From: Psychrobacillus lasiicapitis
GTDB lineage: Bacteria; Bacillota; Bacilli; Bacillales_A; Planococcaceae
Direction: 5' to 3'
NCBI RefSeq assembly: GCF_006861795.1
Contig: NZ_VDGH01000007.1
Coordinates: 62,001 to 126,000 of the forward strand
Length of the DNA stretch: 64,000 nt
Part shown: one piece after another, positions 1 through 64,000 of the stretch
Layout of the letters: each line of letters begins with the position of its first letter
How positions within the stretch are numbered: position 1 is the first letter of the stretch
Notes under the pieces: model-generated
Database searches by the model: none
What the model saw: the letters and a program-made list of their open reading frames with translations, nothing else
What the model was told of the DNA's origin: nothing
Made by a program: the position numbers and the translations under genes

Positions 1-2
1 TA

Positions 3-857
3 CCATTAATCATTTCAATTGTTGCGATATCATTTGCAGCAATCTTTGTGAAATGGTCTTCTGCACCTGCAACTATTTTAAGTATGTATCGGATGATCTT
101 GGCATGCTTGTTATTAGTTCCAGTTGTTTGGTTTAAAAGACAAGAGTTTCAAAAGATAGCAAGAAAAGAATGGTTATTATTATTTTTTGCTGGTTTATTT
201 TTAGCGCTTCATTTTGCGCTTTGGTTTGGCTCACTTAAGTTAACAACGGTTGCCAGTTCGACAATTATTCTGGCATTGCAACCAATCGTCGCATTAATAG
301 GTGGTGCATTTTTATATAAAGAAAGAACGACAACCGCTGCTTTAACGACAATGGGTATTGCTGTTGTAGGAGCAGTAATGGTCGGTTGGGGTGATTTTGG
401 TTTAAGTAAAAGTGCAATTATAGGAGATATTCTTTCCTTTTTAAGTGTTATTGCAGTTGTCGGATACTTGTTAATAGGACAAAATGCAGTAAAAAAAGTG
501 TCTCACTGGATTTATAGTTTTTGTGTTTTTGGGTTCGCGGCAATTGCATTGGTTGTCTATAACATCGCAACAAGTGTAGCGATGGGTGGATATGATGCAA
601 AAGAATGGGGAATTTTTGTCTTACTTGCAATCGTGCCAACGATTTCCCATGTCATTAATAACTGGTTGTTAAACTATGTAAATGCCACCACTATTTCGAT
701 GAGTATTTTAGGAGAGCCAGTAGGTGCAACAATACTTGCAGCAATTTTTTTAGGCGAACGACTTGTAGGCTGGCAAATTGTAGGCGGATTGCTTGTCTTA
801 CTAGGGGTGTTCCTGTTTTTATCACAACAAATGAATCGTTACAAGAAAGTAAAATAA
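3..857 (+). CDS. DMT (EamA) family permease, 5' end outside window
   Basis: Membrane transporter of the drug/metabolite superfamily; substrate unknown. The frame is open from base 3 without a start codon. The residues before the first GTG (position 48) read PLIISIVAISFAAIFV and look like the end of TM1, so the gene begins left of the window. The visible part has about nine hydrophobic segments in two EamA halves; the second half has the typical 'LGEPVGATILAAIFLGE' motif near residue 240. It ends with a Lys-rich tail at a bidirectional terminator. Confident in family, not in cargo. Confidence 0.9.
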   Translation, partial: PLIISIVAISFAAIFVKWSSAPATILSMYRMILACLLLVPVVWFKRQEFQKIARKEWLLLFFAGLFLALHFALWFGSLKLTTVASSTIILALQPIVALIGGAFLYKERTTTAALTTMGIAVVGAVMVGWGDFGLSKSAIIGDILSFLSVIAVVGYLLIGQNAVKKVSHWIYSFCVFGFAAIALVVYNIATSVAMGGYDAKEWGIFVLLAIVPTISHVINNWLLNYVNATTISMSILGEPVGATILAAIFLGERLVGWQIVGGLLVLLGVFLFLSQQMNRYKKVK

Positions 858-875
858 TTTGTTAAAAAGGGAAAA

Positions 876-922
876 AGGACTGATCTCAATGGCCATTAAT
901 AATGGCTTTTAAGATCAGTCCT
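876..922. terminator. bidirectional intrinsic terminator
   Basis: Perfect 11-bp arms AGGACTGATCT / AGATCAGTCCT. T-rich tracts lie outside both arms (TTTTTCCC on the minus strand). It sits between the convergent DMT permease and the minus-strand coiled-coil gene and serves both. Confidence 0.85.
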
Positions 923-946
923 CTTTTAGTCCAATGTTTTTAAATA

Positions 947-1825
947 TTAGAGCTGAGGGTTTGTTCTGTTGTCAATTTCTGTAGCAAGCTGGTTTAATTT
1001 ATGTTCTAAATCATTAATAATGTTCAACTTGGCATCCAATTTTTCTTCGGAGTCTAGTGATTTTCCTATTACTTCATTGATTTGATGCTCTAATTGTACA
1101 AATGATTCCGGAGCTTTAACAGACAGAAAGTGTTCCTCTGTAACAGCTTGAAAACCTTGCTTTTGGTTCAGCTCTTTTACATTCAATAGTTCCTGTTGGA
1201 GGTTTTCGATAGTTACATTTTTCTGTTCTATTTCATTTATTAATTGCTGCTTTTCATTTTGGGACTGTGTATAGTCATGGAAGGTGATATCTAATTTTTC
1301 AATTTTGGAAGATATTTGTTTATTTGCTTCTTCAAGGAGTTGAACAAGCTTATATTCTAGCTGTTCTATGGTCGCTTTATATTCAGCTATTTTTTGATGA
1401 AGAGAAGTGACTTGCTTGTCATATTTTTGTGTCCTATATTTATCGGTGGTGAAACCATCTTTTAGCACTTTAATAACCTCGGTTAACTGTTTGTTCATTT
1501 GTCTTAAATCAGTGGCTGTTTTCTCTAGGTGATTAATAGTGGTCATCGCTGTTTTTCTTTGCATCTCATATAAATTTATTCGATCTTTATGATTTAGACT
1601 TTGCTTTTCCATTTCTTCCTGTAATTTATACAATTCATTGGATAGGTCATTTTTTTCGTTAGATAATTGGAAGACTTCTTGCTCTAGCTTTTCTATTAAC
1701 ACATAATCAGGGGCCTCGTCATATTTTTTTAGTCGTTCGGTCGATTTAGCCAGTTCTGCTCTTAAGTAAATAATCGTTTGTTGAAGTTGTTTCGTATCGT
1801 TACTTGGGATGTCTTCACTGTTCAC
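947..1825 (-). CDS. coiled-coil protein of putative spore-surface locus
   Basis: 292 aa, not recognised as a named family. Almost the whole protein (about residues 8-285) is heptad-rich, charged and Gln/Glu/Lys/Leu-rich with no Cys and no membrane segment, so a long rod or scaffold is expected. GTG at 1825 is chosen because GGGAGG precedes it by seven bases; an ATG 18 bases upstream would place the ribosome site inside the gene. It is the last gene of the minus-strand run that begins with the Cys-rich spore-surface candidate, and it ends at the 876-922 terminator. A role in spore assembly is inferred from neighbours only. Confidence 0.7.
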   Translation of the reverse strand: MNSEDIPSNDTKQLQQTIIYLRAELAKSTERLKKYDEAPDYVLIEKLEQEVFQLSNEKNDLSNELYKLQEEMEKQSLNHKDRINLYEMQRKTAMTTINHLEKTATDLRQMNKQLTEVIKVLKDGFTTDKYRTQKYDKQVTSLHQKIAEYKATIEQLEYKLVQLLEEANKQISSKIEKLDITFHDYTQSQNEKQQLINEIEQKNVTIENLQQELLNVKELNQKQGFQAVTEEHFLSVKAPESFVQLEHQINEVIGKSLDSEEKLDAKLNIINDLEHKLNQLATEIDNRTNPQL

Positions 1826-1866
1826 ATCATTTCCTCCCATCACAAATGTTCGATAAGAAAGAAAAA

Positions 1867-2181
1867 TTATAGCTTTTCTTTTAATATAGTGATGATTTCT
1901 TCAAATTGCTGTTGGTTATCTGCAATAATATGGTCAAGTTCCTGCAAAATTTTTTCTTGAGAAGGCTTATTGCTATCGTCCACCATTGCTACATCCTTAC
2001 GATTAGTTTGGTTCATCACCAGATAAGTAATGAGCATATTCAATGTATTGTTTTCTAAAAAGAGAAAACTATTGTTGCTTCTCTTTTTTTCTTCTTTTAG
2101 CTCGTCCAGTTGCTCCTTCATCAATCGACGCATTAGATTTTTTAGAAGTATTTCCTGTTCATTTCCAGTTAGGTCACTCAT
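1867..2181 (-). CDS. small hydrophilic helical protein, unknown function
   Basis: 104 aa, unrecognised. Starts MSDLTGNEQEILLKNLMRR; strongly helical, charged, with a Gln/Glu-rich C-terminal helix. The start at 2181 is seven bases after AGGGGG and overlaps the upstream stop by 8 nt (ATGAGTGA), so translation is probably coupled to the 2174-2749 gene. An earlier ATG at 2187 is too close to the ribosome site. The pairing suggests the two products act together. No Cys and no signal sequence. Confidence 0.65.
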   Translation of the reverse strand: MSDLTGNEQEILLKNLMRRLMKEQLDELKEEKKRSNNSFLFLENNTLNMLITYLVMNQTNRKDVAMVDDSNKPSQEKILQELDHIIADNQQQFEEIITILKEKL

Positions 2182-2749
2182 TTTCATCCCCCTGTTTAAA
2201 AATAGTTCCATTCAAGCTAATGGGATTAACTGCAGCTATCCCTTCTGCTATTTGGTCACTATATGTAAACCCCATCACACTGCCTCCATAAGATTTTTCG
2301 GCTGACCATGTAATCTGGAAATTGGAGAACGAAAGGACTTCATTAGGCTCGATGGATGATTTACCTAAAGGTTTCAGCCAAAACTCCTCTTTATTTGTTT
2401 TTTCATTTATGCGTTGCCATCCTCCTGGACCCTTTAATGACTGTTTAAAATCTTCATAAACGTACTTCCCTGAGAATGAAAAAGGGGATTCTTTTGAAAT
2501 TTTGATACATAAATAAGGATTTGTTATCGGTTTATTCCCTATATTCATAACATGGTAAGACCCAAGGCAGAGGCTTTCCTCTGAAGGACTATGTGAAATA
2601 TCCAATGAATAAGTAAAATAGCTTATGATATTCGGTTTGCTAGGGCTATCAAGCTCACCTACTAATTTTTTTATTTCATCTAAGTATGTTCTCGTTTGAT
2701 GTTGTAGCTTTTTCATTTTTACTTCTACATCATTCGTATCGTAATTCAA
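2174..2749 (-). CDS. uncharacterised soluble protein of putative spore locus
   Basis: 191 aa from a TTG start preceded by AAGGGGGTG at good spacing. The longer frame, which reaches up to 2890, runs through a terminator and is unlikely to be translated. An N-terminal helix (about residues 8-35) is followed by a beta-rich globular part with 'GPGGW', 'NIGNKPITNPY' and a C-terminal 'NPISLNGTIFKQG'. I recognise no family. It lies 90 bp downstream of the Cys-rich spore-surface candidate, with a leaky-looking terminator between, and overlaps the next gene. Function unknown; spore association is inferred. Confidence 0.65.
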   Translation of the reverse strand: MNYDTNDVEVKMKKLQHQTRTYLDEIKKLVGELDSPSKPNIISYFTYSLDISHSPSEESLCLGSYHVMNIGNKPITNPYLCIKISKESPFSFSGKYVYEDFKQSLKGPGGWQRINEKTNKEEFWLKPLGKSSIEPNEVLSFSNFQITWSAEKSYGGSVMGFTYSDQIAEGIAAVNPISLNGTIFKQGDENE

Positions 2750-2768
2750 TACTTCGCACCCCCTTATC

Positions 2769-2801
2769 AAAAAAAATGAAGAGAGAAATATCCTCTCTTC
2801 A
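2769..2801 (-). terminator. intrinsic terminator after the Cys-rich gene
   Basis: Minus-strand stem TGAAGAGAG / CTCTCTTCA followed by eight T. It lies just before the ribosome site of the next minus-strand gene, so it may set a ratio between the first gene and the rest rather than end the operon. Confidence 0.75.
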
Positions 2802-2841
2802 TAATATGTTTGATTCTTATCCATTATCACCATCGCCCACA

Positions 2842-3543
2842 TTAAGGAAAAATAACAGGGCATTGTAGAGGACGAATAGGGGCAGGGCATTCAGTTGCTA
2901 ATTCTTCTCTTGGTTCACAGAACTCAGCTAAGAATTCAACAGTTACAGGGAAAGTAGATTGGATGCTTTGGCAAGTTACGATGGAGAGAGTTAACCCCGC
3001 GATATTGATTGAACCAGCAGGAATACCTGGTGTAGCTGTAGTTCCTACTGTTAGTACTCCAGGTGTACAAATGAAGCAGTCTAGATCTGTGTACGTAATT
3101 TCAACATCCGTACCTTCAGGAGCACACATAGTTACTACTTCACAACGAGAAATTAGAAGACTTGCATTTGTACCGCCTACAACTGAAGGTGCACTAGTCA
3201 ACACCGTTCCATCTGCTAAAGTGATACAAAGTCTGATCACAAAGTTCTTACGGATATTGAGTTGTTGTAGCGTAACTGGTGTTCCATCAATAACAAATGG
3301 ACGATCCTCACGATCTACGATAATTACAGGGTTAACCGGATCGGGAGTCACTTCACATGTAACTACCGCACCAGTAAGGGTAGTTGGAGCAGTTCCTGTA
3401 GGTACTCCAGCTGTTGGTGTAAATACGATATTTCCTGTTGGCAATACAAAATCAAACGATCTTTCTTTTACAATCCAGTCATAGACCTTATCAACATTTA
3501 TACATATAAGTTCTTGACCACCACTTAAATTTTTTGCTTGCAT
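2842..3543 (-). CDS. Cys-rich putative spore coat/exosporium protein ('KVYDW' type)
   Basis: 233 aa. ATG at 3543 follows TGGAGG at nine to ten bases; the ATG at 3561 overlaps that ribosome site and is rejected. About eleven Cys are spread along a beta-strand, Thr/Val/Pro-rich chain. Landmarks are ICINVDKVYDWIVKE near the N-terminus, CEVVTMCAPEG and DLDCFIC in the middle, TCQSIQ and the Pro/Cys tail CPAPIRPLQCPVIFP. From memory this layout matches Bacillales spore-surface proteins annotated as hypothetical or SPOCS/DUF3794-like; I could not check. A SigK-like promoter upstream supports mother-cell expression. Disulfide cross-linking in the outer spore layers is the likely role (inference). Confidence 0.7.
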   Translation of the reverse strand: MQAKNLSGGQELICINVDKVYDWIVKERSFDFVLPTGNIVFTPTAGVPTGTAPTTLTGAVVTCEVTPDPVNPVIIVDREDRPFVIDGTPVTLQQLNIRKNFVIRLCITLADGTVLTSAPSVVGGTNASLLISRCEVVTMCAPEGTDVEITYTDLDCFICTPGVLTVGTTATPGIPAGSINIAGLTLSIVTCQSIQSTFPVTVEFLAEFCEPREELATECPAPIRPLQCPVIFP

Positions 3544-3849
3544 ATTTGCGAAAACCTCCATTATTTTTTTGCTTACACAAGTATCATATGGAGTTAGTGC
3601 TCAAGCGTATAGGTAAAGTGCTTATTAGAGCATTAATTAAATTGACTGTTTAAATGATTATTTGGTAAATGTATTTACATCTGAATCTTGGTGATTTACT
3701 TCTATACACTTCTTACTATGGAAGCAAAGTTTCAGGAAGTATTAGGGCAGATTTGCCAGAGCGAATTGCTTAAGCCTAGCCGTTAAAATTTGTCACCCTA
3801 AGTAAACGTCATTAATAGTATAGTCATATATCACAAAGGGGTGAAAGTA
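3544..3849. other. intergenic region between divergent spore-locus genes
   Basis: About 306 bases. It holds the SigK-like promoter for the minus strand. For the plus strand there is a weaker candidate CATATATCA at 3825-3833 with AAAC 17 bases upstream. No reading frame, terminator or repeat seen in the rest. Confidence 0.5.
3582..3610 (-). promoter_or_regulatory. SigK-like promoter
   Basis: On the minus strand the -10 reads CATATGATA, an exact fit to CATAnnnTA. Sixteen bases upstream is an AC-containing -35 (ATAC). The start would fall about 40 bases before the Cys-rich gene. SigK acts in the mother cell late in sporulation. Confidence 0.5.
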
Positions 3850-4941
3850 ATGGAAGATTCTAAGCTATATTCCACTCAAGACATCGAAAACCTGAAACAG
3901 AAAATTGCTATTTATAGAGACACTTTAAATTCCTTGAAAGCTGGTAATCCAGTGGAGGTTAAAGATGAAAGAGAAAACATTAAAAAAGAAGAATATGGGG
4001 AACGAGTGAAAAACATTTCAGTTCAGATAGAATCTATAAATCAAACTGTAGATGTGTTGAGTCAGGATATTTCCGTAATTATGGATTTATTAAAATCAGA
4101 GGAAGTGAACGACCTTATTGAAAGTATTAATACCCTAGTTGATTTACATGATTCAATAAATATAGCCAATGAAAACGATGAGAAAGAGTCTGAAATGACA
4201 ATCAATCATACAGAAACAATAGCTTCTCCGATTCCAACACCGACTCTGCCGCTTTCTTACAAACAACTAAGAAATTTTTTCCATAATGCAAACGATGTTC
4301 AAGAAATTTCGGCCAATCCCGAACCTATAGTAAACACAAGTATGGTAAACAAATCCATCGGAAGAAGAGGTTTCCCGTCCGTAGGGGGTAATTCTTCCAA
4401 GAAAAGTCACGGTCAGTCTAGAAGTTTTCATACGAAACCTACGAACACATTAAATAGAGTCGTATTGAAACAAGCGATACCACTAAAAGGAAATATAAGT
4501 CCTTCTATTTCCTTCACAACGTACGATACTCAGCCGGAAGAAAATACAACTGATATGAAATCATTTGATATAGTACAAAAAGAAGCAGTGATTGAAGAGC
4601 TAGAAAATAAATCTGAACTAATAGTTGAAGAGAAAATCGAGCAGGTAATAGAAGTTACAGCTGAAACGGAAGCGGAAGATAAAGTTGATATGATAGTAGA
4701 GGATGAAACTGAGCTAGTGGAAGAAGATGCAGTTGTCATAGTAGTAGAGGACAAAGTTGATATGGTGACAGAAGATAAGACTGAACTAATAGTAAAGGAT
4801 GAAACAGAGACGATATTGGAGAATACAATTGAGCCGATAAATGAAGCAGTAGAAGAATCCACAGTAAAAGAACAGCCAGAAAGCAAAACAAAAAATAGAG
4901 ATATTTTTGCATTTTTAAACTTTTTTCAGAAGAAAGGTTAA
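3850..4941 (+). CDS. coiled-coil protein with acidic C-terminal repeats
   Basis: 363 aa from the ATG after AGGGGTG; a GTG nine bases upstream overlaps that site. Residues 1-45 and about 60-105 look coiled-coil. A basic Ser/Asn-rich stretch follows (GRRGFPSVGGNSS near 180). The last third is very acidic, with imperfect repeats around VEDKVDM, VEDETELVEE and TEDKTELIVKDE, then a hydrophobic NRDIFAFLNFFQKKG tail. Not recognised. Low-complexity, scaffold-like spore morphogenetic proteins have this look, but that is inference. First gene of the plus-strand half of the locus, directly upstream of a JAMM peptidase. Confidence 0.7.
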   Translation: MEDSKLYSTQDIENLKQKIAIYRDTLNSLKAGNPVEVKDERENIKKEEYGERVKNISVQIESINQTVDVLSQDISVIMDLLKSEEVNDLIESINTLVDLHDSINIANENDEKESEMTINHTETIASPIPTPTLPLSYKQLRNFFHNANDVQEISANPEPIVNTSMVNKSIGRRGFPSVGGNSSKKSHGQSRSFHTKPTNTLNRVVLKQAIPLKGNISPSISFTTYDTQPEENTTDMKSFDIVQKEAVIEELENKSELIVEEKIEQVIEVTAETEAEDKVDMIVEDETELVEEDAVVIVVEDKVDMVTEDKTELIVKDETETILENTIEPINEAVEESTVKEQPESKTKNRDIFAFLNFFQKKG

Positions 4942-4942
4942 A

Positions 4943-5353
4943 GTGGAAATGAACCAAGTGCGCATTACAGAATTTCTTTTAAAAGAAGTGATAGACCATG
5001 CACGTGCTCATCTTCCATATGAATCATGTGGACTACTTGCTGGTACTAATGGAAAAGTAAATTCATTTTGGATATTAGAAAATGAACTAAAATCGGATAG
5101 ACGTTTTTTTGTCTCAGAGACGGCAGTGTCAAAAACGCTTGCGCAAATTGCAGAACGGAAAGAAAATGTAATAGCTATTTATCATTCACATCCAATTACT
5201 TCACCCATACCTTCTAGTCATGATATTATAAACCATCCTGATCCTGAAGTAAAAATGCTAATTGTTTCATTTAAGTCAGAACCTCCGGAAGCAAAGTGCT
5301 ACCACATTTTATCCCCAACATATTATGAATGCCTTTTTTTAATAGAGACATAA
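4943..5353 (+). CDS. JAMM/MPN (M67) metallopeptidase
   Basis: 136 aa, single-domain JAB1/MPN protease. The complete zinc motif is visible: Glu27 in PYESCGLLAG, then HSHPITSPIPSSHD giving His81, His83, Ser91 and Asp94 (E...HxHx7SxxD). Proteins of this family cleave isopeptide bonds or C-terminal peptide tails; stand-alone bacterial members often process ubiquitin-like sulfur carriers such as CysO. No ThiS/MoaD-like protein is adjacent. It begins two bases after the stop of the acidic coiled-coil gene (GTG, or ATG six bases on), so it is co-translated with it. A role in trimming or ligating spore-surface proteins is a guess. Confidence 0.85.
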   Translation: MEMNQVRITEFLLKEVIDHARAHLPYESCGLLAGTNGKVNSFWILENELKSDRRFFVSETAVSKTLAQIAERKENVIAIYHSHPITSPIPSSHDIINHPDPEVKMLIVSFKSEPPEAKCYHILSPTYYECLFLIET

Positions 5354-5416
5354 TATTTGCCCTACCTTTATTTGCTAGTTTTAATATACTACACCATAGC
5401 GATGGAGGTGAATAAA

Positions 5417-5557
5417 TTGAAAAAAAACAAGGCGAGTATTCAATATATAAAGAAATCCTCTACGAACGCAACCCAAAGCCCTACTATAGTAAACACTACA
5501 ACAGATGGAAAAAAAGTAATTAAAAACACTAAGCGTGGAGGGTGTTGCGGAAGATAG
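5417..5557 (+). CDS. small Lys-rich protein with CCGR tail
   Basis: 46 aa from TTG, with GGAGGTG six bases before it. The upstream in-frame residues (YLYLLVLIYYTIA) would need an initiation site with no ribosome-binding sequence. The product is basic, Thr/Ser/Asn-rich and ends NTKRGGCCGR. Two C-terminal Cys and small size are typical of minor spore-coat proteins, but I do not recognise the family. It is the last gene of the plus-strand run, before a strong terminator. Confidence 0.55.
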   Translation: MKKNKASIQYIKKSSTNATQSPTIVNTTTDGKKVIKNTKRGGCCGR

Positions 5558-5585
5558 TTTTTGCATCCTCTATACATTAAATTGC

Positions 5586-5629
5586 AAAAGGCATCCTTTC
5601 CTCAAAAAATTGAGGAAAGGATGCCTTTT
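5586..5629. terminator. bidirectional intrinsic terminator
   Basis: Perfect 19-bp arms (AAAAGGCATCCTTTCCTCA and its complement) with a six-base loop, and A/T tracts on both sides. It separates the spore-type locus from the convergent siderophore-binding lipoprotein gene. Confidence 0.9.
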
Positions 5630-5637
5630 ATGAGAAA

Positions 5638-6630
5638 TTATTTACTTTCAAAAATAGCTTCAATTTCATCTAACATTAAATTAGCAGCTAAAACTCCACC
5701 TGCTGTATTCCATACAGCATCACTAACTTCGTGAACATTTCCGCTCTTTACTGCACTTAGATTTTTCCAAAGAGGATCATTTGTCCATTCTTTTGCTGTG
5801 TCCAGAGCAGCTTGGTCACCTTGTGGTGCATATGTGAAGTAGAATAGAACATCTCCGTCCATTTTAGGAATTACTTCTTTTCCTACTTCGATTGCAAGGT
5901 TGCCTAGTTTGGTATCTGTTTCGAATAGCTCAGCTTGTGGTGCAGTACGTTGAAATCCTAATTTATCGAAAATAACTCCCGAGAAGGAATCCGTATAGTA
6001 AATACGTGATTTTCCTGCCATGAAACGAACAACCGATATTTCTTGATTGACATTATCGCCCAGGCTTTGTTTTACTTTTTCTACGTGTGCATCAAATTGA
6101 CTTAATACTTCATTTCCTTGTTCTTCAAGGTTCAAAGCTTTTGCGTATAATGTGAAGTTATCTTCCCAGTCGCCTCTTAATGTCTCTGAAAAAACGGTTG
6201 GAGCAATAGCGTTTAATTGATCATAGATAGCTTCTTGGCGTATCTTTGTACCAATGATTAAATCTGGTTTTAGTGCTGCAATTTTTTCTAAATTTACTTC
6301 TGATTCCGTGCCTACCACTTCTACATCTTTCATTTTATCTGAAATATGGTCATACCAAGGATCACCCAACCACGATTGAACAGCACCTACAGGTGTTACT
6401 CCTAATGCAAGTAGTGCTTCCGTTCCCTCGTTTGAAAGGATTACTACCCGTTCAGGTGTTTTATCGATTGTAGTTGACCCCATTGCGTGTTCAATTGTAT
6501 AGCTCGAGTCTTCCGTTTTATTTCCTGTATCTTGTTCTTTGTCTGCCTTTTCGTCCTTATTTCCACATGCAGCTAATAACAAGATGCTCATGATGGAAAT
6601 AAGGGTGAATATGAATTTAAAAGATTTCAT
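5638..6630 (-). CDS. ferric-siderophore ABC transporter substrate-binding lipoprotein
   Basis: 330 aa. Lys-rich start, hydrophobic core and lipobox LLLAACGNK (Cys near residue 22) show a membrane-anchored lipoprotein on the outer face. The rest is a class III periplasmic-binding fold: a 'VVILSNEGTEALLALGVTPVG' region near residue 70 (shown in parts), LIIGTKI, and LFYFTYA. Similar to the B. subtilis YfiY/FeuA group from memory; the ligand is probably a hydroxamate or citrate-type siderophore but this is not proven. ATG at 6630 follows GGGGG at nine bases. Divergent from its permease operon, with Fur boxes between. Confidence 0.9.
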   Translation of the reverse strand: MKSFKFIFTLISIMSILLLAACGNKDEKADKEQDTGNKTEDSSYTIEHAMGSTTIDKTPERVVILSNEGTEALLALGVTPVGAVQSWLGDPWYDHISDKMKDVEVVGTESEVNLEKIAALKPDLIIGTKIRQEAIYDQLNAIAPTVFSETLRGDWEDNFTLYAKALNLEEQGNEVLSQFDAHVEKVKQSLGDNVNQEISVVRFMAGKSRIYYTDSFSGVIFDKLGFQRTAPQAELFETDTKLGNLAIEVGKEVIPKMDGDVLFYFTYAPQGDQAALDTAKEWTNDPLWKNLSAVKSGNVHEVSDAVWNTAGGVLAANLMLDEIEAIFESK

Positions 6631-6659
6631 CTTATGGTTCCCCCTATGTATATTGCCAA

Positions 6660-6674
6660 TGATAATCATTTTCA
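6660..6674. promoter_or_regulatory. Fur box near the lipoprotein gene
   Basis: TGATAATCATTTTCA, one base off the 7-1-7 palindrome TGATAATnATTATCA. It is 30 bases upstream of the lipoprotein start, where Fur would block its promoter when iron is plentiful. Confidence 0.85.
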
Positions 6675-6722
6675 TTACAATTTTTATAATAAAACCATCC
6701 TATGAACATGTCAATATGTAAT

Positions 6723-6737
6723 TGAAAATGATTTTCA
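6723..6737. promoter_or_regulatory. Fur box before the permease operon
   Basis: TGAAAATGATTTTCA, a perfect 7-1-7 palindrome. It ends six bases before the -35 element of the permease promoter; a further half-site (AATCATTGA) overlaps the -35, suggesting an extended Fur site. Confidence 0.8.
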
Positions 6738-6743
6738 GAATCA

Positions 6744-6772
6744 TTGACAGTGTATTTAACATCGAATAGACT
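6744..6772 (+). promoter_or_regulatory. SigA promoter of siderophore permease operon
   Basis: TTGACA, 17-base spacer, TAGACT. It lies about 50 bases before the first permease start and next to the Fur box at 6723-6737. Confidence 0.7.
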
Positions 6773-6820
6773 AAAGTGTGTAAAATTCTTTACTAATAAG
6801 TTGTTGGAAGGGTTTTTGTA

Positions 6821-7825
6821 ATGTTGTTAAAAAATAATGGACAAAGGTTAATTGGACTTTTTATTGCCATTTTTATATTACTACTATTGATGTGTGCAAG
6901 TATTGTTTACGGATATACGGACACAACGTGGAGAATGGTCTTGGACGCTTTTCAAAATAATAACGGTTCAAACGAACATATAATAATAGAAACTGTAAGA
7001 TTGCCAAGGTCATTAATTGCGGCAGCCGTTGGAGGAAGTTTAGCTATTTCTGGAGTTCTTATGCAAACTTTAACTAAAAACCCACTTGCATCACCTGGAA
7101 TTTTTGGTGTAAATGCAGGAGCGGGGTTCGCGGTAGTCTTAGCTGTCACATTATTCTCTGTAGGGAATCTTCAGGCATTTACGTGGATATCCTTTTTAGG
7201 GGCAACTGTCGCTGTGATCGCTGTATATACAATTAGTTCTACGGGTAGAGAAGGGTTAACACCAATGAAATTAACATTGGCTGGTGCAGCAATTTCGGCT
7301 ATGTTTGCTTCTTTTACCCAAGGCTTTCTAGTTATTAATGAGGCTGCCTTCGAGCAAGTTTTGTTTTGGCTAGCGGGGTCTGTAGAAGGAAGGAAAATGG
7401 AGATTTTAACTAATGTCTTACCTTATTTGATAATTGGTTGGTTAGGATCGCTTATCATCTCTTCCAAGATGAACGTTTTTTCTATGGGGGAAGATGTGGC
7501 AAAAGGTTTAGGTTTGAATACAGGATTTTTAAAGATAATGGTTGCTATCATTGTCGTCCTGCTAGCAGGAGGATCTGTAGCAATTGCAGGTCCGATCGGT
7601 TTTATTGGCATTGTTATTCCACACGTAACAAGATCTATCGTTGGAATAGATCACCGTTGGCTCATACCTTTTGCTGGTATTTTAGGAGCCATTCTTTTGC
7701 TTGTAGCAGATATAATGGCGAGATATATCATCATGCCACAAGAAGTTCCTGTTGGTGTAATGACTGCTATTATCGGAACTCCATTCTTTATCTACATTGC
7801 AAGAAAGGGGTTTAATGCACGATGA
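6821..7825 (+). CDS. FecCD-type iron-siderophore permease, subunit 1
   Basis: 334 aa integral membrane half of a siderophore importer, with nine to ten TM segments. Family signatures: LPRSLIAAAVGGSLAISG near residue 62, NPLASPGIFGVNAGAG, and the ATPase-contact loop GPIGFIGIVIPHVTRSIVG near residue 265. ATG follows GGAAGGG. Its stop overlaps the start of the second permease by four bases (ATGA), so the two are made together and form a heterodimer. Controlled by Fur through the promoter just upstream. Confidence 0.93.
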   Translation: MLLKNNGQRLIGLFIAIFILLLLMCASIVYGYTDTTWRMVLDAFQNNNGSNEHIIIETVRLPRSLIAAAVGGSLAISGVLMQTLTKNPLASPGIFGVNAGAGFAVVLAVTLFSVGNLQAFTWISFLGATVAVIAVYTISSTGREGLTPMKLTLAGAAISAMFASFTQGFLVINEAAFEQVLFWLAGSVEGRKMEILTNVLPYLIIGWLGSLIISSKMNVFSMGEDVAKGLGLNTGFLKIMVAIIVVLLAGGSVAIAGPIGFIGIVIPHVTRSIVGIDHRWLIPFAGILGAILLLVADIMARYIIMPQEVPVGVMTAIIGTPFFIYIARKGFNAR

Positions 7826-8877
7826 GTCAATATAAAAATTTTAGACCGATGAAAGGAAAAGTATCCTTTCTCTTAGATAAAAAAGCAACGATTGTCTTAA
7901 TAGTTTTGATAATAATAGCAGGGGCTATTTTCGTTTTAAGTACAGGAATGGGTGATATGAAATTAAGCCCGTTAGCTGTTCTAAAGGTGTTTTTCGGTGG
8001 AGGAACAGAAATGGAGACACTTGTTGTTCAGTCGTTTCGTTTACCAAGGATTATCGTTGCGTTAATAGTAGGGATGGCTCTAGCGGTTGCGGGAGGGATA
8101 CTTCAAGGGATCATTCGTAACCCCTTAGCGTCACCCGATGTTCTAGGGCTTACAGGTGGAGCTTCCGTTGCAGTAGTAAGCTTTTTAGCATTTTTTAGTG
8201 ACCAGAACAATGCTTTGACAGTGAGCATAAAATGGATGCCTTTAGCTGCATTTGCTGGGGCAACCATTATTGCCATGCTCGTTTATTTCCTAGCATGGAA
8301 AAATGGAGTATCACCTATAAGGATTGTTTTAATAGGTATCGGTATTTCTGCTCTTATGCAAGCTTTAACGACTTTAATGATGATCATGGGTCCTATATAT
8401 AGAGCGAGTCAGGCTAATATTTGGATTACAGGTACCGTATACGGTTCAAGTTGGGGCAATGTAGCAATATTAGTGCCATGGACTATAATTTTTATTGTAA
8501 TTGCCTTTTTTATGGTAAAGAATATAAACATTTTAGAACTTGGAGATGATATTGCGACTGGTGTAGGGGGGCATATTCAGCGTCATCGTTTTTTATTGTT
8601 ACTGATTAGTACAGCACTTGTCGGAGGATCTGTTGCATTTGCAGGTGGTATTGGATTTGTCGGTTTAATGGCCCCTCATATGGCAAGAAGATTAGTTGGT
8701 TCTTCGTTTGGAGCATTATTACCAGTATCTGCTTTCATTGGTGCTATATTAGTTATGCTAGCGGATCTAATCGGTAGAACAATGTTCTCTCCATTAGAAA
8801 TTCCAGCGGGCGTGTTTACTGCGGGAATAGGAGCACCGTATTTTATTTATTTACTGTTTAAAACGCGTAGCGCATAG
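7822..8877 (+). CDS. FecCD-type iron-siderophore permease, subunit 2
   Basis: 351 aa, same fold as the preceding gene but clearly diverged. It has a longer basic cytoplasmic N-terminus (about 25 aa) before TM1. Signatures: LPRIIVALIVGMALAVAGG, NPLASPDVLGLTGGA and the EAA-like loop GGIGFVGLMAPHMARRLVG near residue 280. It starts in the ATGA overlap with subunit 1. The heterodimer carries ferric siderophore across the membrane, powered by the ATPase 40 bases downstream. Confidence 0.93.
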   Translation: MSQYKNFRPMKGKVSFLLDKKATIVLIVLIIIAGAIFVLSTGMGDMKLSPLAVLKVFFGGGTEMETLVVQSFRLPRIIVALIVGMALAVAGGILQGIIRNPLASPDVLGLTGGASVAVVSFLAFFSDQNNALTVSIKWMPLAAFAGATIIAMLVYFLAWKNGVSPIRIVLIGIGISALMQALTTLMMIMGPIYRASQANIWITGTVYGSSWGNVAILVPWTIIFIVIAFFMVKNINILELGDDIATGVGGHIQRHRFLLLLISTALVGGSVAFAGGIGFVGLMAPHMARRLVGSSFGALLPVSAFIGAILVMLADLIGRTMFSPLEIPAGVFTAGIGAPYFIYLLFKTRSA

Positions 8878-8917
8878 ATGATTCATATAGAAAATTTCGG
8901 GAAAAGGAGTGACGAAA

Positions 8918-9730
8918 ATGAAGACAGCGATTGAGACAAAAAACTTAACCCTTTCGTATGGGGATAGCATTATTATTAATGAATTAGATCTTCAAATTCC
9001 TAAAGGTGAAATTACTGTTTTTATTGGTGGCAATGGTTGCGGAAAGTCGACAATTCTTCGTTCTATTGCTCGATTATTAAAACCAAAAAATGGAGCGGTT
9101 TTGTTAGAAGGAAATGCAATTTCCAAAATGTCTACAAAGGATGTTGCAAAACAAATGTCTATTCTTCCGCAATCTCCTATTGCTCCAGAGGGACTTACCG
9201 TTCTCCAACTAGTAAAGCAGGGGAGATACCCTTATCAAACGTGGTTAAAGCAATGGACCGAGAAAGACGAGGAAGAAGTAACAAAGGCTTTGAAAGCTAC
9301 TGCGATTGAAGATTTAAAGGATCGTCCGGTAGATTCGCTATCTGGAGGGCAACGCCAGAGGGCTTGGATTGCGATGACTTTAGCGCAAGATACAGATGTT
9401 ATTCTTTTGGATGAGCCTACAACTTATTTAGATATGACACACCAAATTGAAATACTAGATTTGCTATACGAATTAAATGAAAAAGAGCAAAGGACTATTG
9501 TAATGGTGTTGCATGATTTAAACTTAGCATGCCGCTATGCGGATAATATTGTTGCGATAAAAGATCGTAAGATATACGCACAAGGAAAACCAGAGCATAT
9601 TGTAAGTTGTCCTTTAGTAAAGGATGTATTTGGTATGGACTGTCAGATTACAATGGACCCACTATTTGGAACTCCTTTATGTATTCCTTTTGGAAAAGGT
9701 AGATGTATTCTAAAGGAAGTAGTGTTGTAA
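8918..9730 (+). CDS. siderophore ABC transporter ATPase
   Basis: 270 aa. Walker A GGNGCGKST (near residue 37), Q-loop LPQSPIAPEGLT, signature LSGGQRQRAW, Walker B VILLDEPTTYLDM and H-loop VMVLHDLN are all intact. FecE/FhuC-like, matching the two FecCD permeases upstream. The start is the ATG eight bases after AAAAGGAG; an in-frame GTG abutting the ribosome site is rejected. The C-terminal tail CIPFGKGRCILKEVVL follows the usual fold. The next gene begins directly after its stop. Confidence 0.93.
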   Translation: MKTAIETKNLTLSYGDSIIINELDLQIPKGEITVFIGGNGCGKSTILRSIARLLKPKNGAVLLEGNAISKMSTKDVAKQMSILPQSPIAPEGLTVLQLVKQGRYPYQTWLKQWTEKDEEEVTKALKATAIEDLKDRPVDSLSGGQRQRAWIAMTLAQDTDVILLDEPTTYLDMTHQIEILDLLYELNEKEQRTIVMVLHDLNLACRYADNIVAIKDRKIYAQGKPEHIVSCPLVKDVFGMDCQITMDPLFGTPLCIPFGKGRCILKEVVL

Positions 9731-10450
9731 TTGGATTCTAAATTAGATAAGCTCCGAAAGCTGCGTCTTACAACTGAAAGAATACATTCTTCTCTTTCTG
9801 TAGAAATTAGTGAAATTCTAGAGGAACAATCTATAAGTAACTACTTAGACATTCTTAGTACTCACATTGGAGCTTCTAATACTAAAGTTGCGGCATCTTT
9901 ATTTGTGAAACGCTATTCATTCTTAACGGTTATATATTTGTATGCAATGACAGCATGGAACGAAAAGCTAAACGTTTCTTATAAAAATATATCGTTAGAA
10001 ACAGATGATCATGATAAACTTTGGTTGCCAAATTTCCACTTTCATAATTTGGAATCGGAAACATTACATGTTGATAGGAATGAGTGGCGATCGTATTGTA
10101 TAGAAGCTCTATTTAAGGAGCATATATCTCCTATACTCAATCTCCTTTCACAAACAACGAAAGTGTCAAAACTAATTCTATGGGAAAATATAGCGGTTTA
10201 CATATACTGGCTGTATGGAACAGTTTTAACGGAAGAAGAACCAATAGAGATAGTCAATCGGTCAAAGGAAGATTTTCAATTTATCATGAATAAAGCTCCG
10301 GGCCATTTATTTGGAGATTATGATATAAATCCCTTAAATAGATATTGTCATGAAGGGCAAGGAATTGAAGTCAGAAGAAGTACTTGTTGCTATTCACATC
10401 TAACAAATAGCAAGAAGTATTGTAAAACTTGTCCTCATCAGTGCAAATGA
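9731..10450 (+). CDS. FhuF-like ferric-siderophore reductase
   Basis: 239 aa from a TTG that abuts the ATPase stop. The C-terminus carries the FhuF [2Fe-2S] ligand pattern CC-x10-C-x2-C (CCYSHLTNSKKYCKTC, residues about 219-234). FhuF proteins reduce ferric siderophore in the cytoplasm so the iron can be released. The N-terminal two thirds show only weak family resemblance, so the call rests on the cysteine pattern and on the operon position after the importer. Fur control is expected through the shared promoter. Confidence 0.8.
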   Translation: MDSKLDKLRKLRLTTERIHSSLSVEISEILEEQSISNYLDILSTHIGASNTKVAASLFVKRYSFLTVIYLYAMTAWNEKLNVSYKNISLETDDHDKLWLPNFHFHNLESETLHVDRNEWRSYCIEALFKEHISPILNLLSQTTKVSKLILWENIAVYIYWLYGTVLTEEEPIEIVNRSKEDFQFIMNKAPGHLFGDYDINPLNRYCHEGQGIEVRRSTCCYSHLTNSKKYCKTCPHQCK

Positions 10451-10481
10451 AAAGTTTATAATAATAAATTACCCAAGAGGA

Positions 10482-10515
10482 AACCTCCTTTAGAATTTAC
10501 TATCTAAAGGGGGTT
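10482..10515 (+). terminator. probable terminator of siderophore operon
   Basis: Arms AACCTCCTTTAGA / TCTAAAGGGGGTT (one G-U pair), eight-base loop. Only a poor T-run follows, so termination may be partial. Confidence 0.5.
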
Positions 10516-10553
10516 CTATTTGTGTTATGGTTAAAGAAAAAGGAGAACTAAAC

Positions 10554-11075
10554 ATGTACAAATATACATATACACAACCAATTTCCCTTGAAACAACACC
10601 AATTACACCTGTATATAATGAAGAAAGTATCCTGGCCTACAAATTTCAAAGGCATTACTCGAGTGGGATAAAAAAGTATATAGACAAGCTAATGGATTAT
10701 CGATATTTTTTACAATATGATGTATATGACCTAGAGAATCAACTAGTATTTACATGCAAGAAGGTCTCGAGAAAAGGCAGCATTTACTTTGAAGCTTACG
10801 ACTATTTAACAAAAGAAAAATATATGGTGGCTTACGATAAATGGAAAGAACTGATTCCAGATTTAATCATCACAAAAGGCAATTTACAAATCCATATCCA
10901 GAAGGAAATGGAAGGCTGGTCACGATTTATATGTGATGGCAAAGAAATCGCAAAATGGAAAGCAGATATGGATGGAGAATTTTTAATCCAGTTAGAAATA
11001 GCAGAAGATTCACCCATTCAACATCCGGCATTTTTTATCGGTATTAGCCAATGCGTATTGTTTATTGGGGGATGA
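10554..11075 (+). CDS. tubby C-terminal/LURP-like beta-barrel protein
   Basis: 173 aa. ATG at 10554 follows AAAGGAG at eight bases; a GTG/ATG frame upstream lacks a ribosome site. Strand-turn patterns such as QYDVYDLENQLVFTCKK, EAYDYLTKEKYM and the basic/aromatic core match, from memory, the bacterial tubby-like (LURP-one, YxjI-type) fold, a phospholipid-scramblase-related barrel. No catalytic residues are known. It ends 29 bases before the ComP-like kinase and probably shares its transcript, an unusual partner for such a kinase. Family call moderate; function unknown. Confidence 0.6.
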   Translation: MYKYTYTQPISLETTPITPVYNEESILAYKFQRHYSSGIKKYIDKLMDYRYFLQYDVYDLENQLVFTCKKVSRKGSIYFEAYDYLTKEKYMVAYDKWKELIPDLIITKGNLQIHIQKEMEGWSRFICDGKEIAKWKADMDGEFLIQLEIAEDSPIQHPAFFIGISQCVLFIGG

Positions 11076-11104
11076 CAATACAATAGGGGGAAGAAGAACC
11101 AACA

Positions 11105-13417
11105 ATGAGACATTTAGATAAAGAAATACTAATACCAATAGTGGCAGTCCTTATTTTCATGTTTTATGCATCGTATATTACAATCCAATCACCACTTGTT
11201 GGTTTTGGTGTTAAAAACGAGAAAGGCAATTGGATAGTTGACGATATACATGAGGACGGTTGGGCATATAACCAAAATATAGAGCCGGGGGATATATTAT
11301 TAGAGCTAGATGGTGATTGCCCGGAACATAATGACCAAGTTATAAAAGAACAGTTAATTAGAGCAGCAGAAAATTTTACTTTAATAGGTAAAAACGGGGT
11401 AGAGAAAACCTTCTCTGTTTCTTACGTGTCTGAAACAAAGCAGCTTTTCTCGCATTTACTCTTTCCACTTCTCTATTTATTATTAACTATATACGTTGCA
11501 CTCTATATATACCGTAAACAAAAGAAAGAACTATCTGCGCTTGTTTTAATCCAATTTTTACTCTGCATTGCCTTGGCATATGGAAGCGCGGGAGCTTCGA
11601 GTCGAGGAGATATAGTGGGACGAGTAGTTAACGGAGTAACGCTTGTAGGCTGTCTAGTTTTTTATATCCAGTTTCTTAAGATTTTCTTAGAAAGGTTTCA
11701 AATTACGTTTATCAGTGAATCTAGTCTACGAAAACTATTTTGCCTTCCATTATTTATCTTTATAGCAAACTTAGTTACTTTGTTCGTTCCGATATGGAAG
11801 GATACTCGGACGATGTTGGAATTGGGGATATTTAGCTTACTGCTCATTCTTATTATCGCTTTATTTATCAAAAATTACTCTCAGTATAGGGATAAGCCGG
11901 GGAGTCAAGCTGTGAAGCTACTTGTATTCCTATTTGTTCTAGCTTTTGTTCCATTTACGTTTTTATATGCAATTCCGGCAGTAATTATTTCAGAACCTAT
12001 TATGAATGCTGAAATAGCAGTTATGTTTTTATTATTCATTCCTATCAGCTTCATCTATTTACAATTAACAGAGAGGCTGTTTGACATCGACTACATTTTA
12101 AGTCGGTTTAAATATTATACTGTACTTGCATTTCCATTTTCGGCTCTTATTTGTGGAATAATTAGTTTGTTTTTAATAGAAAATGTATCCTTGGAAAAAG
12201 TTTGCTTGGTATTTGCGATGCTATTTGTCAGTAACATTCTTTTCTTGTACATAAAAGAAAGAATGGATTACAGAAATAGAAAGTATATGTTCTCGGTTAG
12301 AGGTAACTTACAAACGAATATGTACACTTTTTTTCAAAAAACAAAAGATGAAAACAAAGTACAAATCGTTATCGATCGAATATTAAAAGAGATGGAAAAC
12401 ACGTTGAATGTAAAAAGCGCAAATTTTATAGAAATGCACCAGGAAGAATCCTCCAAGGCTTGGAAAGTTCATACTAAATCATCAGAAACTTTAATGGATT
12501 TATCAAAATTAGAAGCAGTGGATTGGGAATATGAATCGATTGGCAATATCCTCACCTTTTCAAGAGGTTTTGCCGTAGTTGTTGGTAGTGACATTCATGT
12601 TAAGAAACTTATTTTATGTGATGAGAAAAAAACAGGCGTGAAATTGAAAAATGATGAGAAGATTTGGATTGAAATGATGGCTTACTTTGCAAATGTAGTT
12701 GTGGAAAATATGAAGCTTATAGAAGGATTAGTGGAACAAATCGACGAACTAAAATTGCAAGAAACAAATGAGTACCCAAAATGGTTATCGAGATTATTAT
12801 TTGCACTTTCAGAAAAAGAGAGAGCAAACCTATCCAATGATTTGCATGATTCTATATTACAGGAACAATTGCAGCTGTTAAGAGAGATGGATAGTATTCA
12901 GAAGATAGTTGATGATCAACCGATTAAAGATAAATTGAACGAGATGAAAGAACAGATGTTAGATAATGTGCACCTCATTAGGGAAACGTGTATGGAACTC
13001 CGTCCTCCATTACTAAGTGAACAAGGGTTAAAGGTATCTTTACATAGGTTGATCCGCCAAACCAAATTGCGTTGTAACTTTCTTCTTTATGTATCCATAG
13101 GTGATAACATTCAACCTAGTAAAGAGGAAGAGCTGATATTCTATCGTATATTCCAAGAATTACTTACAAATGCAATGAAACACTCTAACGCAACAGAAGT
13201 AAGAATTGACTTTTATCAAGTCGATCGGTCGATCATACTTCAGTATGAAGACGATGGGGTAGGGATTGATCTGACAAATGAAGGATTTTCTTTTAGCTCC
13301 ATGGGTCTCGTAGGGATAAAAGAACGAATTAGAAGTATCGATGGAAATATTGAAATAAGATCATCTAAAGGTCAAGGAATGAAAATCAGAATTGAGATTG
13401 AAACGGAGGCGAAGTGA
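11105..13417 (+). CDS. ComP-like membrane sensor histidine kinase
   Basis: 770 aa. One TM helix (residues 8-28), an extracytoplasmic PDZ-like segment (about 30-105, with IEPGDILLELDGD), then seven or more TM helices to about residue 385, a GAF-like cytoplasmic linker, and a HisKA_3 plus HATPase pair. The phospho-acceptor is His581 in NDLHDSILQ; N-box LLTNAMKHS and G-boxes DDGVGID and GLVGIKERI are present. The arrangement, including a PDZ-like module before the TM bundle, matches B. subtilis ComP, the ComX pheromone receptor. No comQ or comX lies upstream, so the signal may be different. Partner regulator follows directly. Confidence 0.85.
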   Translation: MRHLDKEILIPIVAVLIFMFYASYITIQSPLVGFGVKNEKGNWIVDDIHEDGWAYNQNIEPGDILLELDGDCPEHNDQVIKEQLIRAAENFTLIGKNGVEKTFSVSYVSETKQLFSHLLFPLLYLLLTIYVALYIYRKQKKELSALVLIQFLLCIALAYGSAGASSRGDIVGRVVNGVTLVGCLVFYIQFLKIFLERFQITFISESSLRKLFCLPLFIFIANLVTLFVPIWKDTRTMLELGIFSLLLILIIALFIKNYSQYRDKPGSQAVKLLVFLFVLAFVPFTFLYAIPAVIISEPIMNAEIAVMFLLFIPISFIYLQLTERLFDIDYILSRFKYYTVLAFPFSALICGIISLFLIENVSLEKVCLVFAMLFVSNILFLYIKERMDYRNRKYMFSVRGNLQTNMYTFFQKTKDENKVQIVIDRILKEMENTLNVKSANFIEMHQEESSKAWKVHTKSSETLMDLSKLEAVDWEYESIGNILTFSRGFAVVVGSDIHVKKLILCDEKKTGVKLKNDEKIWIEMMAYFANVVVENMKLIEGLVEQIDELKLQETNEYPKWLSRLLFALSEKERANLSNDLHDSILQEQLQLLREMDSIQKIVDDQPIKDKLNEMKEQMLDNVHLIRETCMELRPPLLSEQGLKVSLHRLIRQTKLRCNFLLYVSIGDNIQPSKEEELIFYRIFQELLTNAMKHSNATEVRIDFYQVDRSIILQYEDDGVGIDLTNEGFSFSSMGLVGIKERIRSIDGNIEIRSSKGQGMKIRIEIETEAK

Positions 13418-13418
13418 A

Positions 13419-14069
13419 GTGATTGAAGTGTTAATTGTAGATGATCATCCTTCTGTAAGCGAAGGAACAAAGGTTATTATAAACCAACAAAAGGATATGA
13501 ATGTTACTGTATTGACCAACAGTCTAGAAGTAATGGGACATCTGGAGCAAACGACTTACCATGTGTATTTAATCGATTTATATATGCCGGAACTGAATGG
13601 ATTAGAACTGATGAAAATGATCAGAGAAAAAGAGCCAGAGTCGATTATTCTCATTTATACCGGATTCGACATGGAGACTCACTACAATTTGTTGATGGAA
13701 GCGAAAGTTTCCGGTTTTTTAAGCAAAACAGCAACGGGGGATCAAATTATTACAGCCATTAGATGTGCATTAAGAGAAGAGGTGGTTGTTCCATTATGCT
13801 TACTTCGTCAGCTTAAAAGAGTCGAGGTTCCTGTGAGTGTACAGGATAAAGAAGCACCTTTAGTGAATATTCGTTTAACAGAAAAAGAACAAGCAATTTT
13901 AAGGGAAATAGAAAAAGGTTATACGAATAAAATTATAGCTAGAAACTTAATTATGAGTCAGCGGACAGTTGAGCACCAATTAACGAAAATTTTCTCCAAG
14001 CTAGGTGTGGAATCAAGAATGGAAGCTGTGCAAAAAGCACAGGAGCACCAGCTATTATCGGTGGATTAA
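13419..14069 (+). CDS. ComA-like response regulator
   Basis: 216 aa. Receiver domain with acidic pocket DDHP (residues 8-11) and phospho-acceptor Asp in YLIDLYMPELNG (about residue 50), switch Thr in LIYTGFD and Lys in FLSKTA. C-terminal LuxR-type helix-turn-helix: LTEKEQAILREIEKGYTNK then SQRTVEHQLTKIFSKLGV. GTG start one base after the kinase stop, nine bases after GGAGG; the apparent upstream extension lies inside the kinase gene. Paired with the ComP-like kinase; targets are not visible here. Confidence 0.85.
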   Translation: MIEVLIVDDHPSVSEGTKVIINQQKDMNVTVLTNSLEVMGHLEQTTYHVYLIDLYMPELNGLELMKMIREKEPESIILIYTGFDMETHYNLLMEAKVSGFLSKTATGDQIITAIRCALREEVVVPLCLLRQLKRVEVPVSVQDKEAPLVNIRLTEKEQAILREIEKGYTNKIIARNLIMSQRTVEHQLTKIFSKLGVESRMEAVQKAQEHQLLSVD

Positions 14070-14106
14070 ATCTTAAAAGCCAATCAAGGAGGAAGGGGGA
14101 CACGTT

Positions 14107-14985
14107 ATGAACGGAGCAGCAATGTTCAAGATGACGTTATCAATGGCAATATTTGGTTCGATTGGTTTTTTTACAGGTAAAACTGGTATACCGGCAGTAG
14201 AATTGGTTTTTGTGCGATGTATTTGCGCTACGCTTTTTCTGGGCTTCTGTTGGTTCATCACAGGACAACACAAAGTGGAGGTTTGGAACAAACGTGAAGT
14301 AATACAAACGCTTATTTGCGGTGTTTTTTTAGTATTAAACTGGGTATTTTTATTTAAAGCATTTGAGGAGATGTCCATTACGGTAGCTATCTCTATTTAT
14401 AATTTGGCTCCCATATTTGTTTTGATATTAGGGAGTTTGTTTCTGAAAGAAAAATTGACATTCACATCTTTATTAGCAATTATCGTTTGTTTCCTTGGAA
14501 GTATATTTATTATTGGTATTCAAAATTTCACTTCCTTAACAGATTTCATGGGCTCAGGCTTTGTGTGGGCTTTGTTGTCAGCGCTGTGCTATGCGTTGAC
14601 GATGTTGCTTGGAAAGGGAATTAATGGTTTAAGTGCGTATGCTATGACCTTTGTACAAACAATAATAGGGATTTTGATATTACTTCCAATCGTAAGTTTT
14701 GATGTGTTTCGTGATTTAAGTGGATCCAATTGGCTTTACATATTAGGAACTGGCTTGATACATACGGGATTTGTTTATTACTTATTTTTTGATAGTCTTC
14801 GCAAACTATCAACTGTGGTTATATCCGCTTTAGTTTTTGTTGATCCAGTTGTAGCTATTTTACTTGATACACTTATTTTAAATTTCCGTCCTTCGATTTT
14901 ACAGACGATCGGTATACTACTTATTTTTGGAGGCATTATTTACACTTTGATCAAACCAGGGACAAATCCAAAAATGGAAGTTTGA
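14107..14985 (+). CDS. DMT (EamA) family permease
   Basis: 292 aa, ten hydrophobic segments in two EamA halves; PAVELVFVRCICATLFL in the first and FVYYLFFDSLRKLSTVVIS in the second are typical. Substrate unknown. It starts 37 bases after the ComA-like regulator behind AAGGAGGAAGGG and may be its co-transcribed neighbour; comA is likewise followed by unrelated small genes in Bacillus, so this says little about function. Confidence 0.9.
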   Translation: MNGAAMFKMTLSMAIFGSIGFFTGKTGIPAVELVFVRCICATLFLGFCWFITGQHKVEVWNKREVIQTLICGVFLVLNWVFLFKAFEEMSITVAISIYNLAPIFVLILGSLFLKEKLTFTSLLAIIVCFLGSIFIIGIQNFTSLTDFMGSGFVWALLSALCYALTMLLGKGINGLSAYAMTFVQTIIGILILLPIVSFDVFRDLSGSNWLYILGTGLIHTGFVYYLFFDSLRKLSTVVISALVFVDPVVAILLDTLILNFRPSILQTIGILLIFGGIIYTLIKPGTNPKMEV

Positions 14986-15039
14986 AAACAGGGCTGAAAA
15001 GGAATAATGGTTATACAACGATAAATAGGAGGAAAACCC

Positions 15040-15414
15040 ATGGCAAAACTAACGCTCAAGGAACAAGTATTACTTGCCTATTATATTTATAATTTTTTAG
15101 AAGACACGGAACAAGCGATGAGGGAATTGGAGAATATCTTACAGGATAGCCTACAAGAAAATCACGTTAAATCGGTAGAAGAGCTGCAAAGGGAAGGCTT
15201 GGTAGATAGTTCAAAAGAGGATGGCAAAGAGCGTATTACGAATGAAGGTGTGTTATATATAAATAATATCCTACACATTCAATCCGAATCGACCGATGGA
15301 AACAAACTGGCGCATGTGAAAGATAGCCTTCTGACATATGAAATAGCTTTTACTGAGGAAACGCTGAAAGAATATATCTATAAGAACGTGGGAATAACGG
15401 ATGAAAATAACTAA
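15040..15414 (+). CDS. small hypothetical protein
   Basis: 124 aa, unrecognised. Starts MAKLTLKEQVLLAYYIYNFL after an ideal AGGAGGAAAA site. Helical, acidic, no Cys, no membrane segment. The middle (EELQREGLVDSSKEDGKERITNEGVLYI) resembles the wing of a winged-helix regulator, as in short PadR/MarR-like proteins, but the first helices do not convince me. It follows the DMT permease by 54 bases and ends at a good terminator. Confidence 0.6.
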   Translation: MAKLTLKEQVLLAYYIYNFLEDTEQAMRELENILQDSLQENHVKSVEELQREGLVDSSKEDGKERITNEGVLYINNILHIQSESTDGNKLAHVKDSLLTYEIAFTEETLKEYIYKNVGITDENN

Positions 15415-15426
15415 ATAGGACCTCTT

Positions 15427-15461
15427 AACGTTTGATTAGAAGGCCTAGTCAAACGTTTTTT
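15427..15461 (+). terminator. intrinsic terminator
   Basis: Arms AACGTTTGATTAG / CTAGTCAAACGTT with one G-U pair, a five-base loop and a six-T run. Ends the ComP/ComA/DMT/hypothetical gene run. Confidence 0.85.
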
Positions 15462-15581
15462 GTTATAGAAAATAGTAATCTATTACATTTAAATATTTTC
15501 GCCTAAACGACGTAGGGTATGTCAATTTATTAAGCGCAGTATAGGGAAACTGCGCGGGAGTGAGTGAGTTGATTAAAGTAT

Positions 15582-15710
15582 CCGCTGGGATTTCCGCTAC
15601 AGGGTGGACGCTTTCCGCGGGCACGGCTTCAATCTCCTCGGAGCTCTCGCTCCTGTGGGGCTTTCAGCTCGTACTGTTCCCGCCGGAGTCGTCACCCCTT
15701 CGCTACAATC
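15582..15710 (-). repeat. GC-rich Bacillales-type intergenic repeat, copy A
   Basis: Read on the minus strand it runs GATTGTAGCGAAGGGGTGAC ... CCGGCGGGAACAG ... CACAGGAGCGAGAGC ... CGCGGAAAGCGTCCACC. Much richer in G+C than its surroundings. From memory this framework is scattered in many Bacillaceae genomes, usually between genes. Inverted relative to copy B. Confidence 0.7.
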
Positions 15711-15828
15711 CAATAGAGTTTGCTATTTACTCCATAATGAGAAACTAAAGTTAGTCCTATGTTGCATTTTCTATGGGTGAAAACCTTTGATTAGTGGAAA
15801 AAGATATACTATCTAGCGATTGTTATCA

Positions 15829-15882
15829 ATTATAGGGAGCTGCCATTGCTTGAATGGCTAATAGCAACCTTTCCTATAATTT
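15829..15882. repeat. imperfect foldback in repeat island
   Basis: Outer arms AATTATAGG / CCTATAATT and inner arms GCCATT / AATGGC form a two-part cruciform or RNA hairpin in the AT-rich centre of the island. No T-run, so not a standard terminator. Confidence 0.5.
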
Positions 15883-15984
15883 ATACTGTACATAAAATGA
15901 TTCTAAAAAGAAACTGCTTGCCGGTTGTAAATAAATTAAATAGCTTTTTGCATTTAATTATGGATTAGTTAGCAAAGATCTATT

Positions 15985-16106
15985 GATTGAAGCGTAAGGC
16001 GGCGACACCTGCGGGATCAGCGGGACAGGTGAGACCCCGCAGGAGCGTGCGACGAGGAGGCTCACCTCCCGCCCCGCGGTAAGCGTCCGCCTGGAGCGGA
16101 AATCAA
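15985..16106 (+). repeat. GC-rich Bacillales-type intergenic repeat, copy B
   Basis: Plus-strand copy: GATTGAAGCGTAAGGCGGCG ... CCTGCGGGATCAGC ... CCCGCAGGAGCG ... GTAAGCGTCCGCC ... GAGCGGAAATCAA. Shares start, middle and end motifs with copy A, including CCTGCGGG/CCCGCAGG complementarity that folds the element. Confidence 0.7.
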
Positions 16107-16305
16107 GTGCCTTTGCCGTATCTCTTTACGACGCAGTTTCCCTAAAGCTGTAGTTTGCGATGTTTAGGTATCCAGTAAAAGAAATGTCACCTCTAACTTT
16201 TCATTTTTTAACGGGAAACGCTTTCAAATTCTTAACTAGCTTCATAAGTTCGGGTATGATAAGATACTTCTTATGAAAAAATCAATAGTTAAAGAAGGAA
16301 TGTAA

Positions 16306-17691
16306 ATGGCAGTTCAAAAGAAGAAGGATTTAGGGGAAAAGTTGAGTCTATTTCATTTAACTTGGCCCATTTTTTTAGAAGTATTTTTATTTATGTTAAT
16401 GGGAATTGCCGATACGTTTATGCTAAGTAGCCTATCAGATGATGCGGTGTCTGGGGTAGGGGCGGCGAATCAGTATATTCATATTGCCATTTTAATATTA
16501 GAAGTAGTAGGAAACGGTGCAGCAATCGTTGTTTCTCAATATTTAGGCTCCAAGCGATTTCTTGAAGCTTCTAAAATTTCTGGTTTGGCGGTTACGTTGA
16601 ATTTAGGAGTTGGAATTGTATTAAGTATAGGATTTATACTGTTTTCTAAAAGTATGATGACGGCAATGAACTTGCAAGGAGACGTTCTCGTTCACGCGCA
16701 TCAATATTTGTCCATTGTCGGAGGTGCCATTTTCCTTCAGGCAGTGATTAATGCATTAGCGGCAGTTATTCGAGTACATGGTTATACGAAACAGACGATG
16801 CTAGTGTCTTTAGGGATGAATATTATTCATGTGGTAGGGAACTATTTGTTGATCTTTGGGAAATTCGGTTTTCCAGAGTTAGGAGTACAAGGGGCAGCTA
16901 TTTCTTCTGTACTAAGTAGAGTGGTTGCATTACTTGTTTTCTTCTGGTTGTTGTATCAAGTAATGGAATACCGTGTGAAAGTACGTTATTATTTCACAAT
17001 ATCCAAAGAGTATATTCGTAAAATCTTACAAATTGGCTTACCTTCTGCTTTTGAACAGATATTGTATCAAGGATGCCAAATTGTATTCCTTTATTATGTA
17101 ACGTATTTAGGAGCAGAATCGTTAGCTGCAAGACAATATGCGGTGAATATATCGATGTTCACTTATTTATTTGCAATAGCAATCGGAATGGGGACGGCAA
17201 TTATTGTCGGAAGACTAGTTGGCGCAAGTGAGAAAGATGAGGCGTATAAGTCGGTATGGAAAAGTGTGAAATGGGCTTTATTATTCACGCTTGTAATGGT
17301 CGCGATTGTTATGATATTCCGAATTCCACTACTAAGCTTGTTTACGAATAACGAACAAGTTATACAAATCGGTGCATCTGTATTAATCCTAAGTATTTTG
17401 CTAGAGACTGGTCGTACAATGAACATTGTAATTATTAACTCATTACGAGCAGCTGGAGACGCTAAATTTCCAGTAGCGATGGGTGCACTATCTATGGTCA
17501 TGATGAGTTTGCCATTAGGATACTTTTTAGTGTTTGTATTGGATTTGGGCTTGCCAGGAATTTGGCTAGCAATAACAGCGGATGAATGGACAAGAGCCAT
17601 CATTATGTATTTTAGATGGAAGGGTAGAAGATGGGAGAAGTTTGCTCTCGTAAAACCGATGGAAGAAAAAGAAAGACCAAGTGAAAGCTAA
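16306..17691 (+). CDS. MATE family efflux transporter
   Basis: 461 aa, twelve TM segments in two homologous halves. Typical motifs: LTWPIFLEVFLFMLMGIADT at the start of the first half, VGNGAAIVVSQYLG and LPSAFEQILYQGCQ opening the second. Exports cationic compounds using a Na+ or H+ gradient; actual substrate unknown. ATG follows GAAGGA at seven bases. The stop codon lies inside the terminator hairpin. Confidence 0.92.
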   Translation: MAVQKKKDLGEKLSLFHLTWPIFLEVFLFMLMGIADTFMLSSLSDDAVSGVGAANQYIHIAILILEVVGNGAAIVVSQYLGSKRFLEASKISGLAVTLNLGVGIVLSIGFILFSKSMMTAMNLQGDVLVHAHQYLSIVGGAIFLQAVINALAAVIRVHGYTKQTMLVSLGMNIIHVVGNYLLIFGKFGFPELGVQGAAISSVLSRVVALLVFFWLLYQVMEYRVKVRYYFTISKEYIRKILQIGLPSAFEQILYQGCQIVFLYYVTYLGAESLAARQYAVNISMFTYLFAIAIGMGTAIIVGRLVGASEKDEAYKSVWKSVKWALLFTLVMVAIVMIFRIPLLSLFTNNEQVIQIGASVLILSILLETGRTMNIVIINSLRAAGDAKFPVAMGALSMVMMSLPLGYFLVFVLDLGLPGIWLAITADEWTRAIIMYFRWKGRRWEKFALVKPMEEKERPSES

Positions 17692-17713
17692 GCATAAGCT
17701 TTCCTTGGTCTTT
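17672..17713. terminator. terminator shared by convergent genes
   Basis: Arms AAAGACCAAG / CTTGGTCTTT with inner GAAAGCT / AGCTTTC and a five-T run on the plus strand. Ends the MATE gene and abuts the stop of the minus-strand aminotransferase. Confidence 0.85.
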
Positions 17714-17717
17714 TTGT

Positions 17718-18908
17718 TCAATTATTCACTAAAGTAGCACAGGTTTCCAAGTTTAATGTTTTCAACTGCTCCACTGCTTTTTTTAGTGTTTCAACATCTT
17801 GTACAAGTGCAAGTCGTACGAAGCCAGCACCTTCGGATCCAAATACTGTACCCGGGACAGTGACGACACCAGTTTGACGAATGACTTCAAAGGCAAATTC
17901 TTTATCATCCATATCATAAGGATATTTAGCCCAAACGAACATACCACCATTAGAAGGTGCTACGGTCCAACCTAAATCCATTATGCCTTGCATTAACACT
18001 TTGTGGCGTTCTGCAAATAATTGACGTAGACGATCTGTGATTTCCTCTGCGTTATTTAATGCCGTAATTCCTGCTTCTTGGATGGGGCTGAAAATACCAA
18101 AGTCCAGATTAGATTTCAATTGCTTCATAATACTGATCATTTCCGCATTCCCTACGAGATAAGCAATACGAGTACCAGCTAAGCTAAAGCTTTTAGATAA
18201 TGAATTAATCTCCATTCCGACTTCCATTGCACCAGGGGTAGTCAAAAAACTGCTTGGTGTATCACCCGAAAAATAAAATTCAGAATAAGCGGCATCATGC
18301 AAGATAATTACATTGTACTTATTTGCAAAAGCGACTACTTTTTCAAAGAAAGCATGATTAGGCATTGCTGGAACAGGATTCCCTGGAAGATTTAATATCA
18401 TCAACTTCGCCTTGTATGCGACTTCCTCAGGGATTGCAGCTAAATCTGGTAAATAGCCGTTCTCTTCCGTTAGATTCATATAGTAGGGAACTGCACCTGC
18501 AAGCTTAATACCAGCATCATATGCAACATATCCAGGGTTTGTTGTGAGCACAATGTCTCCTTCGTTGCAAAATGCAATCGGAAGATGAACAAGTCCTTCT
18601 TGGGACCCCATCGTTTGTAAAATCTCAGTTTGTGGATTTAAAGTAACGTTTACTCGTCGTTTATAATAATTCGCTACTGCTTCATTAAAACGTTTTGTAC
18701 CAGTAAGCATGTAGCCATATGAATGTTCAGAGAAACTTTGTTCAGATAGAACTTTTCTTATTTTTTCATCCGGAGGTAAGTCCGGACTACCTAAACTTAA
18801 ATCGTACACTTCATAACCAGCTGCTTGTTTTGCCGCGGCGGCTGCTTTTAAATCACCGAAAATAGCAGGTTCAAATATGGACATTTTTCTAGATGGTTCG
18901 ATATTCAA
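17718..18908 (-). CDS. class I/II PLP-dependent aminotransferase
   Basis: 396 aa fold-type I aminotransferase. The PLP lysine is Lys239 in NSLSKSFSLAGTR; the substrate/phosphate region is LSLGSPDLPP, and LNLPGNPVPA and HDAAYSEFYF are visible. Close to the LL-diaminopimelate/aspartate-type subgroup, so lysine or general amino acid metabolism is plausible, but substrate cannot be fixed from sequence. ATG at 18908; transcribed alone. Confidence 0.85.
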   Translation of the reverse strand: MNIEPSRKMSIFEPAIFGDLKAAAAAKQAAGYEVYDLSLGSPDLPPDEKIRKVLSEQSFSEHSYGYMLTGTKRFNEAVANYYKRRVNVTLNPQTEILQTMGSQEGLVHLPIAFCNEGDIVLTTNPGYVAYDAGIKLAGAVPYYMNLTEENGYLPDLAAIPEEVAYKAKLMILNLPGNPVPAMPNHAFFEKVVAFANKYNVIILHDAAYSEFYFSGDTPSSFLTTPGAMEVGMEINSLSKSFSLAGTRIAYLVGNAEMISIMKQLKSNLDFGIFSPIQEAGITALNNAEEITDRLRQLFAERHKVLMQGIMDLGWTVAPSNGGMFVWAKYPYDMDDKEFAFEVIRQTGVVTVPGTVFGSEGAGFVRLALVQDVETLKKAVEQLKTLNLETCATLVNN

Positions 18909-19128
18909 TTAAAAGCACTCCTCGCGTAAGAAAATAATTTTATCATTCATTTTATCACAAGTTTCAGCAGTATTGTGAAAAAGTTGAATGTAAATACTAC
19001 CTATTGCGACTATTATGTTAATATAATTTGAAATCAATAGACAAAATTTATAGACGTAAGGGAAGAAAATTTGAAATGGCTGAACGAAGTATATAGGAAG
19101 AAATCAGTTTATCTTCCAATATTAAAAG

Positions 19129-19169
19129 AGCTACTAGCACTCTCAAAAGAGAGAACTAGTAGCTTTTTA
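19129..19169 (+). terminator. orphan terminator-like hairpin
   Basis: Arms AGCTACTAG / CTAGTAGCT, inner CTCTC / GAGAG, followed by TTTTT. No gene precedes it on the plus strand for 1.4 kb, so it may end an unrecognised short RNA or be left over from a lost gene. Confidence 0.55.
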
Positions 19170-19215
19170 GTTGTTGGCTAATTCTATGAAAAGATGTTTA
19201 TCGTTTATCCCGCAT

Positions 19216-19503
19216 TAACGGGCAGTAAGACTCACACTTCAAGATGTAAGAAAAGCGAAAAGATAAGTGGGAGATCAACTGCCCGTAAAAGCCCGATGAA
19301 ATGATCCCAGACTAAGTACGCAACATCGTGTTGCTCCTGCGCAAAGCTCGTCGCAAAATAAAAGAGCGTTTGCAACGTCTGTGTGACCACATCGTGTGAG
19401 ACACAACTAACAATCAGTGGGGGATGACGGGGACTAAAAGCGCGACGTCCATGTCGCAACGTCCCCACTAGCACGTCCTGTGCGTCGAAAAACCCCACTG
19501 ATT
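19216..19503. repeat. palindrome-rich GC-shifted intergenic element
   Basis: About 290 bases of small foldbacks: GCAACATCGTGTTGC, CACATCGTGTG, GCGACGTCCATGTCGC, GCACGTCCTGTGC. Its right portion is enclosed by AATCAGTGGGG (19412) and CCCCACTGATT (19493). Base composition differs from flanks. A reading frame across it on the minus strand is not protein-like. The outer hairpin probably also terminates the GMC oxidoreductase transcript. Confidence 0.5.
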
Positions 19504-19517
19504 GAAGTTTCACTTTA

Positions 19518-21233
19518 TTAGACTAAAGATCCACCATTTTTTAAATATTTTTCAATACCTTCTGCAGCACGGTATGCAAGTGCTCCAACCGTTCCTGTAG
19601 GGTTCATTCCTGAATTATGAGGAAAAGCATTGGCACCAGGTACAAATACATTTTCGCAATCCCACATTTGAAGATAGTTATTTAAAGCACTTGTTTCAGG
19701 GTCCGCGCCCATAATAACTCCACCAGTATTATGAGTAGTTTGATATTTTGTCGTATCCCAATCACCTTGATCTCCAGGTGTGGTAATCATATCTGCTCCC
19801 ATTTCTTCAAGAATCTTCGTAGTTATTTCTCTTATATATTTTTGTTGATTTCGTTCATTATCTTTATAGTTAAATGTCATACGAATTAAAGGATCTCCAA
19901 ATTGATCTTTGTATGTAGGGTCTAGATCAATATAGTTTTCTTTATTTGGCATAACGGAGCCTTGAGATCCTACTGATAAGCTTCGATTAGCCCAAAAGAT
20001 AGACTCATCTTTAAATTCTTTACCCCAGCCTGGTGTTCCTTTAGGCACAGAATTGTTCGAAATAGGACGTTTTCCGTAATGACCAAGTGCAATATTACCA
20101 CCATGAATAAAGTTTAGATCAGTGTGATCAAAGTTATCGCCGTTAAAATCGTCGAGAACTCCTGCAAGTGCACCTGTGCCGGCATATAAATTGAATTCTT
20201 TATCTTTAAAGAAACCAGTAGATGCTGCTGAAGTCATTTGGTAAGCATAGTTCTTTCCGATTACTCCTGTTCCCGTTTCCGGATCATATGGGCGGCCAAG
20301 TTTAGAGTTTAGCAAGATTCTTATGTTGTTAAGAACATAAGCAGATACAACCACAACGTCCGCTTCTTGGATATATTCCTCACCAGTACGTGTATCCACA
20401 TATAAAACTCCAGTAGCTTTACCATTAGTGTGTAGGACTTTACGAACGACGCAGTGAGTTCTTACTTCAAAATTACCTGTTTCTTTTGCTACTGGTAGAA
20501 CTGTTACTACCGGCGATGCTTTTGCCCCATACTCACAGCCAAAGCGCTCACAGAACCCACAATATTGACATGCTCCACGCGAAATCCCATCTGGATTTGT
20601 ATAGCTTTCAGAAAGTGTAGCCGCTGGCGCAATATAAGGATGGTACCCTAAGTTTTTAGAGGCTTCTCTAAACATCTTCATAGAAGGTGTTTCTTTAAGA
20701 GGTGCTGTAGGATACTTAACTTCTGGAACTTCGGGATGTGGATTAGCTTCCCCCGAAATACCAGCCATTGTTTCGAATTTTTCGAAGTACGGTACTAATT
20801 CGTCATATGTGATTCCCCAATCTTGAAGGGGCATGTCTGCTGGTATTTTGTCTTTTCCATAACGTTCTACCGTTTTTGTGTAAATCTCAAAATCATAAGG
20901 GAAAAAGCGATAAGTTAAACCGTTCCAGTGTTCTCCGGAACCACCAACACCATCGCCGATTAAGAAAGAACCGTGCTGACGATAAGGCAATGCTCTTTTA
21001 GAGCGATCATGACGAAGTGTTAATGTTTCTTTTGAAAGATCTTGCATCATTTCGTTTCTTTGCTGATATCTAAGCTCATCGTGAACCATTAAATAGTCTT
21101 CTGTTTTTCTTTCTTTTCCGCGTTCTAAACCTACTACTTTATATCCTTTTCTAGTAAGTTCTGCAGCGATAATGCCACCTGTCCAGCCCACACCTGCCAA
21201 AACTATGTCTGTTTTCGGTAATTTTTTTGCCAT
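19518..21233 (-). CDS. GMC-family oxidoreductase (gluconate 2-dehydrogenase-like flavoprotein)
   Basis: 571 aa FAD enzyme. The N-terminal dinucleotide fold is GVGWTGGIIAAELTRKGYKV, with an acidic residue after beta-2 (LERGKER). Further motifs: GSGEHWNG, CQYCGFCERFGCEYGAK (Cys-rich loop near 240) and the C-terminal HNSGMNPTGTVGALAYRA. It matches the large subunit of membrane-bound gluconate/sorbitol-type dehydrogenases, which oxidise sugars or sugar acids. Downstream (22 bases) of a subunit-3-like Tat protein, its presumed export partner; no cytochrome c subunit is seen nearby. Confidence 0.88.
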   Translation of the reverse strand: MAKKLPKTDIVLAGVGWTGGIIAAELTRKGYKVVGLERGKERKTEDYLMVHDELRYQQRNEMMQDLSKETLTLRHDRSKRALPYRQHGSFLIGDGVGGSGEHWNGLTYRFFPYDFEIYTKTVERYGKDKIPADMPLQDWGITYDELVPYFEKFETMAGISGEANPHPEVPEVKYPTAPLKETPSMKMFREASKNLGYHPYIAPAATLSESYTNPDGISRGACQYCGFCERFGCEYGAKASPVVTVLPVAKETGNFEVRTHCVVRKVLHTNGKATGVLYVDTRTGEEYIQEADVVVVSAYVLNNIRILLNSKLGRPYDPETGTGVIGKNYAYQMTSAASTGFFKDKEFNLYAGTGALAGVLDDFNGDNFDHTDLNFIHGGNIALGHYGKRPISNNSVPKGTPGWGKEFKDESIFWANRSLSVGSQGSVMPNKENYIDLDPTYKDQFGDPLIRMTFNYKDNERNQQKYIREITTKILEEMGADMITTPGDQGDWDTTKYQTTHNTGGVIMGADPETSALNNYLQMWDCENVFVPGANAFPHNSGMNPTGTVGALAYRAAEGIEKYLKNGGSLV

Positions 21234-21254
21234 GATTTATTTGCTTCCTCTCAA

Positions 21255-22031
21255 TTAATGATTGTGTTGTGAATTTAAGCTCATTGGGTCCATTTTTACA
21301 AATTCATCTTTTTCGATGATGTTCGCATAACTCATTTGATGGCCAGGGAAGTTTTTCATTTTCCAGCCTTCCATGTTTTTATTGCCTCCGTAAAGAGGAT
21401 CAGCATATACGCCTTCAATAGTTGCACTTTTTAATAATCTAAAAAAGAAGCCAGATGTTACCGCACCGTTTAAGGGTACTTCGTCTGCTTCAAATGCAGT
21501 TAAAATAGCAATCTGATCGTCTTCATTTAGTGCAGCAAAGTTATTGTCATAATTCTTTTGTGCTTCCGCATTCAATGCCTCGATTCCTAAATTGAAGATT
21601 TGCTGTCTATTTAAATGCGTTTGATGGCCAAACAAAGCAGTTGTTTCTGTCGGGAAGAAAGGTCCAGTCATATATTCTTTTGCATTTAATCCCCAGTTAC
21701 CAGCTAGTTGGTGATCGATGAAATAAGCAACGAGTAATTCTTTGGCACCAGGACCTACATCTGTTTTCGGAAATATTTGTTCTGCTGCCGCTTCGATAGT
21801 ATCGAATTGTACTTTGTCAAAATACATTAATGCCTGATTAAAGTTCACTGCAGTTGCTTCTGAGTGGACATGTGATTCGACCGTTTTAGTTTTTGTAGAA
21901 TCCTTTCCTAATAGACTTCCAAGGGCACCACCTAGAACAACCCCGCCTACTGTCAAGCCCGAATTTTTGATAAACGTACGTCTAGAAGAGCGTTTATCTA
22001 AAATTGGAGTCTTTTTATCTTGTTCTGACAT
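21255..22031 (-). CDS. gluconate 2-dehydrogenase subunit 3-like protein with Tat signal
   Basis: 258 aa. Twin-arginine signal SSRRTFIKNSG (residues about 15-25), followed by a Gly/Leu hydrophobic stretch, directs folded export. The body has family motifs FDTIEAAAEQIFPKTDVGPGA and DPLYGGNKNMEGWK. In known systems this subunit helps the GMC flavoprotein mature and cross the membrane as a hitchhiker, which fits the adjacent GMC gene that has no signal of its own. ATG with AGGAGG upstream. Confidence 0.88.
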   Translation of the reverse strand: MSEQDKKTPILDKRSSRRTFIKNSGLTVGGVVLGGALGSLLGKDSTKTKTVESHVHSEATAVNFNQALMYFDKVQFDTIEAAAEQIFPKTDVGPGAKELLVAYFIDHQLAGNWGLNAKEYMTGPFFPTETTALFGHQTHLNRQQIFNLGIEALNAEAQKNYDNNFAALNEDDQIAILTAFEADEVPLNGAVTSGFFFRLLKSATIEGVYADPLYGGNKNMEGWKMKNFPGHQMSYANIIEKDEFVKMDPMSLNSQHNH

Positions 22032-22111
22032 AATAAAACCTCCTAAATAAAATGAGTAAAAAATCTAACAATTTGTTTATCTAGTTAAATATAAACTTTC
22101 TAAAGTTCTAA

Positions 22112-22369
22112 TTAATGAACAATTGAATGCCAGTTGTAAACGATTGAAAATACAACGGTAAAAACTAATAAAGAGGCAATAAAGTATGTATGTTTTTTTC
22201 CAGTCCAGCAAAAAACTATAATAGCCAGACCAATACCAGATCCTAATAGTGCAAACCAAGGAAAGGGATTGTTATAGAAAAAAAGACATAGTGCAAAATC
22301 GGCTACTATAAATAGTGCAAAAAATACTTGAGTCAGCATTTTCAATTCTTCTCTATTATATTGAGTCAC
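22112..22369 (-). CDS. small membrane protein, unknown function
   Basis: 85 aa from GTG, seven bases after AAAGGAG; the longer frame upstream has no ribosome site. Three predicted TM helices: MLTQVFFALFIVADFALCLF, WFALLGSGIGLAIIVFCW and FIASLLVFTVVFSIVY. No family recognised. Lies 80 bases upstream of the Tat-dependent oxidoreductase pair on the same strand, so it could be co-transcribed, but nothing ties it to that activity. Confidence 0.6.
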   Translation of the reverse strand: MTQYNREELKMLTQVFFALFIVADFALCLFFYNNPFPWFALLGSGIGLAIIVFCWTGKKHTYFIASLLVFTVVFSIVYNWHSIVH

Positions 22370-22748
22370 ATCAAATCTCCTTTCTTCCTGATAAATAATT
22401 GATTTTATTTTACGAAAAAGATATTTTAAGATAACGATACAAAACAACAGAACCTATTCTACTCCTCCTGTTCATAAAATGTCCATACTTTTTTGGAATT
22501 TACTAGAACCTTTTTACTATTCTACTTTTCTGAAAATACCTTATTAATGCTTATATTTCACACTTTAAAAGAAGGGGTTTAATGCTACGAGAATAGTAAT
22601 TATTATTTTTACTTAATAGTGATCCGCCTTTTTTGGATGCGGAATAATTCCTTAAGCCCATGAAAAGATAAGGTACCTACTGTACTAGTGAGGGTATATC
22701 TAGGTTTTTATGGGAAGGAAGAGCAATCATGAAATGGGTTAGGAAGTA

Positions 22749-22776
22749 TTTACAAACTTCGACAAAGGAGTATAAT
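22749..22776 (+). promoter_or_regulatory. SigA promoter of tatA
   Basis: TTTACA, 16-base spacer, TATAAT. Predicts a leader of about 90 bases before tatA. The remainder of the 22448-22873 gap shows no other supported feature. Confidence 0.6.
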
Positions 22777-22873
22777 ATGTAGGTGATACAAAACAACCAT
22801 AATTTATCAAAAAAACAACATTGCACAAAAAGCCAAGTGATTAATATATATTTAGTTATGAGGAGGAAATACT

Positions 22874-23077
22874 ATGCCAAATATCGGCGTACCAGGTTTA
22901 ATAATTATTTTAATAATTGCTTTAATCGTTTTTGGACCAAAAAAATTACCTCAATTAGGTAGAGCAGTGGGACAAACTTTAAAAGAATTTAAAAATTCGA
23001 CGAAAGACATTGTGGATGATGTAGCGGAAGAATTTAAATTAGATGATAATGAAATAGATACAAAAAAGAAAATATAA
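22874..23077 (+). CDS. tatA: twin-arginine translocase TatA/E subunit
   Basis: 67 aa. Short periplasmic start, one TM helix ([13 protein letters not shown]), then the TatA hallmark [15 protein letters not shown] hinge and amphipathic helix, and an acidic/basic tail. TatA oligomers form the pore-like element of the Tat system. ATG follows GAGGAGG. No tatC is adjacent, so TatC must lie elsewhere. Its position beside a Tat-exported oxidoreductase suggests a dedicated pore for that cargo, as with tatAd beside phoD in B. subtilis (inference). Confidence 0.93.
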
Positions 23078-23080
23078 TAT

Positions 23081-23118
23081 GAAAAGCCAACTATTATTTG
23101 TTAAATAGTTGGCTTTTC
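23081..23118 (+). terminator. terminator of tatA
   Basis: Arms GAAAAGCCAACTATT / AATAGTTGGCTTTTC, eight-base loop, four bases after the tatA stop. A/T tracts also allow it to act for the convergent ribokinase gene. Confidence 0.85.
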
Positions 23119-23178
23119 GCATATTTAGTAAACGCCAAATCAGACTATGGATTGCTGATTTTCTCACTTCTAAAAAAC

Positions 23179-24072
23179 TTAACTTTTTACACGGAAAGAA
23201 GAGGGTATAGCAGGTTGTGCTCCCATTTGGGTAACAACGTATGCGGATAATTTCGATGCATATAAAATACTGTCCTTTATGGAGCTTCTTTGGCATAGTC
23301 CTACAGCTAAAGCACCATTAAAAGCATCCCCAGCACCAGTCGTATCTTTTGCAACCACTTTGTTTGCTTGCACATATCCATGCTCAAAGTGGTTCATGTA
23401 ATAAGCGCCTTTAGCACCTAGGGTTACTACTACTGCTCCTACACCTTTTTGTAGTAGTGAAGAGCAAGCTTGAAACAGTTCTTCTTCCGTTTCTGTTTTC
23501 ATCCCTGTTAGTATTGCTAATTCAGTTTCATTTGGTGTTAGTATAGAGATTTTACTCAATAATGAATCGCTAATTTGTTGAGCGGGAGCAGGATTTAAAA
23601 TAATTGGTACGCCATTTTTGGAAGCAATGTTAGCAGCAGTTTCGACTGCTGACATAGGAATCTCCAATTGTAGCAGAAGGACTTCGCTTGAGACTATTCT
23701 TTCTGCATGTTGCTCTATTTGTTCTGGTGTGACGAGAAAGTTTGCACCTGGAAAAAGAATAATCGAGTTTTCGCCCGAATCTGCCAATTGGATAATTGCT
23801 TGTCCTGTAATACCTACGTTTTGCACTGCGGCAATATTTACACCTTTGTCTTGCAAATTTTGCTTTATCTGCTCACCAAAATCATCTGCACCAACATTGC
23901 CGATGAAGTGAACCATTGCTCCTAGTTGACCCGCAGTTACAGCTTGATTTGCTCCTTTTCCGCCGAAGAACAATTCATGTTTTGTGCTATGTAATGTTTC
24001 ACCAGCTGCTACAATATGTGGCACTAGATAAACAAGGTCGATATTGGTGCTTCCTACGACTGTGATGTTCAT
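23179..24072 (-). CDS. rbsK: ribokinase (left paralogue)
   Basis: 297 aa PfkB-family kinase that phosphorylates ribose to ribose-5-phosphate. Signature 1 GGKGANQAV (residue 37 on); signature 2 DTTGAGDAFNGAL (near 243) with the catalytic Asp. Start ATG at 24072. Closely similar along its whole length to the ribokinase at 33637-34530 (well over 70% identical by eye). Lies 34 bases downstream of a nucleoside hydrolase that would supply its ribose. Unlike the right-hand locus, no transporter genes separate the two. Confidence 0.93.
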   Translation of the reverse strand: MNITVVGSTNIDLVYLVPHIVAAGETLHSTKHELFFGGKGANQAVTAGQLGAMVHFIGNVGADDFGEQIKQNLQDKGVNIAAVQNVGITGQAIIQLADSGENSIILFPGANFLVTPEQIEQHAERIVSSEVLLLQLEIPMSAVETAANIASKNGVPIILNPAPAQQISDSLLSKISILTPNETELAILTGMKTETEEELFQACSSLLQKGVGAVVVTLGAKGAYYMNHFEHGYVQANKVVAKDTTGAGDAFNGALAVGLCQRSSIKDSILYASKLSAYVVTQMGAQPAIPSSFRVKS

Positions 24073-24106
24073 GTTTTTCTATTCCTTTCATGGACTACAA
24101 GGTACT

Positions 24107-25057
24107 TTAATCCGCACTCATTTGTTTTACAGCATGGAAAAATTGCTCCACAAACTTTTCTCTATTGATTGTATGCAATACTTTCATATTATGTGGAAGT
24201 CCAGTTTGTTGCGCATAATCTACAATTGTAGTTCCAGCAGTATATTTTCCTTCTAATTCAACTGCAACGTGACAGTTATCCCCTTCAAAAAGCTCGGGTG
24301 TTAGTACATAAGACACTGCACACAAATCATGTAAGTGTATTTGGTTTTCAAAATTAGGTGCATGAAATGCAGTTTGCTTAGCTGAATGTATGTAAAAGCG
24401 AAGCATTTGACTAACTTTTGAAGCAAAGTCAGAGCCTATTGCTTCCATTTCATTTATCTCTTCTATTGTAACGTATGCTTTATGCGTCACATCCAAACCG
24501 CTCATGACAATTGGAATGCCTGAACGGAAGACAATATCTGCTGCATGTGGATCGACGTATACGTTAAATTCTGCAGTGGGAGACATATTTCCTCCAACAG
24601 CAGCCCCACCCATGTAGGAGATATATTTAATTTTCGATTTTACCTCTGGATGTGCTAATAGTAATGCACCGACATTTGTTAAAGGACCGGTTGCGATAAG
24701 TATTATTTGTTCATTGCTAGATAATAGAGTTTCTTTCATGGCTTCAATTGCTGGACGATTACTTACTTGAATAGTTGGTTCTGGAAATTCGACATTGCCA
24801 AGTCCATTCTCGCCATGCACTTTATCGGCAATTTCAAGCTTGCGGAAAAACGGTTTATCGAGACCTCTTGCAATTTCTATATTTTTTTTCATATAGCTCG
24901 TAAAGGTAAGTGCATTGTGAATCGTTTTTTCTTGTGTTTGGTTGCCTGGCTCTGTTGTGATTAGTTTAATATCTAGTTCCGGATGTGCAAAAGCAAGCGT
25001 TAATGCCATTACGTCATCTATTCCTGGATCACAATCGATAATTACTGGTATTGTCAT
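24107..25057 (-). CDS. inosine-uridine-type nucleoside hydrolase (left paralogue)
   Basis: 316 aa IUNH-family enzyme that splits ribonucleosides into base and ribose. The Ca2+/ribose site DCDPGIDDVMAL is at residues 9-20, ATGPLTNVGAL near 125, FNVYVDPHAADIVF near 170 and HDLCAVSYVL near 245. ATG follows GAGGTG at seven bases. About 85% identical by eye to the protein at 37651-38607. Cooperates with the ribokinase downstream. The region just upstream carries a relic of the LacI regulator that precedes the other copy. Confidence 0.92.
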   Translation of the reverse strand: MTIPVIIDCDPGIDDVMALTLAFAHPELDIKLITTEPGNQTQEKTIHNALTFTSYMKKNIEIARGLDKPFFRKLEIADKVHGENGLGNVEFPEPTIQVSNRPAIEAMKETLLSSNEQIILIATGPLTNVGALLLAHPEVKSKIKYISYMGGAAVGGNMSPTAEFNVYVDPHAADIVFRSGIPIVMSGLDVTHKAYVTIEEINEMEAIGSDFASKVSQMLRFYIHSAKQTAFHAPNFENQIHLHDLCAVSYVLTPELFEGDNCHVAVELEGKYTAGTTIVDYAQQTGLPHNMKVLHTINREKFVEQFFHAVKQMSAD

Positions 25058-25070
25058 TTATCTACACCTC

Positions 25071-25133
25071 TTATTTAAAATGTTCCATGCTTTCACTGAT
25101 TATAGTATGTGCAAAGACTACTTCTTCAGAAAA
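25071..25133 (-). pseudogene. 3' relic of a LacI-family regulator gene
   Basis: The minus strand reads TFSEEVVFAHTIISESMEHFK then stop (shown as 20-residue-scale text: SEEVVFAHTIISES is the core). This aligns with the end of the intact LacI protein, SEGVIFEPTLIIRES, with a one-codon gap, and ends just before the nucleoside hydrolase as the intact gene does. Nothing recognisable of the rest of the gene remains upstream. Confidence 0.7.
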
Positions 25134-25247
25134 TGTGCAATTTAGGTACAACTACAGAGTCAATTGCTAACCTAAATATTTAGAGTATTGCAGGCGATTA
25201 CGTTTGTCAATTTATTTTCTGGTATTTCACGACCATAAAGAAAAACA

Positions 25248-25279
25248 GACCAATTCATTAAGAATTGGTCTTCTTTTTA
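25248..25279. terminator. orphan bidirectional terminator
   Basis: Arms GACCAATTC / GAATTGGTC, five-base loop, TTCTTTTT after it on the plus strand and TGTTTTTC on the minus strand. No adjacent gene ends here. The 25058-25513 gap otherwise holds only the lacI relic and no convincing promoter. Confidence 0.65.
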
Positions 25280-25513
25280 TAGTTGAACATTGGAATAGAT
25301 AGTTTGTTCATATGGAAAGTACGAGTGAAAAATCCGTCTGAAGTTCAGTACAACTAGAACTAGTACGCCAAAAGTTGAATTCTATACTACTAATAAAAAT
25401 TTATAAAATATTTACTTGACGTATTGCTGACATATTCATTAGTTAAAGTATGTTTATCAGCAAGTTAGTTGATCTATTCCAAAGCGTTTCAAATCTAAAA
25501 AAGGAGTGTATTC

Positions 25514-26215
25514 ATGCCTATTCATACATCATTTAATCCGAATGGTAGACAAGAACTGAAATATGGCATCACATATATAGATTATATGTTATTAAAAAAT
25601 AGACTGAAATATGTGATGAGTTTAGATACTCATTCTGGTCCAACAGGAAAATATTTAATTCGTTCGTGTTATTTTGATAACTTTGAAAACAAAGTAATGA
25701 ACGAGAAAAAGGAAGGCTATTTAACTAGAGATAAATATCGCGTTCGTATTTATGGAAAAAGTGATGGGATTATTAATCTTGAACGGAAAAGTAAGCGTAA
25801 TAATCTAACTTTTAAATCTAAGTGCAATATGACGAGGTCAGAATTTGAAAAAATTCGTATCGGTGATATTCAGTGGATGGAAAAAGATAATCGCCCGTTA
25901 ATTTGTGATTTGTACTCAGAAATGACTAGAAACTTAATTAAACCTATGGCAGTAGTAGATTACGAAAGAGAGGCTTACGTTTATTTATACGGAAATGTAA
26001 GAGTGACGTTTGATAGTAAAGTGCAAACAAGCATACGGAATACGGATATGTTCAATAAGCATTTACCGATGGTAGACGTACTTGATCCGACAGAGGTCAT
26101 TTTAGAAGTAAAGTTTGACGAGTACTTACCGGATGTTGTGAAAATGATGCTTCAAGGTATTCATACGAAACATGAGGCTTATTCCAAATATCAGTTAAGT
26201 CGTATGTATATATAA
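25514..26215 (+). CDS. VTC-domain polyphosphate polymerase
   Basis: 233 aa with a VTC/CYTH-type tunnel domain. Alternating basic strands RQELKYGITYIDY, RSCYFDN, KYRVRIYG, INLERKSK, YEREAYV and the late acidic EVILEVKFDEYLP carry the triphosphate- and metal-binding residues expected of VTC4-like enzymes that make polyphosphate from ATP. ATG after AAAAAAGGAG. First gene of a set with a DUF4956 membrane protein and a beta-helix lipoprotein, a grouping I remember from other Firmicutes whose purpose is not established. Confidence 0.85.
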   Translation: MPIHTSFNPNGRQELKYGITYIDYMLLKNRLKYVMSLDTHSGPTGKYLIRSCYFDNFENKVMNEKKEGYLTRDKYRVRIYGKSDGIINLERKSKRNNLTFKSKCNMTRSEFEKIRIGDIQWMEKDNRPLICDLYSEMTRNLIKPMAVVDYEREAYVYLYGNVRVTFDSKVQTSIRNTDMFNKHLPMVDVLDPTEVILEVKFDEYLPDVVKMMLQGIHTKHEAYSKYQLSRMYI

Positions 26216-26278
26216 GGTGAATATTCAATCAGTTGGGGGTTCTTCATCCCTAGCGAGATAAAATTAGGAGGAAATAAA

Positions 26279-26965
26279 ATGGCAACTTCAACAACTTTTA
26301 CAGATATTTTCAAATCAAGCTTTATAGAAAAAACAACTACCTTTTCATTAACTGATTCACTAATAGGTCTGATATCAGCATTTCTATTGGGGATAGTTAT
26401 TTATATAGTTTATAAGAAAACATTTAATGGAGTAATTTACTCCCATACATTCAATATCTCACTGATGATTATGACAATGGCAACATCACTAGTCATCATG
26501 GGTATCAGTCAAAATGTTCTATTATCACTTGGTATGGTTGGAGCGTTATCGATCGTTCGTTTCCGTACGCCGATTAAGGATCCAATGGATTTAGTTTACT
26601 TATTTTGGTCAATAATTGTCGGAATTTTATGTGGTGCAGGTTTTATCCTACTAGGAATCCTTGGCACAATCTTAATAAGTTTGGTCATTATCCTATTTGC
26701 AAATAAAATTGTAGTTGAAAATCCATATTTATTAGTTGTGAAATTTGCGAATGGTGAAGCAGCAGATTCTATTGATCAACTATTAAAAAATTCAACGAAG
26801 AAATATGCATTAAAATCAAAATCTCATATTTTAGAATATGAAACGGAAGTAACGTATGAAATACGTGTGAAAGAAAATGATACAAAAGTAGTTTCCGATA
26901 TTTCACAAGTAAAAGGTGTTTCTTCAGCAGTAATGCTAAGCTACGATGGTAATTTTACAGCATAG
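26279..26965 (+). CDS. DUF4956 membrane protein
   Basis: 228 aa. Four TM segments (about residues 25-45, 58-80, 85-105, 112-135), with the conserved GMVGALSIVRFRTPIKDP motif between TM3 and TM4. A soluble C-terminal domain of about 90 residues follows, resembling a small ferredoxin-like regulatory fold. Such proteins sit next to VTC-domain polymerases and are probably membrane partners of polyphosphate synthesis or export (inference). ATG after AGGAGG; 63 bases behind the polymerase gene. Confidence 0.85.
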   Translation: MATSTTFTDIFKSSFIEKTTTFSLTDSLIGLISAFLLGIVIYIVYKKTFNGVIYSHTFNISLMIMTMATSLVIMGISQNVLLSLGMVGALSIVRFRTPIKDPMDLVYLFWSIIVGILCGAGFILLGILGTILISLVIILFANKIVVENPYLLVVKFANGEAADSIDQLLKNSTKKYALKSKSHILEYETEVTYEIRVKENDTKVVSDISQVKGVSSAVMLSYDGNFTA

Positions 26966-26968
26966 TTG

Positions 26969-27004
26969 AAAACAAAGGTCTGTAAAATTACAGGCCTTTG
27001 TTTT
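26969..27004 (+). terminator. intra-operon terminator/attenuator
   Basis: Arms AAAACAAAGGTCTGTAA / TTACAGGCCTTTGTTTT with a two-base gap (17 bp, one G-U) and a T-run. It lies 16 bases before the lipoprotein start, so read-through would set lipoprotein level relative to the upstream genes. Confidence 0.75.
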
Positions 27005-27019
27005 ATAGGAGGTAATAGG

Positions 27020-29314
27020 ATGAAGAAAAAAATAGTACTACCATTAATATTATCGGTAGTTTTGATTGCAAGTGGATGTAATGAAAAGAGGAGTACAGAG
27101 AAATCAGTGGATACGGAAGCACTAATTTCTCAATATGTAGATTATGATTCAGAAGATTACTATACTCCCTGGGAAGAAGATATATTTACCAAAATAACTT
27201 TAAATAATGAGGCAACAACATTTGACGGCTCTGGTGGCGTTATTATAAATGGGCAAAATGTAGAGATTCATACATCAGGTACTTATGTATTAGAAGGAAC
27301 CCTCTCTGATGGTCAAATTAAGGTTAATACAGAGGATACTGGAAATGTACGCTTAATATTAAATGGTGTAGAGATTACTTCATCTACTAATGCAACAATT
27401 GATATCGAGCAATCAGATAAAACGATTATCTCACTTGAAAAAGGTACAGAAAATAATTTAACTGATGCAACATCCTATGTTTATGAAGATGAAGCAAATA
27501 CAGAAGTCGGGGCGGCTATTTTTAGTAAGGATGATTTAGTCATCAATGGAATCGGTACATTGACGGTTAATGGTAAATACAAAGATGGAATAACGAGCCG
27601 TGATGATTTGATTATTACAGGTGGTACTATTAATGTAACTGCAGTCGATGATGGTGTTATTGGTCGCGATGTATTTGCAATGTCTAATGCTACGGTTAAT
27701 ATAACTGCAGATGGCGATGGTGTGAAATCATCCAATGATGAGGATGATGGCCGAGGAAATATTGTTCTCGAAAGTGGCTATTTAACAGTGGTAGCACAGG
27801 GTGACGGCATACAAGCCGAAAAGGAAATTATAGTAATCGATGGGGAGTATTCCATTAAAACAGGTGATGGAAGTCCAGAGGTTGTGTCTTCATCAGAATC
27901 AGGCATGGGAATGGATGGTGGCCCAGGTGTAGGAGCGCTGCCAGAAATGGGGATGGAATTCAGTTCAATGACAGATGACGAAGTAGAGGCATTTGTTGAG
28001 AATATGGAAAGTATGAATTTCCCGATTGATATTTCAACTGAAATTGAAGGCATGACAACAGAGGAGATTCGAGCGTATTTAACAACGACTTTAGAATCTA
28101 TGAGGCCACCAGGCGGTGGTGGAATGGATCGGCAAAATTCAGAAGGTAGTGAATTACCTGAAGATGGACAACTTCCTGATGAAAGTGCTGAACAAAATAC
28201 TCCACCAGAAAGAAATTCAGATTTTAAAGCTCCAGAAGAAAGAAATACAGAAGATAATAGCACCAGTACTTCAAGTGTTGATACTACCAGTCAAAAGGGA
28301 ATAAAAGCAGGAACAAATTTAAATATCGTAGGTGGCACAATCACAGTTGATACAGTGGAGGATGCACTGCATAGTAATGGAGATTTAACCATTCAAGGTG
28401 GAGAAGAAACTCTTTCAACGGGTGATGATGGTATACATGCGGATGGTAATGTGTTCATTGCTGGTGGTGATATTAAGATATTAAAAAGCCTTGAGGGTAT
28501 AGAAGGAACTAATATTGAAATTTCAGATGGTTCCATTCATCTTAAAGCAGCAGATGATGGAGTCAATGTAAATGGTGGTAGTAGTATGAATGAGATGTTT
28601 GGGACTTTTAATCGAACCCCAACTTCAACAGAGACTGAGGAAATGGCTGAAGATGTCTCTACAATAGAGGATGGCCTGCTTACTATTTCTGGCGGATATC
28701 TATACGTCGATGCAGATGGTGATGGATTAGATTCTAATACGAATATTACGATGACGGGTGGTACCGCTATCGTTTATGGTCCAACTGAGAATATGAATGG
28801 GACATTAGATTATGATGGAACATTTTTAATGCAAGGAGGAACATTAATAGCTTCTGGTAGTGCTGGAATGCCGTTAGGTGTATCTGATGGCTCAACACAA
28901 AATACGATTATGATGACATTTGATGAGACACTTGAAGCAAACACACCTGTTACTGTAACAAATAGTGATGGTAAACAAATTATCACGGTTGCACCTGAAA
29001 AAAATTATCAAATGATCGTAATTAGTTCTCCAGACTTCGAGTTAAATGAAGAAACAACTTTAAATCATGGAGGTACTGTAACAGGTGAAGTTGTTAATGG
29101 GGTCTATACGAATGCAAATACCACAGATCCAACAAGTAGTGTGACCTATTCACCCACAACAGTCATGACTTATTTAAATAGTAGTGGAGTGACAGAAGAA
29201 GGCTCATCTACGATAGGAGGTGGAATGAGAGGTAATATGCAGGGTGGAGGTGGTTTTGGTAGAGGCCAAGAGCGACAACAACCTGACAAAACAGAGGATG
29301 CTACAAATGAGTAG
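27020..29314 (+). CDS. Cthe_2159-like beta-helix carbohydrate-binding lipoprotein
   Basis: 764 aa. Start ATG behind AGGAGGTAATAGG; signal peptide with lipobox LIASGC (Cys near residue 20) anchors it outside the membrane. Two blocks of beta-helix repeats (residues about 70-260 and 420-660) show recurring 'GG.I.V...DDGI....' turns such as SRDDLIITGGTINVTAVDDG and DADGDGLDSNTNITMTGG, rich in Asp/Asn that could bind Ca2+. An acidic linker (about 285-420) separates them, and the tail is Gly-rich. Family members bind acidic polysaccharide. Probably the surface effector of the polyphosphate cassette (inference). Confidence 0.82.
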   Translation: MKKKIVLPLILSVVLIASGCNEKRSTEKSVDTEALISQYVDYDSEDYYTPWEEDIFTKITLNNEATTFDGSGGVIINGQNVEIHTSGTYVLEGTLSDGQIKVNTEDTGNVRLILNGVEITSSTNATIDIEQSDKTIISLEKGTENNLTDATSYVYEDEANTEVGAAIFSKDDLVINGIGTLTVNGKYKDGITSRDDLIITGGTINVTAVDDGVIGRDVFAMSNATVNITADGDGVKSSNDEDDGRGNIVLESGYLTVVAQGDGIQAEKEIIVIDGEYSIKTGDGSPEVVSSSESGMGMDGGPGVGALPEMGMEFSSMTDDEVEAFVENMESMNFPIDISTEIEGMTTEEIRAYLTTTLESMRPPGGGGMDRQNSEGSELPEDGQLPDESAEQNTPPERNSDFKAPEERNTEDNSTSTSSVDTTSQKGIKAGTNLNIVGGTITVDTVEDALHSNGDLTIQGGEETLSTGDDGIHADGNVFIAGGDIKILKSLEGIEGTNIEISDGSIHLKAADDGVNVNGGSSMNEMFGTFNRTPTSTETEEMAEDVSTIEDGLLTISGGYLYVDADGDGLDSNTNITMTGGTAIVYGPTENMNGTLDYDGTFLMQGGTLIASGSAGMPLGVSDGSTQNTIMMTFDETLEANTPVTVTNSDGKQIITVAPEKNYQMIVISSPDFELNEETTLNHGGTVTGEVVNGVYTNANTTDPTSSVTYSPTTVMTYLNSSGVTEEGSSTIGGGMRGNMQGGGGFGRGQERQQPDKTEDATNE

Positions 29315-29362
29315 TTCAATGTAATTTCAGTTTCATCTATACTAATGTTTTCACGAGAAAAC

Positions 29363-29397
29363 AGCCTTCCCAGTCGAAAGTTTCGACTGGGAAGGCT
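29363..29397 (+). terminator. strong intrinsic terminator
   Basis: Arms AGCCTTCCCAGTCGAAA / TTTCGACTGGGAAGGCT, 17 bp perfect, followed by TTTCTTTTT. Ends the polymerase/DUF4956/lipoprotein unit. Confidence 0.92.
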
Positions 29398-29547
29398 TTT
29401 CTTTTTGGTATATAAGCTGCCAACTTGCGGAATTCAATGTATGTAAATAATTTAATTTGGTGAGATTCCGGCCGACATTTATCTGACTTAAATAGGTGGT
29501 ATAATGTAAAAAATGAAGAAACTCTTAGTTAAGGGTGTGCTAGGCGG

Positions 29548-30228
29548 ATGAAAAAAATATTAATAGTCGAAGATGAGTTTGCCATTAGCCAAGTACTGAA
29601 AGCGTATTTAACGAAGCAAAATTATGAAGTAGTACAGTGCTACACTGGCAGTGAAGCAATCGAGGTATTTGAAAAGGAGTGTCCTGATCTAGTACTGTTA
29701 GATATAATGCTTCCTGGAAAAAACGGCTGGGTTATTTTAAAAGAAATTCGTTCTCTAGGGAGTTGTCCGGTTATTATGTTAACTGCATTGGGAGATGTTA
29801 ACTTTCGTCTAGAAGGCTTTGGCGAAGGTGCAGATGATTATATTTCAAAGCCATTTATTGCTGATGAAGTAGTGGCAAGAGTGAAGGCAGTATTGCGAAG
29901 GGTATCTAGTGAAGAACCATTAACTATGAACTTTGGTAAGCTTCATATAGATTTTATTGGTCATTCTGTAAGGTTAGATGGGAAAGAAATATTTCTCACA
30001 CCAAGGGATTTGTCAGTATTGCTTTTTTTGGCTAAGCAACCGAACCAAACATTCACTAGAGATCAATTAATTGAACATATTTGGGGATGGGATTACGACG
30101 GAAGTGATCGAGCAGTTGACTTATCTATAAAGCGTCTTAGAAAAGCACTAGCTGATTGGTCGGCAGATGAAGGTGAGATTAGGACATTACGAGGATTGGG
30201 GTATCAATTCAATGTTAGGCAAAAATAA
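29548..30228 (+). CDS. OmpR-family response regulator
   Basis: 226 aa. Receiver domain with acidic pair EDE (8-10), phospho-acceptor Asp52 in LVLLDIMLPG, Thr in MLTALGD and Lys in YISKPF. C-terminal winged helix with IFLTPRDLSVLLFL and DRAVDLSIKRLRKAL. Pairs with the overlapping sensor kinase. Location directly after the polyphosphate/beta-helix cassette suggests it controls that cassette, but no direct-repeat operator was identified. Confidence 0.9.
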   Translation: MKKILIVEDEFAISQVLKAYLTKQNYEVVQCYTGSEAIEVFEKECPDLVLLDIMLPGKNGWVILKEIRSLGSCPVIMLTALGDVNFRLEGFGEGADDYISKPFIADEVVARVKAVLRRVSSEEPLTMNFGKLHIDFIGHSVRLDGKEIFLTPRDLSVLLFLAKQPNQTFTRDQLIEHIWGWDYDGSDRAVDLSIKRLRKALADWSADEGEIRTLRGLGYQFNVRQK

Positions 30229-31624
30229 GAGAGTGACTCTGTTGTCGTATTGGACAAGTAGATATTTATTAACATTAATAATAGGATTGTTAATAATCTC
30301 TTTTATTTCAGCATTATGGATAAGACATACTACACTTGAAAATCGTTTGGAAATGATGGAGTTTATGGCAGAAGAGATGGTAAATCGGATTACTGATGTA
30401 AGTATGCCTGGAATTCCTCCAAATGAAAGAGTGCCAGATTTTGCTGAAGATCGATTCAGGATACAAAATATTAACCCATCCATGTACATAGTCAACACGG
30501 ATGGAAAAGTAATATCAAGTAATTTACCCTTAAAACAAGGGGAGCAAAGGATATTTAGTCAGTTAATAAGTGGAAAAGATGAGATTGAAACATTTACTTC
30601 TTCCGAAAATAACCAAAAATATTATTCGGTAAAAAAGAAAATTGTGATAGATGATGAGCTTATTGGCTGGATATTGATGGTTGAGTCGAAAGATAAATTA
30701 ACGATGGTCAAACAAGAGTATGGTCAACTCGCTATATTAATAGTTGGACTTGCATTGCTTGGCTGGTGGGCTATATATTTTCTGTCGAGAAGATTAGCGC
30801 ATCCGATAAAACAAGTGGCAGAAGCAGCTAAACAAGTACAAAGTGGTAACTATGAAATCAATTTATCTGACCACATTAAGGAAAAAGAAGTATACGAGCT
30901 TGTTTCTTCATTTAAACAAATGGCAGGTCGGTTAGAGCAATTAGAAAAAACAAGAACTGAATTATTAGCAGGCGTAACACATGAACTGAAAACACCAGTA
31001 ACGTCGATTAGTGGATTACTGCAAGCGGTAAATGATGATGTCGTTACTGAACAAGAAGCGGAAGAGTTTATTCGAATGGCGCTTGTTGAAACGACCAAGA
31101 TGAAAACGATGGTCGGTGATTTACTAGCATTCAACTCTTTTGCAGTAGGTGCGGTGCCTGTGGAAATCTCTCGGCTAGATGTTGATAATTTTATGAAAGA
31201 TTTTACTACTCAGTGGAAAGTGATACAGGAGCAATCAGATGTAGTGGTGAAACTACAATTACTTCATAAAAAAGTAATGATTTCTGCTGATTTAGTTCGT
31301 TTACAACAAATCATGACCAATTTATTAACAAATGCAGAACAAGCAATATCGGGGATAGGTGAAATAACAATCTCGCTTTCTGAAAAAGGACAGTATGTAT
31401 CTGTACTCGTTAAAGATTCAGGCTCTGGAATACGAATTGGAGAGCAAGCTTTTATCTTCGAGCGGTTCTTTAGAGGAGAAAATAAAAAGTACGGCATTCG
31501 CGGACTTGGTCTAGGATTACCTCTGAGTAAAATGATGGCACAATCGATTAAAGGTGATTTATATTTAGTTGAGAGTACAGAAAAAGGCACATGCTTTGAA
31601 TTGCTATTACTAAAAGAAGGCTAA
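30212..31624 (+). CDS. sensor histidine kinase
   Basis: 470 aa. Start ATG at 30212, 17 bases inside the end of the regulator gene; the longer frame reads back through that gene. TM1 at residues 16-38, extracytoplasmic sensor domain to about 172, TM2 (LAILIVGLALLGWWAIYFL), HAMP, HisKA with His257 in AGVTHELKTPVTS, N-box LLTNAEQA, G1 DSGSGI and G2 RGLGLGLPL. Signal unknown. Acts on the OmpR-type regulator encoded in overlap. Confidence 0.9.
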   Translation: MLGKNKRVTLLSYWTSRYLLTLIIGLLIISFISALWIRHTTLENRLEMMEFMAEEMVNRITDVSMPGIPPNERVPDFAEDRFRIQNINPSMYIVNTDGKVISSNLPLKQGEQRIFSQLISGKDEIETFTSSENNQKYYSVKKKIVIDDELIGWILMVESKDKLTMVKQEYGQLAILIVGLALLGWWAIYFLSRRLAHPIKQVAEAAKQVQSGNYEINLSDHIKEKEVYELVSSFKQMAGRLEQLEKTRTELLAGVTHELKTPVTSISGLLQAVNDDVVTEQEAEEFIRMALVETTKMKTMVGDLLAFNSFAVGAVPVEISRLDVDNFMKDFTTQWKVIQEQSDVVVKLQLLHKKVMISADLVRLQQIMTNLLTNAEQAISGIGEITISLSEKGQYVSVLVKDSGSGIRIGEQAFIFERFFRGENKKYGIRGLGLGLPLSKMMAQSIKGDLYLVESTEKGTCFELLLLKEG

Positions 31625-31644
31625 CGATATTCCGTAGCCTTCTT
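31614..31644 (+). terminator. terminator of two-component operon
   Basis: Arms AAGAAGGCTA / TAGCCTTCTT overlapping the kinase stop codon, followed by TCTTT. Confidence 0.7.
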
Positions 31645-31752
31645 TCTTTATATTTAATTTTTAATTTGCATAATAATACATCAACCAGTTAAAAAATCAA
31701 AAGAGAAATCAGGAGAGAATAGTGCAAAAGGGGAGAAATATGGTATGATAAA

Positions 31753-31771
31753 ATTAGTAACTGGTACTAAT
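31753..31771. promoter_or_regulatory. FapR operator upstream of fabI
   Basis: ATTAGTAACTGGTACTAAT: perfect 7-bp arms ATTAGTA / TACTAAT with five-base spacer, as in the FapR consensus. FapR is released by malonyl-CoA, so fabI rises with fatty-acid precursor supply. Confidence 0.88.
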
Positions 31772-31811
31772 AATAGGTATAGTATATTAGCATAATAAAA
31801 TGGAGGTTCAT

Positions 31812-32591
31812 ATGAAAGACTTAATCCAATTAAAAGATAAGAATATTGTAGTTATGGGAGTTGCCAACGAGCGTAGTATTGCATGGGGAGTAGCAAAATC
31901 CCTATTTGATGTTGGGGCAAACGTTATTTTTACGTATCGGAAAGAACGTTCGTTAGGAAAAATTGAAAAAGCATTAACAGACAATAATCTAGAAGCAAGA
32001 TTGGTCGTAGAATGTGACGTTAATAGTGATGACAGTATTAAAGCGGCTTTCGAGAAAATTGGAAGCGAAGTAGGAGTAATTCACGGAGTTGTTCACTCTG
32101 TAGCATTCGCCCATGCTGAAGACTTGAAAAACGATTTCCTTCAAACAACTAGAGATGGGTATGCATTCGCACAAGATACAAGTGCGTATTCACTGATCGC
32201 GGCAGCTCGTGAAGCAGCACCGTTTATGACAGAAGGTGGTTCCATTGTAACGATGACTTACCTTGGAGCAGAGCGTGTATTAGAAGGCTATAATGTAATG
32301 GGAATCGCGAAAGCATCACTGGAAGCGTCTGTTAGATATTTGGCGCTAGATTTAGGTAAACAGAACATTCGTGTGAATGCTGTTTCAGCAGGAGCAGTAC
32401 GTACACTAGCTGCAAAAGGGGTGTCTTCTTTTAACACGATTTTGCATAAAATCGAAGAAACTTCTCCACTAAAACGAAATGTAACGGCAGAAGAAGTGGG
32501 AGATATGACAGTGGGGCTTCTAGGAAACTTATCTAGAGGTGTAACAGGAGAAGTCGTTTACGTGGATTCTGGTTACAATATTATGGGCTAA
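31812..32591 (+). CDS. fabI: enoyl-[acyl-carrier-protein] reductase (NADPH/NADH) FabI
   Basis: 259 aa short-chain dehydrogenase that performs the last reduction in each round of fatty-acid elongation. N-terminal cofactor site IVVMGVANERSIAWGVAK (about residue 12), catalytic Tyr-x6-Lys in GYNVMGIAKASLEAS, LTYLG-type substrate loop as VTMTYLGAERV. ATG at 31812 follows GGAGG at five bases; the ATG at 31800 overlaps the site. Controlled by the FapR box upstream. A decayed second copy of its promoter and body lies at 39757-39890. Confidence 0.95.
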   Translation: MKDLIQLKDKNIVVMGVANERSIAWGVAKSLFDVGANVIFTYRKERSLGKIEKALTDNNLEARLVVECDVNSDDSIKAAFEKIGSEVGVIHGVVHSVAFAHAEDLKNDFLQTTRDGYAFAQDTSAYSLIAAAREAAPFMTEGGSIVTMTYLGAERVLEGYNVMGIAKASLEASVRYLALDLGKQNIRVNAVSAGAVRTLAAKGVSSFNTILHKIEETSPLKRNVTAEEVGDMTVGLLGNLSRGVTGEVVYVDSGYNIMG

Positions 32592-32627
32592 TCAGTTAAT
32601 CATAAGAAAAATTTTTAGTAAAACTTC

Positions 32628-32669
32628 CCCGTAAATGTTAGATAAAAATCTAATATTTACGGGTTTTTT
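32628..32669 (+). terminator. terminator of fabI
   Basis: Arms CCCGTAAATGTTAGAT / ATCTAATATTTACGGG with one G-U pair, four-base loop, then six T. Confidence 0.9.
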
Positions 32670-32749
32670 ATGGTTATATTTATAGTAACAAGAAATAAGT
32701 ATTGAATTTATAAAGAAATAGTCGGCCCCTTTTTAATATAAGGAATATC

Positions 32750-33637
32750 CTATTTTATCAATGGAACATCTCTTTTAAATATATGTATATTCATGAGCAG
32801 TAAGCTTAAAATCATCAATGGCATCCCGATAACTATTCCTAAATGGAATGGTTCCTGCAAAAAGAAAATCCCTAGAACGATTGTGACAAAAGGACTGATA
32901 AAAGTCACCATAGATGCAAGAATAGGTCCTCCAATTGAAATGATTTGATAAAAAATAACATAGCCAAGCCCGGCGCACAGGCAACCTAATATGAGAAGTG
33001 GTATGATTATTTCCCAAGCTACTAGGTGTTTAAAAGCATACGGTTCCATAAAGACACTAATAATACCATTTATTATGGCCGAGATAAGGAGTGTCCAGAA
33101 ACCTAAGAGAATGGTAGGGATACTTGTATAATACTTTTTTATCCATATGGAATTTAATGCGTATGCCATTGTAACAGCGAACATAAGAAAAGCATGGAAA
33201 ATGGAAAATTGAACGCCAGTAGATTGACTAGAAAAAAGTATTAACACGGAAACTGCTACAAATCCTATTAGCAGGCTGGTCGTTTGGTTCCAAGAAGGTT
33301 TTGTTTTTAGAATAATTATAGAAAATAATAAAGCAAATAAAGGTGTGGTAGCGTTTAATATTCCGCTTAAGCTTGTGTCAATTCCTTGAAGAGAGAAGGC
33401 CATAATATTCCAAGGGATGGCCGCACCTAATGCTAGAACAAATACAAAAAAAGGACGAACTTTTAGATGCATTCGATTTTTTTTTAGTAAGACAAACGGT
33501 AAAAGAGCAACTAAACCAAATAAACAGCGAAAAAAAACAATAGTAGGCGGCTTAAAAACATCTAAAAGTTCTTTTGTCCACATAAATGCCGACCCCCATA
33601 AAAAACTGAGAATGAATAAATAAATAATCGATTTCAT
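32750..33637 (-). CDS. DMT (EamA) permease coupled to nucleoside operon
   Basis: 295 aa, ten TM segments in two EamA halves (FLWGSAFMWTKELLDVFKPP; GYVIFYQIISIGGPILASM). Its ATG shares one base with the ribokinase stop (TAATG), so it is translated as the last gene of the nucleoside-salvage operon. That makes a purine, pyrimidine or sugar exporter a reasonable guess, since free base would accumulate after nucleoside cleavage; family alone does not tell. The left-hand paralogous locus has no such gene. Confidence 0.88.
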   Translation of the reverse strand: MKSIIYLFILSFLWGSAFMWTKELLDVFKPPTIVFFRCLFGLVALLPFVLLKKNRMHLKVRPFFVFVLALGAAIPWNIMAFSLQGIDTSLSGILNATTPLFALLFSIIILKTKPSWNQTTSLLIGFVAVSVLILFSSQSTGVQFSIFHAFLMFAVTMAYALNSIWIKKYYTSIPTILLGFWTLLISAIINGIISVFMEPYAFKHLVAWEIIIPLLILGCLCAGLGYVIFYQIISIGGPILASMVTFISPFVTIVLGIFFLQEPFHLGIVIGMPLMILSLLLMNIHIFKRDVPLIK

Positions 33638-34530
33638 TATTTATTTACTCGAAAAGAATGGGGAATGGCAGGTTGTGCACCCATTTGTGTAACAACAAAT
33701 CCCGCAATCTTTGATGCATATAGAATACTTTCTCGTAATGAGTTTCCTTGACGCAAACCTACTGCTAAAGCACCGTTAAATGCATCACCAGCGCCTGTTG
33801 TATCTTTTACCTCTACTTGGTTTGCATGTACATAACCATGATCAGTGCTATTCATATAATAGGAACCTTTTTCTCCTAATGTTACGACTATCGATCCTAC
33901 TCCTTTTTGGATCAATAGAGAACAAGCTTGGAATAGATCCTCTTCAGTGTTTGTTTTTAAACCAGTTAGAATTGCGAGCTCTGTTTCATTTGGTGTTAAT
34001 ATGGAAATTTTACTTAGTAATTTTTCGTTTATTTGTTGAGCAGGTGCCGGATTTAAGATGATATGTACTCCTTTTTGTGAAGCAATCTCTGCAGCGACTT
34101 CGACCACGGGTATTGGGATTTCCAATTGTAAGAGAAGAACGTCACTTGCTTCTATTCTGTCTTTTGCTTCATAGATTTGTTCCCTTGTAACAAGAAAGTT
34201 TGCTCCAGGAAATAGCACGATAGAATTTTCTCCCGAATCGGCGACTTGAATAATTGCTTGACCAGTCAAGCCGATTTCTTGAACAGCGGTGGTCTTTACT
34301 CCTTTATCTTGTAAGTTTTGTTTTATTTGTTCTCCGAAATCATCTGCTCCGACGTTGCCTATAAATTCGACATTGGCACCTAATTGACTAGCGGTTACCG
34401 CTTGATTGGCACCTTTTCCTCCAAAAAACAGTTTATGTTCAGTACTGTGTAATGTTTCTCCGGCTTTCACGATATGTGGTACCGTGTATACAAGGTCTAT
34501 ATTTGTACTGCCTACAACAGTGATGTTCAC
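33637..34530 (-). CDS. rbsK: ribokinase (right paralogue)
   Basis: 297 aa PfkB-family kinase, same length as the left copy. Motifs GGKGANQAVTA and DTTGAGDAFNGAL are both intact, as is LNPAPAQQ. Differences from the left copy are spread evenly along the protein, as expected of an old duplication with both copies under selection. Here it follows the ECF transporter genes by 17 bases and is followed by the overlapping DMT permease. It phosphorylates ribose released by the co-encoded nucleoside hydrolase. Confidence 0.93.
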   Translation of the reverse strand: MNITVVGSTNIDLVYTVPHIVKAGETLHSTEHKLFFGGKGANQAVTASQLGANVEFIGNVGADDFGEQIKQNLQDKGVKTTAVQEIGLTGQAIIQVADSGENSIVLFPGANFLVTREQIYEAKDRIEASDVLLLQLEIPIPVVEVAAEIASQKGVHIILNPAPAQQINEKLLSKISILTPNETELAILTGLKTNTEEDLFQACSLLIQKGVGSIVVTLGEKGSYYMNSTDHGYVHANQVEVKDTTGAGDAFNGALAVGLRQGNSLRESILYASKIAGFVVTQMGAQPAIPHSFRVNK

Positions 34531-34547
34531 GTATTATTTCACTCCTT

Positions 34548-35360
34548 TCATAAACTGCGCTGTGCTAAAATTGCTTCGATTAATTGCTGCTTTGATAAAA
34601 TGCCTGGAGAGAAATCAAGTAATTTTGCCATTTGGGCAACAGCGGGAGGTTTTAACATACTTTTTTCTAAAACTTCCGTATTATAAAAGACTTTTTGTGC
34701 ATTTTCATCGGCTACTAATTGTCGGTTTGCCATTACAATAATGCGTGTAAAATAGTCTGTTACAAACTCCATATCGTGCGTAATTGTAATAACAGATTTC
34801 TGCTTTTCTTCTAACACTTGAAGTAGATTCCCTAAAACTTGTAAACCAATTTTATCTTGTCCAGCAGTAGGTTCATCCAAAATGATAATATCTGAATCCA
34901 TAGCTAATACCGATGCTATTGTTACAAACTTTCTAACAGAGTAAGGTAAGTTATAAGGATTTTCTTCTGCGAACTCAGAGATTCCACATAATTTCAGCGC
35001 CCAATCAGTAAGTTCATTTACTCGTTCAGGTTCAAATCCCATGTTTTTAGGACCAAAACGAACTTCAGATTCTACATCATTATGGAATATTTGATCATCC
35101 GGATTTTGGAAAACATAGCCTACTTTTCTTGAAACTTGTGCTGTTGTGTGATTTTTTGTATCCCAATCACCTACTAGAACAGAGCCTTCTGTAGGTTTTA
35201 ATAATCCATTCATTAACTTGACTGCTGTCGTTTTTCCTGCCCCATTTTGTCCTACAATGGCCACACGTTCTCCAGATGTGACAGAGAGTGTAAGGTTTTC
35301 TAGCGCCTTTGTTCCATCTGGATATGAAAAGCTCACATTAGTTAGATGAAGTTCAGTCAT
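34548..35360 (-). CDS. ECF transporter ATPase EcfA' with degenerate signature
   Basis: 270 aa. Walker A GQNGAGKTT (near 36), Q-loop VFQNPDDQIF, Walker B IIILDEPTAGQD and H-loop TITHDMEFV are intact. The place of LSGGQ is taken by LPYSVRKFVTIA, so one composite ATP site of the EcfA-EcfA' dimer may be non-canonical. The C-terminal groove helix includes EKSMLKPPAVAQMAKLL. Overlaps the upstream EcfA gene by 8 nt. Confidence 0.88.
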   Translation of the reverse strand: MTELHLTNVSFSYPDGTKALENLTLSVTSGERVAIVGQNGAGKTTAVKLMNGLLKPTEGSVLVGDWDTKNHTTAQVSRKVGYVFQNPDDQIFHNDVESEVRFGPKNMGFEPERVNELTDWALKLCGISEFAEENPYNLPYSVRKFVTIASVLAMDSDIIILDEPTAGQDKIGLQVLGNLLQVLEEKQKSVITITHDMEFVTDYFTRIIVMANRQLVADENAQKVFYNTEVLEKSMLKPPAVAQMAKLLDFSPGILSKQQLIEAILAQRSL

Positions 35361-36213
35361 GTGCAGCTACCTCCGTTCTATTTAAAGCATCGGCTAGTTC
35401 TTCATCACGAATTGGTAGGAAGGAAAGGGGGATACCTGATTGCTGTAATTGAAGAGCAATTTCTGTAACATGTGGATATTGAATTTGATATTTTTCAAAC
35501 TCAGGATCCGCAAATACTTCACGAACAGGGCCTTGCATAACAAGTTCTCCTTTATGCATGACAAGCAAATCATCCGCATATTCTGCGATCAGATCCATCT
35601 TATGTTCTACTAAAACAATTGTCTTTCCACGCTCTTTCATCAGCCGTATAATTTCAAATATTTGTTGTGTACCAATAGGATCGAGTTGAGAAGTTGGTTC
35701 ATCTATTACTAAAATTTCTGGATCCATTACAATAATAGACGCAAGGGCTACTCTTTGCCTTTGTCCACCTGAAAGTTCAAATGGATTTTTGTCTCTTAAA
35801 TATTCGATTTTGACAAGTTTTAGTACTTCCTCTACTCGAATTTTAATTTCTTCGACCGGTATGCCTAGGTTTTCTAAACCGTACGCTACTTCTTCAAATA
35901 CATTGTCTTTTACTCCCGACACTTGAATAAATGGATTTTGAAATACATATCCTACTTTTTCTCCAAGTTGCCCTAATTGGTAATCTGTTATTTTTGTTTG
36001 ATCGATTATTACTTCTCCATCTAAATCTCCCTTATAAAAGTGGGGGACAAAGCCTCGTATTGTATTACATAATGTTGTTTTTCCAGAGCCATTATTGCCT
36101 ATAATTGCAGTGAATTTTCCTTTTTCAATTGAAAATGAAATATTTTTTAACACGGAGTCATCGCTGACTGGATAGCGGTAAGATACATTTTTTAAATCAA
36201 TCATAGCTGTCAT
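35353..36213 (-). CDS. ECF transporter ATPase EcfA
   Basis: 286 aa. Walker A GNNGSGKTT, Q-loop VFQNPFIQVSG, canonical signature ELSGGQRQRVALA, Walker B ILVIDEPTSQLDP and H-loop LVEHKMDL. Start at 36213, seven bases after GGAGG, in a four-base ATGA overlap with ecfT. With EcfA' and EcfT it forms the energy module that drives the S component of this locus. Confidence 0.9.
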   Translation of the reverse strand: MTAMIDLKNVSYRYPVSDDSVLKNISFSIEKGKFTAIIGNNGSGKTTLCNTIRGFVPHFYKGDLDGEVIIDQTKITDYQLGQLGEKVGYVFQNPFIQVSGVKDNVFEEVAYGLENLGIPVEEIKIRVEEVLKLVKIEYLRDKNPFELSGGQRQRVALASIIVMDPEILVIDEPTSQLDPIGTQQIFEIIRLMKERGKTIVLVEHKMDLIAEYADDLLVMHKGELVMQGPVREVFADPEFEKYQIQYPHVTEIALQLQQSGIPLSFLPIRDEELADALNRTEVAAHD

Positions 36214-36953
36214 AAGAAAAACCTCCATACAATTAGACCAATAACAACCAATGCAAAGACAATTGGAAGAGCTCGGTCCATGTTACTTTTCGATAGTTGG
36301 TGTAAGCTTGTTTTTTTGACGGGAGCAGAAAATGCCCTAGATTCCAATGTAATTGCTCTCTCTTCTGTTCCTGCGATAGAAGATAAGATAAGCGGAGTTA
36401 GCGTTGGTATAAAAGCTTTAGCACGTACAAATATGGAACCTTCCGTTTCGACACCACGTGTTTTTTGCGCTTCCATAATGGTATTTGCTTGGCGACGCAT
36501 TTCTGGAATGATTTGAAGGGTTGATAATACGACATATGCTCCCATTGGTGGCAATCCTATATCTTCTAATGATTTCACGAAATCACGTACTTCTGTCATT
36601 CGGAAAAATAGAATAAAAGCAGATCCAATTGCAAGAATCCGGGATGTGAGTAATAGACCATATTTTATTCCTTCTTGTTTTATTTCAAAGATGCCCCATT
36701 CCCAAAGCACATTTTCCCCAGGATAGAAAAACATTTGCATAATGAAGATGAAGATTAAAACAGTAACCAAAGCTTTAATAACGATATTGAGGAACTCTTT
36801 TGCAACACCGGCAAGCATTGCTATTAGTATTAAAATAGGGAAGATGGCAAAAGAAAATATATATCCAGGCGATATGAGCACTACCGCAAAGATAAAGAGA
36901 GTGAAATAGAACTTTGTCATAGGATGAAGTTGAAGTAATATATTTTGTTTCAA
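36210..36953 (-). CDS. ECF transporter transmembrane scaffold EcfT
   Basis: 247 aa. Five or so TM helices and the cytoplasmic coupling region with the paired Ala-Arg-Gly-type motifs, seen here as AQKTRGVETEGS and ESRAFSAP, which contact the two ATPases. Start is TTG at 36953 behind AAGGGG; no better ATG is in range. Between the S-component gene and the ATPase genes, as expected for a dedicated (group I) ECF system. Confidence 0.9.
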   Translation of the reverse strand: MKQNILLQLHPMTKFYFTLFIFAVVLISPGYIFSFAIFPILILIAMLAGVAKEFLNIVIKALVTVLIFIFIMQMFFYPGENVLWEWGIFEIKQEGIKYGLLLTSRILAIGSAFILFFRMTEVRDFVKSLEDIGLPPMGAYVVLSTLQIIPEMRRQANTIMEAQKTRGVETEGSIFVRAKAFIPTLTPLILSSIAGTEERAITLESRAFSAPVKKTSLHQLSKSNMDRALPIVFALVVIGLIVWRFFL

Positions 36954-36980
36954 GTTACATACGCCCCTTATAAAAATAAT

Positions 36981-37019
36981 TTCTTCCCGTTCAAGAAATG
37001 AATAGTTAAACGGGAAGAA
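36981..37019 (-). terminator. intercistronic hairpin in ECF operon
   Basis: Arms TTCTTCCCGTT / AACGGGAAGAA between the S-component and ecfT genes. The T-rich tail on the minus strand (ATTATTTTTAT) is broken, so partial termination or an RNA-stability hairpin is more likely than a full stop. Confidence 0.5.
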
Positions 37020-37025
37020 TAAGAA

Positions 37026-37628
37026 TTATTTTCTGTTATTTCGTTTCATGTACAAGTCCCCATAATTCATCTTGGATAAATAACGATCTGACATGGCTTT
37101 TACGATAAAGTAAACGATTAAAACAGAAACAACTTTGTCTGCAACCTCTGTGATAAAGCTAGAAGAGAAGACTGCGGACCATAATTCCTGTCCTGACGCT
37201 AAGAAAGCTGCAGTAATAAGGGATGAAGTATTTCCTGTTACTCCACCAAAGACAAACACCGTGATAGGTGCTGAAACAATAACTGCTATAAAAGTAATAA
37301 TGATTCCAGAAATAATTGTTTTTGGTACACTTTTGAAAAAACCGTATTTAGAAAGGTAACCTGCACCAACCCCAATTGCTATAGAAGTTAATGCGTAAGG
37401 AAAATAAACAGGATTAAAAATACCGTTAATTAAATTTGTAATAAGTCCTGTAAGTAGAGCAACCCAAGGGCCTGCAATAACCCCAACTATAATTGTGCCA
37501 ATCGTATCTAAGAATATTGGTAAGCGAAGTACATTAGCTAACTGAAATCCTACTAGGTTCACTGCTACTGCAATCGGAATTAACAGCATTGCCATCATAT
37601 TAAAATCATCTTTAAAGCTGCGTTTCAT
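37026..37628 (-). CDS. ECF transporter S component, probable nucleoside importer
   Basis: 200 aa, six TM helices. It has the S-component look: FLDTIGTIIVGVIAGPWVAL in TM2-3 and the Asn/Gly-rich NLINGIFNPVYFPYALTS. ATG seven bases after AAGGGGG; the longer frame has no ribosome site. Substrate binding is inferred to be a nucleoside or related ribosyl compound because the gene sits between a nucleoside hydrolase and a ribokinase under a LacI-type regulator. Confidence 0.82.
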   Translation of the reverse strand: MKRSFKDDFNMMAMLLIPIAVAVNLVGFQLANVLRLPIFLDTIGTIIVGVIAGPWVALLTGLITNLINGIFNPVYFPYALTSIAIGVGAGYLSKYGFFKSVPKTIISGIIITFIAVIVSAPITVFVFGGVTGNTSSLITAAFLASGQELWSAVFSSSFITEVADKVVSVLIVYFIVKAMSDRYLSKMNYGDLYMKRNNRK

Positions 37629-37650
37629 GAATTTTCCCCCTTTGCTTTTT

Positions 37651-38607
37651 TTAACCAATTTGTCGGCTCATTGTTTGAACGGCACTCAGAAATTGTTCAA
37701 CAAACTTCTCTCTGTGAACCGTATGTAATACTTTCACATTATGCGGAAGCCCAGTTCGTTGTGCATAGTCTACGACAGTTGTTCCAGTTGTCAACTTGCC
37801 CTCCAGCTCGACTGCTACATAACAGTCATCCCCTTCAAATAATTCAGGTGTCAAGACGTAAGATACTGCACATAGATCATGTAAACGTATATGATTTTCA
37901 AAGCCATCCTCATGAAATGCCGTCTGTTTAGCTGCGTGGACATAAAAACGAAGCATCTGAACAACTTTTTGTGCAAAATCAGAGCCAATTGCTTCGATTC
38001 GATTGAGTTCTTCTTTTGTGACGTATGCTTTATGGGTTACGTCTAATCCGCTCATAATAATTGGAATGCCTGAACGGAAGACAATGTCTGCAGCGTGTGG
38101 ATCGACGTACACATTAAATTCTGTAGTTGGAGTCATATTTCCACCTACTGCGGCTCCACCCATATAAGAAATGTATTTAATTTTTGATTTTATTTCTGGA
38201 TGCGCTAGGAGTAGGGCACCGACATTTGTCAAGGGTCCTGTCGCAATGAGAACGATTTGTTCATCACTAGATAAGAGTGTTTCTTTCATTGCTTCTATTG
38301 CGGTTCTATTACTTAATTGGATAGTTGGTTCTGGAAAATGGACATCCCCAAGTCCATTGTCTCCATGTACTTCATCGGCGATTTCAAGCTGACGGAAAAA
38401 AGGATTATCTAAACCTCTAGCAATCTCGATATCTTTTTTCATATAACTAGTAAAAGCAAGTGCGTTGTGAATTGTTTTTGCTTGTGTTTGGTTTCCTGGT
38501 TCTGTTGTGATGAGTTTGATGTCTAGTTCGGGATGAGCAAAGGCGAGTGTTAGCGCCATTACGTCATCTATTCCAGGATCACAATCGATAATTACTGGTA
38601 TTGTCAT
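37651..38607 (-). CDS. inosine-uridine-type nucleoside hydrolase (right paralogue)
   Basis: 318 aa. DCDPGIDDVMAL near the N-terminus holds the Ca2+/ribose Asp cluster; ATGPLTNVGAL, FNVYVDPHAAD and HDLCAVSYVL match the left copy exactly or nearly so. ATG at 38607 follows GAGGTG; the 323-codon frame overlaps the LacI gene and lacks a site. Four bases behind the LacI stop and 22 bases before the ECF S component. Cleaves imported nucleoside; ribose goes to the ribokinase downstream. Confidence 0.92.
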   Translation of the reverse strand: MTIPVIIDCDPGIDDVMALTLAFAHPELDIKLITTEPGNQTQAKTIHNALAFTSYMKKDIEIARGLDNPFFRQLEIADEVHGDNGLGDVHFPEPTIQLSNRTAIEAMKETLLSSDEQIVLIATGPLTNVGALLLAHPEIKSKIKYISYMGGAAVGGNMTPTTEFNVYVDPHAADIVFRSGIPIIMSGLDVTHKAYVTKEELNRIEAIGSDFAQKVVQMLRFYVHAAKQTAFHEDGFENHIRLHDLCAVSYVLTPELFEGDDCYVAVELEGKLTTGTTVVDYAQRTGLPHNVKVLHTVHREKFVEQFLSAVQTMSRQIG

Positions 38608-38611
38608 GTGT

Positions 38612-39622
38612 TTACACCTCATTGTAATTTTTTGTGCTTTCTCTGATTATTAAAGTAGGTTCAAATATTACACCTTCCGAAATCTCACCTTCTATTTTGT
38701 TAATAAGTAGGTCTATTGCTTTTCTCCCCATTTCATACGTATTTTGCCTAACTGTAGTTAACTTTGGGATTAATGCGGTTACTAATGGAATATCATCAAA
38801 ACCAACTATGGATAGTTGATCGGGTATTTGAATTCCCATTTCATGTGCAGCTTGGTAAATACCACAGGCCATTAAGTCATTACTAGCAAAAATAGCGGTC
38901 ACCGTATTATCCCGTAGAAACTTTTTTGCTACACGATAAGCAGTATCCATTTGAAAGTCGCCAACTAAAATGGAGGATGCAGGAAGATCTACAGTAGCTT
39001 CCTTTAGAGCTCGTTGAAACCCAGAAAGTCTTTGTTTGGAATTTTGAATTTCTCTTGGTCCCGTCATACAGGCAATTTGAAAGTGACCTAAATCTGTCAG
39101 GTGTTTCCCTGCTAGGTAACCACCTTTTTCATTGTCTAAAAACACACCTGAATAATCGGTTCCATCTTCTCCACGGTCAAATAGTACATAAGGAATTTTG
39201 CCATTTTGTAACTGATTTTTACTAGTCTTTGATAAACGATCCTTACTAGAAAGTAATATGCCATCTACTTGTTGCTCTTTTAACAAGCGTATATAATTTT
39301 CTTCTTTCCCGGATTGATCGTCTGAATTACAAATAATGAGACTATATTGCCTATTGTTTGCTTCATCTTCTGCACCCCTACAAAGTTCAGGAAAGTAGGG
39401 GTTGGTAATATTTGGGACTATTAATCCGAGCATATTGGAGCGTTTTGTTACTAAACCACGAGCTAACTTATTTGGTTGGTAATTTAGCTCTTCCATTACT
39501 TTCAAGACTTTCTCCCGAGTTTTTTGGGTCATTCCGTCTTCCTTATTGTTTAATACTCGTGAAACTGTTGTGATTGAAACACCTGCCTCCCTAGCTATAT
39601 CCTTGATTGTTAACTTTTCCAT
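38612..39622 (-). CDS. LacI-family transcriptional regulator
   Basis: 336 aa. N-terminal helix-turn-helix TIKDIAREAGVSITTVSRVL, hinge PNKLARGLV, then a sugar-binding fold (LGLIVPNITNPYFPEL; IFASNDLMACGIYQAA; VGFDDIPL). RbsR/PurR-like; ligand probably ribose or a nucleoside. First gene of the operon it presumably controls, with two tandem AAAACGTTTT palindromes and a cre box upstream. A short relic of a paralogous gene lies at 25071-25133. Confidence 0.92.
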   Translation of the reverse strand: MEKLTIKDIAREAGVSITTVSRVLNNKEDGMTQKTREKVLKVMEELNYQPNKLARGLVTKRSNMLGLIVPNITNPYFPELCRGAEDEANNRQYSLIICNSDDQSGKEENYIRLLKEQQVDGILLSSKDRLSKTSKNQLQNGKIPYVLFDRGEDGTDYSGVFLDNEKGGYLAGKHLTDLGHFQIACMTGPREIQNSKQRLSGFQRALKEATVDLPASSILVGDFQMDTAYRVAKKFLRDNTVTAIFASNDLMACGIYQAAHEMGIQIPDQLSIVGFDDIPLVTALIPKLTTVRQNTYEMGRKAIDLLINKIEGEISEGVIFEPTLIIRESTKNYNEV

Positions 39623-39650
39623 CTATAATCACCTGTTCCTACTTGTTAGG

Positions 39651-39673
39651 AAAACGTTTTACGAAAACGTTTT
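39651..39673. promoter_or_regulatory. tandem LacI-type operator half-palindromes
   Basis: AAAACGTTTT occurs twice, at 39651-39660 and 39664-39673, each a self-palindrome with the central CG typical of LacI-family operators. They are about 30 bases before the LacI gene, fitting autoregulation of the nucleoside operon. Confidence 0.75.
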
Positions 39674-39695
39674 CTCTAATTGTTATTCAGAATAT

Positions 39696-39709
39696 TGCAA
39701 ACGGTTTCA
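39696..39709. promoter_or_regulatory. CcpA cre site
   Basis: TGCAAACGGTTTCA fits the cre consensus TGNAARCGNWWWCA at every position. Suggests carbon catabolite control of the nucleoside-salvage operon. Confidence 0.7.
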
Positions 39710-39756
39710 TTTGTCAATTGAATTTTCAAAAATATTAAAATAAAACAATCTATTGT

Positions 39757-39890
39757 ATTAGTTAAAGGCAGTTTCTAATGATAGAAATAGTATCTTAGCA
39801 TAATAAAAAATAGATCAAAATGAAGAGTACATTATGAAAGGGGAGTTCCGTTGTAACGATGACTTACTTAGGGAATGCAATAATGTAGGG
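39757..39890 (+). pseudogene. decayed duplicate of the fabI promoter and body
   Basis: AGTATCTTAGCATAATAAAA matches the fabI leader (31781-31800) at 19 of 20 bases. Before it ATTAGTTAAAGG...CTAATGATAG mirrors the FapR box region. After it AGTTCCGTTGTAACGATGAC TTACTTAGGG matches the coding segment for SIVTMTYLG (about 32240-32268), then AATAATGTA. The intervening coding sequence is gone and no frame is open. Confidence 0.75.
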
Positions 39891-39905
39891 GAATGCAAAT
39901 AAAAC

Positions 39906-39941
39906 AAGCTATCTCCGGAAATTTTTTCACGGAAATAGCTT
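39906..39941. terminator. weak hairpin before acyl-CoA dehydrogenase end
   Basis: AAGCTATCTCCG / CGGAAATAGCTT with one mismatch. Minus-strand tail is A-rich, plus-strand tail TTAG; terminator function for the minus-strand acyl-CoA dehydrogenase gene is possible but weak. Confidence 0.4.
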
Positions 39942-39995
39942 TAGAAAATGCAAATTCTTTTCTTTTTTATTATATTCTTTCCTCTAATTATTTTA

Positions 39996-41159
39996 CTAGA
40001 TTTCTACTTTTTCTTCTTCCAGTGCTGACTGTGCTAACTTTTTTATCGTCATATCATCCATTGGTGGATTATGTAAGCCAGCTCGAACATCTCGGTAATA
40101 GCGCTGCAATGGATTTGTTCGTTGCAAACTTTTTGCACCGACTAAGCGCATTGCTTTATCAACAATCGTGATAGCTGAATTCGTTACGACATGCTTCGCA
40201 ACTGATACTTCATTTGCTAGTAAATCTCTGGAGGCTTCGTTGTCATAAGCAGCAGCAGCTCCGTAAATGACAAAACGTGCTTTCGTCAGCTCCAGGTCAA
40301 TTTCCCCTACTAACTGTTGCACATTTGGTAGCTGTGCAATTGTTCCATTTAAACTATTGGGAGAATGCGTGTTAGCAAAATGAACAGCATAGTCACGAGC
40401 AGCTTGAGCGACCCCTAAATAAGTAGCAGGAATATGGAGTAACCATCCGTTCACTTTACCACCGCTTACTAATTCAGGAAGTTCCACTAAGTCAGTTTGG
40501 TCGACCACTACATTTGTAAGTACTAAATCATTACTACTTGTACCGCGCATAGAAATAACATCCCATGTTTCTTCTATGGAAACTCCTTCTATATCACGGT
40601 GAATAAGAAAAAATCCAACCTTTTCTTTTTCTTCAATCCATGCAGAAGTTAAAAAGTAAGTGAGTACTGGAGAAGCTGTGGTGAATATTTTTCGGCCATT
40701 CAGTATCCAGTTGTCTCCATTTTTAATAGCTGTTGTTCCTGGACGACCACCACGTGTTGGACTTCCCGTTTGTGATTCACTAACAGATCGATTTATGAGC
40801 GCGCCATTCAAAACTTCTTTAGAAAAGAACTCCAATTTCTCTTTAGTCCAAAGCTTTTTCTCAAAAAGGTCACCGATTACACCCAAGCTCCAGCCTACCG
40901 ATAATGCAGTGTTTGCATCATAGCATGCCAATGTCTCTTGTAGAAGCACCATATCATAAACAGAAAGTCCCTCACCGCCATATTCTTTAGACAATGTTAT
41001 GCTCGTATAACCCAGCTTCACTAAGTCTTCTATATTTTCTTTTGGGAAAATGGAAAGTTCGTCAATTTCAGCTGCTTTACTTGTAAATTTTTCTTCTAAT
41101 CTTGCCAAATTATTGAGCCAATCTTGTTGTTTCTTATTTTGTACAAATAACCTTTTCAT
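39996..41159 (-). CDS. acyl-CoA dehydrogenase family protein (YdbM-like)
   Basis: 387 aa flavoprotein fold. N-terminal helical domain, mid-domain with FAD-contact SESQTGSPTRGGRPGTTA and GRKIFTTASPV, C-terminal helical domain with GAKSLQRTNPLQRYYRDVR. The late 'NPLQRYYRD' and no clear catalytic Glu resemble the DszC/SfnB/YdbM branch (flavin-dependent monooxygenases or sulfur-acquisition enzymes) more than beta-oxidation dehydrogenases. YdbM of B. subtilis is sulfur-regulated, from memory. ATG at 41159 with GGAGATTA upstream. Stands alone; activity uncertain. Confidence 0.75.
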   Translation of the reverse strand: MKRLFVQNKKQQDWLNNLARLEEKFTSKAAEIDELSIFPKENIEDLVKLGYTSITLSKEYGGEGLSVYDMVLLQETLACYDANTALSVGWSLGVIGDLFEKKLWTKEKLEFFSKEVLNGALINRSVSESQTGSPTRGGRPGTTAIKNGDNWILNGRKIFTTASPVLTYFLTSAWIEEKEKVGFFLIHRDIEGVSIEETWDVISMRGTSSNDLVLTNVVVDQTDLVELPELVSGGKVNGWLLHIPATYLGVAQAARDYAVHFANTHSPNSLNGTIAQLPNVQQLVGEIDLELTKARFVIYGAAAAYDNEASRDLLANEVSVAKHVVTNSAITIVDKAMRLVGAKSLQRTNPLQRYYRDVRAGLHNPPMDDMTIKKLAQSALEEEKVEI

Positions 41160-41371
41160 AATTGCTAATCTCCTTTTAAATTTAATCCTATTTATATATG
41201 TATTAAACTTATCGATTGCATTGGAATGAGTCTACCTTTATCAGAAAAAGAAGTCAATTATAATACTGATTATTTTAGTAGGAATTATATGATATGGGAA
41301 TCCATTTACAGCTATTACCTCGCATTTTTACCTAATTTTCTATAAATCTCTTACTTCTTACTCAAAATAAT

Positions 41372-41396
41372 GTTTTTTAAAAGAGCTATAGGGTAG
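41372..41396 (+). promoter_or_regulatory. SigB-type promoter of catalase gene
   Basis: GTTTTT, 13-base spacer, GGGTAG, close to GTTTAA-N12-15-GGGTAT. B. subtilis katE is a SigB general-stress gene, which fits. The rest of the 41160-41440 gap shows nothing else I can support. Confidence 0.65.
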
Positions 41397-41440
41397 TAGT
41401 AATACAGAGGATTAGTAGCAAATAAAGAGGAGGAACCAGG

Positions 41441-43477
41441 TTGGATAAAAAAGTGAATGCAAACAGCAAAAATGAACAGTTAGAACAGTTTCGTGCGAAT
41501 GATAAAGACAAAGCAATGACTACGAATCAAGGCCTAAAAGTTTCAGAGGATGAATTTTCTTTAAAAAACGGTGAACGAGGTCCTACTCTTTTAGAGGATT
41601 TTCATTTTCGTGAAAAAATGACCCATTTTGACCATGAACGTATTCCGGAACGAGTAGTACATGCAAGAGGATATGCTGCTCATGGAGAATTTGAATTATA
41701 TGAATCGATGCACACTTATACAAAAGCGAAATTCTTACAAACCCCTGGAACGAAAACACCAGTTTTTGTAAGGTTTTCAACAGTAATTGGTTCACGTGGA
41801 TCTGGGGAACTCGCACGTGATGCACGTGGATTTGCGACAAAGTTTTATACGGAAGAGGGTAACTATGATTTAGTAGGAAATAATATTCCTGTTTTTTTCA
41901 TACAAGATGGCATCAAGTTCCCTGATTTAGTCCATGCCATGAAACCAGAGCCACACAATGAAATTCCACAAGCAGCAACTGCACATGATACTTTTTGGGA
42001 CTTCATAGCTAACAATCAAGAATCTGCCCATATGATCATGTGGGCAATGTCTGATCGGGCAATTCCAAGAAGCTTTCGAATGATGGAAGGATTCGGAGTT
42101 AATACCTTCCGATTCGTTAATGCAGAAGGTAAGTCTCATTTTGTAAAATTTCATTGGAAGCCTGTTTTAGGAGTACACTCTGTTGTTTGGGATGAAGCAC
42201 AAAAATTAAATGGTAAAAATCCTGATTTCCATAGACAGGATTTATACGAAGCAATAGCAAGCGGAAACTATCCGGAGTTTGAATTAGGCGTCCAAATGAT
42301 CGAGGAAAAAGATGAGTTTAAATTTGATTTTGATATTTTAGACGCTACAAAACTATGGCCGGAGGAAGAGGTACCGGTAAAAATTATTGGTAAAATGACC
42401 TTGAATAGAAATGTAGACAATGTTTTTGCAGAAACGGAGCAGGTGGCATTTCATCCTGGAAATGTAGTGCCGGGTATTGATTTTACTAATGATCCGCTCT
42501 TACAAGGAAGATTGTTCTCGTATACAGATACACAATTAATCCGACTCGGTGGCCCTAACTTTCATGAGCTTCCGATTAACCGACCAGTTTGCCCATTTCA
42601 TAATAATCAACGAGATGGATATGGCAGACAAACGATAAACGTTGGACAAGTAAGCTACCATAATAACTCACTTGCGGGTAATACACCTTCCCCAGTTAGC
42701 GAGGAAGAAGGTGGTTACACACATTATCAGGAAAAAGTCGATGGTCACAAAGTTCGTGCTCGAAGCGAAAGCTTTAAGGATCATTTCTCTCAAGCAACTA
42801 TGTTTTGGAACAGTATGAGTGATCCTGAGAAACAGCATATTATCAATGCATTCAGTTTTGAGCTTGGCAAGTGTAAAGAAAAGACTGTTCGTGAGCAAGT
42901 CGTAGAAATGATTATGAATGTAGATGTAGATTTAGCATGTCAGGTGGCTAAAAACTTGGGAATTACTATTCAGGCGACTAATATACCTACTAATAGCAAG
43001 GTCTCTCCTGCGTTAAGTCAATCCAATTCTGCCAAAAAACCAGATACTCGCAAAATTGCAGTACTCGTTTCAGAAGGGTTTGCTGGAGAACTGATTGCTA
43101 CGTTAGACGCTCTGAAAGCGAAAGGGACAATGATTGAGACAGTAAGTGATCATCTAGGAGCGATTAAAGGGGCTGATGGCTCTCTATTAGAAGCAAATCA
43201 TACTTTCTCTACTGCAGATTCTGTATTATTTGATGCAGTGTATGTCGCAAGTCCACAAGGTACAACACCGACATACCAAAAAGAAGCGGCCTACTTTGTG
43301 AAAGAAGCATACGCACATTTCAAGCCGATTGCTGCATCGTTTTATGGAGGCCAATTGCTTGATGAGCTTGGTTTAAAAGGACAGGCTGGTGTAATAACGG
43401 AAGAAACGGAAAATAGTTTTGTAGAAAGTTTCATCTATGCAATTGCTGAACACCGTTTTTGGAATCGAGCTGTATAA
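41441..43477 (+). CDS. katE: large-subunit catalase (HPII/KatE type)
   Basis: 678 aa clade-2 haem catalase. TTG start behind GGAGGAACC. Catalytic His in [15 protein letters not shown] (about residue 75), Asn in [11 protein letters not shown], proximal haem Tyr in [15 protein letters not shown] (near 355). The C-terminal extension from about residue 530 ([18 protein letters not shown]) is the flavodoxin/DJ-1-like domain found only in large catalases. Degrades H2O2 during general stress or stationary phase; SigB-type promoter upstream. Confidence 0.95.
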
Positions 43478-43484
43478 AAATAGT

Positions 43485-43520
43485 AAAAGGCATGCCTTCA
43501 ACACAAGTGGCATGCCTTTT
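43485..43520. terminator. bidirectional terminator
   Basis: Arms AAAAGGCATGCC / GGCATGCCTTTT, twelve-base loop, T/A tracts on both sides. Shared by katE and the convergent membrane protein gene. Confidence 0.88.
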
Positions 43521-43530
43521 TCTGATTTAT

Positions 43531-44070
43531 TTACTTTTTGGCGAGTCGTGGCCATATAAAATATGAAATGGAGATGACAAAGTCAATTCCAAGAATCAGT
43601 CCCCAAAGTTTTAATGTACCCCATAAAACCTCAGACTTTGAGTTGTCATCCATGATGTAAATTAAAATGAGTAGTATGATTCCACCAATGATGTAAGCAA
43701 GTAAATGCTGAAAAGATCCTTTTAATGACTCTCTTGCAAACTCCATTCCTGTTTTCCGTACAGGTTTAGTTCCTTCTTTTTGAACATAGTATCGAAACCG
43801 TATATCTGCCCAGCGAATCATGCTTTTTCCAAACGCAATGGAAGAACCGAGATAAACAGCTGCGATAGCATGTGCTAAAGTTGCAGTTGCCCCGTTATAT
43901 AAATCTATAGATGTGATTGCAAGTAAGATCAAATCGATTACGGGTGTTAATGCAAGAAAAAATAAACCAAGACGTTCTTTTTTTACTATATATCTAGTTA
44001 TGAGGCCTAGTAAAATAACCACCCAAAAGCCAACTTCACAAGCGATTATCGTCCATGCAATAAAATTCAA
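43531..44070 (-). CDS. multi-pass membrane protein (YmcC-like)
   Basis: 179 aa from TTG behind AGAGGTG. Five or six TM helices: residues 3-25, 37-57, 65-80, 118-140 and 148-172, with a charged cytoplasmic loop around IRWADIRFRYYVQKEGTK. From memory it resembles the B. subtilis YmcC group, integral membrane proteins of unknown role. Lies 54 bases downstream of the marR-type gene on the same strand, no terminator between. Confidence 0.65.
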   Translation of the reverse strand: MNFIAWTIIACEVGFWVVILLGLITRYIVKKERLGLFFLALTPVIDLILLAITSIDLYNGATATLAHAIAAVYLGSSIAFGKSMIRWADIRFRYYVQKEGTKPVRKTGMEFARESLKGSFQHLLAYIIGGIILLILIYIMDDNSKSEVLWGTLKLWGLILGIDFVISISYFIWPRLAKK

Positions 44071-44124
44071 AACAACACCTCTTTCAAGAAAATAATCACC
44101 ATTTTATAAAGTTAATCGAATCAG

Positions 44125-44571
44125 TCATCCAACTTCGGGCTCTAGTAAAGAGGTCAATTTTTTAAACATTAAAAAGTCCTCATCTGAAAAGTCATCTAGC
44201 TTAGTTAAAAGCTTCTCATACTCCACCGAGTCCAATTTTTTATGATATTCATACACTATTTTTCCCTTTTCCGATAGTTCAAGGATGACTTCTCGATTAT
44301 CTTTTGGATTTTTATTTTTAATAATCATCCCCTTTTTAGAAAGTTTATCTACCATTTGAGAGATAGCACCTTTTGTTTTTTTCGTGAGTTCTGTAAGTTC
44401 TGTAGAAGTGGTTTGTATTTTGTTCCCGATTAAATTAATTGTATGTGCCTCAACCATGTAAAGTTCATCTTCCGTACCATACTTTCTAGGTACGCTTTCA
44501 TACGAAGCGATTTTCCTAGAAATCTCGTATAGTGATTCCATTAGTTCGCTGAAAACTTCTTCTCTAGTCAT
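44125..44571 (-). CDS. MarR-family transcriptional regulator
   Basis: 148 aa. ATG at 44571 follows GGGAGGAGA; the longer frame runs into the promoter. Winged helix visible: TSTELTELTKKTKGAISQMV (recognition helix) and wing KKGMIIKNKNPKDNREVIL. Divergent from the patB-like operon, with an AACTAA/TTAGTT inverted repeat between, so it probably represses that operon and itself. Ligand unknown. Confidence 0.88.
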   Translation of the reverse strand: MTREEVFSELMESLYEISRKIASYESVPRKYGTEDELYMVEAHTINLIGNKIQTTSTELTELTKKTKGAISQMVDKLSKKGMIIKNKNPKDNREVILELSEKGKIVYEYHKKLDSVEYEKLLTKLDDFSDEDFLMFKKLTSLLEPEVG

Positions 44572-44663
44572 AATTCTCCTCCCAAAGATTTTCGTGATTT
44601 CTTTGTAACATATTATGACTATTGTAACATGAGAGCAATTTGACAAGTAGGTTAGATACTATA

Positions 44664-44684
44664 AACTAAATTATCTGATTAGTT
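44664..44684. promoter_or_regulatory. candidate MarR operator
   Basis: AACTAA and TTAGTT, nine bases apart, in the divergent spacer just upstream of the patB-like promoter. Size fits MarR sites; assignment is by position only. Confidence 0.5.
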
Positions 44685-44695
44685 AAAAAATATAA

Positions 44696-44724
44696 TTGAC
44701 GTTACATTGTTTAGGTGCTAAACT
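44696..44724 (+). promoter_or_regulatory. SigA promoter of patB-like operon
   Basis: TTGACG, 17-base spacer, TAAACT, about 52 bases before the GTG start. Confidence 0.6.
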
Positions 44725-44776
44725 ACTTTTAAGTCATTGACTGTTAGCAATATATGAAGAGAAGGGGGCAGTTTAA

Positions 44777-45997
44777 GTGAGATATAACTTTGATGAAATT
44801 GTAAACAGAAGAGGAACCTACTCTCTTAAATGGGATGGAGGAGAAATGATTAAGGAAATGGGATTGACTGAAAGATACGATGATAACACAATTCCTTTAT
44901 TTACAGCAGACATGGATCTACCGGTACCACAGCCCTTAATAGATGCTTTGCACAAAACGGTTGATCATAAAATATTTGGTTACTCTGTACTTCCAAATAA
45001 GTATTATGAATCGATTCAGCATTGGTTCAAAAAGAGACATGACTGGGAGATAAAAAAGGAAGAAATCGTTTATAGTCCAGGCACAGTTCATGCTTTAAAT
45101 GTGGCTGTAAAAGCTTTTACGAACCCAGGGGATGGTGTTATCATTCAACGTCCAGTGTATCCACCTTTTACTTCAGCGATAGAAGGCAATGGAAGAAAAG
45201 TTGTGAATAATTCGCTTAAAAACGACGAAGAAGGCTATTATTCCATTGATTTTGAGGATTTTGAAGCGAAAGCAAAGGAAGAAAATACGAAACTATTCAT
45301 CTTATGTAACCCTCACAATCCAGTAGGAAGAGTTTTTAATAGAGAAGAGCTTCACAAACTTGCTGTTATATGTGCAGAAAATAATGTGTTGATAATCGCA
45401 GACGAAATTCATGGAGATTTAATGAGACGTGATCAAACATTTATACCAATAGCAAAAGTAGCTGAGGATGTAGGTCATATTATTACCTGTACCGCTATTA
45501 ACAAAACATTTAACGTAGCAGGGCTTCATTGTACTAATGTGATTATTTCAAATCCAGAGCTTCGAAACACATTTAGTGAAGTAATGGGCTTTCAACTTGC
45601 ATCGCCATTTACGATAGCTGCACTTATAGCGGTATATAACGAGGGAGAAGATTGGTTAGAGCAACTGAAAGAGTATATCGATGAGACAATCGAGTGGGTA
45701 GTCAATTTCTTAGCTGAAAAAATGCCGCAAGTAAAAGTGAGAATTCCAGAAGGTACGTATGTTATGTGGCTGGACTTTAGTGCTTATGGACTTTCACCGA
45801 AAGAAGTACATGACCGAATTTACAATAGGGCTAATGTAATTCTAGAGGATGGAAGTATGTTCGGAGAAGAAGGTTTATCCTATCAAAGAATTTGTCTTCC
45901 GTCGCCAAGGTCTGTTATAAAAGAAGCATTTGAAAGAATTGCAAAGGAATTTGAGGATGTTCATGTAGATATAAGAGTGAAAAGTGTAATCTCTTAA
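44777..45997 (+). CDS. PatB/MalY-type C-S lyase or aminotransferase
   Basis: 406 aa fold-type I PLP enzyme of the MalY/PatB subgroup (cystathionine beta-lyase activity in characterised members). MRYNFDEIVNRRGTYSLKWD start, TADMDLPVPQPLI, LCNPHNPVGRVF, ADEIHGDL and the PLP lysine in AINKTFNVAGLHC. GTG start behind AAGGGGG. First gene of an operon with an amino-acid permease and an AhpD-like protein, so uptake and cleavage of a sulfur or related amino acid is plausible; MarR control expected. Confidence 0.85.
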   Translation: MRYNFDEIVNRRGTYSLKWDGGEMIKEMGLTERYDDNTIPLFTADMDLPVPQPLIDALHKTVDHKIFGYSVLPNKYYESIQHWFKKRHDWEIKKEEIVYSPGTVHALNVAVKAFTNPGDGVIIQRPVYPPFTSAIEGNGRKVVNNSLKNDEEGYYSIDFEDFEAKAKEENTKLFILCNPHNPVGRVFNREELHKLAVICAENNVLIIADEIHGDLMRRDQTFIPIAKVAEDVGHIITCTAINKTFNVAGLHCTNVIISNPELRNTFSEVMGFQLASPFTIAALIAVYNEGEDWLEQLKEYIDETIEWVVNFLAEKMPQVKVRIPEGTYVMWLDFSAYGLSPKEVHDRIYNRANVILEDGSMFGEEGLSYQRICLPSPRSVIKEAFERIAKEFEDVHVDIRVKSVIS

Positions 45998-46047
45998 AAT
46001 ACAAAGTTAAAACTATAAAATGCAGCTTTCACAAAGGGGTGTAATAA

Positions 46048-47487
46048 ATGGCGAATCAAGAGGCAAATTTAAAGAAGGTACTAGGTCTAGGAGATGTAAT
46101 GAGTATCGGTGCAGGACAAATTATCGGTGCTGGAGTTATGGCGTTAACGGGTATTGCAATAGGAATGACAGGTAGCGGAGTAACTTTAGCATTTGTTATT
46201 TCTTCCGTGTTTACATTATTTATGGTACTACCAATAGCTGTTATGGGGTCAGCTATTCCAACAACAGGGGGATTATATAGATATACTAGTAGACTTTTAT
46301 CTCCTAAAATAGGATTCTTTTGGCTAACGTTATTTATACTTGCGCAACTTACACTAGCGATGTATTCCATATCATTTGCAGAATACGTGCAAGGCTTGGT
46401 TCCGTCTGCCCCACTTAAGTTGGTAGCGTTTACACTTCTAACTGTGTTTTTTATAGCGAATCTGGTTGGGGTAAAATTTGCAGCACTTGTCGAGAAGTTT
46501 ATGGTAATTATTTTGCTTGTAGCATTAATAGTTTTTGTTGTATGGGGTATGCCAGAGGTAAATTATGCTGTTTTCAATACGGGAGAAATGTTTCCGAGTG
46601 GATTCGTAGGATTCTTTATGGCAGTAGGGTTGCTTTCATTTGCTACAGGCGGTGCACAAGTTGTAGCGGAGCTTGGTGGTGAAATGAAGAACCCAGGAAG
46701 AGATATACCATTAACCATTATAGTAACTACATTGGCTATAGGGTTGTTATACGCATTTATGGCTACTATTGCAGTAGGTGTATTACCAATTGTTGATGTC
46801 GCTAATATGCCTTTAACAGATGTTGCAAGAACAATACTCCCAGGGCCACTATTCATTTTCTTTATGGTTGGTGGGGCTATGTTTGCACTAGCAACGACTT
46901 TAAATGCGACGCTTTCATGGGTTACAAAAGGGATAATGATCGCATGTGAGGATGGATGGTTACCAAAATCACTAGGAAAAGTGAATAAAAGATTTGGGAC
47001 ACCACACTGGTTGTTAACTCTATTTTATATTATTGGTGTTATACCAATAGTTACTGGGTTATCCCTTGGATTAATATCCGCATTAGGTACAGGGGTTTTT
47101 CTACTCTCCAATATCATTCCTGTATTTGCGGCAACCAAATTGCCGAAGAAATATCCAGAACTTTATAAAAGAGCACCATTTAAATTATCGCCTCTGGTTT
47201 TAAATACAATTGTATATATCGGAGTAGCTTTGTTATTATTCCAAGGATATTTATTAATGTCTTCCCTATTTTACAAAATTATTATTGGGGCGGTCGTTTA
47301 TATGGCTGTTGCAGCGACTTATGTAATTATTGTTGGAAATAATTCGAAGTATGGACTTAATAAACCACTTCATTTTGAAAACGAACCGGACAGTAATTTT
47401 GGTAATGATCCGAGTATTAAGCTAGAGACAGCTGCAACTTTAGGAGAAGCTATTCCAGTAGCAAAGCCTAGTACACAACTGGATTAA
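46048..47487 (+). CDS. APC-family amino acid permease
   Basis: 479 aa, twelve TM helices. N-terminal substrate loop GLGDVMSIGAGQIIGAGVMA and GGLYRYTSRLLSP are typical of amino acid/polyamine/organocation permeases. TM6 segment FATGGAQVVAELGGEMKNPG. Cytoplasmic hydrophilic tail of about 50 residues. 50 bases after the PatB-like gene, AAAGGGGTG ribosome site. Probably brings in the PatB-like enzyme's substrate (inference). Confidence 0.9.
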   Translation: MANQEANLKKVLGLGDVMSIGAGQIIGAGVMALTGIAIGMTGSGVTLAFVISSVFTLFMVLPIAVMGSAIPTTGGLYRYTSRLLSPKIGFFWLTLFILAQLTLAMYSISFAEYVQGLVPSAPLKLVAFTLLTVFFIANLVGVKFAALVEKFMVIILLVALIVFVVWGMPEVNYAVFNTGEMFPSGFVGFFMAVGLLSFATGGAQVVAELGGEMKNPGRDIPLTIIVTTLAIGLLYAFMATIAVGVLPIVDVANMPLTDVARTILPGPLFIFFMVGGAMFALATTLNATLSWVTKGIMIACEDGWLPKSLGKVNKRFGTPHWLLTLFYIIGVIPIVTGLSLGLISALGTGVFLLSNIIPVFAATKLPKKYPELYKRAPFKLSPLVLNTIVYIGVALLLFQGYLLMSSLFYKIIIGAVVYMAVAATYVIIVGNNSKYGLNKPLHFENEPDSNFGNDPSIKLETAATLGEAIPVAKPSTQLD

Positions 47488-47528
47488 TAATGTATGATTT
47501 GAAAATCTAAAAAAATGGAGGCTATAAA

Positions 47529-48185
47529 ATGCCAATGGATAGTTTATATGTAAAATCTAATGCTAAACGATTAACGGAATTAGGAAAGCTCGCTCCAGAA
47601 ACATTTAAAGCATTTGTAGCATTCGACCAATTAGCTTTAGCAGATGGACTTATTCCAAAAAGAACGAAGGAATTAATTGCTATAGCAGTTGCACATGTGA
47701 CCGGCTGCCCTTATTGTATTGAAGCCCACGTAACTGCAGCAAAAAAATTAGAAGCATCCAAAGAAGAGATACTAGAAGCGGTGATGGTTGCTACTGCTTT
47801 AAAAGCTGGTTCCGCCCTTGCTCATGGATTAAATGGGCTAAATGCGTTTGACGGTACAGACGATGATGAACTATACAAAAGATCGAATATGGCAAGATTT
47901 AAAGAATTGGGGGGAGCCAATCCTGACGCCTTCAAGGCATTCAATAAATTTGATATGGAAGCGATGAAACCAGGATTAATAAGTCAAAAAGATAAAGAAC
48001 TAATGGCGATTGCCGTTGCGCATGTAACGGGTTGTGCGTACTGCATTGAAGCGCATACGCAAAAGGCAAAACAATTAGGTATTTCTCTAGAAGAAATCAC
48101 TGAATCTATTTTTGTAGCTACAGCTTTAAAGGCAGGCTCGGCCTTGGCTCATAGTGTAAATGCTCTAAATGCATATGAAGGGTAA
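47529..48185 (+). CDS. two-domain AhpD-like (carboxymuconolactone decarboxylase) protein
   Basis: 218 aa made of two homologous CMD/AhpD units (residues about 3-105 and 112-215). Each keeps the redox motif Glu...CxxCxxxH: TGCPYCIEAH and TGCAYCIEAH, followed by ATALKAGSALAH in both. Usual family members have one unit of about 110 aa, so this is an internal duplication and fusion. AhpD-type proteins act as thiol peroxidases or disulfide reductases. Third gene of the MarR-linked operon; a link to thiol by-products of the C-S lyase is a guess. Confidence 0.88.
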   Translation: MPMDSLYVKSNAKRLTELGKLAPETFKAFVAFDQLALADGLIPKRTKELIAIAVAHVTGCPYCIEAHVTAAKKLEASKEEILEAVMVATALKAGSALAHGLNGLNAFDGTDDDELYKRSNMARFKELGGANPDAFKAFNKFDMEAMKPGLISQKDKELMAIAVAHVTGCAYCIEAHTQKAKQLGISLEEITESIFVATALKAGSALAHSVNALNAYEG

Positions 48186-48292
48186 AAATGAAGAAGAATA
48201 TTGCTATTCGTCTGGAAAAAGCTCAGTCCTTCTGTGTTAATTGGAATAATTCATTATTATGGGAAATCAAAATTTTCTTTGTTATTTAGAAG

Positions 48293-48321
48293 TTGACTAT
48301 TTAAAACTTTTTGCATATACT
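48293..48321 (+). promoter_or_regulatory. SigA promoter of threonyl T-box/thrS
   Basis: TTGACT, 17-base spacer, TATACT; both hexamers are one base off consensus. Start near 48328, immediately before the first T-box leader. Confidence 0.8.
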
Positions 48322-48327
48322 AAACAA

Positions 48328-48597
48328 CAAAATAAATTATGAAGTGTTAATAAGCGAAGAAAAGGACATGAATCATTTTCATTTCTTATTAGAGAATAGG
48401 GTCTACGGCTGAGAGCCCTTAAGAAAAACAAGTGATTTACCACCTTGGAGCTATTGTGGGGAAAGCAAACTGTGCGATTATCCACAATCGGGAGAACCGT
48501 TATCTTGTATGAGCGCAATACAATTCTTTGTGTTGCAAAATTAGGGTGGAACCACGACCACACTCGTCCCTTTACCGGGGATGGGTGTGGTTTTTTT
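48328..48597 (+). promoter_or_regulatory. T-box riboswitch 1 (threonine)
   Basis: Stem I region from about 48350 (AAAAGGACATGAATC). A probable ACC specifier lies in GATTTACCACCTTGG near 48440. The T-box core AGGGTGGAACCACG is at 48543-48556. Terminator stem starts CCACAC (48558), ends GTGTGG (48590) and is followed by seven T. Uncharged tRNA-Thr would stabilise the antiterminator. Confidence 0.92.
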
Positions 48598-48600
48598 GTA

Positions 48601-48988
48601 TTTAAAATTAAATAATTTAGCTGAGAAAAGGACATGAATCATTATCATCTCATTCAGCAATACATTGAATAAGATGATAGCCTCCGGCGGTTGTCACAGA
48701 TTTTGTAAGGAATACATCGAGTAAGCTCGATGCAAAACCTGGACGTAAATACGCCAAGGCTAATTTGATTTTTCTTATTAGAGAACAGGGTCATAGGCTG
48801 GAAGCCCTTAAAGAAAAACGAATGATTTACCACCTTGGAGCTATTGTGGGGAAAGCAACTTTGCAATTATCCACAATCGGGAGAACCGTTATCTTTTTAT
48901 GAGCGTAATGCAATTTTTTGTGCTACAAAATTAGGGTGGAACCACGACCACACTCGTCCCTTTCCAGGGATGGGTGTGGTCTTTTTTT
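48601..48988 (+). promoter_or_regulatory. T-box riboswitch 2 (threonine), interrupted in Stem I
   Basis: Near-copy of leader 1: same GAGAAAAGGACATGAATCAT opening, GATTTACCACCTTGG near 48830, core AGGGTGGAACCACG at 48933-48946, terminator CCACAC to GTGTGG (48948-48979) and T-run. Unlike leader 1, about 122 extra bases lie inside Stem I. Confidence 0.9.
48649..48771. repeat. foldback repeat inserted in T-box 2 Stem I
   Basis: Extra sequence absent from T-box 1, between GAATCATTATCAT and TTCTTATTAGAG. It folds as an imperfect hairpin at 48679-48761: AGCCTCCGGCG with CGCCAAGGCT, CAGATTTTGT with GCAAAACCTG, tip CATCGAG-TAAG-CTCGATG. A second small foldback ATCATCT/AGATGAT spans its left edge. Confidence 0.7.
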
Positions 48989-49018
48989 ATTTCATTTTTA
49001 AAATTAGGAGGAATTTAC

Positions 49019-50212
49019 ATGTCAATTAAAGCTGAAGAAAGAGTAAGTCATCAAAAGCTAGGACAACAATTGGAGCTATTTATGTCCATTGAAGAAGCAC
49101 CTGGTATGCCGTTTTATTTACCAAAGGGGATGGTATTACGAAACGAACTGGAGAATCTTTGGAAAGTTAAGCATCAAAGATCGGGTTACCAGGAGATTAA
49201 AACACCAATCATGATGAAGCAAGAGCTTTGGGAGCAGTCAGGCCACTGGGATCATTATCATGAAAATATGTATTTTGCTAATGTGGATGAACAAAAGTAT
49301 GCGATTAAACCGATGAGTTGTCCGGGGGCAGTTCTTATCTTCAACAGCAAAAAAAGAAGTTACAGAGAGCTTCCAATCCGTTATGCAGAGCTCGGATTAG
49401 TACATCGTCATGAATTATCCGGTTCGTTAAATGGACTCTTACGAGTTCGAGCATTTACACAAGATGATGCACATTTGTTCGTTCGTGAGGATCAAATAGA
49501 AAAGGAAATCGATAAAGTGCTTGATTTAGTGGATGAGTTCTATTCTGAGTTTGGTTTTAGCTATAAAATCGAATTATCTACACGCCCAGAAGATTTTATG
49601 GGTTCTGTGGAAGCTTGGGATCAAGCAGAACATGCGCTTGAAGCTGTGCTAAAGCAAAAACAAGTAGCATATCAAGTAAATGAAGGAGACGGGGCATTCT
49701 ACGGACCGAAAATCGATTTTCATATTTTAGATTCCCTTGGCCGTAGCTGGCAATGTGGAACAGTACAACTTGATTTTCAAATGCCAGAAAAATTTGATTG
49801 CAAGTATATCGATGAAGACAATCAGCTAAGACAACCAATAATGATTCACCGTGCAATTTATGGCTCTATCGAACGTTTCATGGCAATTCTCTTAGAGCAT
49901 TTTCAAGGAAGCTTTCCACTTTGGTTAGCACCTGTTCAAGTGAAGATTTTACCAATAGCAGACGCTCATGTTTCATATGCAGAAGATGTGAAGAAGCAAC
50001 TTGAAAAAGAAGGTTACCGCGTGGAAGTCGATGATCGTGTGGAAAAAATAGGACTAAAAATACGAGAAGCAGCCTTACAAAAGCATCCGTATATGCTTAT
50101 TGTGGGTGATCAAGAAATAGAGCGTGACAAGCTCTCTGTGAGAAAGCACAAAGTTGGAGTTATTGGTGAAATGAGCATGGATGAATTGCTGGAGCAATTA
50201 AAAAGCGAATGA
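49019..50212 (+). CDS. thrS: threonyl-tRNA synthetase lacking TGS and editing domains
   Basis: 397 aa, against about 640 for a standard bacterial enzyme. The protein begins with the catalytic core. Motif 1 region FYLPKGMVLRNELE, zinc ligands Cys101 (MSCPGA), His152 (TQDDAHLF) and His277 (MIHRAIYGS), motif 2 HRHELSGSLNGLLRVR and motif 3 GSIERFMAIL. The C-terminal anticodon-binding domain (about 300-397) is complete. Residues of the N1 (TGS) and N2 (Ser-tRNA editing) domains are absent and no upstream frame encodes them. ATG behind AGGAGG. Induced through two T-boxes when tRNA-Thr is uncharged. Confidence 0.93.
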   Translation: MSIKAEERVSHQKLGQQLELFMSIEEAPGMPFYLPKGMVLRNELENLWKVKHQRSGYQEIKTPIMMKQELWEQSGHWDHYHENMYFANVDEQKYAIKPMSCPGAVLIFNSKKRSYRELPIRYAELGLVHRHELSGSLNGLLRVRAFTQDDAHLFVREDQIEKEIDKVLDLVDEFYSEFGFSYKIELSTRPEDFMGSVEAWDQAEHALEAVLKQKQVAYQVNEGDGAFYGPKIDFHILDSLGRSWQCGTVQLDFQMPEKFDCKYIDEDNQLRQPIMIHRAIYGSIERFMAILLEHFQGSFPLWLAPVQVKILPIADAHVSYAEDVKKQLEKEGYRVEVDDRVEKIGLKIREAALQKHPYMLIVGDQEIERDKLSVRKHKVGVIGEMSMDELLEQLKSE

Positions 50213-50228
50213 TCACTGCATGACAAAC

Positions 50229-50281
50229 CCCTCCTATAAAGGATTTTCGACTAATCTTCACGAATAAATCTTGTAGGAGGG
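50229..50281 (+). promoter_or_regulatory. potential ribosome-site-sequestering hairpin
   Basis: CCCTCCTA at 50229-50236 is exactly complementary to TAGGAGGG at 50274-50281, the ribosome site of the acetyltransferase gene. Folding would hide the site. It could also be a weak thrS terminator. Confidence 0.4.
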
Positions 50282-50287
50282 AATTCT

Positions 50288-50851
50288 ATGAAAACTTTAA
50301 ATGATTTTCCGTATTTAGAAACAGAACGTTTTCTATTGCGAGCAATAGAAGTGAAGGACGCCGAGGAAGTATTCCATTATTTTTCGCTAGATGAAGTGAC
50401 AAAGTATTATGATTTGGACACGTTTACAAGTAGGAATGAAGCCATTCAATTAATTGAAAACTGGCAAAAACGATTTGCAAATAACGAGGGTATTCGATGG
50501 GGAATTGCGACGAAGGATACCAATAAAATAATCGGCAGCTGTGGTTATCATAATTGGGAGAAAGAGCATTTCAAAGCGGAAGTGGGATTTGAAGTGACAC
50601 CAGAGTACTGGCAGAAAGGAGTCATGACGGAAGTATTAAAGCATGTATTGAAATACGGCTTTGAGAGAATGGGACTCTTCCGAATTGAAGCCCTTTATGA
50701 CCCTGAAAATACAGCTTCTAAAAAGACGTTAGAAAAAGCTGGATTCACATACGAAGGTATACTGCGAAAATCATCCTTTGAAAAAGGACAGTTTTGTGAC
50801 GCAGCTATTTGTTCTATATTAAAGAACGAGTATATGGATAAGGAGCTATGA
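50288..50851 (+). CDS. GNAT acetyltransferase (RimJ/RimL type)
   Basis: 187 aa. Starts FPYLETERFLLRAIEVKDAE, a RimJ/RimL-type N-terminus; acetyl-CoA loop region GFEVTPEYWQKGVMTEVL and the conserved NTASKKTLEKAGFTYEG near residue 148. Acetylates an amino group, target unknown. ATG seven bases after GGAGGG. The stop overlaps the next start (ATGA). Confidence 0.88.
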   Translation: MKTLNDFPYLETERFLLRAIEVKDAEEVFHYFSLDEVTKYYDLDTFTSRNEAIQLIENWQKRFANNEGIRWGIATKDTNKIIGSCGYHNWEKEHFKAEVGFEVTPEYWQKGVMTEVLKHVLKYGFERMGLFRIEALYDPENTASKKTLEKAGFTYEGILRKSSFEKGQFCDAAICSILKNEYMDKEL

Positions 50852-51666
50852 TTGTGAGTAATCAAATGCCGATGTATGTTCAAAGCTTTACGCAGAACTA
50901 TGTAGAGCTGCTAAATAAGCACTTACCTTCGGATTTAATAGAAGGCGTATACATATACGGATCGATTGCTCTCGGGGCATTCGATGAAGTGAAGAGCGAT
51001 ATAGATTTTATTGTTTTATTAAGTAGTGCAGTAAATGAACAAGAACTCTCGATCCTACAAGATATCCATGTACAGATGAACAAACACGCATTTGGAAAAA
51101 GAATGGATGGGTTATACATTCAGGCTAGTATGATAGGCAAAACAAATGAAGAATTACCTGCGTATCCTTATTGTACGGATGGAATTGTAGAAGTAGGTTA
51201 TTGGGACGTTAATCATATTACTTGGTGGATTTTAAAAAAACATGGTATTACATTGCAAGGCATACCAATTGGAGAATTGAACATTCCTACAAAATGGGAC
51301 GATGTATTAGAAACAATGGAATACAATATAAACCAATATTGGTTCAGTAAATCAAAAAAGACCTATTTATTTTTATCTGACAGTATGGTGGAATTTGCAA
51401 CTTGTACGATTAGTAGAATAGTTTGTTCGCTTGAACTAAGAGCTATTTTATCGAAGGACGAGGCAGTTAGGTTATGTGTAGACATGCTACCAAAAAGATG
51501 GCATCTCCTTTTAAAAGAAGGTTTTCGTATTCGAAAAAAGGCTAATACAAAATCATTGTACAAAAGCAAACTAAAAAGAGCTAGAGATTGTAGAGATTTC
51601 ATTTTATATACACATCAATTATGCAATGAAAATTTTTTTATAAGAGGAGTAAGTAATGGAAATTAA
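50848..51666 (+). CDS. nucleotidyltransferase, aminoglycoside adenylyltransferase-like (DUF4111)
   Basis: 272 aa. Nucleotidyltransferase core YGSIALGAFDEVKSDIDF with the GS and DxD metal residues near 35-52, followed by a helical C-terminal domain with KRWHLLLKEG as in ANT(3'')/ANT(9) enzymes. These modify streptomycin or spectinomycin with AMP. Sequence is divergent, so resistance is not assured. Start may be this ATG (ATGA overlap) or the GTG six bases on, which is better spaced from AAGGAG. Confidence 0.78.
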   Translation: MIVSNQMPMYVQSFTQNYVELLNKHLPSDLIEGVYIYGSIALGAFDEVKSDIDFIVLLSSAVNEQELSILQDIHVQMNKHAFGKRMDGLYIQASMIGKTNEELPAYPYCTDGIVEVGYWDVNHITWWILKKHGITLQGIPIGELNIPTKWDDVLETMEYNINQYWFSKSKKTYLFLSDSMVEFATCTISRIVCSLELRAILSKDEAVRLCVDMLPKRWHLLLKEGFRIRKKANTKSLYKSKLKRARDCRDFILYTHQLCNENFFIRGVSNGN

Positions 51667-52159
51667 ACTATTAACACCAACCGATGCAAGTGCATACTGG
51701 AAATTGAGATTAGAAGCATTACAGCAAAACCCGGAAGCATTTGCAACAAGTTACGAGGAAGCGATACAAAGAGCGAATCCAATTGAACAAGTAGAAAAAA
51801 ATCTACAAACAGAAGGCAACTATACTTTCGGGGCATTCCAGCAAGACAAGCTAGTTGGGATGGTTACACTGTCTCAAGAAGGCTATCTTAAAATGAAACA
51901 CCGAGCAAATATTTTCGCGATGTATGTGAGCCCACAAGCTCGTGGATTAGGAGCAGGAAAAGCGTTGCTTATAGAAGCAATTGATAAAGCTAAATCCATA
52001 AAAGAAATCGAAAAGATAAATTTGTCTGTCGTATCAACAAATGAGAAAGCAAAGAAGCTATATAGCCAATTAGAATTTAAAGTTTTTGGGGTAGAGGAAA
52101 AAGCATTGAAAGTTGCCGATACATATTACGATGAAGATCATATGGTACTTAGTTTGTAG
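51656..52159 (+). CDS. GNAT acetyltransferase
   Basis: 167 aa. MEIKLLTPTDASAYWKLRLEAL start, acetyl-CoA binding motif MYVSPQARGLGAGKALL (near 87-103) and the late NLSVVSTNEKAKKLYSQLEF. Stand-alone GNAT enzyme of unknown substrate. ATG behind AGAGGAG, overlapping the end of the nucleotidyltransferase gene by 11 bases, so probably co-expressed. Confidence 0.88.
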   Translation: MEIKLLTPTDASAYWKLRLEALQQNPEAFATSYEEAIQRANPIEQVEKNLQTEGNYTFGAFQQDKLVGMVTLSQEGYLKMKHRANIFAMYVSPQARGLGAGKALLIEAIDKAKSIKEIEKINLSVVSTNEKAKKLYSQLEFKVFGVEEKALKVADTYYDEDHMVLSL

Positions 52160-52240
52160 TAGAAGGGTTTACATGAAAAGTGTCGAAGTAGTTATTGAAT
52201 TATACAAAGGAGGTAGAAGGTTATAGAAGCAGAAAAGTTA

Positions 52241-52621
52241 GTGGATAGCTCGAGTGCAAATGACAAGCAAGTGATCTACCGTTCTCCTATTCGGTCTATA
52301 TTCGATAAATTTTCAAGCACTAAAGATGCTTCATTGGTTTATGGAGAGCCGATTGAATTCGAAGATAAATGTGTACTCCCCGTTGCGAAAGTTAATTATT
52401 ATGTTGGGGGTGGCGGTGGTTATTCCGATGCGAGTGAAAATACCTCTGCTGCTCAAGGTGAAGGTGGAGGGGGCTATTTTGCTATTAAGCCAGTAGGAGT
52501 CTTTGAGATTACACCTGAAAAAGTGAAGTTTAGACCTGTTATGAATAGTTATTTCATTTTAACAATCATTAGTGTTGTTACGCTTGGACTTGGGTTCTTA
52601 TGGAAGAGATCTCGAAAATAA
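52241..52621 (+). CDS. GerW/YtfJ-like protein
   Basis: 126 aa from GTG. Pattern ASLVYGEPIEFEDKCVLPVAK, then a Gly-rich segment (VGGGGGY, GEGGGGYFAIKPVGVFEI) matches the YtfJ/GerW spore-protein family; the C-terminus adds one TM helix (YFILTIISVVTLGLGFLW). GerW is needed for germination in B. subtilis. The GTG has no good ribosome site. AAAGGAGGT lies nine bases before an in-frame ATA at 52223, which would add IEAEKL at the front, so the true start may be a rare ATA. Confidence 0.7.
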   Translation: MDSSSANDKQVIYRSPIRSIFDKFSSTKDASLVYGEPIEFEDKCVLPVAKVNYYVGGGGGYSDASENTSAAQGEGGGGYFAIKPVGVFEITPEKVKFRPVMNSYFILTIISVVTLGLGFLWKRSRK

Positions 52622-52631
52622 AATGATAGAA

Positions 52632-52670
52632 AGAAAATCCGCTGAAGAATTATGACTTAGCGGATTTTCT
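52632..52670. terminator. bidirectional terminator
   Basis: Arms AGAAAATCCGCT / AGCGGATTTTCT around a 15-base loop. The last codons of the minus-strand VanZ gene are written by one arm. Confidence 0.8.
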
Positions 52671-53120
52671 TTGCCTTCTCCTGAAGAAAGTTAATAATAG
52701 AAGTGCGGTAATGGCACCAGTGGTATCAAGTATTACATCTTGAGCAGAAGCTGTGCGTCCACTGGTGAATGATTGATGTAGCTCATCCGCTACTGCAAAG
52801 AGCATTGTGAGAACAACAGCTATAATTGTTCGATATTTAAATTTAGGTAAAGCAGCAAAGATTGCAAGGGCAATCACACCGAAATAAAAGAAATGCGTCC
52901 CTTTTCGAATCAAAAACTCGACGAATGCATAGTATCCTCGTTCTTCAATGGAAACTAAAATGCCCCAGTAAGGAATCTGAAAGAAGGATAGAAATGACTC
53001 CAAAGGTTTACCTGGTAACCACTTCTCAAGCACTGGTATAAGTGATTGCTGTTCGGCTGTTTGTCCAGACGAAATAAAAACAACGACGAGTAAAAAGAAT
53101 AAAGGAATAATTTTTTTCAT
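52650..53120 (-). CDS. VanZ-like membrane protein
   Basis: 156 aa. Signal-like first helix (IIPLFFLLVVVFISSGQTAE), then TM helices with the VanZ pattern RKGTHFFYFGVIALAIFAAL, VLTMLFAVADELHQSFTSGR and DVILDTTGAITALLLL. VanZ-domain proteins influence teicoplanin susceptibility in some settings, but most chromosomal members are of unknown role. Basic tail RRRQRKSAKS. Confidence 0.88.
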   Translation of the reverse strand: MKKIIPLFFLLVVVFISSGQTAEQQSLIPVLEKWLPGKPLESFLSFFQIPYWGILVSIEERGYYAFVEFLIRKGTHFFYFGVIALAIFAALPKFKYRTIIAVVLTMLFAVADELHQSFTSGRTASAQDVILDTTGAITALLLLTFFRRRQRKSAKS

Positions 53121-53214
53121 AAGAAAACAGTAACATAAAAACAGGAAGTTTCATATGTCTGTATAAATAAGCTATAGTATTTATAGAAAAATAAATTTGG
53201 AGGTATGGATCAAT

Positions 53215-53610
53215 ATGTCTAAGCTTACACCATTTTTAATGTTCGAAGGGCGAGCAGAAGAAGCGATTAATTTTTACATATCCATTTTTCAAGAATCAGA
53301 AATCATTCGTTTAGCTCGTTACGGAGCAGAAGGTCCCGGAAAAGAAGGGGAAGTATTGCAAGCGGTATTTACGATTAATGGACAAGAATTTTTATGTCAT
53401 GATAGTTCGATTCAACACCAATTCACGTTTACACCTTCCATTTCGCTATTCGTGGAATGTGATTCTGAAGAGGAACTCGACCAAGCATATGCACAGCTTT
53501 TGGAAGGCGGACAAGCCTTAATGCCGATTAACAATTATGGCTTCAGCAAAAAGTTCGGCTGGGTGCAAGATAAGTTTGGAGTTTCATGGCAGTTAAATTT
53601 AGCGAATTAA
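53215..53610 (+). CDS. PhnB-like VOC (glyoxalase fold) protein
   Basis: 131 aa. Typical of the PhnB/3-demethylubiquinone-type VOC group: LTPFLMFEGRAEEAINFY at the start, FTINGQEFLCHDS in the middle, FGWVQDKFGVSWQLN at the end. Enzymatic role unknown. ATG at 53215; GGAGG is 11 bases upstream and overlaps an in-frame ATG at 53197, which is rejected. Confidence 0.88.
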   Translation: MSKLTPFLMFEGRAEEAINFYISIFQESEIIRLARYGAEGPGKEGEVLQAVFTINGQEFLCHDSSIQHQFTFTPSISLFVECDSEEELDQAYAQLLEGGQALMPINNYGFSKKFGWVQDKFGVSWQLNLAN

Positions 53611-53624
53611 AGGATCTAAAAGTA

Positions 53625-53656
53625 AACCCGAGGAGCAACGAAATGCTCTTCGGGTT
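53625..53656. terminator. terminator between convergent genes
   Basis: Arms AACCCGAGGAGCA / TGCTCTTCGGGTT with one G-U pair, six-base loop; only short T-runs outside. Confidence 0.65.
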
Positions 53657-53660
53657 CCAT

Positions 53661-54533
53661 TTACTTAATTGGTATCCAGATTTCTGAATAATAATCCTCG
53701 CTCGAAGCATCCCCACTTGAATACACTTCTAACTCAGGAGTTCCAGCAGGGACATACGGATTAGAAGGGAACCATTCGGAATAGATTTGTTTCCAAGTAT
53801 CCTGCATCGCATGTGGCATGGCGCCGTGTACTTCAAAAATAACCCATTTCGAAGCAGGAATTTCTAATGAAGATAAATGTTCCGGGACATCTCCAATATG
53901 AGCCGAAGCAATCCAGTAGTCCATCAAGCCACTATCTTTCTGACTCTCATCTACAACACATACACCGAGTACTCCTTCAATTTCCCCATTGTTTAATTGG
54001 AAAAGCTGGCCATCTGTGCCGTTTGTGTTTACCTCATCCCAAAATAACGGGATATTTTTCAAATTTTCACCTGTTTTACAGTTATACGTTCTTTTCACTC
54101 CAACAGCTTGGAAACTTTCTTTTTCCGCAATCTTATACTTCATTGGTTCTGCCCCTTTCAAGCTCACCTGGATGACCAGACGATTGTATGATTGTAAATT
54201 ACCTCGTTTCTTTCGTGCATCACTTGGCGTCACGCCATGCTGCTTTCGAAAGGCCTTCGTAAAAGCTTCGGGAGTGTCGTAGCCATATTTGTAGGATAGG
54301 TCGATGATTTTACTATCGCTATTTATTAATTCCTGCGCTGCTAATGTCAATCTTCTGCGACGAATATAATCGGCGACTGACATATCTGTTAAAATGGAAA
54401 ACGTTCGTTGGAAATGAAATACAGATGAATTTGCCACTTTAGCGATTTGTTCCATCGTCAATTCATCCAGTAAGTTTGCTTCTATATAATTGATTGTTCT
54501 TTGTATCGACTCAACCCATCCTATGACCCTCAC
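53661..54533 (-). CDS. AraC-type regulator with GyrI-like effector domain
   Basis: 290 aa. N-terminal double helix-turn-helix (LTMEQIAKVANSSVFHFQRT; IDLSYKYGYDTPEAFTKAFR), then a C-terminal GyrI/SbmC-like small-molecule-binding fold from about residue 128 (KIAEKESFQAVGVKRTY to the acidic end). This domain order is common in Bacillales multidrug-sensing regulators. The GTG at 54533 has only a weak ribosome site, so the exact start is uncertain. The upstream neighbour is the Nudix gene on the same strand. Confidence 0.85.
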   Translation of the reverse strand: MRVIGWVESIQRTINYIEANLLDELTMEQIAKVANSSVFHFQRTFSILTDMSVADYIRRRRLTLAAQELINSDSKIIDLSYKYGYDTPEAFTKAFRKQHGVTPSDARKKRGNLQSYNRLVIQVSLKGAEPMKYKIAEKESFQAVGVKRTYNCKTGENLKNIPLFWDEVNTNGTDGQLFQLNNGEIEGVLGVCVVDESQKDSGLMDYWIASAHIGDVPEHLSSLEIPASKWVIFEVHGAMPHAMQDTWKQIYSEWFPSNPYVPAGTPELEVYSSGDASSEDYYSEIWIPIK

Positions 54534-54599
54534 CTCATGTAAATCATAAATTGTAACTATTATTGAATCCTGTCATTTTGTGCTCACATTGGACCATTT

Positions 54600-54989
54600 T
54601 CATTTTGCTAAAAGAAGTTCCACAATCACTTTCGGCCGAACATCTAATGAAGGAAGGTCAGCCATATCAATCCAGATTGGTTCATAGAGTCCTCGTTGAA
54701 CGGAAGTGTGGAAATATTCTTCGCCTGTACCCGTTCCAAATTTTCCGCCAATAATATCAGCAAGGAAAAAGTGTTGCCTTCCGTTATACTCCAGAATTTT
54801 AAAGGGACGTTGAATACGTACATGTACCCCTAGCTCTTCATACGTTTCTCGGATTGCCGCTTCCTCTGGTGTTTCTCCATCCTCAATACCTCCACCTGGA
54901 AATACATAGTAGGTCTTATGTGGTTTCGTTCTTTTGATTAAGGCAATTCGACCATTTTCAATAATGATAGTTGCTCCTCTGTTTCTTAT
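54600..54989 (-). CDS. Nudix hydrolase with non-canonical start
   Basis: 129 codons open from about 54995 to a TGA at 54600. A perfect Nudix box GGIEDGETPEEAAIRETYEE-LGV (G-x5-E-x7-RE-x2-EE-x-G, about residues 33-56) identifies it. IRNRGATIIIENGRIALIKR before it and RPFKILEYNGRQHFF after it look fully conserved. No ATG, GTG or TTG exists before the box. ATA at 54989 has GGAAGG nine bases upstream and gives I-RNRGATI, where relatives read MIRNR. Either ATA (or ATT at 54995) initiates, or the gene has lost its start. Hydrolyses nucleoside-diphosphate-linked compounds. Confidence 0.75.
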   Translation of the reverse strand: MRNRGATIIIENGRIALIKRTKPHKTYYVFPGGGIEDGETPEEAAIRETYEELGVHVRIQRPFKILEYNGRQHFFLADIIGGKFGTGTGEEYFHTSVQRGLYEPIWIDMADLPSLDVRPKVIVELLLAK

Positions 54990-55080
54990 ATAAATACACC
55001 TTCCAATCTAATGATAGTAGACAGAACATTCGAACTCATACTAGTATTATTATATATCAAACTAAAGGGTGAGAATTAAT

Positions 55081-55536
55081 ATGGAGATAATCGAAATTCA
55101 CCAAAGGCCTAAATTCTTTCAAGAAGCCGTGAAACTATTTTGGGAGCAATGGGGCAATGAAAGTAACTATAAATTTTACGAAGATTGTATGATTCATGCA
55201 GGCAAAGACTCCAGTTCTCTGCCGATATTTTATGTTGCGTTAGAAAATAATGTCATTATTGGTACCTATGCATTACTTCGAAATGATATTAATAGTCGTC
55301 AGGATTTGTTTCCATGGTTGGCATGTCTATATGTCGACCCAGCTTTTAGAGGGAATTCTATAGGTAAACAACTTTTAGAACATGGACTACATGTGACTGC
55401 AAAGCTGGGGCATGAAAAACTATACTTATCCAGTGACTTAGTAGGGTACTATGAGCAATATGGTTGGATTAATTCTACTATTACTTATGGGCCTTTTGGA
55501 GATTCGATTAAAGTGTATGAAAAAGCGGTGAACTAG
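55081..55536 (+). CDS. GNAT acetyltransferase
   Basis: 151 aa. Acetyl-CoA site PWLACLYVDPAFRGNSIGKQ with GNSIGKQLLEHG, then LYLSSDLVGYYEQYGWINS. ATG at 55081 is chosen because AAAGGGTG precedes it; an in-frame GTG is part of that site. Substrate unknown. Followed 15 bases later by the low-molecular-weight phosphatase gene, probably one transcript. Confidence 0.88.
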   Translation: MEIIEIHQRPKFFQEAVKLFWEQWGNESNYKFYEDCMIHAGKDSSSLPIFYVALENNVIIGTYALLRNDINSRQDLFPWLACLYVDPAFRGNSIGKQLLEHGLHVTAKLGHEKLYLSSDLVGYYEQYGWINSTITYGPFGDSIKVYEKAVN

Positions 55537-55551
55537 GATAGGAGGATGAAA

Positions 55552-56025
55552 ATGATCAACGTATTATTTGTCTGTCTGGGGAATATTTGTCGTTCCCCAA
55601 TGGCGGAAGCAGTTTTTAGAAATCTAGTAGAGAAAGAGAAATTAAGTGATCAAATTAGGGTAGACTCTGCTGCAACTAGTGCTTGGCACATAGGTGACCC
55701 TCCTCACAGAGGAACCATTATGAAGCTCGAGGAATATAATATTTCTACAAAAGGAATGGCTGGAAGGCAATTACAAAAAGAGGACTTTGAGAAATTTGAT
55801 TATATAATTGGTATGGATCAAAGTAATGTGACGAATATTCGAGAAATATTAGGACAGCCAGATCATCCAAAGGTTATGCGTTTCTTAGATTTAACAAAAC
55901 AACCAAAAGATGTGCCGGATCCCTACTATACAGGGGATTTTCAAGAAACATATGATCTTGTGTTAGAGGGCTGCCGAGCGTTATTAGATAAAATGAAAAT
56001 GGAACACAAAGAGCTGTCAAGATGA
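55552..56025 (+). CDS. low-molecular-weight protein tyrosine phosphatase
   Basis: 157 aa. P-loop VCLGNICRSPMAE with nucleophile Cys8 and Arg14, and general-acid Asp in VPDPYYTG (near 125). Dephosphorylates Tyr- or Arg-phosphoproteins in the cytoplasm; B. subtilis has YwlE (arginine) and YfkJ (tyrosine) versions. The residue after the catalytic loop does not settle which. ATG after AGGAGG. Ends in a terminator. Confidence 0.93.
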   Translation: MINVLFVCLGNICRSPMAEAVFRNLVEKEKLSDQIRVDSAATSAWHIGDPPHRGTIMKLEEYNISTKGMAGRQLQKEDFEKFDYIIGMDQSNVTNIREILGQPDHPKVMRFLDLTKQPKDVPDPYYTGDFQETYDLVLEGCRALLDKMKMEHKELSR

Positions 56026-56036
56026 TAGCTCTTTTT
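56008..56036 (+). terminator. intrinsic terminator
   Basis: Arms AAAGAGCT / AGCTCTTT overlapping the phosphatase stop, followed by five T. Confidence 0.75.
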
Positions 56037-56108
56037 CATTAATAGGTGATAAGCAGGTCTCATACAAGTTAGAAAGTGTTAAAAATGCGAGGATGAGGAG
56101 ACTTTGAA

Positions 56109-56765
56109 TTGGACTTATTTGTCATTGGAGATGTGCATGGCTGTTATGTAACATTTTTGAAGATGATAGATCGATGGGATAAAGAAAGGGAAATACTGAT
56201 TCAGTTGGGAGATTTAATAGACCGAGGAAACGGATCGCCAGAAGTTGTAAAATTAGCAAGGCACTTAAAGAAAGTACACAGGGACCAAGCATTTTTTATA
56301 AAAGGTAACCATGAATATGAGATGATAGAACATATAACAAACCCACCAAATAATAATTGGTTAAAGCAAGGTGGTTCGGAAACATTGCATCAATACTTAG
56401 CGGTTGGGCAAAACATAAAAGACGACGTAGACTGGTTGCGAACTATGCCCTTGTATTGGGGGAATGATCACGTCTTTATAAGCCATGCGGGTATTTCCGA
56501 AATAGCAAAAAATCCATTCAATGAAACTAGTGAATACGGTATTTTGTGGAATAGAGGTCCATTGAAAAATATACAGAAACTGCAAATTATCGGCCATACA
56601 CCAGGAGATTGGCCTATATTTGATAGGCAAAGTAATTCCTGGAATATTGACACAGCCGCTGTATTTGGTAATCAGTTAACTGGAATGAAATTAAAGCAAT
56701 CCGGGGAATTAATTGATTGGATACACATCAGAACAGACAAGAGGGATATGAGGAAAAAGAGATAA
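56109..56765 (+). CDS. PrpE/ApaH-type metallophosphoesterase
   Basis: 218 aa calcineurin-like phosphatase. Metal motifs GDVHG (near residue 7), GDLIDRG (near 36) and GNHE (near 69), with later ISHAG and GHTPG. Members act as protein Ser/Thr phosphatases or cleave diadenosine tetraphosphate; sequence alone does not choose. TTG start behind GAGGAG at eight bases. The next gene starts 14 bases after the stop. Confidence 0.9.
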   Translation: MDLFVIGDVHGCYVTFLKMIDRWDKEREILIQLGDLIDRGNGSPEVVKLARHLKKVHRDQAFFIKGNHEYEMIEHITNPPNNNWLKQGGSETLHQYLAVGQNIKDDVDWLRTMPLYWGNDHVFISHAGISEIAKNPFNETSEYGILWNRGPLKNIQKLQIIGHTPGDWPIFDRQSNSWNIDTAAVFGNQLTGMKLKQSGELIDWIHIRTDKRDMRKKR

Positions 56766-56779
56766 AGGGGACAAGGGAA

Positions 56780-57247
56780 ATGCCTAAAATTATTCACGAA
56801 ACATATATAGAAGCTCCCTTAGTAAAATGCTTTGACCTTGCCCGTAGCGTGGAAAAACATATAGAAACAACATCAAATACAAACGAAAAAGCAGTTGCAG
56901 GAGTAACAACGGGGCTATTGCAACTAGGAGATAGTGTTACGTGGGAAGCAATTCATTTTGGTGTAAAACAAAAACTAACGGCAAAAATCGTAGCTATGGA
57001 GGCACCGCAAAATTTTACGGATGTAATGATTCGAGGGGCCTTTCATTCTTTTACGCATATCCATATATTTACTGAAAGTTATGGAGGCACAATTATGAAG
57101 GACGTATTTACGTATAGAGCCCCATTCGGAGTGTTAGGAAAGATAGCAGATCATTTATTTTTAGAAAAATACATGAAGAATTTTATTATTTCAAGAGCCA
57201 GCGAATTAAAGAAAATAGCAGAAAAGAATATCGAAGATACATTTTAA
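56780..57247 (+). CDS. SRPBCC-fold (polyketide cyclase/START-like) protein
   Basis: 155 aa. PKIIHETYIEAPLVKCFDLA start and the hydrophobic-cavity pattern VTWEAIHFGVKQKLTAKI, THIHIFTESYGGTIMKDVFTY, YRAPFGVLGKIAD are typical of ligand-binding SRPBCC proteins. Ligand unknown. ATG at 56780 with AAGGGG/AAGGG upstream; the longer frame lies inside the preceding phosphatase gene. Confidence 0.82.
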   Translation: MPKIIHETYIEAPLVKCFDLARSVEKHIETTSNTNEKAVAGVTTGLLQLGDSVTWEAIHFGVKQKLTAKIVAMEAPQNFTDVMIRGAFHSFTHIHIFTESYGGTIMKDVFTYRAPFGVLGKIADHLFLEKYMKNFIISRASELKKIAEKNIEDTF

Positions 57248-57261
57248 AGGAGAACAAATAG

Positions 57262-57699
57262 ATGGAATATATACATTCTCAAGAGATACCAAAGACAGAT
57301 GTACTAAATGGTATTATGGAACTCCATAAACATGTTTTTGAAGGAGCAGAGCTAAAATTAGTAGAACTAACTGAGAAAAAGAACCTATTAATATTTGTAG
57401 CAGTAGACAGTAATCGGATCGTAGGTTTTAAAATCGGATATGAGTATAATGACCAAACGTTTTATAGCTGGCTAGGCGGGGTACATTCAGACTATCGAGG
57501 AAAAGGCATTGCATCTGAACTGATGCACCGGCAACATGAGAAAGTAAAGGCTCTTGGATATCAAAAGGTCCGTACTATATCTCGAAACAAAAGGCGAGCA
57601 ATGTTATTACTAAACATTAAATTTGGCTTTGATATAATAGAAACGTTTATCAGTGAAAAAGGGACACATAAAATTGTACTAGAGAAAGAACTTTCATAA
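57262..57699 (+). CDS. GNAT acetyltransferase
   Basis: 145 aa. Acetyl-CoA site LGGVHSDYRGKGIASELMHR and RTISRNKRRAMLLLNIKFGF near 110-130, the 'multiple small substitutions' type of B. subtilis YkkB-like enzymes. Substrate unknown. AAAGGAG site; 14 bases behind the SRPBCC gene, so probably co-transcribed with it and the phosphoesterase. Confidence 0.87.
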   Translation: MEYIHSQEIPKTDVLNGIMELHKHVFEGAELKLVELTEKKNLLIFVAVDSNRIVGFKIGYEYNDQTFYSWLGGVHSDYRGKGIASELMHRQHEKVKALGYQKVRTISRNKRRAMLLLNIKFGFDIIETFISEKGTHKIVLEKELS

Positions 57700-57851
57700 G
57701 GAAGGGGCGTTCTGTATGAGTCAGAGAGCCTCTGTTTATATTTTACAAAAGATGAAAAGAGTTTTAATACCATTTTGAAAGAAATACTGTATAATGATTT
57801 GAACGCTCGACGAAAGCCACGGTATTACGTTAGAAAGAGGTGGAAGTAAAG

Positions 57852-58361
57852 ATGGATATCATATTGCTTATTATTGTTATTAATGTTGTGTATATGACAT
57901 TAACTACATTGCGTTTGATATTAGTTATTAAAGGTTACAGAGTAGTAGCATCGTTCTTGTCTATGGCAGAAGTGTTTGTTTATTTAATGGGATTAACGAT
58001 GGTTCTTGATAATCTGGACGAGCCTTTAAATATTGTTGCTTATTGTGCTGGTTGGGGTCTTGGCGTATATTGTGGAAGTATTATTGAAAATCGATTAGCA
58101 CTAGGCTATGTCGTATTTGATGTAATCGTCGACTCATTAGAAATAGAAATTCCAATTCAAGTTCGAGCAAAAGGCTACGGTGTAACATCTTGGGTGGCGG
58201 ATGGAAAAGACGGAAAACGTCTTTGTATGAAAGTGCTAGCTAAACGAAAAAACGAATTAAAGCTAAGAGACTACATTCTGTCCTTATCGCCTAAAGCTTT
58301 TATCATTTCCTATGAGCCAACTAGATTTAACGGTGGTTTCTTGATCAGACCATCTAGATAG
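57852..58361 (+). CDS. YebE-like DUF2179/UPF0316 membrane protein
   Basis: 169 aa. Three N-terminal TM helices (IILLIIVINVVYMTLTTL; ASFLSMAEVFVYLMGLTMVL; NIVAYCAGWGLGVYCGS) and the family signature SIIENRLALGYVVFDVI, followed by a C-terminal DUF2179 domain (VRAKGYGVTSWVADGKDG). Recognised as the B. subtilis YebE/UPF0316 type. DUF2179 domains bind small nucleotides in some relatives. ATG at 57852 after GAGGTGG. Confidence 0.88.
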   Translation: MDIILLIIVINVVYMTLTTLRLILVIKGYRVVASFLSMAEVFVYLMGLTMVLDNLDEPLNIVAYCAGWGLGVYCGSIIENRLALGYVVFDVIVDSLEIEIPIQVRAKGYGVTSWVADGKDGKRLCMKVLAKRKNELKLRDYILSLSPKAFIISYEPTRFNGGFLIRPSR

Positions 58362-58368
58362 AAAAAGG

Positions 58369-58408
58369 ACGAGCTATTTTTCGAGGAATCGAGAAAGGCT
58401 CGTTTTTA
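58369..58408 (+). terminator. terminator after YebE-like gene
   Basis: Arms ACGAGC / GCTCGT with inner TCGA/TCGA pairing and a five-T run. Confidence 0.65.
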
Positions 58409-58479
58409 GTAATAAAATAATTCGTCAATAATGTTAATTGCCTGTAAAATAAGAGTAATCTGCTAAAGGGGATGTTAAC

Positions 58480-58905
58480 ATGGCGAAATACGAAGCAAAG
58501 ATGAAAGAAACAGAAAGTAGTGTCATTGAATTTATTGAAACTGTGGAGAATCCTAAAAAGAGAGAAGATGCCTATAAGCTGCTGGAAATTTTCAGTGAAG
58601 CAACTGGCTATGAAGCGAAAATGTGGGGACCAAGCATTATTGGTTTCGGGTCGTATCATTATAAGTACGCGTCTGGACATGAAGGAGATGCTCCGCTTGT
58701 AGGGTTCTCTCCTCGTAAAGCAAAAATCAGTTTGTATTTCGCGACTGGGGATACAGAACGTGAAGTCATCCTAGAGAGATTCGGCAAGCATACGTCTGCG
58801 AAAGCGTGTGTGTATATTAACAAAGTAGCGGATATTGATGTAGAAGTGTTAAAAGAATTGATTAATAGATCGATTAAGTTTTTGCAAGAAACATATGGAA
58901 GTTAA
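58480..58905 (+). CDS. DUF1801 domain protein
   Basis: 141 aa. Conserved DUF1801 features: KREDAYKLLEIFSEATGYEA, KMWGPSIIGFGSYHYKYASG, DAPLVGFSPRKAKISLYF and the end VLKELINRSIKFLQE. Small cytoplasmic protein with an SH3-like/iron-binding-protein-like fold in solved members; function not established. ATG eight bases after AAAGGGG. Confidence 0.85.
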   Translation: MAKYEAKMKETESSVIEFIETVENPKKREDAYKLLEIFSEATGYEAKMWGPSIIGFGSYHYKYASGHEGDAPLVGFSPRKAKISLYFATGDTEREVILERFGKHTSAKACVYINKVADIDVEVLKELINRSIKFLQETYGS

Positions 58906-58985
58906 TGTATTTATTTTGCTATGGGATAAACAATTAATGTATAATACTTAAAGTAGGAAAATGAATCGAAAGAGAGTGGGACTTT

Positions 58986-59705
58986 ATGGGTCGTAAATGG
59001 AATAATATTAAAGAAAAAAAAGCTTCCAAAGACGCGAATACTAGCCGTATCTATGCAAAATTTGGACGTGAAATATACGTAGCTGCAAGACAAGGTGAAC
59101 CTGATCCTACTTCTAACCAAGCATTAAAAGTAGTATTAGAACGTGCGAAAACATACAGTGTGCCAAAGCATATTATTGATAAAGCAATTGAAAAAGCAAA
59201 AGGCGGATCGGAAGAAAGCTATGACGAGCTTCGTTACGAAGGTTTCGGTCCAAACGGTTCGATGGTAATCGTCGATGCGTTAACTAACAACGTAAATCGA
59301 ACAGCATCCGATGTGCGCGCAGCATTCGGTAAAAATGGTGGAAACATGGGTGTCAGTGGTTCGGTTGCGTATATGTTCGATGCAACTGCTGTTATTGGAG
59401 TCGAGGGCAAGACAGCTGATGAAGTATTAGAGCTTTTGATGGAAGCAGATGTAGACGCTCGTGATATTATCGAAGAAGAGGATTCTGTCATCGTTTATGC
59501 TGAACCGGATCAATTTCATGCAGTACAAGAGGTTTTAAGAGCTGCTGGAATCGAAGAGTTTACAGTTGCAGAGCTATCAATGCTTGCACAAAACGATATT
59601 TCCTTGGAAGCAGATGCACAAGCACAATTCGAAAAAATGATCGATGCAATAGAAGATTTAGAAGACGTACAACAAGTTTACCATAACGTAGACTTAGGAG
59701 AATAA
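58986..59705 (+). CDS. yeeI: YebC/TACO1-family protein YeeI
   Basis: 239 aa. [20 protein letters not shown] is nearly the B. subtilis YeeI N-terminus from memory; [20 protein letters not shown] and [17 protein letters not shown] follow the family end to end. The YebC family includes transcription factors and, as shown recently for some members, translation factors that help ribosomes through proline stretches. ATG after GAGTGGGAC. Single-gene unit with its own terminator. Confidence 0.93.
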
Positions 59706-59710
59706 TAGAG

Positions 59711-59759
59711 AAAAAGGTTGTCTCATCAGTAGTTTTACTACTTTTGAGGCAACCTTTTT
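59711..59759 (+). terminator. terminator of yeeI
   Basis: Arms AAAAAGGTTGTCTCA / TGAGGCAACCTTTTT with one G-U pair; T-run inside the right arm continues as TTCTTTT. Confidence 0.88.
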
Positions 59760-59902
59760 CTTTTGGGTTAAGGTTGTTTTACTGTCTATTTGGAAGAAAA
59801 TCAGGAAAGTTTGGAAGAATCAAAGCTATTGTTAGAAACAAGTATATTAAAAAGTAACTTCAACTATGAACGTAACAATTACTATTTACGGGAGAGCTAG
59901 TT

Positions 59903-60052
59903 GTGAGAGTTAATATCACGTTAGCATGTACAGAAGCAGGAGACAGAATTTATATTACTAAGAAGAATAAGCGCAATAATCCAGAGCGTATTGTACTAAA
60001 AAAATACTGTCCACGTTTAAAAAGAGTAACACTCCACCGAGAAGCGAAGTAA
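59903..60052 (+). CDS. rpmG: 50S ribosomal protein L33, zinc-free type
   Basis: 49 aa, GTG start behind [27 protein letters not shown] and the end [14 protein letters not shown] identify L33. The zinc-ribbon form has four Cys (CTEC...CPxC); here the second and fourth are Ala and Leu/Arg, so only Cys9 and Cys36 remain and zinc binding should be lost. Zinc-free L33 paralogues replace the zinc form under zinc starvation in B. subtilis (Zur control). I see no convincing Zur box. Confidence 0.9.
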
Positions 60053-60055
60053 TCG

Positions 60056-60092
60056 AAAAACAGCCTCACCAATTTTGGGGAAAGGCTGTTTT
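60056..60092. terminator. bidirectional terminator
   Basis: Arms AAAAACAGCCT / AGGCTGTTTT with inner CACC/GGGG pairing. Shared by rpmG and the convergent DUF4395 gene. Confidence 0.82.
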
Positions 60093-60094
60093 AA

Positions 60095-60517
60095 TTAGCG
60101 AGTCACTGAATTCTTTCGACGATAATTCCATTGCTGATATTGGAAGCGTACAAAGCAACCGACACAAAACCCAAGAATTGCAATGAGTGCAGCTAAACCA
60201 ACCATGACTGTCGCAACATTAAATAATATAATCAAATTTAAAAAATAACTGATACTCGCAATAAATAAAAAGCCGACTGCAAGCCACTGATTAAATCTTA
60301 GCTGGGCGTAATCTTCTTGAATATATTCATTTGCAAGTTTAGATAAAAATCGTTTAACTATAACTAAAATAGGGTGAAACCCAGTTAATAAGCTAGAAAG
60401 ATTTGCAATTAGAGGGATGAATAGAATCCATACTGATTGTGTAATGACCGCAATGATTACAGACAAAACAATTGTCCACTGATTTGCCATCACAAGAGGT
60501 TTTGGAATTGTTTTCAT
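60095..60517 (-). CDS. DUF4395 membrane protein
   Basis: 140 aa. Starts MKTIPKPLVMANQWTIVLSV, the usual DUF4395 opening (Pro-Lys-Pro-Leu then a TM helix). Four TM helices follow, with FHPILVIVKRFLS between the second and third and GFCVGCFVRFQYQQW near the end. Conserved GFCVGC is reminiscent of redox-active membrane proteins in this family, whose role is unknown. Transcribed alone. Confidence 0.85.
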   Translation of the reverse strand: MKTIPKPLVMANQWTIVLSVIIAVITQSVWILFIPLIANLSSLLTGFHPILVIVKRFLSKLANEYIQEDYAQLRFNQWLAVGFLFIASISYFLNLIILFNVATVMVGLAALIAILGFCVGCFVRFQYQQWNYRRKNSVTR

Positions 60518-60690
60518 TTTAAAACCTACTTTTCATATTTGATTTATTATATTATATGTTTGGTTTAGTTAAATGTAAATACAAAAGAAACAAATTACAG
60601 GTAGTAGAAAAAATCGAAGGGTCTGCACCGGATTAGCTTGAAAATGCTAGGTAGTCAAGGAGTGGCAACAACAGGAGGAAGTATTCACAA

Positions 60691-60734
60691 ACAGTAATAA
60701 GCCTTACTCATTTAAGAGTAAGGCTTATTACTGT
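60691..60734. terminator. long perfect hairpin, probably ends hxlR-type gene
   Basis: 19-bp perfect arms (ACAGTAATAAGCCTTACTC and its complement) with a six-base loop. It lies 70 bases past the stop of the minus-strand HxlR gene. The T-run is poor (TGTTTGTG). No other gene is near. Confidence 0.6.
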
Positions 60735-60805
60735 AGACAAATTATTTACAAATGTGCCTATCCATATATTTCAATCTGCACTTCTTGAATGCAATTGGTG
60801 CACTC

Positions 60806-61150
60806 TCAAGATTTTTTTTCAAATTCACAAATATCAATCCATTTCTGTAAAGAAACAATCACTTCCTTGAAGGCAAACCCGTTGGCAGTAAGCTCATATT
60901 CTACTTTTTTGGTAGAGGATTCAAGTAGTTTTTTATTGACTAATTTGGCATCAACTAAATCATTAAGCCTTTCAGTAAGTAATCGGTCAGAAATACCAGG
61001 GATACTTGTAAGAATTTCGTTATAGCGTTTTGAGCCGGATAGCAATGTGTAAATAATCATCCCCATCCAACGTTTACCGATAAATTCAATGGCCTGATGA
61101 TAGTTACTACAATAGTTATTATATATATTGGTATCATTTGGTTTATCCAA
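60806..61150 (-). CDS. HxlR-family redox-type regulator
   Basis: 114 aa from TTG, seven bases after GGAGG; the ATG at 61165 overlaps that site. HxlR winged helix: AIEFIGKRWMGMIIYTLLSG, ISDRLLTERLNDLVDA, KKVEYELTANGFAF. With this start the N-terminal cysteine is Cys14 (YNNYC), the position of the redox Cys in HypR of B. subtilis from memory; the other Cys is near the C-terminus. Divergent from a nitroreductase, with two matching operators between. Sensing of electrophiles or hypochlorite is inferred. Confidence 0.88.
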   Translation of the reverse strand: MDKPNDTNIYNNYCSNYHQAIEFIGKRWMGMIIYTLLSGSKRYNEILTSIPGISDRLLTERLNDLVDAKLVNKKLLESSTKKVEYELTANGFAFKEVIVSLQKWIDICEFEKKS

Positions 61151-61221
61151 TAAAAAAACCTCCATTAAATCATTCGTTTTCTTTTATTGTAGCATATAGA
61201 ACTTTTTTATTGACGAATAAA

Positions 61222-61271
61222 CTTACTAATGGTAAGCTCTTTTAGTACAAAAACTTACTAATAGTAAGTTT
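61222..61271. promoter_or_regulatory. twin HxlR-type operators
   Basis: CTTACTAATGGTAAG (61222-61236) and AAACTTACTAATAGTAAGTTT (61251-61271; shown across its 21 bases as 9-bp perfect arms with AAT centre). Dyad centres are 32 bases apart, three helical turns, so two dimers would bind the same face. Confidence 0.75.
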
Positions 61272-61285
61272 CGGGAGGAAATAAT

Positions 61286-61915
61286 ATGTCGACAGAAAAA
61301 GAGTCAAATCTATATACGATTATGCATGCTAGAAAATCAGTTAGAGTTTACGATCCTAATTTTAAAATTTCACAACAAGAGTTAGAAGAAATTATTAAAG
61401 AAGCAACATCTGCACCGTCTTCAAGTAATCTTCAAGCATGGAAATTCCTTGTCATTCAAGATGACAATATAAAAGTAGAACTTCGAGCGATAGCGAATAA
61501 CCAAGAACAAGTAGAAACTTCTTCGGCAGTTATTGCAGTATTAGGAAATGCTGAAATGTATAAAAATGTCGAACAAATCTATACTCAAAATGTAGCTGAA
61601 GGCTATATGGATGAGGCTACAAAGGATTTAATGATTAACAATACAAATCGTACTTATCCTTTTGCTACATTGGAAACGAGAAAAAATATTGCCACCTTTG
61701 ATGCTGGTCTCATTGCAATGCAATTGATGTTGGTTGCAAAAGAAAAAGGATTAGATACGGTAACGATGGGGGGATTCGATAAAGTGAAGTTTGCAGAAAG
61801 ATTCGAATTACCTGAGCATATTTTTCCAATCGCACTAATTGCCATTGGTAAAGCAGCTGCACCTGCATACGGTTCATCCCGTCTACCACTAAGTGAAATT
61901 GTTCAATTTACTTAA
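61286..61915 (+). CDS. NAD(P)H-dependent nitroreductase family protein
   Basis: 209 aa FMN enzyme. MHARKSVRVYDPNFKISQQE start carries the FMN-phosphate Arg pair (ARKSVR), then TSAPSSSNLQAWKFLV, and late GLDTVTMGGFD and IGKAAAPAYGSSRLPL. Reduces quinones, nitro-compounds or similar electrophiles. Divergent partner of the HxlR regulator, as in the YodB/YodC and HypR/HypO pairs of B. subtilis. AGGAGG-type site. Confidence 0.92.
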   Translation: MSTEKESNLYTIMHARKSVRVYDPNFKISQQELEEIIKEATSAPSSSNLQAWKFLVIQDDNIKVELRAIANNQEQVETSSAVIAVLGNAEMYKNVEQIYTQNVAEGYMDEATKDLMINNTNRTYPFATLETRKNIATFDAGLIAMQLMLVAKEKGLDTVTMGGFDKVKFAERFELPEHIFPIALIAIGKAAAPAYGSSRLPLSEIVQFT

Positions 61916-61972
61916 TGTATCCAAATAACCTTTAAATCTATTTTGTAGACTACTTTTTGTAGGATTTATAGG

Positions 61973-62015
61973 CTGTATACCAAACGATTAAACGGGTTGG
62001 TATACAGTTTTTTTT
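61973..62015 (+). terminator. terminator of nitroreductase gene
   Basis: Arms CTGTATACCAA / TTGGTATACAG, then eight T. Confidence 0.92.
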
Positions 62016-62150
62016 GTATGAGAAGCAGAATGGAACATAGAAATGTGTTATCTATAATAAAAATATAGAGTAATAGTTTAAAAGGCATACGAAAGATCTC
62101 ATTGATATATTTCCTGGGAAATTGACAAAATTCGATGCTTTACTACAAGT

Positions 62151-62179
62151 ATGTTACTGGTGCCAGGTACCAGTAACAT
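62151..62179. repeat. palindrome at 3' end of ABC-F gene
   Basis: ATGTTACTGGT / ACCAGTAACAT with GCCAGGT loop, nine bases past the ABC-F stop. The GGTGCCAGGTACC centre recalls scattered short palindromes in Bacillus genomes. No T-run on the minus strand, so terminator function is uncertain. Confidence 0.55.
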
Positions 62180-62187
62180 ATCTGTAA

Positions 62188-63843
62188 TCATTTTTTCTTT
62201 AGTTTATTGATTTGTTTAGTTAATGCAATAAACTGTTGATCCAACTCGTTATATTTGGCATCTTTTTTCTGCAAATAACTTAATTGTCCTAGCACTGCTT
62301 GTCGCTCAGTTTCTAATGTTAATAGCTCTTTTTCACGTAAGGATTCATTCTTTTTATGCATCCATTCACTATAGCCCATTTCTACTTTACGAATCGTTTT
62401 ATTTTCAAAGATGAGTAGTTTATTCGTTAGCTTTTCTAAAAAATAACGGTCATGTGTGACTAATAAAATTGTTCCAGGATAAGACGACAAAGTCTTCTCC
62501 AGTTGTTCTCGGGATGGAAGATCCAAATGATTTGTTGGTTCATCTAATAGCAAAACGTCTTTTTGGTCTAATATGAATTCCATTAGCTTTAATTTTACTC
62601 GTTCTCCCATACTCATGGTACGGATCGGACGGGACCAGTGATCTTTTGAAAATCCTAAATTCATCATAAGGGTTTGAATTTGTCCTCTTGTTTCAAAATC
62701 AGTGGGTCCAAAAAACTCAAATGGTGTTTTTTCTTCTGGTAAGTCAAATACTGTTTGACGCAGGTAGCCGATGTTCATCGCTTCTGACTTCCAAAGTTCC
62801 CCTTGGCCGTTTTCTTCCCCTAACAACATGCGGAAAAATGTCGACTTTCCACTCCCATTAGAGCCTATAATGCCAATTCGTTCTTGAGATTGGACGGTGA
62901 AAGTGGCATTTTGGAACAGCAATCGATCTTCAAATGTTTTACTCAAGCGTTTGGCTTCTATTACTCGCTTTCCTTTTTTCTTGTTACCTTCAATAGAGAA
63001 GGCCACTTCTTTTTCTGCTTCTGGTTGATCGATAGTGTTTTTGGAAAGCTCGAGTTCCAATCGTTTCTTTTTAGAGCGAATTTGCACATCCATTTTCTTT
63101 GCTTTCACTCGGTAATATTCTTTATTGAATTCATGTTTAGTTGAATCTGCATGTGCTTTAGCTGACCAATTTCGTAGCGCAGCCATTTGTTTTTCCACTT
63201 GTTTGATCTTAGTTTGTTGTGCATCATATAGTCTTTGTTGTGAAAGTCTTGATTCTTCTTTCTTTTGTCGAAAAGATGTATAGTTGCCAGCGTACACTGT
63301 TAACTTTTTATTTTCCACTTCCCAAATCCAATTGGCTACTTCATCTAAAAAATAACGATCATGAGATACTAAAATAATTGTTCCAGGGTAGGCCTGTATC
63401 TGTTGCTTTAAGAATGACAAGCTTTCTTGGTCTAAATGATTCGTCGGCTCATCCAATAAAAGAAGCTGCGATTTTTCCGCAAATACTCGGGAAAGACGAC
63501 TCTTCATTTTTTCCCCGCCACTTAAATCGTTATACTCTCTATGCCCGGGAACAGACCATTTACTGAAATAAGCTCGCTCCTCATCTGCAAAATCATCGTT
63601 CTTAAATTGATCATCCTCTTGTTTAAAATAGCCTATAGTAGGTGTAGTTCCAAACCATTCTATAGATCCACTGGATGGAATCGTTTCTTTTGCCACCACA
63701 GAAAGTAGGGAAGATTTCCCTTCTCCATTCCTTCCTGTTATGCCAATAACAGCACCTGTTGGAAGGTCTGCTGTTATATTTTCCAAAATAATCTTTTCCC
63801 CAAATGTGATACTAATATTCATTAATTTACCGTGTAATGTCAT
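62188..63843 (-). CDS. VmlR-like ABC-F ribosome protection ATPase
   Basis: 551 aa, two ABC domains in one chain and no membrane segments. Walker A GRNGEGKSS and GSNGSGKST; signatures LSGGEKMKSRL and MSMGERVKLKL; both Walker B read LLLDEPTNHLD. The interdomain linker (about 190-290) is long and basic (NWSAKAHADSTKHEFNKEYY), as in antibiotic-resistance ABC-F proteins. Aligns well by memory with B. subtilis VmlR, which dislodges lincosamides and streptogramin A from ribosomes. ATG at 63843 eight bases after AAGGAG; the longer frame is leader sequence. Confidence 0.9.
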   Translation of the reverse strand: MTLHGKLMNISITFGEKIILENITADLPTGAVIGITGRNGEGKSSLLSVVAKETIPSSGSIEWFGTTPTIGYFKQEDDQFKNDDFADEERAYFSKWSVPGHREYNDLSGGEKMKSRLSRVFAEKSQLLLLDEPTNHLDQESLSFLKQQIQAYPGTIILVSHDRYFLDEVANWIWEVENKKLTVYAGNYTSFRQKKEESRLSQQRLYDAQQTKIKQVEKQMAALRNWSAKAHADSTKHEFNKEYYRVKAKKMDVQIRSKKKRLELELSKNTIDQPEAEKEVAFSIEGNKKKGKRVIEAKRLSKTFEDRLLFQNATFTVQSQERIGIIGSNGSGKSTFFRMLLGEENGQGELWKSEAMNIGYLRQTVFDLPEEKTPFEFFGPTDFETRGQIQTLMMNLGFSKDHWSRPIRTMSMGERVKLKLMEFILDQKDVLLLDEPTNHLDLPSREQLEKTLSSYPGTILLVTHDRYFLEKLTNKLLIFENKTIRKVEMGYSEWMHKKNESLREKELLTLETERQAVLGQLSYLQKKDAKYNELDQQFIALTKQINKLKKK

Positions 63844-63867
63844 ATAATCCGCTCCTTTTGGAGGAAT

Positions 63868-63899
63868 AAAAAAATCCCTCCGAATATGAATCGGAAGGA
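63868..63899 (-). terminator. attenuator terminator before ABC-F gene
   Basis: Minus strand TCCTTCCGA / TCGGAGGGA, seven-base loop, then seven T, 25 bases before the start. A terminator in the leader of its own gene points to attenuation, as known for vmlR and similar genes. Confidence 0.8.
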
Positions 63900-63923
63900 C
63901 TCGTTGCCTTTTAAAAAATACGC

Positions 63924-63953
63924 AAAAAACCACTACAAAAAAGAGTGTTGTAG
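63924..63953 (-). terminator. second leader hairpin of ABC-F gene
   Basis: Minus strand CTACAA / TTGTAG, nine-base loop, then TGGTTTTTT. Upstream of the attenuator; could be an alternative terminator or part of an antiterminator switch. The window ends 47 bases further, so the promoter is not seen with certainty. Confidence 0.5.
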
Positions 63954-64000
63954 AGAATCTTTCGTATTTGATTGAAAAATGGGCAGACTAATCCTATTTC

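Follow-up and report, generated by a model that had tools for sequence, protein, structure and literature searches.

The 64,000-nucleotide window, the whole stretch of DNA analyzed here, comes from a Psychrobacillus genome (G000; other G codes denote the genomes compared with it) and contains two tandem units of a nucleoside operon plus fabI, adjacent and in the same orientation, as seen in gene order, self-comparison by blastn, and maps of relatives. Unit 1 retains a ribokinase, a hydrolase, and fabI, and unit 2 retains the whole LacI-ECF operon. The locus can be read as a natural instance of TDRL/SNAP, in which reciprocal loss follows a duplication, and intermediate states are represented; head-to-tail duplication in place followed by reciprocal decay appears to be its best explanation, one that we consider reasonably probable. 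A sequence-only reading had proposed such a history; the gene order that it gave is borne out by the gene map, complementary loss (ECF and lacI from copy 1, fabI from copy 2) is supported by the map and the relics, and the duplicated block itself is confirmed, on stronger grounds than first claimed.

Unit 1 adjoins a complete hairpin terminator (positions 23082 to 23117) between tatA and the end of the unit-1 operon, which serves as reference for a half hairpin at 32716. It codes on the reverse strand for ribokinase rbk1 (23179 to 24072; TIGR02152 above cut-off) and nucleoside hydrolase iunH1 (24107 to 25057; PF01156), with dN and dS values against G007 of 0.072 and 0.68 for rbk1 and of 0.053 and 0.59 for iunH1, and on the forward strand for fabI (31800 to 32591). 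The unit-2 operon lies on the reverse strand and codes for a LacI-family regulator (38612 to 39622) found only in this unit, hydrolase iunH2 (37651 to 38622), ECF transporter genes, also confined to unit 2 (34548 to 37658; S and T assigned by family, two ATPases by eye), ribokinase rbk2 (33637 to 34530), and, as its final gene, an EamA-family transporter (DMT; 32750 to 33637), the assignments other than the ATPases being family matches. The EamA gene, a member of this operon, was overlooked earlier; a DMT occupies the equivalent place in G013, G007, G015, G018, G001, and G035. The operon resembles LacI/RbsR-type ribonucleoside salvage operons (Rih/IunH hydrolase, ribokinase, ECF importer) in its PF01156, TIGR02152, PF12822, and PF00356 matches, although its hydrolase, S component, and regulator fall below NCBIfam equivalog cut-offs and match at the family level only. 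Blastn of positions 20001 to 42000 against themselves aligns rbk1 with rbk2 (23186-24091 and 33644-34551, 73.9%), iunH1 plus a lacI tail with its unit-2 counterpart (24117-25132 and 37667-38682, 79.7%), the sequences upstream of lacI (25177-25218 and 39684-39725, 78.6%), and two segments of fabI with a relic (31767-31800 and 39775-39808, 88%; 32224-32261 and 39832-39867, 84%).

Both fossils lie where the proposed model places them, as found by blastn, alignment, and a shuffle test. The lacI relic (25058 to 25132, reverse strand) is the 3′ tail of lacI and forms the leader before iunH1; its best and second-best matches both score 36.5 bits, compared with shuffle maxima of 29.2 and 25.6. The fabI relic consists of three collinear forward-strand pieces, namely, a promoter and start (39758 to 39824), an internal coding piece (39832 to 39872) ahead of which about 400 bp are deleted, and a terminator hairpin (39907 to 39940) matching the fabI terminator of G007; the best and second-best scores are 44.6 and 40.1 bits (shuffle maxima, 32.8 and 28.3), and none of 1,000 shuffles reaches either relic. 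With up to 6 mismatches in 34 allowed, this hairpin occurs in the 881,554 bases scanned only 3′ of the G007 fabI and in the G000 and G013 relics. The relic promoter has TTAGCATAATAAAA in common with fabI of G000, G013, and G007, and this sequence is absent from the other five fabI promoters compared (G017, G015, G018, G008, and G009); over its whole length the relic promoter is slightly nearer to the clade (49 to 50 of 63) than to G009 (47/63) or G008 (48/65). The internal piece does not discriminate among species, matching at 35 of 41 positions in G000 and G013 and also in G005. In G007, the sequence next to lacI2 is still of the type that flanks fabI on its 3′ side in G017 and other species. 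No DMT relic scores above chance beside rbk1 by blastn or tblastn, and no ECF remnants are seen in unit 1 beyond the junction bases in an alignment read by eye.

Comparison with relatives recovers the predicted preduplication order in 3 of 19 genomes of the genus: G008, G015, and G018 each have a single operon-lacI-fabI unit. The doubled arrangement is present in G000, G013, and G007, and because the latter two are separate assemblies, it is not an assembly artifact. G017 has only unit 1; a direct scar from the loss of unit 2 is not seen there, and its genome has no match elsewhere to the unit-2 ECF S component at an E value of ≤1e-15. The ECF genes are gone from all four unit-1 copies, that of G017 included, and the unit-2 fabI is eroded in G000 and G013 and cleanly deleted in G007. 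Among the mapped loci of relatives, no fabI fossil occurs without the duplication. The operon is also found at other loci of the genus, in G001 and as a second copy in G003; an origin of the ECF-less G003 operon in the same event was judged unlikely because the two G003 lacI genes are sisters (100/99).

The unit-1 fabI is the only match in the genome at an E value of ≤1e-60, and matches to FabL and FabK models fall below their cut-offs. With the sole fabI in unit 1 and the ECF and lacI genes in unit 2 only, collapse of the array would now cost either fabI or the importer, and this split of needed genes, with fabI presumed essential, would trap the array.

Between the unit-1 operon and fabI is a forward-strand polyphosphate cassette (VTC, DUF4956, Cthe_2159, response regulator, and histidine kinase; 25393 to 31650, edges within about 15 bp either way). 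The earlier suggestion that copy 2 lost this cassette is not borne out, as the cassette is foreign to the unit and unit 2 holds no remnant of it beyond chance matches. Its five genes have dS values of 0.23 to 0.51 to counterparts at an unrelated locus of G014, and fabI of the same genome pair has a dS of 1.95; close relatives of the cassette occupy unrelated loci in four species, and the slot is empty in G017 and filled by other cassettes in G007, G003, G009, and G002. Positions 39630 to 39760, where remnants had been anticipated, show none, the best cassette match there being 24 nt, inverted, with an E value of 5 by blastn; positions 39625 to 39731 are the lacI2 promoter region, 87 to 91% identical to those of G015, G018, and G008. 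The low dS to G014 and the lack of an above-chance remnant rule out the cassette as part of the duplicated unit, and it is a horizontally acquired block that arrived later and was never in unit 2. It stands as a caution that genes between two copies may be no part of what was duplicated.

What was earlier described as a lacI fossil is, judging from its motifs, mostly a preserved promoter. The unit-2 operon has a promoter of the form TTGACA-17-TATTCT (39689 to 39717, reverse strand) and tandem putative operators, two copies of AAAACGTTTT (39650 to 39674), identified by inspection of the promoter region. The unit-1 counterpart, TTGACA-17-TACTCT (25182 to 25210, reverse strand), lies within the 25177-25218 match and has lost both LacI-type operators. 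Promoters were inspected in 10 lacI-containing operons, with the outgroup operons of G161 and G143 left out. All four unit-1 copies retain TTGACA-17-TANNNT and lack lacI and both operators, and the distances from the -35 box to the hydrolase start (153, 153, 117, and 87 bp in G000, G013, G007, and G017, respectively) indicate that the deletions differ and the outcome is the same. Since the regulator and its operators are lost, unit 1 is probably unregulated and constitutively expressed; a regulator fossil can thus turn out to be a retained promoter.

A candidate duplication junction lies at 32716 to 32734 (forward strand), where one arm of the operon/tatA terminator adjoins the unit-2 DMT. Only G013 has this half hairpin in exact form (a 14-mer at L056:17266); it differs at 4 of 14 positions in G000 and was not found in G007. 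Of 11 occurrences of the exact 14-mer in 881,554 bases, 10 lie in five complete border hairpins (G000, G013, G007, G017, and G009) and 1 at the junction; allowing one mismatch adds three sites, both arms at the G008 border and one G016 site off the border, so that the motif is not strictly clade confined. The unit-2 end sequences (half terminator, fabI promoter, and fabI terminator) favor duplication in place over import. We infer that in the ancestor of G000, G013, G007, and G017 the tatA-fabI locus carried a single unit, a DMT-ribokinase-ECF-hydrolase-lacI operon divergent from fabI, which would have been duplicated in place, head to tail, with the left break inside the operon/tatA hairpin and the right break 3′ of the fabI terminator. 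Unit 1 would then have lost its DMT, ECF genes, lacI, and operators, retaining promoter, hydrolase, ribokinase, and fabI, and unit 2 would have lost fabI and retained the regulated importer operon. G017 probably collapsed back by recombination between fabI copies while both were still present, losing unit 2. Later, the cassette would have come from another lineage and inserted into unit 1 of G000 and G013, and species would have exchanged unit 2.

Tandem units, complementary loss, and single-unit relatives speak for the tandem duplication, and the gene trees neither show nor reject sisterhood of the copies. The trees were also read for paralogues branching with different lineages, the pattern expected of independent acquisition: in the concatenated set, the genes of either unit come together in a clade with 100/100 support, G017 falls among the unit-1 sequences, and both clades lie within one genus; sisterhood of the clades has an AU P value of 0.158 for the concatenated genes and 0.070 for ribokinase alone. 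The best iunH tree places the copies together with support of only 49/14, and the tree of ribokinase alone does not place G017 firmly. A tree that leaves G017 outside a group of unit 2 and the unit-1 copies of G000, G013, and G007 is rejected (AU P = 2.1e-5, the groups having been defined with the trees already in view), and with it a duplication later than the G017 split. Grouping of copy 2 with G015/G018 has P values of 0.125 (concatenated), 0.045 (ribokinase), and 0.357 (iunH), and direct transfer from that lineage is therefore not indicated. Copy-to-copy dS within a genome is 1.15 to 1.31 for iunH and 1.31 to 1.93 for ribokinase, comparable to that of either copy against other species (about 0.9 to 1.7), and ribokinase copy 1 of G000, G013, and G007 is 78.5 to 80.5% identical to G015/G018 versus 73.5 to 76.7% to copy 2. 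Divergence at or beyond the level of the splits from G015, G018, and G008, together with the weakly supported placement of copy 1 beside G015/G018 in the best tree of the concatenated genes (47/64), would suit a much older duplication predating those splits, but each single-unit species would have to have lost one unit independently and cleanly with a single fabI restored, and the unit-2 ends carry resident-type markers; we regard this as improbable. Two independently acquired operons with relics that are chance matches or products of misassembly are extremely unlikely, given the shuffle results, the shared layout of three genomes, and the three-piece collinear fabI relic, even though the operon does occur at other loci in the genus.

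Unit 2 itself has likely moved between species. In the comparison of G000 with G007, dS is low for all eight genes of unit 2 (0.21 to 0.53), against a minimum of 0.44 and a median of 0.83 for 37 other genes (Mann-Whitney P = 1.8e-7, saturated-dS genes and the cassette response regulator having been removed first; P = 2.6e-7 with genes above a dS of 1.5 also removed, leaving 35). The excess similarity is only moderate, and a reading of the dS table for intrinsic slowness puts these genes at roughly 0.8 times the median in their dS to G015 and G008. Copy 2 nonetheless appears to differ too little between G000 and G007 to fit plain vertical inheritance, suggesting later exchange. Between G000 and G013 the same test gives a P value of 0.04, and the pattern is a mosaic of lower (0 to 0.07), middle (0.23), and higher (0.39 to 0.41) values. 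The G015 and G018 operons align over 7,283 columns at 97.3%, with flanks at about 77 to 91% apart from a 56-bp continuation, suggesting transfer as a block with abrupt edges. Such mobility, the low unit-2 dS between G000 and G007, and copy-to-copy dS equal to that between species also suit a merger of alleles, in which a closely related sister lineage supplied unit 2, which integrated at fabI homology beside an already reduced unit 1 (merodiploid or Campbell type). The copies would then be xenologues, G017 would never have had unit 2 and needs no loss, and unit 2 has a DMT as in G015/G018 and unit 1 lacks one as in G008. However, the resident-lineage type of the unit-2 ends would require an unsampled near-sister donor, and ECF loss in all four unit-1 copies, G017 included, is easier with a second copy already there. 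This origin seems rather unlikely, though much less so than the older duplication, and duplication in place with reciprocal decay remains our preferred reading.

Gene-order change in bacteria is debated. The SNAP hypothesis (Brandis and Hughes 2020, PMC7055797) resembles this locus in segmental duplication, asymmetric loss, trapping by different-copy losses of needed genes, and changed gene order, but, in the portion of that paper available to us, it concerns duplicated segments that span tens to hundreds of genes under dosage selection in a new niche, whereas the unit here is only about 8 to 9 kb. The same portion states that direct empirical evidence of SNAP-caused rearrangements was so far absent, that a finished case retains nothing unique to the model, and that pseudogenes with matching active copies could serve as traces. 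TDRL/DRL of animal mitochondrial gene order, as far as the sources available describe it, shares the tandem copy and complementary loss; the present case differs in involving a bacterial chromosome, an ordinary operon, strongly diverged copies, and states preserved in relatives. Segmental duplication with asymmetric loss has also been invoked for operon clusters in Gammaproteobacteria and Bacilli (PMC8046335), where, according to the part of the text available, exact mechanisms could not be determined, whereas relics and intermediates here point to one mechanism. Our searches, by title or start of abstract, found no paper on this locus. Through reciprocal loss, a single regulated pathway may have become two, an importer operon under LacI control and, beside fabI, a hydrolase-ribokinase pair that is permanently active, making the locus a natural SNAP example with preduplication, doubled, and collapsed states all living, a proposal to which we give somewhat less than an even chance. 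The locus is an unfinished case: with its fossils, a candidate junction, and relatives that represent each of the states, it allows the succession of events, and the selection on each retained part, to be tested.

The locus lies in a 4.49-Mb genome of 28 contigs (G000; window, G000:C26:62001-126000), whose hydrolase finds its closest database records in Psychrobacillus, and is organized with unit 1 on the left, reading rbk1 (ribokinase), iunH1 (nucleoside hydrolase), a lacI relic, a cassette, and fabI, followed by unit 2 with an EamA transporter gene (DMT), rbk2, ECF genes, iunH2, and lacI, and then a fabI relic and an acyl-CoA dehydrogenase gene. The cassette (25393-31650) codes in order for VTC, DUF4956, and Cthe_2159 proteins, a response regulator, and a histidine kinase. 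Family matches give the names VTC, DUF4956, Cthe_2159, IunH, ribokinase, ECF S and T, EamA, LacI, and FabI; other genes are labeled by eye as what we take to be tatA, acyl-CoA dehydrogenase (acd), catalase (kat), GMC oxidoreductase, the ECF ATPases, an ABC transporter, and the two-component pair. Left of unit 1 (19518-22031), the GMC oxidoreductase and a small partner are of two strongly different types (66-68% DNA identity and dS of about 1.7-2.4 between G000 and relatives G007 and G017), with relative G013 siding with G000. Palindromic repeat elements are present at 15541-16144 and within the G013 fabI-DMT gap (L056:16725-17156), with related copies in several further genomes of the genus.

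This Psychrobacillus locus is probably a duplication with reciprocal loss, which it has in common with the TDRL and SNAP models. The SNAP paper reports no direct empirical case and proposes seeking pseudogenes paired with active copies (PMC7055797); a SNAP-type model is also invoked in passages of PMC8046335 that leave the mechanism unsettled.

Self-comparison of window positions 20001-42000 matches the ribokinase pair (73.9% identity), the hydrolase pair with the lacI end (79.7%), 42 bp upstream of lacI, and two pieces of the fabI relic. A third piece is a terminator hairpin, found elsewhere only behind the G007 fabI and in the G013 relic, and the relic therefore spans the gene from its promoter through its terminator and carries two internal deletions. 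A fabI fossil right of lacI, as proposed in the sequence-only reading, is borne out at its predicted place by three pieces, and the best and second-best scores of the fabI and lacI relics are each reached by none of 1,000 shuffles. The lacI fossil proposed in front of iunH1 also matches where predicted, but its nature is different. TTGACA-17-TANNCT is present in all 10 lacI-containing operons examined, followed by two exact AAAACGTTTT operators in nine and by one exact and one variant operator in the tenth (the second copy of genome G003). All four unit-1 copies retain TTGACA with 17-bp spacing (the -10 is TACTCT in three and TAACGT in G017), and the AACGTT core is in none of the four; the apparent fossil is therefore the kept promoter and iunH1 leader, with repressor and operators removed.

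The polyphosphate cassette, previously assigned to the duplicated unit, does not belong to it. Homology to genomes G012, G014, G005, and G001 begins at 25380-25395 and ends at 31649-31657 in the last three; in G012 it ends at 29330, after which just one 81-bp stretch still matches, and none of these copies is beside fabI. The dS to G012/G014 is 0.23-0.51 per cassette gene (VTC, 0.24 and 0.51), compared with 1.81-1.95 for fabI and 2.39-2.50 for kat. From these sequence comparisons, we infer that the cassette probably entered the G000/G013 line from the G012/G014 side of the genus. Of 19 genomes, 6 carry a VTC-type cassette in the slot upstream of fabI (window 25393-31650; L058/L059, L064, L068, and L069), a slot that looks like a repeated landing site. 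VTC identity distinguishes three kinds, those of G000/G013, G007 (42%), and G003, G009, and G002 (53-56%), this third kind in opposite orientation; in the cassettes of G007 and G009, the presence of CotH-kinase genes is confirmed.

All 19 genus genomes searched have exactly one fabI (E <= 1e-60), 9 have the hydrolase (E <= 1e-60), and 12 have a VTC gene (E <= 1e-20). The order is tatA-rbk-ECF-iunH-lacI-fabI-ABC-acd in G008 and DMT-rbk-ECF-iunH-lacI-fabI in G018 and G015, doubled in G000, G013, and G007, and rbk-iunH-fabI only in G017; G001 has the operon at another place. G003 reads rbk-iunH-lacI-cassette-fabI, with a complete operon without DMT at another place. These two non-tandem copies (L064 and L065) have sister lacI genes, and the absence of ECF genes from the fabI-near copy is probably a parallel loss. 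Eight 18-kb regions covered from other genera of the family contain the operon, whole or partial, and all eight lack fabI.

An rpoB tree joins G000, G013, G007, and G017 (100/100), with G009 next (100/99). Median dS to G000, over genes paired in fetched stretches, is 0.21 for G013, 0.74 for G007, 0.72 for G017, 1.60 for G009, 1.51 for G015, 1.29 for G018, and 1.70 for G008. In a DNA tree built from concatenated hydrolase and ribokinase genes, those of unit 1, with G017 among them, form one clade (100/100) and those of unit 2 another (100/100), and the copies therefore parted before the four lineages did; G017 is unplaced with ribokinase only. A tree that leaves G017 outside a group of unit 2 and the unit-1 genes of G000, G013, and G007 is worse by 80 log-likelihood units (P = 2.1e-5, with groups for the tree tests chosen after the trees were seen).

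The ends of unit 2 bear on whether it arose in place or was imported from a near sister lineage. Beside DMT is one arm of the operon/tatA hairpin, exact in G013, and the fabI promoter signature and terminator are likewise of resident type; in G007, a 3' flank of fabI and a remnant of orf351, as in G017, lie right of lacI2. These features favor in-place duplication and count against import, although each of the three marks is short, and the hairpin arm, with one mismatch, is found at this border of G008 as well and at one site in G016. Import is a less probable but plausible alternative, consistent with the divergence of the two copies and with trees in which sisterhood of units 1 and 2 is neither supported nor rejected (P = 0.158 concatenated and 0.070 for rbk; iunH copies together at 49/14).

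Whatever its origin, unit 2 was probably exchanged between these lineages after their split, since its eight genes have a dS of 0.21-0.53 between G000 and G007, below nearly all of the other 37 genes (lowest, 0.44; median, 0.83; P = 1.8e-7); unit-1 genes are near background (0.59 and 0.68). A clear precedent is the G015/G018 nucleoside operon, a recent block transfer between species, in which a stretch of about 7.28 kb, reaching from the lacI promoter past the DMT gene, is 97.3% identical (L061:10123-17404 and L062:8882-16141) between flanks of about 77-91%. G000 and G013 form a mosaic over 31800-39622 (fabI, DMT, and rbk2 dS, 0.39-0.62; iunH2, 0.23; ECF and lacI, 0-0.07; all-gene paired median, 0.21). 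Window positions 31714-31850, which cover the start of fabI and the region upstream of it, are a small recombination tract (97.8% identical between G000 and G007, versus 87% for the fabI genes).

The rbk1 and iunH1 proteins are still under selection, as dN/dS is about 0.1 (G000 versus G007). In the scheme proposed for their predicted expression, unit 2 would import and degrade nucleosides under LacI control, and unit 1 may supply hydrolase and ribokinase without control.
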